From Paracoccaceae bacterium (GTDB taxonomy: Bacteria > Pseudomonadota > Alphaproteobacteria > Rhodobacterales > Rhodobacteraceae): DNA of 32,002 nt. A program made the translations under genes and the position numbers. This document shows positions 1 through 32,002 of the stretch, piece after piece (position 1 is the stretch's first letter; every line of letters starts with the position of its first letter). The notes beneath the pieces are model-generated. The model was not told the origin of the DNA, did not search any database, and saw only the letters and a program-made list of their open reading frames with translations. The stretch is taken from positions 1 to 32,002 of the forward strand of contig JALWTH010000011.1 of NCBI GenBank assembly GCA_027082975.1. The letters are read 5' to 3'.

Positions 1-159
1 CGGAATGCCGCCACGGATCGGAAAGGCCAGCCCGGCCGCCTCCGAGATCAGCTCCTGCGCCTCGGCATCGTATTTCAGCCGGGAATGCGTCACCGGGCAG
101 ACCAGCGCTTCCAGCATATGCGGGTCAAAGGCCCTGGGCTCTGATTTCTCGGCTTCCAC
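1..159 (-). CDS. Trm112/UPF0434-family small protein, partial (C-terminus outside window)
   Basis: Reverse-strand translation reads [53 protein letters not shown], with the typical LEALVCPVT...LxYDxxxQELIS..[12 protein letters not shown] signature. GTG start near 159 or ATG at 117. Confidence 0.75.
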
Positions 160-169
160 GTTCCCGACC

Positions 170-1087
170 TCAGGCGAAAATCATCGAAGACAGCTTGCGC
201 CGCCCGTTCAGCACCAGCGGATCCTTGGGGTCGAGCGCGTCGAAAATGGTGAAAAGCTGCGCCTTGGCCGCCCCGTCGTTCCACTCGCGGTCGCGGCGGA
301 AAAGCTCCAGCAATTCGTCGATCGCCCCTTCGGCATCACCCGCCGCATTCAGCGCCACGGCGAGGTCGAAGCGCGCCTGGTGGTCGTCCGGGTTGGCGGC
401 GAGCTTTGCGCGCAGGTCCTCGATCGGCCCGGCTTCGGCGGCCTGGCGGGCCAGCGTGATCTGTGCGCGCACCGCTTCGATCTCCTGCGCGTTGGCGATT
501 TCGGCCGGTGCGCCATTGAGCACCGCTTCGGCCTGCTCCACCTCGTTCAGCGCCAGATGGGCGCGGGCTAGGCCGGCATAGGCGGCGGCGTTCTTGCCAT
601 CGGCCTCGAGCACGGCGGCAAAGGTCTGCGCGGCATCGGCGGCGGCGCCGTTTTCCAGCATCTCCTCGGCGGCGGCCAGTGCTTCGGCCAGCGGCCCGCT
701 GCTGGCGCCGAGCGCGGCGATCTTGTCAACAAAGCGCTGCACCTCCGAGGGCGGCAGCGCGCCCTGAAAGCCATCCACCGGCTGGCCGTCCTTGAAGGCA
801 TAGACGGTGGGGATCGACTGCACCCTCAGCTGGGCCGCCACCTGCTGGTTTTCGTCCACGTTGACCTTGATCATCCGCACCTTGCCCCCGGCGGCTTCCA
901 CCGCGGCTTCCAGCGCCGGGCCAAGCGTCTTGCACGGCCCGCACCAGGGCGCCCAGAAATCGACGATGATCGGCACCTCCTTCGAGGCCTCGATCACGTC
1001 TTCGACAAAGGTTGCTTCCGATATGTCCTTGACCAGCGGCGCACCGCCCGCGCCGCTTTCTGCATTTCCTGCATTGAGTTCCAGCAT
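170..1087 (-). CDS. Thioredoxin-domain/TPR protein (TrxA/YbbN-CnoX-like)
   Basis: N-terminal thioredoxin fold with WCGPC active site ([12 protein letters not shown]) and cis-Pro IPTVYAF, followed by a C-terminal alanine-rich TPR-like region; 305 aa. Confidence 0.9.
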
Positions 1088-1173
1088 GACCGGCTCCTTG
1101 AATACCCGAATATCCGTGTTGGAGCCTATATGCGCCTTTGGCGGACGGTTTTAAAGAGGTTTCGCCGCGCGTT

Positions 1174-2091
1174 TCAGATCGGATCCCAGCTGAAAATGTC
1201 CGCCGTCCGCTCCAGCCCGTAAAACGAAGGCTTGAGCCCCGGCAGCGCATGTTCCAGCACGCTTTCGGGTGTCCAGCCCTCGCTGCGCTGCATCCCCCGC
1301 AGGGGGCGCGACTGGCCCATGAGAAAGATCTCGTTGCCCCGCACGGCGAAGACCTGCCCGCTCACATCCGCCGCCCGGTCCGAGGCCAGCGCGGTCACCA
1401 TCACCGCCACCTTGTCCGGGGTCATCTGCCGGAGCTTCTCCACCCGTGCCTTCTGCTCCGGCGTGTCGGTGGGGATGGATCCGATCATCCGGCTCCAGGC
1501 AAAGGGGGCGATGCAGTTCGAGCGCACGTTGTAGCGCGCCATGTCCAGCGCGATCCCCTTGGACAGGCCGACGATTCCGAGCTTGGCGGCCATGTAATTG
1601 GCCTGGCCGACATTGCCGATCAGTCCCGAGGTCGAAGTCATGTGGACGAAACAGCCAGAGCCCTGGGCGCGAAAGATTTCGGCGGCGTTGCGGGCGACAT
1701 TGAAGGCGCCTTTCAGATGCACGGCGATGACGTTGATGAAGTCCTCCTCCGCCATCTTGTGAAAGATGCGGTCGCGCAGGATGCCGGCATTGTTGACCAC
1801 GATATCCAGCCCGCCAAAGGCCTCGAGCGCCTGCGCCACCATCTCGCCCGCCTGGGCGTAATCGGAGACCGAGCCGAGATTGGCCACCGCCTCGCCGCCA
1901 GCATCGGCGATCTCGGCCGCCACGCTGCGCGCGGGGGTGTCGTCACCGCCGCTGCCGTCTCCCTCCACGCCGAGATCGTTGACCACCACCCGCGCCCCGT
2001 GCGCGGCCATCATCCGTGCAATCGCGCGCCCGACCCCGCGCCCGGCCCCGGTCACCAGCGCCACCTTGCCTTTCAGCAATCTTGTGTCCAT
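1174..2091 (-). CDS. SDR-family NAD(P)-dependent oxidoreductase ((3R)-hydroxyacyl-CoA dehydrogenase/MFE-2-like)
   Basis: GKVALVTGAGRGVGRAIA Rossmann motif, VVNNAGILRD, YMAAKLGIVGLSKGIA active site. Start taken at MDTRLLKGK rather than the ORF start at 2118. Confidence 0.85.
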   Translation of the reverse strand: MDTRLLKGKVALVTGAGRGVGRAIARMMAAHGARVVVNDLGVEGDGSGGDDTPARSVAAEIADAGGEAVANLGSVSDYAQAGEMVAQALEAFGGLDIVVNNAGILRDRIFHKMAEEDFINVIAVHLKGAFNVARNAAEIFRAQGSGCFVHMTSTSGLIGNVGQANYMAAKLGIVGLSKGIALDMARYNVRSNCIAPFAWSRMIGSIPTDTPEQKARVEKLRQMTPDKVAVMVTALASDRAADVSGQVFAVRGNEIFLMGQSRPLRGMQRSEGWTPESVLEHALPGLKPSFYGLERTADIFSWDPI

Positions 2092-2183
2092 CGCCTCAAC
2101 TCCCTTTCCACAAGCCATTTCCTGCCCTAACCTGAGCCTGCAGCGGATTCTCCGTTTGCGGACTTGCTTAAATTAGCATACCA

Positions 2184-2196
2184 GTACTACAATACC
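2184..2196. promoter_or_regulatory. Operator-like motif GTACTACAATACC upstream of the benzoate-CoA ligase gene
   Basis: Matches the window-internal consensus GTAYTnnnRTACC also found at 16814, 26299 and 27411. Overlaps a plausible -10 (TACAAT 2188-2193) with a -35-like TTGCTT 2164-2169. Confidence 0.6.
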
Positions 2197-2234
2197 TGAA
2201 AAGGGATTGAAAGTGGTTTGGGAGGGCCGCCTTC

Positions 2235-3773
2235 ATGGACACATCCAGGATTTACAACGCAGCCACCGCGCTGCTGGATGCCAATATCGAGCGCGGATAT
2301 GGCGACAAGCCCGCATTCATCGATTCCACCCGCACCCTGACCTATCGCGACTTGCAGCGCGAAAGCTGCAAGGTGGCCAACATGCTCACCGCGCTGGGCG
2401 TGGCGCGCGAGGTGCGCGTGGCGCTGCTCCTGCATGACACGGTGGCCTATCCGGCGGTGTTCTGGGGGGCGATCCGGGCCGGGATCGTGCCGGTCTGCCT
2501 CAATACCCTGCTCACCGCCGAGCAATACCGCTACATGCTCGAAGACAGCCGCGCCCAGGTGCTGATCGTCTCTGAGCCGCTGCTGGAAGTGGTCGCACCG
2601 CTGCTCGACGACCTGCCGGCGCTCAAGCATGTGATCGTCGATGGCGGCGAGGGCGAGCGCCCGCGCCTGGCCGAACTCATGGCCGAGGCCTCCGACAGCT
2701 TCGAGACCGCCCCGACCAACCCGGACGAGACCGCCTTCTGGCTCTATTCTTCCGGCTCCACCGGCGCGCCCAAGGGGGTGCGCCACGTGCATACCTCGCC
2801 GCAATATATCGCCGATACCTACGGGAAAAACGTGCTCGGCATCCGCCATGATGACGTGTGCTTCTCTGCCGCCAAGATCTTCTTTGCCTACGGGCTGGGC
2901 GCCTCCATGGCGCTGCCCATGTCGGTGGGGGCGACCACGGTGCTGCTCACCGGGCGGCCCACGCCCGAGTCGGTGCTCGAGACCATGCACGCCCACAACC
3001 CGACCCTGTTCTTCGGCGTGCCCACGCTTTATGCCGCCATGCTGGCCGACGAGAACTGCACCCCCGAAAATGCGTCCAACGCCCTGCGCCTGTGCATCTC
3101 TGCCGGCGAGGCCCTGCCCGAGGATATCGGCCACCGCTGGGAGGCGCGCATGGGGGTGCCGATCCTCGACGGGATCGGCTCCACAGAGATGCTGCATGTC
3201 TTTCTGTCGAACCGCCCCGGCGATATCCGCTACGGCACGTCGGGCCGCGAATTCGAAGGCTACCGGCTGAAGCTGGTCGATGAAGACGGCAACGAGGTGG
3301 CCGATGGCGAGCTCGGCGAATTGCTGGTCTCGGGCGACAGCGCCGGCGACGGCTACTGGAACCAGCGCGCCAAGAGCCGCGCCACCTTTCAGGGGCTGTG
3401 GGTGCGCACCGGCGACAAGTATACCCGCGATTCCGAGGGGTACTATCACTATTGCGGGCGCACCGACGACATGTTCAAGGTCTCCGGGCGCTGGACCTCG
3501 CCCTTCGAGATCGAACAGGCGCTGGTGGCCCATGACGCGGTGCTTGAGGCCGCCGTGGTCGCCCATCACGAGGGCGACGGGCTGATCAAGCCCAAGGCCT
3601 TTGTCATCCTCACCGAGGGCCAGCCGCCATCCGAAGCGCTGTTCGAGGAGCTGAAAGCCCACGTCAAGCAAGCCGTGGGAGTCTGGAAATACCCGCGCTG
3701 GATCGAGGTGCTGGATGAACTGCCCAAGACCGCAACCGGCAAGATACAGCGCTTCAAGCTCAGGCGCTGCTGA
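2235..3773 (+). CDS. badA: Benzoate-CoA ligase family protein
   Basis: 512 aa adenylate-forming enzyme: YSSGSTGAPKGVRHVH P-loop, GxGSTEMLH, KxSGRWxSPFEIE, PKTATGKIQRFKLR C-terminal motif; the N-terminal half resembles BadA/BclA. Confidence 0.88.
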   Translation: MDTSRIYNAATALLDANIERGYGDKPAFIDSTRTLTYRDLQRESCKVANMLTALGVAREVRVALLLHDTVAYPAVFWGAIRAGIVPVCLNTLLTAEQYRYMLEDSRAQVLIVSEPLLEVVAPLLDDLPALKHVIVDGGEGERPRLAELMAEASDSFETAPTNPDETAFWLYSSGSTGAPKGVRHVHTSPQYIADTYGKNVLGIRHDDVCFSAAKIFFAYGLGASMALPMSVGATTVLLTGRPTPESVLETMHAHNPTLFFGVPTLYAAMLADENCTPENASNALRLCISAGEALPEDIGHRWEARMGVPILDGIGSTEMLHVFLSNRPGDIRYGTSGREFEGYRLKLVDEDGNEVADGELGELLVSGDSAGDGYWNQRAKSRATFQGLWVRTGDKYTRDSEGYYHYCGRTDDMFKVSGRWTSPFEIEQALVAHDAVLEAAVVAHHEGDGLIKPKAFVILTEGQPPSEALFEELKAHVKQAVGVWKYPRWIEVLDELPKTATGKIQRFKLRRC

Positions 3774-3785
3774 AGGAGCTTCACA

Positions 3786-4334
3786 ATGCTGGAAATCGTG
3801 ATCCTCGGCCGGGGCGGGCAGGGCGCTCAGACGGCCGGCAACCAACTGGCGCGCGCGCTGTTCGACGAGGGGCTGTTCGTGCAGGTCTTTGCCACCTATG
3901 GCGGCGCGCGGCGCGGCACGCCGGTGGCCTCTTCGCTGCGCGCCGATACCCGACCGATCCGCCTGCGCTCCGATATCACCCGGGCAGACGCGCTGCTGTG
4001 CTTTGACGAAAGCCTGCTGAACGAAGCGTTTCTCAGGCGCGGGCGAGAGGGCGCGCTGGTGGTGGTGAACTCGGCCCGCGAGGCGGCGGATTTCACGGTG
4101 GCGGACCGGCGGATCGTCCCGCTGGACGGGCGCGCCATCGCCCGGCGCAATGACATGGGCAAGGTGGTGAACTCCGCCCTGCTGGGAGGCTTTGCCGCCG
4201 CTCTCGGCCAGCCGGCGCTTGAAAGCATCTGCGCGGTGATCGAGCAGACCGCCCCGGCAAAGGTCGCCCAGAACCTCGCCGCCTGCCGCGAGGCCCATGC
4301 GCTGGTCGCCGGGCAGCTGGAGGAAATGGCATGA
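3786..4334 (+). CDS. padE: 2-oxoacid:acceptor oxidoreductase gamma subunit; probable phenylglyoxylate dehydrogenase subunit (PadE-like)
   Basis: ILGRGGQGAQTAGNQLARALFDEG gamma-domain signature; sits 12 nt after the ligase and overlaps the next gene by ATGA. Confidence 0.75.
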   Translation: MLEIVILGRGGQGAQTAGNQLARALFDEGLFVQVFATYGGARRGTPVASSLRADTRPIRLRSDITRADALLCFDESLLNEAFLRRGREGALVVVNSAREAADFTVADRRIVPLDGRAIARRNDMGKVVNSALLGGFAAALGQPALESICAVIEQTAPAKVAQNLAACREAHALVAGQLEEMA

Positions 4335-5956
4335 ACAAGCAGGCGCTCTCCCCGCTCTGGACCCACCTCACCAGCGAGGGCAACAGGACCGGTACCTGGC
4401 GCGCCGCCCTGCCGCGCTATCAGGACCAGCCCTCGCCCTGCCTCGGCGCCTGCCCCGTCTCCGGGCGCATCGCCACATGGATCGGCCATGTGGAGGATGG
4501 CGACCTGCGCGCCGCCTGGGAGGTGCTGAGTGATAACAACCCGTTTCCCGCCATCGCCGGGCGCATCTGTCACCACCCCTGCGAGACCGCCTGCAACCGC
4601 GCGCAGCTGGATGAAACCGTGAGCATCTGCGCGCTGGAGCGCCATGTGGGCGATGCGGCCCTGGCGGCGGGCTGGGGGTTTGCGGCCGGGCCTGAGCGGG
4701 GCGTTTCGGTCGCCGTGATCGGCGGCGGGCCGGCCGGGCTGTCGGCCGCCTATCAGCTGCGCCGGGCGGGCATTGCCGTCACGCTCTACGAGGCGCGCGA
4801 GGCGCTGGGCGGGCTGATGCGCTACGGCATCCCCTCCTACCGGCTGGCGCGCGAAGTGCTGGAGGGCGAGATCGCCCGGATCACCGCCATGGGGATCGAC
4901 CTGCGGCTCGGGGCCGGGGTGGAGGATGCCGCCGCGCTCGAAGCCCTCGCCGAGGCGCATGACGCGGTGTTCCTCGCCACCGGCGCGAGCCTGCCCAAGC
5001 GCTTGCCGGGGCTGGATTACGAGGCCGGGTTCGTCGTCGATTCCGCGGCCTTTCTCGCCGCGCCGGAAAGCGAGCAGAAGGCCATGACCGGCGCCCATGT
5101 ACTGGTGATCGGCGGCGGCTCGGCGGCGATGGACGTGGCCCGCACCGCCCGGCGGCTGGGGCGCAGGGTGACGGTGATGACGCTCGAGCCCGAGGGGCGG
5201 TTGCCCGCCCAGCAGGTCGAGCTCGAGGAGGCGGCCGAGGAGGGCGTGGCCTTCATCACCGGCGCGATGCTGAAGGCAGCGGAAGGGGGCGAAACAGTCA
5301 CTATCGCAGCGGTTAGGGTCACATTCAAACCCGGCGAGACACGCGGGCAGTTCAGTGTCAATGAGATCACGGACAGCGCCTTCACCCTTGCCTGCGACAC
5401 GATCATCCCCGCCATCGGGCAGGATGCCGACCTCGCCCGCTGGGGCACGGTTCTGGGCACGGATGGGCCGGTGGTGGGCCGGCGCGCCGGGCGCATCCGG
5501 GCCGGGGGCGACGTGGCGAGCATGGAGCGTTTCGTGACCCATGCGATCGGCATGGGCAAGGAAGCCGCGCGCGAGATCATTGCCGAGCTTGCCCCTGACG
5601 CGCCGCTCTCCGCCCCGCTCCCCGGCCCGCTGGTGGAGTATGCGCGCATCAACACCGCCTACCACCCCGGCCACCCCCGCGCCCGCCAGCCCAGCGCGCC
5701 GCTGCCCAAGCGCCTCGAGAGCTTTGCCGAGGTGCAGCAGCCGCTCCCCGCCGAGGCGGCCCGGCGCGAGGCGGAGCGCTGCTTTTCCTGCGGTACCTGC
5801 ATCCACTGCGACAATTGCTACCTCTACTGCCCGGACATGGCGATCACCCGGCTGTTTCCGGGCTACGAGGTCAAGACCGATTACTGCAAGGGCTGCGGGC
5901 TCTGCGTGGCCGAATGCCCCACCGGGGCCATTCACATGCGGGAGGATACCCCATGA
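4331..5956 (+). CDS. FAD/NAD(P)-binding oxidoreductase fused to a C-terminal 2x[4Fe-4S] ferredoxin domain; probable phenylglyoxylate dehydrogenase PadH+PadF-like fusion
   Basis: GltD-like body (VAVIGGGPAGLSAAYQLRRAG; HVLVIGGGSAAMDVARTARRLG) and C-terminal CFSCGTCIHCDNCYLYCPDMAI...CKGCGLCVAECPTGAI. Confidence 0.78.
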   Translation: MNKQALSPLWTHLTSEGNRTGTWRAALPRYQDQPSPCLGACPVSGRIATWIGHVEDGDLRAAWEVLSDNNPFPAIAGRICHHPCETACNRAQLDETVSICALERHVGDAALAAGWGFAAGPERGVSVAVIGGGPAGLSAAYQLRRAGIAVTLYEAREALGGLMRYGIPSYRLAREVLEGEIARITAMGIDLRLGAGVEDAAALEALAEAHDAVFLATGASLPKRLPGLDYEAGFVVDSAAFLAAPESEQKAMTGAHVLVIGGGSAAMDVARTARRLGRRVTVMTLEPEGRLPAQQVELEEAAEEGVAFITGAMLKAAEGGETVTIAAVRVTFKPGETRGQFSVNEITDSAFTLACDTIIPAIGQDADLARWGTVLGTDGPVVGRRAGRIRAGGDVASMERFVTHAIGMGKEAAREIIAELAPDAPLSAPLPGPLVEYARINTAYHPGHPRARQPSAPLPKRLESFAEVQQPLPAEAARREAERCFSCGTCIHCDNCYLYCPDMAITRLFPGYEVKTDYCKGCGLCVAECPTGAIHMREDTP

Positions 5957-7113
5957 ACCGGATGCTGAACGACGACCTGCAACTTCTCAACGGCAATCAC
6001 GCGGTCGCCTGGGGGGTGCGGCTGGCCGGGCCCGACGTGGCGCCGGTCTATCCGATCACCCCGCAGACGCCGATCCTCGAAAAGCTGATCGCCTTTCAGG
6101 CCGAGGGGAAGTTTGACTGCGACCTGCTCACCCCCGAGAGCGAGCACAGCGCCATGGCCGCCGCCGTGGCGGCCTCTGCCACCGGGGCGCGGGTATTTAC
6201 CGCGACTTCCAGCCAGGGGCTGATGCTGATGCACGAGCTTCTGCATTATGCCTCCGGCGCGCGGATGCCGATCGTGATGTTCAATGTCAACCGCACCCCC
6301 GCCGCGCCCTGGGGCTTCTGGCCGGACCAGACCGACAGCCTCTCCCAGCGCGATACCGGCTGGGTGCAGCTTTACAGCGAGCACCCGCAGGAGAGCCTCG
6401 ATACGGTGGTGCAGGCCTTTCGCATCGCCGAAGGCTGCGAATTGCCGGTGATGGTGAACCACGATGCCTTTTATGTGAGCCACGCGGTCGAGCCGGTAAG
6501 CGTGCCGGAGGCGGAGGCGGTGCGGGACTTCCTGCCGCGCCGGGAACGCTCGCTGTGGCTCGACACGGGGCTCGGCCGCTCCATCGGCGCGCCTGCCGGG
6601 CAGGAGGCCTGGCACGCCTCGCGCCGCGAGATGGATGCGGCCATGGCGCGGGTCGAAGGGCTGACGCGCGAGGCGGGCAGGCTCTGGGGCGAGGCCACCG
6701 GGCGGGTCTATGACGTGCTGGAAGCATATCGCATGGAGGGGGCTCAGCTTGCCTTCGTCACCATGGGCAGCATGGCCGGCACCGCGCGCGAAGCGGTGGA
6801 TGCGCTGCGCGAGGCGGGGCTTGCCGCCGGGCTGGTGCGGCTGCGCCTGTTTCGCCCCCTGCCCGCCGAGGCCCTGCGCGCGGCGCTTGCCGATATCCCC
6901 GTGGCGCTGGTGCTCGACCGCAATTTCTCGCCGGGCATGGGCGGGATCGTGCATCAGGAGCTTGCCGCCGCGCTTTACGGCCATGATGGGCCGCGCCTGC
7001 ACGGCTTTCTCGCCGGGGTGGGCGGGATCAACGTGCCGGTGGAGCGGCTGGTGGCGCTGGCGCGCGAATACCGCGACGCCGCCCCGACCCATGCACCGAT
7101 CTGGCTGGAGTGA
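5953..7113 (+). CDS. padG: 2-oxoacid:acceptor oxidoreductase alpha subunit; probable phenylglyoxylate dehydrogenase PadG-like
   Basis: NGNHAVAWGVRLAGPDVAPVYPITPQTPILEKL, then EHSAMAAAVAASATGARVFTATSSQGLMLMHE, typical of POR/VOR alpha subunits. Start set at the ATGA overlap, not the longer ORF at 5815. Confidence 0.8.
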   Translation: MNRMLNDDLQLLNGNHAVAWGVRLAGPDVAPVYPITPQTPILEKLIAFQAEGKFDCDLLTPESEHSAMAAAVAASATGARVFTATSSQGLMLMHELLHYASGARMPIVMFNVNRTPAAPWGFWPDQTDSLSQRDTGWVQLYSEHPQESLDTVVQAFRIAEGCELPVMVNHDAFYVSHAVEPVSVPEAEAVRDFLPRRERSLWLDTGLGRSIGAPAGQEAWHASRREMDAAMARVEGLTREAGRLWGEATGRVYDVLEAYRMEGAQLAFVTMGSMAGTAREAVDALREAGLAAGLVRLRLFRPLPAEALRAALADIPVALVLDRNFSPGMGGIVHQELAAALYGHDGPRLHGFLAGVGGINVPVERLVALAREYRDAAPTHAPIWLE

Positions 7114-7118
7114 GAGAG

Positions 7119-7997
7119 ATGGACATTTCCCGATACGAAGACCACGGCCAGTTCTGCTCCGGCCACGCGGCCTGCGGCGGCTGTGTCGAGGCGCTGACCA
7201 TGCGGGTGATCCTGAACGAGATCGGCCCGGACGCGGTGGGGGTGGTGGCGCCGTCCTGCACGGCGGTGATCCTCGGGGGTTATCCGACCAGTTCGGCGCG
7301 CATCCCGTTCATCCACGGGTTGATCGAGACCGCCGCCGCCATGGGCACCGGGGTCAAGCGCGGGCTCGCCGCGCAGGGCAAGGGCGACACCACGGTGGTC
7401 TGTTTCGCCGGCGACGGCGGCACCTATGACATCGGCATCCAGGCGCTTTCCTCCGCCGCCGAGCGCAATGAGGACATCCTCTATGTCTGCTTCGACAACG
7501 AGGGCTACATGAATACCGGCGGGCAGAAGTCCTCTTCCACGCCCCACGGCGCGGCCACCGGCTCGACCCCGCTGGGCAAGGCGACGGTGAAGAAGAACCT
7601 GATCGAGATCATGGCCGCCCACCGCATCCCCTATATCGCCACCGCCAGCCCGTCGCACCTCGCCGACCTCGCGGCCAAGGTCCGCAAGGCCAGGGCGATC
7701 CGTGGCATGAAGGTGCTGATCGTGGTGATCCCCTGCCTGCCCGGCTGGGGGGTCGCGGACGACTCGGCGGTGCGGGTCGCGCGCCTGGCGGTGGAGAGCG
7801 GGGTGTTTCCGCTCTTGGAGGTCGAGGACGGCGTGACTTGGCGAATCGCCAGCGACAAGACCCGTCCGATAGACGCCTATCTCGCAGGCCAGAAGCGCTA
7901 CCGACACCTGAGCGATGGCGAGAGGGAGGCGCTTCAGGCGGAAGTGGATGCCGGCTTTGCCCGGCTGAAGGCGCTGGAGGCAATCAACCCCGGCTGA
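7119..7997 (+). CDS. padI: 2-oxoacid:acceptor oxidoreductase beta (TPP) subunit; probable phenylglyoxylate dehydrogenase PadI-like
   Basis: GHAACGGCVEAL, CFAGDGGTYDIGIQALSSAAERNEDILYVCFDNEGYMNTGGQ TPP-binding region typical of POR beta. GTG at 7110 is an alternative start. Confidence 0.8.
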   Translation: MDISRYEDHGQFCSGHAACGGCVEALTMRVILNEIGPDAVGVVAPSCTAVILGGYPTSSARIPFIHGLIETAAAMGTGVKRGLAAQGKGDTTVVCFAGDGGTYDIGIQALSSAAERNEDILYVCFDNEGYMNTGGQKSSSTPHGAATGSTPLGKATVKKNLIEIMAAHRIPYIATASPSHLADLAAKVRKARAIRGMKVLIVVIPCLPGWGVADDSAVRVARLAVESGVFPLLEVEDGVTWRIASDKTRPIDAYLAGQKRYRHLSDGEREALQAEVDAGFARLKALEAINPG

Positions 7998-8001
7998 GCG
8001 C

Positions 8002-8028
8002 ATTTTTGTCTCGATATGTTACAAAAAT
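8002..8028. promoter_or_regulatory. Perfect 8-bp inverted repeat ATTTTTGT-N11-ACAAAAAT upstream of the thioesterase-padB operon
   Basis: ATTTTTGT 8002-8009 and ACAAAAAT 8021-8028 are exact reverse complements, between the padI stop (7997) and the next start (8078). Confidence 0.5.
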
Positions 8029-8077
8029 CCAGCTATTCTGAAAATGAGTAACACATTCCCAGTGCAGCGAGGGCGAA

Positions 8078-8482
8078 ATGAGCGAGAAACTGGAAGTCGG
8101 CACCTCCGAGAGCCGCAAGGTCACCATCGACAAGGACCGCACCATCGGCTTCATGGGCGAAGAGGGGCGGGTCTATGCCACCCCGAGCCTGGTCCATGAC
8201 ATCGAGCATACCTGCCGCGACATGATCGTGGCGCGCCTGCCCGAGGGGCAGGACAGCGTGGGCACGATCGTCAACATCGCCCATCTGGCCCCCACCCTGC
8301 TGGGCCAGGAAGTGGAGATCACCGTCACCGTGGCCGAGCTGGAGGGCCGGCGGGTGGCGCTGGACGTGGTGGCGAAGGATGCGCTCGACACGATCTGCAA
8401 GGGCCGCCACGAGCGCTTCATCGTCGATGTGGACAAGACCGTGGAGCGGCTCAGGGCCAAGGCCGCGAAGCTGGCGGGCTAG
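8078..8482 (+). CDS. FlK-like hotdog-fold acyl-CoA thioesterase
   Basis: 134 aa; ATPSLVHDIEHTCRDMI...DSVGTIVNIAHLAPTLLG...AKDALDTICKGRHERFIVD. Thr35/Glu43/His69 reproduce the spacing of the FlK T42/E50/H76 triad. Confidence 0.75.
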   Translation: MSEKLEVGTSESRKVTIDKDRTIGFMGEEGRVYATPSLVHDIEHTCRDMIVARLPEGQDSVGTIVNIAHLAPTLLGQEVEITVTVAELEGRRVALDVVAKDALDTICKGRHERFIVDVDKTVERLRAKAAKLAG

Positions 8483-8485
8483 GCG

Positions 8486-11200
8486 ATGAAGACCTCGGTT
8501 GCCTCCTATTGCTACCAATGCGTCGCCGGGCCGGACCTGATGCGGGTCGATATCGAGGACGGCGTGCCGGTGGGCATCCGCCCCAGCGAGGCGGCCGAGG
8601 CGATCCACCCGGCCCATGGCAAGGTCTGCGTCAAGGCTTTCGGCCTGATCCAGAAGACCAACAACCCGCACCGGATCAAGACCCCGATGCTGCGCACCAA
8701 TCCGAAAAAGGGCCGCGGCGAGGATCCGGGCTGGAAGCCGGTCAGCTGGGACGAGGCGCTGGGGCTGATCTGCGCGCGGCTGAACGCGGTGCGCGAAAAG
8801 GGCCTTCTGGACGAAAGCGGCTTTCCCCGCGTGGCGGCGAGCTTTGGCGGCGGCGGCACGCCGACTTCCTATATGGGCACGTTTCCGGCCTTTCTCGCCG
8901 CCTGGGGGCCGGTGGACATGTCTTTCGGCTCCGGTCAGGGGGTCAAGTGCTACCACTCCGAGCATCTCTACGGCGAGTTCTGGCACCGCGCCTTTACCGT
9001 CTGCCCGGATACGCCGCTGGTGGAATACATCATCAGCTTCGGCGCCAATGTCGAGGCTTCCGGCGGGGTCTGCGGGGTGCGCCGCCATGCCGATGCTCGC
9101 GACCGGGGGGCGAAGCGGGTGCAGGTGGAGCCGCACCTGTCGGTCACCGGGGCGTGCAGCGCCGAGTGGGTGCCGATCCGGCCCAAGACCGACCCGGCCT
9201 TCATGTTCGCGCTGGTGCATGTGCTGCTGCACGAGGTCGAGCGCGCGCGCCTCGATCTGCCGTTTCTCAAAGAGCGCTCTTCCTCGCCCTATCTGGTGGC
9301 GGAAAACGGCTACTACCTGCGCGACCCCGAGACCCGCAAGCCGCTGATCTGGGATCGGAAAAGGGGCCAGGCCGTGCCCTTTGACACCGAGGGCGCGGAC
9401 CCGGCGCTGGAGGGCAGCTTCACCGCTTCGGGGCTCGAGATCGGCCCGGACGATACCGAGTGGCGGCACGAAAACGCCCCGGTCCAGACTGCCTTCGCCA
9501 AGCTGGTCGAGCATGTCGCCCCCTACAGCCCCGAATGGGCCGGCGAGATCTGCGACGTGCCCGCCGAGACCATCCGCAAGGTGGCGTTCGACTATCTCGA
9601 CCACGCGCGGGTCGGGGCGACCACCATGGTGGACGGGCAGGAAATGCCCCTGCGCCCGGTGGCGATCAGCCTGGGCAAGACCGTCTCCAACGGCTGGGGC
9701 GGCTACGAATGCACCTGGGCGCGCACCCTGATGGCGGTGCTGGTGGGCGCGCTCGAAGTGCCCGGCGGCACGCTGGGCACCACGGTGCGGCTGAACCGTC
9801 CGGCCGACAATCGCTGGTCCAGCGTGGTCCCCGGCCCGGACGGCTTCATGAATTACCCGATGAACCCGACGAAGAAGGGCGAATGGGTCGAATCCGGCCC
9901 CTCGCGCCACGCCCACCAGACCCTGGTGCCGCTGGCGGCCAATTCCCCGTGGAGCCAGGCGCTTGGCCCCACCCATCTGGCATGGATGTGGCAGGGCAAG
10001 GGAGCCGAGCACCTGCCCAAGCCGACGCCGCCCGACGTGTGGTTCGTCTATCGCACTAATCCGGCGATCAGCTTCTGGGATACCGGCAAGGTCGAGGACG
10101 CCATCGCCAATTTCCCCTTCACCGTCGCCTTTGCCTATACGCTCGACGAGACCAACCACATGGCTGACGTGCTGCTGCCCGAATGCACCGATCTGGAGGG
10201 GCTGCAACTGATCCGCATCGGCGGCTCCAAATATATCGAGCAATTCTGGGACCATCAGGGCTTTGCCCTGCGTGACCCGGCGGCGAAGCCGATGGGTGAG
10301 GCGAAGGATTTCACCTGGATTTCCACCCAGCTTGCCAAGGGCACCGGGCTTCTGGAGAAATACAACGCCGCCATCAATCGCGGCGCCCACGGCGTGCGGC
10401 TCTATGGCGAGGGCTGGGATCACTCGCTGGAGCCGGGCGAAGAGCACGGGGTGGAAGAAATCTGGGACGCCACCTGCCGCGCCGCCTCGGCCGAACTGAC
10501 CGGGGGCGAGGCGCATGACGGGCTCGAATATTTTCGCGAGCATGGCTTCCGCACCCGGCCGTTTCCCCGCGCGCGCTGGTATCTCTACCCGGCCATGGTC
10601 GAGCAGGGCCTGCGCTTCGAGCTGCCCTATCAGGAGCGGCTCAAGCGCATCGGCGCCGAGCTTGGCGCCCGCCTGCACGAAAAGGGCATCACCTGGTGGG
10701 ACCGGCAATTGCGCGAATACGAGCCGCTGCCGCATTACCAGGACCTGCCCGGCCTGTGGAGCCAGGCGCTTGAGGAAGCCTATGACGTCAGGATCGGCGA
10801 TTATCCCTTCTGGCTGCTCACCGCGCGCTCCATGCAATACAGCTGGGGCGGCAATGTCGCGATCCAGATGATCCACGAAGTCGCCGCCAATGTCGCCGGT
10901 CATGGCGGCGTGGTGATGAACCCGCAGGCGGCGGCGCGGCTGGGGGTGGAGGAGGGCGACGTGGTGCGCATCCTCTCGCCCAGCGCCGAGACCAGCGGCA
11001 GGGCGATCCTGCGCCAGGGTATCCGCCCCGACACGCTGCTGATGATCGGCCAGTTCGACCACTGGAAGACCCCCTTTGCCGCCGGGCACAGGGCCCCGAG
11101 CATGAATGCGCTCACGCCCATGCTCATGGCCCTGACCGACGCCACCGGCTCCGGCGCCGACCTGGTGCGGGTGCGGGTCGAGAAGGGGGGCCGGCCATGA
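8486..11200 (+). CDS. padB: Molybdopterin-dependent oxidoreductase catalytic subunit; probable phenylacetyl-CoA:acceptor oxidoreductase PadB-like
   Basis: 904 aa bis-MGD family: N-terminal Cys cluster, PVSWDEALGLI, VFRTNP-type region (VWFVYRTNPAISFWDTGK), FAYTLDETNHMADVLLPE, C-terminal MNPQAAARLGVEEGDVVRI. Supported by neighbours (phenylglyoxylate dehydrogenase, PA-CoA ligase). Confidence 0.75.
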   Translation: MKTSVASYCYQCVAGPDLMRVDIEDGVPVGIRPSEAAEAIHPAHGKVCVKAFGLIQKTNNPHRIKTPMLRTNPKKGRGEDPGWKPVSWDEALGLICARLNAVREKGLLDESGFPRVAASFGGGGTPTSYMGTFPAFLAAWGPVDMSFGSGQGVKCYHSEHLYGEFWHRAFTVCPDTPLVEYIISFGANVEASGGVCGVRRHADARDRGAKRVQVEPHLSVTGACSAEWVPIRPKTDPAFMFALVHVLLHEVERARLDLPFLKERSSSPYLVAENGYYLRDPETRKPLIWDRKRGQAVPFDTEGADPALEGSFTASGLEIGPDDTEWRHENAPVQTAFAKLVEHVAPYSPEWAGEICDVPAETIRKVAFDYLDHARVGATTMVDGQEMPLRPVAISLGKTVSNGWGGYECTWARTLMAVLVGALEVPGGTLGTTVRLNRPADNRWSSVVPGPDGFMNYPMNPTKKGEWVESGPSRHAHQTLVPLAANSPWSQALGPTHLAWMWQGKGAEHLPKPTPPDVWFVYRTNPAISFWDTGKVEDAIANFPFTVAFAYTLDETNHMADVLLPECTDLEGLQLIRIGGSKYIEQFWDHQGFALRDPAAKPMGEAKDFTWISTQLAKGTGLLEKYNAAINRGAHGVRLYGEGWDHSLEPGEEHGVEEIWDATCRAASAELTGGEAHDGLEYFREHGFRTRPFPRARWYLYPAMVEQGLRFELPYQERLKRIGAELGARLHEKGITWWDRQLREYEPLPHYQDLPGLWSQALEEAYDVRIGDYPFWLLTARSMQYSWGGNVAIQMIHEVAANVAGHGGVVMNPQAAARLGVEEGDVVRILSPSAETSGRAILRQGIRPDTLLMIGQFDHWKTPFAAGHRAPSMNALTPMLMALTDATGSGADLVRVRVEKGGRP

Positions 11201-12789
11201 CCCGCTGGGCGATCACCGTCGATCTCTCCCGCTGCGTGGGCTGCCAGACCTGCACATCCTCGTGCAAGCACGCCAATGCCACCGCGCCGGGCGTGCAATG
11301 GCGCAAGGTGCTGGATTTCGAGGTCGGCAGCTTCCCGGACGTGGCGCGGGCCTTTGTCCCGGTGGGCTGCATGCACTGCGAAGAGCCTTCCTGCCTCGAA
11401 GTCTGCCCCTCCACCGCCACCCGCAAGCGCGATGACGGGATCGTGACGATCGACTACGACATCTGCATCGGCTGCTCCTATTGCATCGTCGCCTGCCCCT
11501 ACCAGGCACGCTACCGTGTGGATGCGCCCGAGCCCGCCTATGGAAGGGGCCGGCAGATGCGCCACGAGGCGGTCAGGGCGGATCCGAAGCGGCTGGGGGT
11601 GGCGCAGAAATGCACCCTTTGCGCCGACCGGATCGACAGCGGCCTTGCCACCGGGCTGGTGCCGGGGCTGGACGAGGCGGCGACGCCCGCCTGCGTCGCA
11701 TCCTGCATCTCCGGCGCCCTGCAGATGGGCGATCTGGATGACCCCGAGAGCAATGTCTCGCAGCTATTGCGCGAACATGCGCATAGCCGGATGCACGAGG
11801 ATCTGGGCAACGGGCCGGGCTTTTATTACCTGCATGAGCGCGCCGGCCCCGATGCCGCGCCCGCCGGCCCGCCGCCCATGGCCGAAGACCCGCCCGGCCT
11901 CGCCGCCGTCTCGCCCAGGCTGCAGACCCAATGGGACTGGCGCGCGGCGATGAACTTCATACTGGGCGGCTCCGGCACCGGGCTGTTTGCGGCCAACATG
12001 CTCGCGGGGCCGTCCTCATGGTGGATTGCCCTTCTGGCGCTGGCCATGGTGGGCGTCGGGCTGGCCCATGTCTGGGCCGAGATCGGCAAGCCCTGGCGCT
12101 TTCTCAATGTCTATCGCCACCCGCAGATGAGCTGGATGACCCGCGAGGCGATGATTGCCCTGCCGTTCTTCGCCCTTGGCGGGCTGGGCTGGCTGATGGG
12201 GGTGGCGGGCCTCGGCCCGGCGCGGCTGGCTGGCGCGGCGGGGGCGCTGTTCGCGCTGGGCTTCCTCTATGCACAGGGGCGCATCCTCAGGGCGGCCAAG
12301 GGCATCCCGCTCTGGCGCCGCCCCGAGATCGTGGCGCTGATCCTGGCAACCGGCCTTGCCGAAGGCGCGGGCCTGCTGGCTGCGCTGCTGGTGGCGCTGG
12401 AATGGCCCGTGCCCGGCTGGCTTCCCGGCGCCCTGGTCCTGCTGCTGGGGCTGCGTTTCGTCGCCTGGCGGCGCTTCCGCACGCACATCCGCCGGGACGG
12501 CGCCCCGACCAAGGCCATCGCCGCGCTCAACGCCTGCCCGGCCCTGACCTTCGCCCCCCAGGCGGCGCTGGCGGCACTGACGCTTGTCGCCCTCCTGCCC
12601 CTCTGGGCGCCGGTCGGCGAACTGGCGCTGTTCCTCGCCGGGCTCGGGGCGGCGGCGAGCGGCTGGGCCTTCAAGTACAATCTCATCACCAGGGCGGCCT
12701 ATGACCAGGGTTATGCCCTCAACAGAATGCCAGCCCGGGGAGCGGGGAAGTCGCGCGCAGGGCTCCAGCCGGGCTGGACCAGAGCCTGA
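11197..12789 (+). CDS. Fusion of DmsB-like 4x[4Fe-4S] subunit with DmsC-like membrane anchor (PadC-PadD-like)
   Basis: N-terminus CVGCQTCTSSCKHAN, CMHCEEPSCLEVCP, CIGCSYCIVACPYQARY, CTLCADRI...CVASC; from about residue 250 a polytopic region (FLNVYRHPQMSWMTREAMIALPFF, DmsC-like). Confidence 0.75.
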   Translation: MTRWAITVDLSRCVGCQTCTSSCKHANATAPGVQWRKVLDFEVGSFPDVARAFVPVGCMHCEEPSCLEVCPSTATRKRDDGIVTIDYDICIGCSYCIVACPYQARYRVDAPEPAYGRGRQMRHEAVRADPKRLGVAQKCTLCADRIDSGLATGLVPGLDEAATPACVASCISGALQMGDLDDPESNVSQLLREHAHSRMHEDLGNGPGFYYLHERAGPDAAPAGPPPMAEDPPGLAAVSPRLQTQWDWRAAMNFILGGSGTGLFAANMLAGPSSWWIALLALAMVGVGLAHVWAEIGKPWRFLNVYRHPQMSWMTREAMIALPFFALGGLGWLMGVAGLGPARLAGAAGALFALGFLYAQGRILRAAKGIPLWRRPEIVALILATGLAEGAGLLAALLVALEWPVPGWLPGALVLLLGLRFVAWRRFRTHIRRDGAPTKAIAALNACPALTFAPQAALAALTLVALLPLWAPVGELALFLAGLGAAASGWAFKYNLITRAAYDQGYALNRMPARGAGKSRAGLQPGWTRA

Positions 12790-12826
12790 CGGGTGAGGAC
12801 GCGGGCAGCAAGGGAGGAAAAGAGGG

Positions 12827-14137
12827 ATGAGCGAAGCACCCGATTTCATGTTTGACCGCGAGACCGAGACCATGCCGCGCAAGGCGCTTGCCGAGCTTCA
12901 GGCCGAGCGCCTGCGCTGGTCGCTCGAGCGCGCCTACGAGCATGTGCCCCATTACCGGCAAGCCTTCGACGCGGCGGGGGTGAAGCCCGGCCGGCTCAGG
13001 ACCATCGCCGACATCCGCCACTTTCCCTTTACCGTGAAAACCGATCTGCGCGACAATTACCCCTTTGCGATGTTCGCCCAGCCGGTCAATACGCTCGCGC
13101 GCATCCATGCTTCTTCCGGCACCACCGGCAAGCCCACGGTGGTGGGTTATACCAAGGCCGACGTGGAGCGCTGGGGCGACCTGATGGCGCGTTCGCTCGC
13201 CTGTATCGGCGCGCGGCCGGGCGATATCGTGCATAATGCCTACGGCTATGGCCTCTTCACCGGCGGGCTCGGGGCGCATTACGGCGCCGAGCGGCTGGGC
13301 TGCGCGGTGGTGCCGGTATCGGGCGGCGGGACCGAGCGGCAGGTAACGCTGATCGAGGATTTCAGGCCCCGCATCCTGTGCTCGACGCCCTCTTACGCGC
13401 TCAACATCGCCGAGGTGGCCACGCAGATGGGGGTGGACATCGCCGCCGGCTCGCTCGCGCGGGGCATTTTCGGCGCCGAGCCCTGGAGCGAGCAGATGCG
13501 CGCCGAGCTCGACCGCGCGCTGGGGCTGAAATCGGTCGATGTCTACGGGCTCAGCGAGATCATGGGGCCGGGCGTGGCGGTCGAATGCGACACCGCGCGC
13601 GCCGGCCTGCACGGCTGGGAGGATTGCTTCCTGTTCGAGATCATCGACCCGGAGACGCTGGAGCCCCTGCCCATGGGAGAGGAGGGCGAGCTGGTCATCA
13701 CCACGCTGACCAAGGAAGCCATGCCGATGATCCGCTACCGCACCCGCGACATCACCCGGCTGACCGACGAGCCCTGCGCCTGTGGGCGCACGCATCTGCG
13801 TATCCTGCGGGTGACCGGGCGCGATGACGACATGCTGATCATCCGGGGCGTGAATGTCTATCCGAGCCAGATCGAAGCGGTGATTATCGGCCTCGAGGGG
13901 CTGGCGCCCTACTACCAGATCCGCCTGTTCAAGGAGGGCCACCTGGACGCCATGGCGCTGGAAGTCGAGGTGCAGCCCGGCGTGCCGACCGATGAGCAAT
14001 CCCTGTGCGCGCGCGCCGCCGAGCTGCGCCACCATATCAAGTCGGTGATCGGCGTGACCTGCGAGGTCGTCGCCAAGGGTCCGGGCGAAATCCCCCGCTC
14101 CCAGGGCAAGGCCGTGCGGGTGGTGGACGAGCGCTGA
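12827..14137 (+). CDS. Phenylacetate-CoA ligase (PaaK/PadJ family)
   Basis: HASSGTTGKPTVVGYTKADVERW, YGLSEIMGPGVAVEC, YRTRDITRL, GRDDDMLIIRGVNVYPSQIE; 436 aa. Confidence 0.9.
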   Translation: MSEAPDFMFDRETETMPRKALAELQAERLRWSLERAYEHVPHYRQAFDAAGVKPGRLRTIADIRHFPFTVKTDLRDNYPFAMFAQPVNTLARIHASSGTTGKPTVVGYTKADVERWGDLMARSLACIGARPGDIVHNAYGYGLFTGGLGAHYGAERLGCAVVPVSGGGTERQVTLIEDFRPRILCSTPSYALNIAEVATQMGVDIAAGSLARGIFGAEPWSEQMRAELDRALGLKSVDVYGLSEIMGPGVAVECDTARAGLHGWEDCFLFEIIDPETLEPLPMGEEGELVITTLTKEAMPMIRYRTRDITRLTDEPCACGRTHLRILRVTGRDDDMLIIRGVNVYPSQIEAVIIGLEGLAPYYQIRLFKEGHLDAMALEVEVQPGVPTDEQSLCARAAELRHHIKSVIGVTCEVVAKGPGEIPRSQGKAVRVVDER

Positions 14138-14152
14138 GTCGGAGGGGAGGAT

Positions 14153-14209
14153 ACGATTTTTCGCAGAAAAATCGTGCCTCCGGCGGGAGTATTTGCAGAA
14201 AGATGAAAG
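14153..14209 (+). terminator. Hairpin plus conserved trailer, copy 1 of a repeated element (between convergent ligase and korB)
   Basis: ACGATTTTT-CGCAG-AAAAATCGT perfect stem (14153-14175), then GCCTCCGGCGGGAGTATTTGCAGAAAGATGAAAG; near-identical inverted copy at 26332-26390. Confidence 0.65.
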
Positions 14210-14222
14210 GGGGCTCTCTGGG

Positions 14223-15047
14223 TCAGATCTCGAACCGGGCCTCCAGCGCGCCGATATCGCCCACCTCGTCGCTGACGCTGGCGTGGTAGGGGCGGCGTTT
14301 GCCGCGGTAGAGGATGCCGGTATTCATGCCGTCGTCGGTCATGATCCGGCGCGCGGCGCGGGCCGGATCGTCGGTCTCGGGTACGCTGGCCTTGTGGACC
14401 TTGCCCTTCCATTCGCGCTCGTCGGGGCGGAAGGTGACGCAGGGGCTCAGGATCTCGACAAAGGAAAAGCCGGGATGCCTGATCGCCTCGGCGATGGTTG
14501 CGGTGCAGCCCTTGATGTCGCCGGAAAATTCCCGCGCCACGAAATTCGCCCCCGAGGCCAGCGCGATCACCAGCGGGTGAAAGGGGCTGAGCCCGGTGCC
14601 GCCGGGTGAGAGCGCGCTGTCCCAGTCCGGCTCGGTGGTGGGCGAGGGCTGGCCCTTGGTCATGCCGTAGACGCGGTTGTCCATGACGATATAGGTCATG
14701 TCGATATTGCGCCGACAGGCATGCAGGAAGTGGTTGCCGCCGATCGAGAAGCCATCGCCATCGCCCGAGAGCGCCAGCACGGTGAGATCGGGGCGGGCGA
14801 CCTTGAGCCCTGCGGCCACCGGCAGGGCGCGGCCGTGCACGCCGTGGAAGCCGTAGCAATTGGTATAGGCGGGGATGCGTGAGGAGCAGCCGATGCCGGA
14901 GATCGCCGCCACCTGTTCGGGCGGGCGCCCGGTGGCGGCGAGCGCCCGGGTGATCGACATCAGCACATGAAAATCCCCGCAGCCCGGGCACCAGATCGGC
15001 GTCAGGTCGGACTTGAAGTCGCTCGCTTTCAGGTTCGGCTTGTTCAT
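14223..15047 (-). CDS. korB: 2-oxoglutarate:ferredoxin oxidoreductase beta subunit (KorB)
   Basis: MNKPNLKASDFKSDLTPIWCPGCGDFHVLMSI, SGIGCSSRIPAYTNCYGFHGVHGRALPVAAGLK, LSGDGDGFSIGGNHFLHACRRN. Start chosen at 15047; longer ORF rejected. Confidence 0.88.
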   Translation of the reverse strand: MNKPNLKASDFKSDLTPIWCPGCGDFHVLMSITRALAATGRPPEQVAAISGIGCSSRIPAYTNCYGFHGVHGRALPVAAGLKVARPDLTVLALSGDGDGFSIGGNHFLHACRRNIDMTYIVMDNRVYGMTKGQPSPTTEPDWDSALSPGGTGLSPFHPLVIALASGANFVAREFSGDIKGCTATIAEAIRHPGFSFVEILSPCVTFRPDEREWKGKVHKASVPETDDPARAARRIMTDDGMNTGILYRGKRRPYHASVSDEVGDIGALEARFEI

Positions 15048-16768
15048 GCTGGGCTCCAATCGCGCAGGGTGGCGGCTATCTCTTCCGGGCCGATCAGGTC
15101 GGGGCCTTCGCGGTTCAGCTGGCGGACCTCGCCGGGCAGGTCCATATGGGCGCGGATATGGCGGTAGAGCTGACCCGAGGCGTTCTGCTCGACCACCAGC
15201 ACCCGCCTCGCCCCCTTCAGCGCTGCCTGAAGCTGCTGCACGGGCAGAGGCGAGATCAGGCGCAGGGCGATGAGGCGGCAACTGCCGTCCAGCGCCTCGC
15301 GCGCGGCGCCGGCCATCGAGCCCCAAGTGAGGATCACCGTTTCCGCCTCTTCCGGCCCCTCGGTCTCTCCCCAATGGTCGCCGAAGTCGAACAGCTCGAT
15401 CTTGCGCGCGCGTTTGGCCATCTGCTCGCTCTGATCCCTGGCCGCCGAAGAAGGCGCGCCGCTTTCGCCATGGGTCAGGCCGTCGGCGGTGTACTGGCCG
15501 CCGGGCTGGCCGGGAATCGCCATCGGCGACACGCCGTCGGCGGTGAGTGCATAGCGCTGGTAAGGCTCGCCGGTGGCGCGAAATGCCTTGCGCCGGGTGA
15601 GGAACTGCATGTCGGCCGGGCGGTCGATCACCACCCGGGCCTGGCCGATCGACTGGTCGGAAAGCACGATCACCGGGGTTTGCAGGCTCTCGGCCACATG
15701 CACCGCCCATTGGCCGGTGAAAAGGCAGTCGGCCACGCCGAGCGGTGCCAGCACCACATGCGGCGCGTCGCCATGGAAGCCATGGACGGCGATATTGAGA
15801 TCCGACTGCTCGGACTTGGTAGCGATGCCTGTGGAAGGCCCGACCCGCATCACGTCCACCACCACCACCGGCGTTTCCGAGGCTGCCGCGAGCCCGAGGC
15901 TCTCCATCATCAGCGCGAGCCCGGGCCCGGACGTGGCCGTGACCGAGGGGCGCCCGCCGAAGGAGGCGCCCAGCGCCATGTTAATCGAGGCCAGTTCGTC
16001 CTCGGCCTGCAACAGCGCCCCGCCGATGCGCGAGAGCGCCGGGGAGAGGTATTCGAGCAGGTCGGTCGCCGGGGTGATCGGATAGGCGGCGGCGAAGCGG
16101 ATGCCTCCGCGCAGGAGGCCGAGCCCCATGGCCTCGTTGCCGGTGATCAGCCAGCGGCGCGAATCGTGCTCCGGGGCGGGGGCGAGCAGGAAGGCGGGAG
16201 CGAGCGCTGCGGCCGCCTTCATCCCGGCCTCCAGGCAGGCGCGGCCGCTATCGACCGCCGCCTGCCCCTTGCGCCCGAGCCTGGCGGCGATCACCTCCAT
16301 CACCGCCTCTTCCCCGAAGCCGATCAGACGGGCGATCAGCCCCACCGCGACCATGTTTTCCCGCCCGCCGTCGATCTGCTTGGCCAGGGCGGCGATCGGC
16401 ACTTCGGCGATGGTGCAATCGGCTTCCTGCACCGCGCGGGGAGGGGTGCCGGAAGCCGGGTCGGCGATCACCAGCCCGCCGCTGGCCACCGGCATGGCGG
16501 AGATGAAGCGGTCGGCATTTTTCCAGTCGAGCGCGACGAGGATGTTGAAATCGCGCGCCATGGTAAAGGCGGGCCTGGTCGCAAGTCGCACCAGCGCCGC
16601 CGCCTCGCCGCCCCTGATCTGCGGGCCGACCGAGCGCGTCAGCAGCCCGTGCCAGCCGCCCTTGCCGGCCGCCTCCAGCAGGATCGCACCTGCGGTGATC
16701 GCCCCCTTGCCACCCGTGCCGACCACGGCAAAGGAGACATTTTCGAGTGCTGATTGCCTGTCTGCCAT
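15044..16768 (-). CDS. korA: 2-oxoglutarate:ferredoxin oxidoreductase alpha subunit with fused N-terminal gamma domain (KorA)
   Basis: MADRQSALENVSFAVVGTGGKGAITAGAILLEAAGKGGWHG gamma domain, then GNEAMGLGLLRGGIRFAAAYPITPATDLLEYLS, ATSGPGLALMMESLGLAA; ATGA-type overlap with korB. Confidence 0.88.
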   Translation of the reverse strand: MADRQSALENVSFAVVGTGGKGAITAGAILLEAAGKGGWHGLLTRSVGPQIRGGEAAALVRLATRPAFTMARDFNILVALDWKNADRFISAMPVASGGLVIADPASGTPPRAVQEADCTIAEVPIAALAKQIDGGRENMVAVGLIARLIGFGEEAVMEVIAARLGRKGQAAVDSGRACLEAGMKAAAALAPAFLLAPAPEHDSRRWLITGNEAMGLGLLRGGIRFAAAYPITPATDLLEYLSPALSRIGGALLQAEDELASINMALGASFGGRPSVTATSGPGLALMMESLGLAAASETPVVVVDVMRVGPSTGIATKSEQSDLNIAVHGFHGDAPHVVLAPLGVADCLFTGQWAVHVAESLQTPVIVLSDQSIGQARVVIDRPADMQFLTRRKAFRATGEPYQRYALTADGVSPMAIPGQPGGQYTADGLTHGESGAPSSAARDQSEQMAKRARKIELFDFGDHWGETEGPEEAETVILTWGSMAGAAREALDGSCRLIALRLISPLPVQQLQAALKGARRVLVVEQNASGQLYRHIRAHMDLPGEVRQLNREGPDLIGPEEIAATLRDWSPA

Positions 16769-16813
16769 TCGGCCGCCTCCCGCGTGGTGAATTTGACGGT
16801 TGACCCAAAACAT

Positions 16814-16826
16814 GTATTCGAGTACC
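16814..16826. promoter_or_regulatory. Operator-like motif GTATTCGAGTACC in the korA/had divergent promoter region
   Basis: Matches GTAYTnnnRTACC; lies 45 bp from the korA start and 87 bp from the had start. Confidence 0.55.
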
Positions 16827-16913
16827 AATTTACGGTAATTGAGAACGCGCAGCATGTCAACAAGGCCCTGACCGCAGAAAATCCGGGGAAACGGGCCCAA
16901 ACGGGGGAGAATC

Positions 16914-17972
16914 ATGGCGCGGCGCTGGCAGATGGTTTCGCAGGGAGAGCCCCTGCAGATGGTCGAATTCGAGCCCGCCCCCCCGGGCCCCGGCGAGGTG
17001 GTGGTGGAGGTGGCGGGCTGCGGCGTCTGCCATACCGATCTGGGCTTCTACTACGATGGCGTGCGCACCAATCACGCCCTGCCGCTCACCCTGGGCCACG
17101 AGATTTCCGGCGTGGTCGCGGCTGCCGGGGAGGGGGCCGAGGACTGGATCGGGCGCGCGGTGATCGTCCCCGCCGTGATGCCCTGCGGCGAATGCGATGC
17201 CTGCAAGCGCGGCAGGGGCACGATCTGCAAGGCGCAGAAGATGCCGGGCAACGACATAGAGGGCGGCTTTGCCTCCCACATCACCGTGCCGGCGCGCGGG
17301 CTCTGCCCGGTGGATACCGAAAAGCTCGCGGCCCAAGGGCTGAGCCTCGCCGATGTCTCGGTGGTGGCCGATGCGCTCACCACCCCGTATCAGGCCGCGG
17401 TGCAGGCCGGGATCGGCGCGGGCGATCTGGTGATCGTCAACGGCGTGGGCGGGGTCGGCGGCTATGCGGTGCAGGTCGCCCACGCGCTGGGCGCTACCGT
17501 GGTGGCGATCGACGTGGTGGCGGAAAAGCTCGCCGCCGTGGCCCGGTATGGCGCCGCGTTCACGCTGGACGCCCGCGAACATGACCCGCGCAGCCTCAAG
17601 GGCGCGATCCGCGACTTTGCCCGCGAAAACGGCCTGCGCTCGCGCGAATGGATCGTGATGGAATGCTCCGGCACCGCGACCGGGCAGAAGGCCGCCTTTG
17701 GCCTGCTCACCCATGGCGGCACCATGTGCGTGGTCGGCTTCACCATGGACAAGGTGGAGGTCAGGCTTTCGAACCTCATGGCCTTTCACGCCCGCCTCCT
17801 GGGCAATTGGGGCTGCCCGCCCGAGCTTTACCCCGGCGCGCTGGCGCTGGTCGAGGAGGGCAAGGTCAAGCTCGCGCCCTTCATCGAGCACAGGCCGCTC
17901 GACGAGATCAACGAAGTCTTTCGCGCCGTCCATGCGGGCGAGACGATCAAACGCCAGATCCTGGTGCCCTGA
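16914..17972 (+). CDS. had: 6-hydroxycyclohex-1-ene-1-carbonyl-CoA dehydrogenase
   Basis: Zn-dependent MDR alcohol dehydrogenase ([65 protein letters not shown]), directly upstream of oah-dch-bcr. Confidence 0.92.
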
Positions 17973-17983
17973 AGGAGAATGGA

Positions 17984-19096
17984 ATGAGCTTCGAGTTTGA
18001 AAACCACGACCTGATCAGCCCCGAAACGCTGACCACCATTTCCGACAAGGTGCGCCTTGAGCGCCGCCCGGCAACCCTGCCCGATGGCACCCCGGTCGAT
18101 GACCTCTACAATGCCTGGATCATCCTCGACAATCCGGCGCAGTACAATTCCTACACCACCGATATGGTCAAGGCGGTGATCCTGGCCTTTCGCGCCGCTT
18201 CCAACATGCGCGACGTGAATGCGGTGGTGTTTACCGCTGTCGGCGACAAGGCGTTCTGCACCGGCGGCAACACGAAGGAATATGCCGAATATTATGCGGG
18301 CCGCCCGCAGGAATACCGCCAGTACATGCGGCTTTTCAACGACATGGTGAGCAGCATTCTCACCTGCGACAAGCCGGTCGTCTGCCGCGTGAACGGCATG
18401 CGCATCGGCGGCGGGCAGGAGATCGGCATGGCCTGCGATTTCTCCATCGCCCAGGACATGGCCCGCTTTGGCCAGGCCGGCCCCAAACATGGCAGCGCGG
18501 CGATTGGCGGCTCTACCGATTTCCTGCCGGTGATGATCGGCTGCGAGCAGGCCTTTGTCTCGGGCGTGCTCTGCGAGCCGTTCAGCGCCCACAAGGCGCA
18601 GCGGCTCGGCATCCTCACCGACATCGTGCCTGGCCTGAAGGTGGATGGCGCATATATCGCCAACCCGCTGGTTGAGACCGAGATGAAGACCGACGCCTTC
18701 GGCCGGCTGCTGCATGGCGAATTCAAGACCGGCGAGGCCGCCGCCGAGGGCAAGGCGCTGGTGAAGCGGGGCGAGATCGACCTGAGCGCGCTGGATGCGA
18801 AAGTGAACGAGCTCACCGGCAAGCTGCTGCTCACCTTCCCCGATTGCACCACCAAGTCGGTGGAAGAGCTGCGCAAGCCCAAGCTCAATGCCTGGAACGC
18901 GAACAAGGAAAACAGCCGCGCCTGGCTCGCAAACAACATGATGACCGAGGCCAATATGGGCTTTCGCGCCTTCAATGAGGGTAACCGCGAGGTGGGGCGC
19001 GAGGTCGATTTCGTGGCGCTGCGCCAGGAGCTTGCGGCGGGGGCGAAATGGACCCCCGAATTCATCGACAGCTTCATGCCGGGGGTGCGCAAGTGA
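17984..19096 (+). CDS. oah: 6-oxocyclohex-1-ene-1-carbonyl-CoA hydrolase
   Basis: Crotonase-family 370 aa; YNAWIILDNPAQYNSYTTDMVKAVILAFR, AFCTGGNTKEYAEYYAGRPQEYRQYMRLFNDMVSSIL, GGQEIGMACDFSIAQDMARFGQAGPKHGSAAIGGSTDFLP. Confidence 0.95.
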   Translation: MSFEFENHDLISPETLTTISDKVRLERRPATLPDGTPVDDLYNAWIILDNPAQYNSYTTDMVKAVILAFRAASNMRDVNAVVFTAVGDKAFCTGGNTKEYAEYYAGRPQEYRQYMRLFNDMVSSILTCDKPVVCRVNGMRIGGGQEIGMACDFSIAQDMARFGQAGPKHGSAAIGGSTDFLPVMIGCEQAFVSGVLCEPFSAHKAQRLGILTDIVPGLKVDGAYIANPLVETEMKTDAFGRLLHGEFKTGEAAAEGKALVKRGEIDLSALDAKVNELTGKLLLTFPDCTTKSVEELRKPKLNAWNANKENSRAWLANNMMTEANMGFRAFNEGNREVGREVDFVALRQELAAGAKWTPEFIDSFMPGVRK

Positions 19097-19860
19097 GCGA
19101 TTGCCTGAGAACGACGACCGAGCTTGACGGCAAGCTGTTGCGCCTGACGCTGAACCGGCCCAAGGCGAATATCGTCGATGCCGGGATGATCGCCGCGCTC
19201 ACCCATGCCTTTGACAAGGCCGCCCATGACAGCGCCCTTGCCGCGGTGCTGCTGGATGCCGAGGGGCCGCATTTTTCCTTTGGCGCCTCGGTCGAAGAGC
19301 ACCTGCCCGAGCAATGCGAGGGGATGCTCGCGAGCCTGCACAAGCTGATCCGCATGATGCTGGCCTTTCCGCTGCCGGTGCTGGTGGCGGTGCGCGGCCA
19401 GTGCCTGGGCGGCGGGCTTGAGGTCGCCATGGCCGGGCACATGATATTCGCAGCGCCGGATGCGCAGCTGGGCCAGCCGGAGATGAAGCTCGGCGTTTTC
19501 GCGCCGGCCGCAAGCGTGCTCATGCCCGAGCGCATGGGCCAGCCGCTGGCGCAGGATCTGCTGCTCTCGGGCCGCTCCATGGTGGCCGGTGAGGCGCTGG
19601 AGGCAGGCCTCATCGACCACCTGACCGATACGCCGGAGGATGCCGCGCGCGCCTATGTGGAAAAGCACCTGGCGGTGAAGAGCACCTCTTCCCTGCGCCT
19701 TGCGGTGCGGGCAGCGCGCGAGCCCTTCCTTGCCAGGGTATTGCCGCGCATCGACGAGGTGGAGCGGCTCTATCTGGAGGAACTCATGCAAACCCGCGAC
19801 GCGGTGGAGGGGCTTGAAGCCTTCCTCGCCAAGCGCCCAGCCAAGTGGGAGAACAGATGA
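19093..19860 (+). CDS. dch: Cyclohexa-1,5-diene-1-carbonyl-CoA hydratase
   Basis: Crotonase family; HFSFGASVEEHLPEQCEGMLASLHKLIRMMLAFPLPVLVAVRGQCLGGGLEVAMAGH. GTG start in a GTGA overlap with oah. Confidence 0.92.
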   Translation: MSDCLRTTTELDGKLLRLTLNRPKANIVDAGMIAALTHAFDKAAHDSALAAVLLDAEGPHFSFGASVEEHLPEQCEGMLASLHKLIRMMLAFPLPVLVAVRGQCLGGGLEVAMAGHMIFAAPDAQLGQPEMKLGVFAPAASVLMPERMGQPLAQDLLLSGRSMVAGEALEAGLIDHLTDTPEDAARAYVEKHLAVKSTSSLRLAVRAAREPFLARVLPRIDEVERLYLEELMQTRDAVEGLEAFLAKRPAKWENR

Positions 19861-21032
19861 CCGGGAAAACCACAAAAGAAATCGTCGCCCGCGCCGAGGC
19901 GCTTTATGACGACCTCGATTTCACCGCCGCGCGCGCGTGGAAGGAGGCCGAGCCGGGCCGTCATGTGATCGGGCATCTGCCGATCTACGTGCCGCGCGAG
20001 CTGATCCATGCCGCCGGGATGCTGCCCTTGGGCATCATGGGCGGGGGCGACCGGCTCGAGGTGATCCATGGCGACGCCTATTATCAGAGCTACATCTGCC
20101 GCATCCCGCGCTCGACCATCGAGCTTGGCCTTTCCGGGCGGCTCGATTTCGTCTCGGGGATGCTGTTTCCCTCGATCTGCGACGTGATCCGCAACCTTTC
20201 CGGCATGTGGATGACGCTGTTTCCCGATGTTTATGTCAAGTATTTCGACACCCCCCAGACCTTCGAAGACGAGATCGGCGGGCAGTTCTACATCGGCGAG
20301 ATGCGCGAGCTTCTGGAGGGGCTCGAGCGGATCGCGGGCCGCAAGGTGACCGATGACGACATTAACGCCTCGATCGCCGTCTACAACGAGAACCGCGCGC
20401 TTCTGCGCGAGCTTTACGCCCTGCGCGCCGAACTGCCCTGGCAGGCGCCCGCCTCCGAAGCCTATCTGGTGGCCCGCGCGGGCCTGGTGCTGCCGGTGGA
20501 GGAGCACAACGCGATGCTGCGCGACTATATCGACGCGGCGCGCGCCACCAGACGCCCGATCAAGGACAACGCCAAGGTGATCCTCACCGGCATGTTCTGC
20601 GAACAGCCGCCGCTCAACCTGATCAAGTCGCTGGAGCTTGCCGGCTGCTATGTGGTGGACGACGATTTCATGCTGGTCGCCCGCTGGCTGACCGAGGAAG
20701 TCCCCACCGATGGCGACCCGCTTGAAGCGCTCAGCCACGCCTTCCTGCATCACTCCATGTCCACCGCTGCCAAATACGAGCCGGACGAGGCGGAGAAGGG
20801 CAAGTTCCTGATCCGGGCCATGGAGCGCACCGGGGCCGAGGGGGTGATCTTCGCTTCCACCTCCTTCTGCGACCCGGCGCTGCTCGACCGCCCCATGCTC
20901 CAGCATGTGCTGGACGAGGCAAACATCCCCTACATCGCCTTCAAATACGCCGAGAACAGCGGCCAGATGCAGCCCATCCGCGAGCAGGCGGGCACCTTCG
21001 TCGATTCAATCAAACTGTGGAGCGCGGCATGA
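19857..21032 (+). CDS. bcrC: Benzoyl-CoA reductase subunit C (class I, ATP-dependent)
   Basis: HGD-D-type fold: HVIGHLPIYVPRELIHAAGMLPLGIMGGG, YQSYICRIPRSTIELGLSGRLDFVSGMLFPSICDVIRNLSGMW; ATGA overlap with dch. Confidence 0.95.
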   Translation: MTGKTTKEIVARAEALYDDLDFTAARAWKEAEPGRHVIGHLPIYVPRELIHAAGMLPLGIMGGGDRLEVIHGDAYYQSYICRIPRSTIELGLSGRLDFVSGMLFPSICDVIRNLSGMWMTLFPDVYVKYFDTPQTFEDEIGGQFYIGEMRELLEGLERIAGRKVTDDDINASIAVYNENRALLRELYALRAELPWQAPASEAYLVARAGLVLPVEEHNAMLRDYIDAARATRRPIKDNAKVILTGMFCEQPPLNLIKSLELAGCYVVDDDFMLVARWLTEEVPTDGDPLEALSHAFLHHSMSTAAKYEPDEAEKGKFLIRAMERTGAEGVIFASTSFCDPALLDRPMLQHVLDEANIPYIAFKYAENSGQMQPIREQAGTFVDSIKLWSAA

Positions 21033-22336
21033 AACCTACCATCGTGAAAGCCCGGCCCGATGACGTCCAGAAGGACGCCTCGATGATCCTGCAAAAAGAG
21101 ATGATGGCGCGCCATTACGACCGTCTCTGCGATGCGCCGATGACCGGGGAAAAGGTCGCCTCGACCTTCGTGCCGGGCAACCTCAACGAACTGATCATGT
21201 GCTTCGATCTCGTCAACAACCTGCCCGAGGTCAACGCGATCCAGTCCGGCCTGCGCAAGAAGTCCGGCCAGTACATCATGGAGGCGGAGCGCTCCGGCCA
21301 TTCCGAGGATGTCTGCACCTATGTGAAATCCGACATCGGCATGATGATGAAGGGCAATATCGGCCCCAATGGCCGCGAACTGCCCAAACCCGACGTGCTG
21401 CTTTTGAGCTATACGGGCTGTTTCACCTTCCTCAAGTGGTTCGAGCTCTTGCGCGAGCAGTACAAATGCCCGACCATCTTCTTGCAGACCCCTTACATGG
21501 CCGACGGCAAGATCACGCCCAACATGATCCAGTACATGGTCAGGCAGCTGAAGGAAGACGTGATCCCGACGCTGGAGGAGGTCTCGGGCGTCAAGTTCGA
21601 CATCGACCGCCTGCGCGAATACCTGAAGAAATCCGCCCAGGCCGAGGATGATCTGGTGGCGGTGCTGCAAAGCGCGAAGCACAAGCCCAGCCCGATCGAC
21701 GCCTATTTCGGCGGCATCTACTATATCGGCCCGATCTTCGGCGCCTTTCGCGGCACGGATGACGCGATCGAATACTACAAGTTCCTGCGCCGCGAGGTGG
21801 AAGAGCGCATCGCCAAGGGGCTCGGCCCGATCACGCCCGACGGCACCATGGAGGGCGAGAAATACCGCCTCGTGGTCGAAGGCCCGCCCAATTACACCTC
21901 CTTCCGCCAGTTCTGGAAGATGTTCTACGAAGAGGGCGCGACCGTGGTCGCCTCGTCCTATACCAAGGTCGGCGGCACCTATGATTTCGGCTTCCGCCAC
22001 GACCCGGACCGCCCGCTTGAGAGCCTCGCCGAATATTGCCTGAACGTCTACACCAACCGCAGCTTGCCCATGCGCATCGACATGCTGGTGAATTACATCA
22101 ACGAATACGAGGCCGACGGGCTGCTGATCAACTCGATCAAGTCCTGCAACTCGTTCTCGGCAGGCCAGCTTCTGATCATGCGCGAGGTGGAAAAGCGCAC
22201 CGGCAAGCCCGCGGCCTTCATCGAGACCGATCTGGTGGACCCGCGCTATTTCTCGGCGGCCAATGTCAAGAACCGGCTGGAGAGCTACTTCCAGATGGTC
22301 GAGCAGAAACGTTCGGGGAAAGGAGCGGCGGCATGA
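21029..22336 (+). CDS. bcrB: Benzoyl-CoA reductase subunit B
   Basis: [55 protein letters not shown]; second HGD-D-like subunit, ATGA-coupled. Confidence 0.95.
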
Positions 22337-23667
22337 GCGCGATGAAGACCTTTGTCGGCATTGACCTGGGCTCCACCACCACCAAGGCGGTGTTGCTCGA
22401 CGAGGAGGGCCAGGTTCTGGGGCGCGGCATCACCAATTCGCGCTCCAATTACGACACCGCCTGCCGGGTGGCCCAGCAGGAGGCGCTGGTGGATGCGCGC
22501 TTCACCCTGTTTCGCCGCCAGTTCGGCTCCGACCAGGCGCTGAGCGCCGAGGCCGAGGCCTTTCTCGACGCGCTGGAGCAGAATTTCCGCCTCGAGCAGT
22601 TTCTCGAGCAGCTTGCCGACCTCGAAGAGACCTGCACCCGTCTGGTGCAGGGCGAGCGTTTTGCAAAGACGGGCGACGGGCTCAAGGCGGCGCTGGCCGA
22701 GATATTCAGCCGCCTGCGCGCCGAGGCCCCGGCGCTCTACGGCCCCAATTCCACCCGCAAGTCGGACTTCTTCCGCGACATTGCCGGCTCGCGCTACATC
22801 AACCTCGCCGAAGAGGTTGCGCGCGAAATGGGCGTCGCCAATGACGCGCTGATCAACCTCTACGACAAGTCGATCATCGCGGTGGAAAACCGCCCGCCCT
22901 CGGGCTCGCTCGACGAAAAGTTCCAGAAGGCGCTGAAGCGGGTCACGTCCTCCGGCGAGGGGGTGACCGCCGATCTGGCGCAAAAGGCGGAGAACGCGCT
23001 CGGCGTCGCGCTTGAGGAGACATACCTGGTCGGCACCGGCTACGGGCGCGTCACCCTGCCCTTTTCCAAGGAACATATCCGCTCCGAGATCCTCTGCCAC
23101 GGGCTCGGCGCGCACATGATGTATCCCAAGACCCGCACCGTGCTCGACATCGGCGGGCAGGATACCAAGGGCATTCAGGTGGATGAAAACGGCATCGTCG
23201 AGAATTTCCAGATGAACGACCGCTGCGCCGCCGGCTGCGGCCGCTATCTGGGCTATATCGCCGACGAGATGAACATGGGCCTGCACGAGCTCGGGCCGCT
23301 GGCGATGAAGTCCTCCAAGCCCGCGCGGATCAACTCGACCTGCACCGTCTTTGCCGGCGCCGAGCTGCGCGACCGGCTGGCCTTGGGCGAGAAGCGCGAG
23401 GATATCCTCGCCGGCCTGCACCGCGCCATCATCCTGCGCGCCATCTCGATCCTGTCGCGCTCCGGCGGCGTGCAGGACCAGATGACCTTTACCGGCGGGG
23501 TGGCCAAGAACGAGGCCGCCGTGCGCGAACTCAAGAAGCTGATCCGCGAAAATTACGGCGACGTGACCATCAATATCGACCCGGATTCGATCTATACCGG
23601 CTCGCTCGGAGCGGCGGAATTTGCCCGCCGCGCCGCCGAGGGCCGCATGGAAGGAGTAGAGGCATGA
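22333..23667 (+). CDS. bcrA: Benzoyl-CoA reductase subunit A (BadF/BadG/BcrA/BcrD ATPase family)
   Basis: [71 protein letters not shown]. Confidence 0.95.
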
Positions 23668-24509
23668 CACTGGCAGCAGGCATTGATCTGGGGACCGGCG
23701 CGGTCAAGGCAGCGATCTTTCGGGTCGAGAACGGCCGCGAAGAATGGCTCTCCAGGGCCACCCTGCGCATCCGCTCGCGCGACCCGATGCAGCTTTCGCG
23801 CGAGGCCTTTGACCAGGTGCTGGAGGATGCGGGGCTTTCCGAGGGCGACATCGACTATATCGCCACCACCGGCGAGGGCGAGAGCCTCGAATGGCATACC
23901 GGCCATTTCTACTCCATGACCAGCCACGCCCGCGGCGCGCGCTACCTCGAGCCGCGCGCCGGCGCCATCCTCGATTGCGGCGCCCTGCATGGCCGGGCGA
24001 TGATCATGGATGAAAGAGGCAAGGTCACCAATTACAAGATGACCAGCCAATGCGCATCCGGCTCCGGCCAGTTCCTCGAAAACATCGCCCGCTATCTCGG
24101 CATCGCCCAGGACGAGATCGGCGCGCTTTCGATGCAGGCCGACGACCCGGAGGAAGTCAGCTCGATCTGCGCCGTTCTGGCCGAGACCGACGTGATCAAC
24201 ATGGTCAGCCGCGGCATCACCGCGCCCAATATCCTCAAGGGTATCCACCTCTCCATGGCCGGCCGCCTCGCCCGCCTGCTCAAGGCGATCGGCGTCAGGA
24301 ACGACGTGGTGATGATGACCGGCGGGCTGGCGACCGACGAGGGTCTGTGCGAAGCCCTGCGCGAGAAGCTCGCAGCGCTCAGGGGAGTCGATGCCAAAGT
24401 GGTAAACCACCCCGACAGCATCTATGCCGGCGCCATCGGCGCGGCCCTCTGGGGGGCGTTCCGGTTTGACAAGCTGGCCGCCACCGGACAAGTCTTGAAA
24501 GCATCCTGA
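23664..24509 (+). CDS. bcrD: Benzoyl-CoA reductase subunit D (BadF/BadG/BcrA/BcrD ATPase family)
   Basis: [73 protein letters not shown]. Confidence 0.95.
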
Positions 24510-24522
24510 AGGAGAAGCAACC

Positions 24523-24765
24523 ATGGCCCTGATGATCGTCGATCCCTGCACCGCCTGCGATGCCTGCGAGCCGGTCTGCCCGAACGAGGCGATCAGCCCG
24601 GGCGATCCCTACTACGTGATCGACCCGATGAAATGCACCGAATGCGTCGGCGCCGAGGACGAGCCGCAATGCCAGCTTGTCTGCCCCGAGGAGTGCATCG
24701 TGCCGAACCCGGACTGGGAAGAGACCAAAGAAGAACTCCAGGCCAAATACGACGCGATGCAGTAA
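24523..24765 (+). CDS. fdx: 2[4Fe-4S] ferredoxin (putative electron donor to BCR)
   Basis: CTACDACEPVCPNEAI and CTECVGAEDEPQCQLVCPEECI with loop insertion and C-terminal helix, as in the ferredoxin encoded with Thauera-type bcr genes. Confidence 0.9.
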   Translation: MALMIVDPCTACDACEPVCPNEAISPGDPYYVIDPMKCTECVGAEDEPQCQLVCPEECIVPNPDWEETKEELQAKYDAMQ

Positions 24766-24793
24766 GCGCGCCTCCAGCGCCCGGCTCTGTGCC

Positions 24794-25765
24794 TTATTTC
24801 AGCCCGCGCACCAGCACCAGCCGCTGTGCGGGCGTGAAACCCATCGCCCCCAGATAGGTGATCAGGGCGGTATCGTCCCAGTCGATCTCGGTGCGAATGG
24901 TCTCGACGCGCAGCGTGGCGAGATTGGCGATCAGCTGCGCCATCAGCGCCCGCCCCACGCCCTGGCCCCGATAGCCCGGATCGACCCCGAGCGTGTCCAT
25001 CTCGGCTTCGGTGCCGGTATGGCCGAACTCGCCGAAATCCACCCGCGCCATGATGAAGCCGACCGGGTAGCCCTCCATCTCGGCCACCAGCGATACCCGC
25101 ACGCCGCTTTCATGCAGCGTGTCATGCATCTTGCGGCTGAGATAATCGCTGCGGTCGGTGCCGGTATTTTCGCGATCAATGGCGATGATCTTGCCAAGGT
25201 CGCCTTCCCGCATCGAGCGCACCAGCACCCGTTCGCGCGACAGCGCATCCGCCGCATCGCCCTCGGGCGAAGAGTAATCTGGCTCCGCATCCCACTGATC
25301 CTCGCGCTCGCCCTCCAACTCCTGGGCCATCAGCTCGGTGGTGCGGGTCAGGACCAGCCGCGGGGCGAGGGCAAAGCCGGCCCTGGCGAGAAAGCCCGCC
25401 ATCGGGCTGCCCCACTCGATCTGGCTCGAAAGCGTCGCCACCCCCTTGCCCGCAAGCACTCGCGCCACATCATCCAGCAGCGCCTGCCCGTAGCCCTTGT
25501 GCCCATGGGCCGGGTCCACCCCGATCGCATCCAGCGCCGCGCTGGCGCCGGGCTTGCCGAATTCACCGCTTACCAGCTTGGCAAAGGCAAAGCCCACCAG
25601 CGCGCCCCCTTCCTCGAGCCCCGAATAGACGAAATCCTTCGGCCGGCTGGTTGCCGCCGCCAGGCGCTTTTCGAAATATCCGCGCCGGGAGATACCCGTC
25701 GCCGCCTGGTCCATGGCGATGACGGCTTCCAGGTCGTTAGCGTTCAAGGGTCTGATATTGTGCAT
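24794..25765 (-). CDS. Tandem GNAT-domain N-acetyltransferase
   Basis: Two homologous halves (IRPLNANDLEAVIAMDQAATG..YFEKRL...ALDAIGVDPAHGHKGYGQAL and VRSMREGDLGKIIAIDRENTG..YLSRKM...EMDTLGVDPGYRGQGVGRAL). Start set at MHNIRPL. Confidence 0.88.
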   Translation of the reverse strand: MHNIRPLNANDLEAVIAMDQAATGISRRGYFEKRLAAATSRPKDFVYSGLEEGGALVGFAFAKLVSGEFGKPGASAALDAIGVDPAHGHKGYGQALLDDVARVLAGKGVATLSSQIEWGSPMAGFLARAGFALAPRLVLTRTTELMAQELEGEREDQWDAEPDYSSPEGDAADALSRERVLVRSMREGDLGKIIAIDRENTGTDRSDYLSRKMHDTLHESGVRVSLVAEMEGYPVGFIMARVDFGEFGHTGTEAEMDTLGVDPGYRGQGVGRALMAQLIANLATLRVETIRTEIDWDDTALITYLGAMGFTPAQRLVLVRGLK

Positions 25766-25772
25766 GATTTCC

Positions 25773-26273
25773 TCAGTGGGTGCTGGCATAGAGAGTGGAA
25801 AGGGCCATGTCCTCGTCATCGTCCAGCAGATCGTCGAGCGCCGGCAGCAGCGCCATTTCTTCTTTCTGGATATGCATCAGCATCCGCTCGATCAGCTCCC
25901 CGGCCAGAGCGCGAAACTGCCCCCAGCTCTGCGCGCTGAACCCCTCTCCCAGCGCCGCGCGGGCCATCTCCGCCACCTGCCGGCCCAGCGGCAGGAGCGC
26001 CGCATGCTCGCCCCGCAGATGTTCGCCGATCGCCACGTCGCCCATTTCCTCGAGCCGGGTGAAAAGCTCGTTTTCCTCAAAGGCAAAGTGGCCGTCGATC
26101 TCTTCCTGAATGGTGCCGGACGCGGCTTCGAGCACCTTCTGAACCTGCGCATCGGTCACATCCGGCGCCTTCCTGCGGGCGCGAGCGAGCAGGTCATCCA
26201 GCCCCTCGATCACCTCGATCGTGGCCCGATGATCCTCGTGCAACAGCTGCGCGGTACGGCGTGAAAACATCAT
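25773..26273 (-). CDS. Hemerythrin-domain protein
   Basis: LLHEDHRATIEV, DGHFAFEENELFTRLEE, LRGEHAALLPLG, RMLMHIQKEEMALLPALD His/Glu ligand pattern. Start set at MMFSRRTAQ; the upstream ORF extension runs through the operator-like motif. Confidence 0.88.
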   Translation of the reverse strand: MMFSRRTAQLLHEDHRATIEVIEGLDDLLARARRKAPDVTDAQVQKVLEAASGTIQEEIDGHFAFEENELFTRLEEMGDVAIGEHLRGEHAALLPLGRQVAEMARAALGEGFSAQSWGQFRALAGELIERMLMHIQKEEMALLPALDDLLDDDEDMALSTLYASTH

Positions 26274-26298
26274 GTCGCGGTCCCTTTTCTCAAAACAA

Positions 26299-26311
26299 GT
26301 ATTATAATACC
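26299..26311. promoter_or_regulatory. Operator-like motif GTATTATAATACC upstream of the hemerythrin/GNAT genes
   Basis: Contains a perfect 12-bp palindrome GTATTATAATAC and an embedded TATAAT; third half-site AATACC follows. About 26 bp from the hemerythrin start. Confidence 0.65.
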
Positions 26312-26331
26312 AAAATACCGAAATCAAGCCA

Positions 26332-26390
26332 CCTTTCATCTTTCGCCAAATACTCCCGCCGGAGGCACCGATTTTTCGAGAGAAAAATCG
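26332..26390 (-). terminator. Hairpin plus conserved trailer, copy 2 (downstream of the Rrf2 gene)
   Basis: Minus strand: CGATTTTTCTCTCGAAAAATCG stem, then GTGCCTCCGGCGGGAGTATTTGGCGAAAGATGAAAGG; inverted copy of 14153-14209. Confidence 0.65.
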
Positions 26391-26430
26391 CCCGGCGCCA
26401 GGGCGCAGGCCCGGCGAAAACCCTGCCAGA

Positions 26431-26868
26431 TTACTTCGCTGCCACCTCGGCGCGGCGCTCCTGTGCCTTCTTGCGCTTCTCGATCTGCATCAGCATGGTA
26501 GCGAGCGTGATCGAGCCATAGGTGGCATTGGCGATGTCGTTGATTTCCTTGGTCACGTCAAAGAGCGCCCATTCCTCCGGGTTCGCCTGTGACGGGTCGG
26601 CGAGGCGGCACTTCACCTCGGTCTCCTCGAACAGGCTGATGATGTCATGGAGCGTCACCCGCCGCGCATTGCCGGTAAAGGAATATCCCCCGCCCACACC
26701 GCGCACCGACTGCACCAGCCCCGCGCGCCCCAGCGTCAGCAGGACCTTGGCCAGGTGATGCGCCGAGACGCGGTATTTCTCGCCGATTTCGGCAGTCGAG
26801 ATCGGCCGGTCCGGGTTGGCGGCCAGCTCGATCAGGGCGAGGATGGCGAGGCGGCTGGATTTTTGCAA
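26431..26868 (-). CDS. Rrf2-family transcriptional regulator (BadM-like)
   Basis: ALIELAANPDRPISTAEIGEKYRVSAHHLAKVLLTLGRAGLVQSVRGVGGGYSF wHTH signature of Rrf2; located between the bcr and hcr gene sets. Confidence 0.85.
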   Translation of the reverse strand: MQKSSRLAILALIELAANPDRPISTAEIGEKYRVSAHHLAKVLLTLGRAGLVQSVRGVGGGYSFTGNARRVTLHDIISLFEETEVKCRLADPSQANPEEWALFDVTKEINDIANATYGSITLATMLMQIEKRKKAQERRAEVAAK

Positions 26869-26888
26869 AGCGTACTCCTTGCAGGCGG

Positions 26889-27341
26889 TTACGGGGCGTC
26901 GTCCAGGTCGAGCTCCAGCTGGATATAGGGGCCGGCGACCATGCCTTCGGAGCGGAAGAAGGACATCAGCAGCCGGTCGTCGCGGCGCACCATGTTGCGC
27001 ACCTTGCTGACCCCGGCAGCGCGGAAGCGCGCGCAGATCTCGCGAAACAGGGCCTCGCCGATATGCTGTTCGCGCCGCTCCGGGTCCACCGAGACGGCAA
27101 AGACCCAGCCGCAGGGCTCGGAGCCGAATTCCCAGCCGCGCACCTCGCCGGCGATCAGCCCGGCCAGCTCACCGCCGCTGTCGGCCAGCAGAAAGAACCG
27201 CTTGTCCTGGCGTCGTGTGCCGAATCGCTCGAAGATATCGGCCCAGTAATCCGGCTTGGCCTTCCCGGTCACCCGCGCATCCAGCGCGACCACGGCAGCG
27301 AGGTCATCCTCCGTGGCCCGGCGGATTTCCGGTGCATCCAT
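26889..27341 (-). CDS. Single-domain GNAT N-acetyltransferase
   Basis: IRRATEDDLAAVVALDARVTGKAKPDYWADIFERF...GWVFAVSVDPERREQHIGEALFREICARF...; resembles both halves of the 24794-25765 protein. Confidence 0.8.
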   Translation of the reverse strand: MDAPEIRRATEDDLAAVVALDARVTGKAKPDYWADIFERFGTRRQDKRFFLLADSGGELAGLIAGEVRGWEFGSEPCGWVFAVSVDPERREQHIGEALFREICARFRAAGVSKVRNMVRRDDRLLMSFFRSEGMVAGPYIQLELDLDDAP

Positions 27342-27410
27342 CCGTGAGCCCCGATCTGTTTTCTGCGGTGGCTGGCCCATGAAAAGCCTGTACCCTTTCC
27401 GGTTTTTTCA

Positions 27411-27423
27411 GTATTATGGTACC
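27411..27423. promoter_or_regulatory. Operator-like motif GTATTATGGTACC in the GNAT-rrf2 / hcrC divergent promoter region
   Basis: Matches GTAYTnnnRTACC; 69 bp from the GNAT start and 51 bp from the hcrC start. Confidence 0.6.
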
Positions 27424-27474
27424 GATTTATTGCTTTGCAAGTCAAGAAACCGCGCAGAACAGGGAGTAACGCCG

Positions 27475-27942
27475 ATGAGCCGGATCATCAAGCTTGAGGT
27501 CAATGGCCGTGTGGTCGAGGACCTCGTGCCGGACAATTTGCTGCTGGTCGATTACCTGCGCGAGCGGCTCGCCCTGACCGGCACCAAGATGGGCTGCGAC
27601 GGCGGCGAATGCGGCGCCTGCACGGTGCTGATCGACGGGGTGGCGCGGCTCTCCTGCATCACCCTTGCCGTGGCGGCGGATGGCTGCGCGGTCGAGACCA
27701 TCGAGGGCCAGGCGCCCGGCGGCAGGCTCTCGCCCCTCCAGCGCGCCTTCCACGAGCATCTCGGCACCCAATGCGGCTTCTGCACGCCGGGGATGATCAT
27801 GGCCGCCGAGTCCCTTCTGCGCGCCAATCCCGACCCGAGCGAAGCAGAGATACGCGAAGCCCTGGGCGGCAATCTCTGCCGCTGCACCGGCTATGTGAAG
27901 ATCATCCGTTCCGTCCGGGCCGCCGCGGAGGCGATGGCATGA
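27475..27942 (+). CDS. hcrC: 4-hydroxybenzoyl-CoA reductase gamma subunit ([2Fe-2S]2)
   Basis: [22 protein letters not shown] and [16 protein letters not shown]...[17 protein letters not shown] motifs of xanthine-oxidase-family Fe-S subunits; context of hcrA/hcrB. Confidence 0.88.
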
Positions 27943-30251
27943 AGGATCATTCCACCATCGGCCGCCCCGCCCCGCTGGTTGACGGGATCGAAAAGGTCAC
28001 CGGCCGCGCCCGCTACACCGCCGACCTCGCCGACCGCGACACGCTGACCGCCCGCATCCTGCGCAGCCCCGTGGCGCATGGGCGCATTGCCCGGCTCGAC
28101 ACGTCTCGCGCCGAGGCCCTGCCCGGAGTCCTCGCCGTGGTCACCGGCGCCGATTGCGACGTGCCCTATGGCGTGATCCCCATTGCGCAGAACGAATTCC
28201 CCCTCGCCCGCGACAAGGTACGCTACCGTGGCGAGCCAGTCGCTGCCGTGGCCGCCGTGGACGCAGGCACCGCCGAGGCCGCCCTTGCCCTGATCGCGCT
28301 GGAGATCGAGCCGCTTCCGGCCCATGCCACCGCCGCCGAGGCTCGCGCGCCCGACGCCACGCTTCTGCATGACGACAAGCCCGGCAATATCGAGCGCGAG
28401 GTGCATCACGAATTCGGCTCCGCCGAGGCGGGCTTTGCCGAGGCCGACCTGATCCGCGAAGAGACCTTCTCCTGCGCCGAGGTCCACCACGCGATGATGG
28501 AGCCCAATGCCACGCTCGCCGAATACGACCCCGAGCGCGCCCGCCTGACGCTCCACAGCTGCACCCAGGTGCCCTTTTACGTCCACCTCGCCGTGGCCCG
28601 CTGCCTGCAGATGGACACTTCCCGCATCCGCGTGGTCAAGCCCTTTGTCGGCGGCGGGTTCGGCCACCGCACCGAGACGCTGAATTTCGAGATCATCGCC
28701 GCCCTGCTGGCGCGCAAGGCCGGCGGCAAGGTGCTGCTGCGGCTCAGCCGCGAAGAGACCTTCCTCACCCATCGCGGCCGCCCGCAGACCGATGTGCGGC
28801 TCAAAATCGGCATGAAGCGCGACGGCACCCTCACCGCCGTCGAGGCCGAAGTGGTGATGGCCGGGGGCGCCTATGCGGGCTACGGGCTGGTCACGATCCT
28901 CTATGCCGGGGCGCTGATCCATGGCCTCTATGCCATTGAAAACGTGAAATATGACGGCTACCGCGTCTATACCAACACACCCCCCTGCGGGGCCATGCGC
29001 GGCCACGGTACGGTGGACATGCGCCATGCTTTCGAATGTATGCTCGACCGCATGGCGCGCGAGCTCGGCCTGGACCCTTTCGCCCTGCGCCGGGCCAACC
29101 TGCTCGAAGCGCCAACCTTCACCGCCAACGGGCTGATGGTCAATTCCTACGGCCTGCCCGAGGCGCTCGACCGGGTCGAGGCCGCTTCCGGCTGGGCTGA
29201 GCGGCGCGGCAAGCTGCCCCGCGGCAGGGGGCTCGGCATGGCCTGCAGCCACTATGTCTCGGGTGCTGCCAAGCCGGTGCACTGGACCGGCGAGCCGCAT
29301 GCGGTGGTGCAGATGCGGCTGGAGTTCGACGGCGCGGTGACGGTGCTGACCGGCGCTTCCGATATCGGCCAGGGCTCTTCCACCATCGTTGCCCTTGCCG
29401 CCGCCGAGGTGCTGGGCATCGACATGGGGCGCGTGCGCGTGGTGGCCAATGACAGCGAGGTCACGCCCAAGGATAACGGCTCCTATTCCTCGCGCGTCAC
29501 CTTCATGGTCGGCAATGCGGCGATCGAGGCCGCGCGCGCCCTGCGCGAAAAGCTGATCCTCGCCGCCGCCGAGAAGCTCGAAGCCGACCCGGCCGACGTG
29601 GTCTGCGAGGGCGAGAGCTTCTTCATCCCCGGCGCGGCGCAGTCCGAACTGCCGTGGCAGGAGGTGGTCTATGCGGCGCTGGCCAGAGAAGGCACGCTCA
29701 CCGAAAAGGGCACCTTCCGCACCCCCGAAAAGGCCCAGGGCGGCAAGCATCGCGGCGGCGCGGTGGGCTCGACCATGGGCTTTTCCTATGGCGCGCAGGT
29801 GGTCGAGGTGAGCGTGGACGAGGCCACCGGCCAGATCACCGTGGAGCAGGTCTGGAGCGCGCTGGACGTGGGCTATGCGATCAATCCGCTCGCCGTCGAG
29901 GGCCAGATAGAAGGCTCGGTCTGGATGGGCATGGCCCAGGCGATGAGCGAGGAGACCGCCTGGCGCGATGGCCTCCATGCCCATGCCAACCTGCTCGACT
30001 ACCGCTTTCCCACCATCGCCGAGAGCCCGCCGGTGGAGGTGCATATCGTCGAGAGCATCGACCCGCTCGGCCCCTTCGGCGCCAAGGAGGCGGGCGAGGG
30101 GGCGCTGTCGGGCTTCCCGCCGGCGCTGGTCAATGCGGTGGCCGATGCGCTGGGGATTGACGTAAATTTCCTCCCGGTCACGCCCGACCGCCTGCTGGAA
30201 GCAGTGATCAAGTGGCGGCGCGCACAGAAGCGCGCGGGAGGTGCAGCATGA
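27939..30251 (+). CDS. hcrA: 4-hydroxybenzoyl-CoA reductase alpha (molybdopterin) subunit
   Basis: Xanthine-oxidase-family Mo subunit ([75 protein letters not shown]). Start at the ATGA overlap. Confidence 0.88.
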
Positions 30252-31186
30252 GCGAGCTTCTCCCCGATTTCACCTTGATCCGGCCCGCGACCGTGGCCGA
30301 GGCCGTGGCCACGCTGGGCCGCGAAGGCGCGCAGGTCCTTGCCGGCGGCACCGACAAGCTGGTGCAGCTGCGCCGGGGGCTGGCGGTGCCGGACGTGCTG
30401 GTGGATATCGGCGCGATCGGCGAGATGCAGGGGATCGCGGCCGAGGGCGCGGGCCTGCGCATCGGCGCGGCGGTGACGCTCTCCGATCTTGCCCGCGATC
30501 CGCTCGCCCGCGCCTATGCCAGCGTCACCGAGGCCGCCGCTTCCATCGCCGCGCCGGGGCATCGGGCGGTGGCGACGATTGGCGGCAATCTCTGTCTCGA
30601 CACCCGCTGCCTTTACTACAACCAGAGCCATTGGTGGCGGCAGAGCAATGATTTCTGCCTGAAATATCAAGGCACTGTCTGCCACGTGGCGCCACGGGGC
30701 AATCGCTGCCGCGCGGCCTTTTCCGGCGATCTGGCGCCCGCGCTCATGGTCCATGGAGCGACGCTCGAGATCGCCGGGCCGGAGGGCAGGCGGCGGGTGG
30801 CGCTGGCAGAATTCTACGTCGAGGACGGGGCGGCCTTTCTCACGCTCGCGCCGGGTGAATTGGTCGTCTCCATCCACCTGCCCGCGCCCGCCGGGCCCTC
30901 GGCCTATGCCAAGCTGCGCCTGCGCAAGTCGATCGACTTTCCGCTGGCCGGGGTGGCGCTGGCGCGTACCGAGCGTGGCTTTGACATTGCGTTGACCGGG
31001 ACCAATTCCTGCCCGAAAATGGTGGATTTCGATGTGCCGTTTTCGCCCGATGACGCCTATTTCACCGCGCTGGAAAAGGCGGTGCAAAAGGCCGCCTCGC
31101 CCCAGCGCACCACCACCATCCAGCCCCATTACCGCCGCCTCGCCATCGCCGCGCTGGCGGCGCGTACGGCGCGGGCGCTGGCATGA
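30248..31186 (+). CDS. hcrB: 4-hydroxybenzoyl-CoA reductase beta (FAD/[4Fe-4S]) subunit
   Basis: [77 protein letters not shown]; Cys spacing 16/8/9 is that of the extra [4Fe-4S] loop described for HcrB. Confidence 0.93.
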
Positions 31187-31431
31187 CAGACCTGCCCGGC
31201 AAGTCCTGGCGCGAAGGAAGCGTCTGGCATGTGGACACGCGCGGTCTGCCCCCGCCCGAGCCGATGGTGGCGATCCTCTGGCATGTGGAAAACACGCCGG
31301 GGCCGATCGTCGCCCATATGGACCGCGATCCGGTGCATCTCTACCCGGAGCTTGCCGAGCGCGGCTGGCATGGGGAACTGGTCGCCGAAGCCCCCGGCGA
31401 CACCCGGCTGATCCTGAGGCCCGCGCGATGA
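31183..31431 (+). CDS. DUF2249-family protein
   Basis: VWHVDTRGLPPPEPMVAILWHVENTPGPIVAHMDRDPVHLYPELAERGWHGEL matches the DxRGLPPPEPM...R.P..LYP.L..RGW pattern; ATGA-coupled to hcrB. Confidence 0.8.
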   Translation: MTDLPGKSWREGSVWHVDTRGLPPPEPMVAILWHVENTPGPIVAHMDRDPVHLYPELAERGWHGELVAEAPGDTRLILRPAR

Positions 31432-32002
31432 GCATGGCGACCTCCTTTCTCGGCGGGGCCAGGGACCGGCTCCTGCCCGCCTCGATCCCTTTCCGCTTCT
31501 TCCTCGCCGCGGCGCTGTTTCACGTCGCCGCCTGGGCCGAGCTGCTGCTGGGCGCGGGGGCGCTTTCCGGCTGGACCGGCGGCCCCGGCCCGGTGCTGGC
31601 GGCGCTGCACCTGGCCACGCTCGGGGTCTTTGCCATGACCGCCATGGGCGCGAGCTACCAGCTTCTGCCGGTGGTGACCCGCGCCGCCCTTGCGCGCACC
31701 TGGCCCGCGCGCGGCTCGTTCTGGCTGGCGGCGCCGGGGGTGGTGCTGCTGACCTGGGGGATGGAGACAGGCGAGGTCGCGCATATGCAGGCCGGGGCGG
31801 CCATGACCTGCGCGGGGCTTTTGCTCTTTGTCGGGTTGACAGCTGTCAACCTGGCGCGGGCGGGCTCGGTGGCGGTGGTCGCGGCGCATGGCTGGGCGGC
31901 GCTGGGCGCGGTGCCGGTACTGGCGGGGCTGGGGCTGACGCTGGTCTGGGACTTCGCCGGCGGCTTCCTTGCCGATCGCGAAGGGCTCGCGCGGCTGCAC
32001 AT
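31428..32002 (+). CDS. Polytopic membrane protein, partial (NnrS/heme-copper-oxidase-subunit-I-like)
   Basis: Open frame to the window end: MSMATSFLGGARDRLLPASIPFRFFLAAALFHVAAW...LAALHLATLGVFAMTAMGASYQLLPVVTR...; several hydrophobic helices; ATGA overlap with the DUF2249 gene. Not in the supplied ORF list because it is truncated. Confidence 0.6.
   Translation, partial: MSMATSFLGGARDRLLPASIPFRFFLAAALFHVAAWAELLLGAGALSGWTGGPGPVLAALHLATLGVFAMTAMGASYQLLPVVTRAALARTWPARGSFWLAAPGVVLLTWGMETGEVAHMQAGAAMTCAGLLLFVGLTAVNLARAGSVAVVAAHGWAALGAVPVLAGLGLTLVWDFAGGFLADREGLARLH

Follow-up and report, generated by a model that had tools for sequence, protein, structure and literature searches.

A conserved 26 bp dyad as the putative operator of a BadM-type Rrf2 regulator in an alphaproteobacterial aromatic-acid degradation island

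Introduction

The closest described counterpart of the system considered here is found in R. palustris, in which the GNAT acetyltransferase BadL acetylates aminobenzoates, and the resulting acetamidobenzoates free the badDEFGAB promoter of the Rrf2 repressor BadM (PMC6191541). Clusters of badL and badM also occur in Magnetospirillum magneticum and Geobacter metallireducens (PMC6191541). The locus analyzed in this study, a stretch of 32,002 nucleotides from a Paracoccaceae bacterium (contig JALWTH010000011.1; hereafter the window), resembles this arrangement in that an Rrf2 gene is paired with the gene of a single-domain GNAT and linked to benzoyl-CoA reductase genes; the likeness is one of gene arrangement. 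An initial annotation had proposed that a single Rrf2 regulon, marked by a 13 bp palindromic motif in four promoter regions, joins benzoate activation, electron supply, ring reduction and 4-hydroxybenzoyl-CoA reduction. The present analysis adds to this the 26 bp dyad that surrounds the motif, the match to BadL–BadM, the pad and tandem-GNAT members of the putative regulon and the occurrence of the same module beside the aerobic box pathway.

Results

Genes of the island

The following genes were assigned in the window.

1174..2091, minus strand: SDR-family oxidoreductase (Pfam adh_short), divergent from bclA and kept beside operator 1
2235..3773, plus strand: benzoate-CoA ligase family protein, bclA/badA (TIGR02262, 795.6 bits; cutoff 375.25)
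3786..7997, plus strand: padEFGI-like phenylglyoxylate/2-oxoacid oxidoreductase subunits (PorC_KorC subfamily above cutoff)
8078..14137, plus strand: FlK-type thioesterase, padB/padCD-like Mo oxidoreductase and padJ-like phenylacetate-CoA ligase
14223..16768, minus strand: korA–korB 2-oxoacid:ferredoxin oxidoreductase (TPP_enzyme_C in korB; korA ATG at 16768)
16914..24509, plus strand: had-oah-dch-bcrCBAD, benzoyl-CoA reduction and ring cleavage (TIGR03201 dearomat_had above cutoff)
24794..25819 (start approximate), minus strand: tandem-domain GNAT with two Acetyltransf_1 stretches, sharing the hemerythrin operon
25773..26273, minus strand: hemerythrin HHE-domain protein (Pfam PF01814, 2.9e-13; ATG at 26273)
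26431..26868, minus strand: Rrf2-family regulator, BadM-like, 145 amino acids, one cysteine
26889..27380, minus strand: single-domain GNAT acetyltransferase, BadL-like (Pfam Acetyltransf_1), directly upstream of rrf2
27475..31186, plus strand: hcrCAB 4-hydroxybenzoyl-CoA reductase (TIGR03194 above cutoff)

The had-oah-dch-bcrCBAD cluster also contains a BcrAD_BadFG match (4.2e-84). The operon behind bclA encodes enzymes resembling those of phenylglyoxylate and phenylacetyl-CoA oxidation (pad), including a Mo enzyme with an FeS/membrane partner. Since the PadE equivalog match (87.5 against 300) and the PaaK match of the padJ-like ligase (607 bits, slightly below 646) both fall under their curated cutoffs, the pad substrate and phenylacetate assignments are putative. 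The tandem GNAT is kept beside hemerythrin in most relatives, and each of its halves is 26–27% identical to the BadL-like GNAT, a resemblance that makes a role in signal turnover at most a reasonable guess.

The regulator and its GNAT partner

The Rrf2 protein belongs to the winged-helix Rrf2 family according to TIGR00738 (95.3 bits; cutoff 73.3), PF02082 (Rrf2; 1.7e-25) and its fold match. Its scores against the IscR (53.8; cutoff 207.55) and NsrR (41.4; cutoff 182) equivalogs lie far below the respective cutoffs, as do those against the RirA and CymR equivalogs. The predicted structure (pLDDT 90) has CymR as its nearest fold, with RsrR and IscR as further matches. The protein carries one cysteine and many of its 41 homologues none; Cys87 hardly varies among the members of the Rhodobacteraceae group. 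Neither the three cluster cysteines of an Fe–S Rrf2 sensor nor an IscR, NsrR or RirA equivalog score was found for this protein, and the cysteine-free homologues rule out Fe–S sensing of the IscR type as the general mechanism. Together with CymR as the nearest fold, these homologues fit a small-molecule sensor better than an Fe–S sensor.

The features of BadM that are present comprise the pairing with a badL-type GNAT beside benzoyl-CoA pathway genes and a putative operator in the promoter of the benzoyl-CoA reductase, while those of BadL are the single-domain GNAT fold and a position adjacent to a badM-like gene. Magnetospirillum genomes contain a matching pair, with the GNAT 43–54% and the Rrf2 protein about 50% identical; Magnetospirillum Rrf2 matches at 26% identity represent another Rrf2 group and were rejected in favour of these better counterparts. 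As first proposed, the Rrf2/BadM-like gene appears to be the sole regulator gene in the window, no other being seen among the open reading frames scanned.

The 26 bp dyad

The window contains exactly four copies of the motif GTAYTnnnRTACC, starting at 2184, 16814, 26299 and 27411, so that all four copies reported in the initial annotation were recovered; 0.02 copies are expected from dinucleotide shuffles, and none of 100 shuffles contained four or more. Among 27 sites from relatives, the motif forms the core of a 26 bp dyad, TAWWnnnGTAYTAnARTACCnnWWTA, in which an A at −5 is present in 26 of the 27 sites and the arms are W-rich. A weight matrix was trained on these 27 sites, taken from relatives only, leaving out the window and its near twin L015. 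The resulting placements in the window, none of which is assigned to a strand, are given below.

2177..2202 (core 2184–2196): operator 1, SDR/bclA divergent promoter; matrix score 28.0, third in the window
2169..2194: overlapping second placement of operator 1, 8 bp upstream; score 22.5
16807..16832 (core 16814–16826): operator 2, korA/had divergent promoter; score 25.1
26292..26317 (core 26299–26311): operator 3, before hemerythrin–tandem GNAT; score 36.2, the best in the window
26300..26325: overlapping second placement of operator 3, 8 bp off; score 16.9
27404..27429 (core 27411–27423): operator 4, GNAT-rrf2/hcrCAB divergent promoter; score 29.8

The held-out matrix thus places the four sites at the top of the window; the next-ranked matches are the two shifted placements, and no score of 8 or more arose in 15 Markov-shuffled windows. 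Shifts of −8 bp score above 15 in nine of the 27 training sites and shifts of +8 bp in six, which is partly owing to the repetition of TA every 8 bp in the dyad; two overlapping dimer registers at one site are also possible.

The genome-wide test was a pattern search. Six exact copies of the 13-mer were found in 2,987,039 bases, four of them on the 32 kb contig, which makes up ∼1% of the genome; for the remaining two, on contigs C216 and C412, the relatives-trained matrix gives −14.5 and −3.6. When one mismatch was allowed, the 13-mer gave 90 matches, fewer than the reversed-pattern control, so that the relaxed 13-mer alone is uninformative and the flanks carry the information. The 26 bp form with up to two mismatches was found at the four window sites and nowhere else in the genome. 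The motif is therefore not spread through the genome at random frequency.

Promoter layout

The four sites had been described as lying close to start codons, and the measured gaps between core and start range from 25 to 92 bp. They amount to 38 bp (bclA) and 65 or 92 bp (SDR, depending on the start chosen) at site 1, 45 bp (korA) and 87 bp (had) at site 2, 25 bp (hemerythrin) at site 3, and 30 bp (GNAT, ATG at 27380) and 51 bp (hcrC, ATG at 27475) at site 4. A strict σ70 scan of the four sites returned a promoter at site 4 only, where a σ70-like TTGACT-18-TACCAT for GNAT-rrf2 (minus strand, 27445–27416) has its −10 inside the dyad of operator 4, and none at the other three sites. By eye, TTGACC or TTGACG is conserved just 5′ of the dyad in aligned had promoters, and a TTG element is conserved upstream in aligned hemerythrin promoters. 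With these elements and the site 4 promoter taken together, the dyad would cover the spacer and the −10. This overlap with promoter elements supports, short of proof, repression rather than activation.

Conservation in relatives

Close relatives of the Rrf2 protein were identified in 11 named loci (54–97% identity). In related loci, motif copies lie in the SDR/bclA, korA/had, hemerythrin and GNAT-rrf2/hcrC promoters as in the window, so that the same promoters carry the dyad in relatives and its conservation in orthologous promoters, on which the regulon proposal depended, is borne out; some related loci have extra copies at thioesterase–padB and at padE. Orthologues of operator 1 were found in eight loci (L011, L012, L060, L063, L071, L072, L073 and L097), those of operator 3 in L010, L011, L014, L059, L066, L097, L153 and others, and those of operator 2 in all korA/had promoters seen, both within the family and among out-groups. 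The dyad is present in all kor/had–bcr or kor/bcrC promoters seen.

Held-out sites scored similarly. The kor/had sites on bcr contigs unlinked to rrf2 reached 35.0 (L154), 37.3 (L155) and 24.8 (L156), and a hemerythrin site 38.7 (L153). A strong site lies directly before the tandem GNAT in M. moscoviense (L151; 30.3, with 17.6 at kor/had) and in a Hyphomicrobiales genome (L152), the scores of the latter being 28.8 and 26.8. In other alphaproteobacterial families (L097–L116), scores of 40.1 (L097), 36.6 (L108), 31.8 (L106) and 31.5 (L107) were obtained, among others, and the dyad also occurs in Magnetospirillum promoters. Nearly all exact 13-mers examined in Rrf2-negative genomes scored below 10, the exceptions being in G010 (20.8) and G069. 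With a naive coding mask, 13 of the 53 held-out matches scoring at least 17 fell in 'coding' sequence; by tblastn these sit just 5′ of gnat, bclA, hemerythrin, tandem GNAT or kor, which indicates that the mask over-extends open reading frames.

Link between the dyad and Rrf2

The Rrf2 gene adjoins one motif copy, operator 4 in the GNAT-rrf2/hcrC promoter, as originally noted. Across 298 genomes of the family, Bcr was detected in ten, Rrf2 in nine (counting the source genome) and both in eight (Fisher 2.9e-13, a value inflated by island inheritance and transfer). The pairing of GNAT with rrf2 is kept in nearly all relatives, and the dyad precedes GNAT-rrf2 in many genomes in which the other neighbours differ (Bcr, Box or Mo hydroxylase). 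GNAT-rrf2 with the dyad stands beside BoxC/BoxB of the aerobic benzoyl-CoA pathway in L100, L106, L107 and L116 by family assignment, and likewise beside box genes in L115 by inspection; on an Agrobacterium tumefaciens plasmid it accompanies a Mo hydroxylase and a benzoate-CoA ligase. A Bcr search of the plasmid records returned distant dehydratases only. The site therefore follows the regulator, whichever pathway adjoins, rather than one pathway. In Magnetospirillum, L113 and L114 no good site was found before gnat-rrf2, so that autoregulation is not universal.

Discussion

The dyad marks, as its conservation shows, the promoters of SDR/bclA–pad, kor/had-oah-dch-bcrCBAD, hemerythrin–tandem GNAT and GNAT-rrf2/hcr. 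At these sites a cluster-free Rrf2 dimer would bind the dyad over the spacer and −10 and repress all units, including its own. Site 1 would thereby control bclA and then the pad-type 2-oxoacid oxidoreductase, the Mo enzyme and the phenylacetate-CoA ligase-like enzyme, and site 3 would control hemerythrin and the tandem-domain GNAT. By analogy with BadL–BadM of R. palustris, the co-transcribed GNAT would acetylate an aminobenzoate-like aromatic, and the product would free the DNA of Rrf2, whereupon the functions that activate the substrate, supply electrons and reduce both the ring and 4-hydroxybenzoyl-CoA would be induced jointly. The best reading is that Rrf2 and the BadL-like GNAT act as one switch for the whole phenylacetate/4-hydroxybenzoate/benzoyl-CoA island. 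From sequence comparison, it is highly probable that the Rrf2 protein of the island is a BadM-type repressor and that all four sites serve as its operators, and the proposal of one Rrf2 regulon over the island is supported by genome-wide exclusivity, orthologous-promoter conservation and co-conservation with Rrf2.

The GNAT product as the releasing ligand is, by analogy, slightly favoured. Alternatively, the dyad-bound Rrf2 may sense oxygen, the redox state or a CoA thioester such as benzoyl-CoA, with a separate role for the GNAT, and this has a substantial if lesser probability. MbdR, which regulates a related anaerobic pathway, responds to 3-methylbenzoyl-CoA (PMC4424350); the module also stands beside the aerobic box pathway, of which benzoyl-CoA is a shared intermediate; and both the near-invariance of Cys87 and the presence of hemerythrin among the putative regulon members would suit such a sensor. 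However, the cysteine-free homologues speak against redox or Fe–S sensing in general, in nearly all genomes the GNAT gene is coupled to rrf2, and BadM is released by acetamidobenzoates in R. palustris, where BadL is also required, although the release was seen at 10 mM in vitro (PMC6191541).

The assignment of the dyad to the Rrf2 protein is supported by their tight co-conservation. The dyad could instead be the operator of an unlinked regulator, for example of the BadR/MarR or TetR type, with rrf2 merely one of its targets. Two Bcr genomes without detected Rrf2, G069 (same genus) and G246, do carry sites; with 300 and about 1180 contigs, respectively, both assemblies are fragmented, and the missing Rrf2 is probably due to a gap. 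Against an unlinked regulator, the dyad accompanies GNAT-rrf2 across families with different neighbours, the scanned open reading frames of the window offer no other candidate, and the length of 26 bp resembles Rrf2-type operators such as the 23 bp NsrR site; this alternative is improbable. A chance cluster of motifs in promoter gaps, for which the post hoc choice of the motif and the AT-richness of the gaps relative to the window (67% GC) might be cited, has a negligible probability, being contradicted by the held-out matrix ranking, the expectation of 0.02, the genome-wide exclusivity, the conservation across dozens of genomes and the mostly low scores of exact 13-mers outside the islands.

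With Rrf2 as the regulator of the dyad, a repressor known mainly from a single operon of one phototroph would be assigned a testable regulon, apparently common to many aromatic-acid-degrading Alphaproteobacteria, for which the operator is defined; with this operator, members of the regulon could be predicted in further genomes. Hemerythrin and the tandem GNAT, with the same putative operator before them, emerge as new candidates for roles in protection from oxygen and in signal turnover, and the idea of a BadL-type acetylated signal is now placed next to the aerobic box pathway too. A more tentative extension, possible rather than probable, is that GNAT–Rrf2 and its 26 bp operator form a portable, class-wide alphaproteobacterial benzoate sensor, wired to Bcr or Box by lineage, in which the tandem GNAT, itself controlled, tunes or resets the acetylated signal.

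A literature search, with many subscription papers outside its scope, returned no description of this operator, of such an Rrf2 regulon or of a link between Rrf2 and box genes, and the finding is therefore regarded as a broadened variant of the BadL–BadM switch. In R. palustris BadM is described as repressing badDEFGAB, whereas here four promoter regions would be covered, taking in pad, kor, bcr, hcr, hemerythrin and the second, tandem GNAT; the ring-cleavage genes also differ, being of the had-oah-dch-bcrCBAD type. CymR of Bacillus subtilis (2y75) is the closest solved fold to the Rrf2 protein, at about 29% identity, but it controls cysteine metabolism. IscR, NsrR and RsrR have the Rrf2 winged-helix fold in common with it and dyads of similar length (23 bp for NsrR), but their cluster-ligating cysteines are absent from the island Rrf2. 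In Azoarcus/Aromatoleum and other Betaproteobacteria, BoxR/BzdR likewise apply one regulator logic to the aerobic and anaerobic benzoyl-CoA pathways (PMC6449761); these proteins belong, however, to the HTH-XRE family and recognize a TGCA-repeat operator (PMC6449761), and the Rrf2/GNAT module may be their alphaproteobacterial counterpart in role.

Operator surroundings and related loci

At the divergent korA|had promoter (window 16807-16846) and its orthologues in relatives (loci L060, L061, L066 and L074), a conserved block, ACGGTAAT, adjoins the operator, and TTGAC elements lie on both strands to either side; the block and these elements possibly represent two core promoters, or a site for a second regulator. 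Two further features concern GNAT genes:

Window 24794-25819, minus strand: tandem-domain GNAT gene, 3' of the hemerythrin gene
Agrobacterium tumefaciens plasmid NZ_CP123840.1 (L119), 8374-8399: a less strong dyad, with a Mo-hydroxylase operon on one side and the GNAT gene on the other

The tandem-domain gene after hemerythrin is kept in the majority of relatives, and in M. moscoviense (L151) and a Hyphomicrobiales genome (L152) a strong operator lies immediately 5' of it. The plasmid region, which has the GNAT-Rrf2 pair with an ABC transporter and a benzoate-CoA ligase behind it, is an uncharacterised aromatic-acid island.

In G069 (L073, L074), a genome of the same genus as the window, operators and bcr are present and rrf2 was not detected, owing to either an assembly gap or loss. 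A strong dyad (score 28.4) outside the known island in the Rrf2-positive genome G170 (L051; contig 3, 522) possibly marks a further regulon member. The whole Rhodobacteraceae-like island in L011 (JAAENL010000269.1), titled Halieaceae, a gammaproteobacterial name, reflects either misbinning or recent transfer.

Possible link to the aerobic pathway

BoxC/BoxB adjoin a GNAT-Rrf2 pair carrying the same dyad in L100, L106, L107, L115 and L116, an arrangement which suggests that the aerobic benzoyl-CoA pathway in Alphaproteobacteria is under Rrf2 control.
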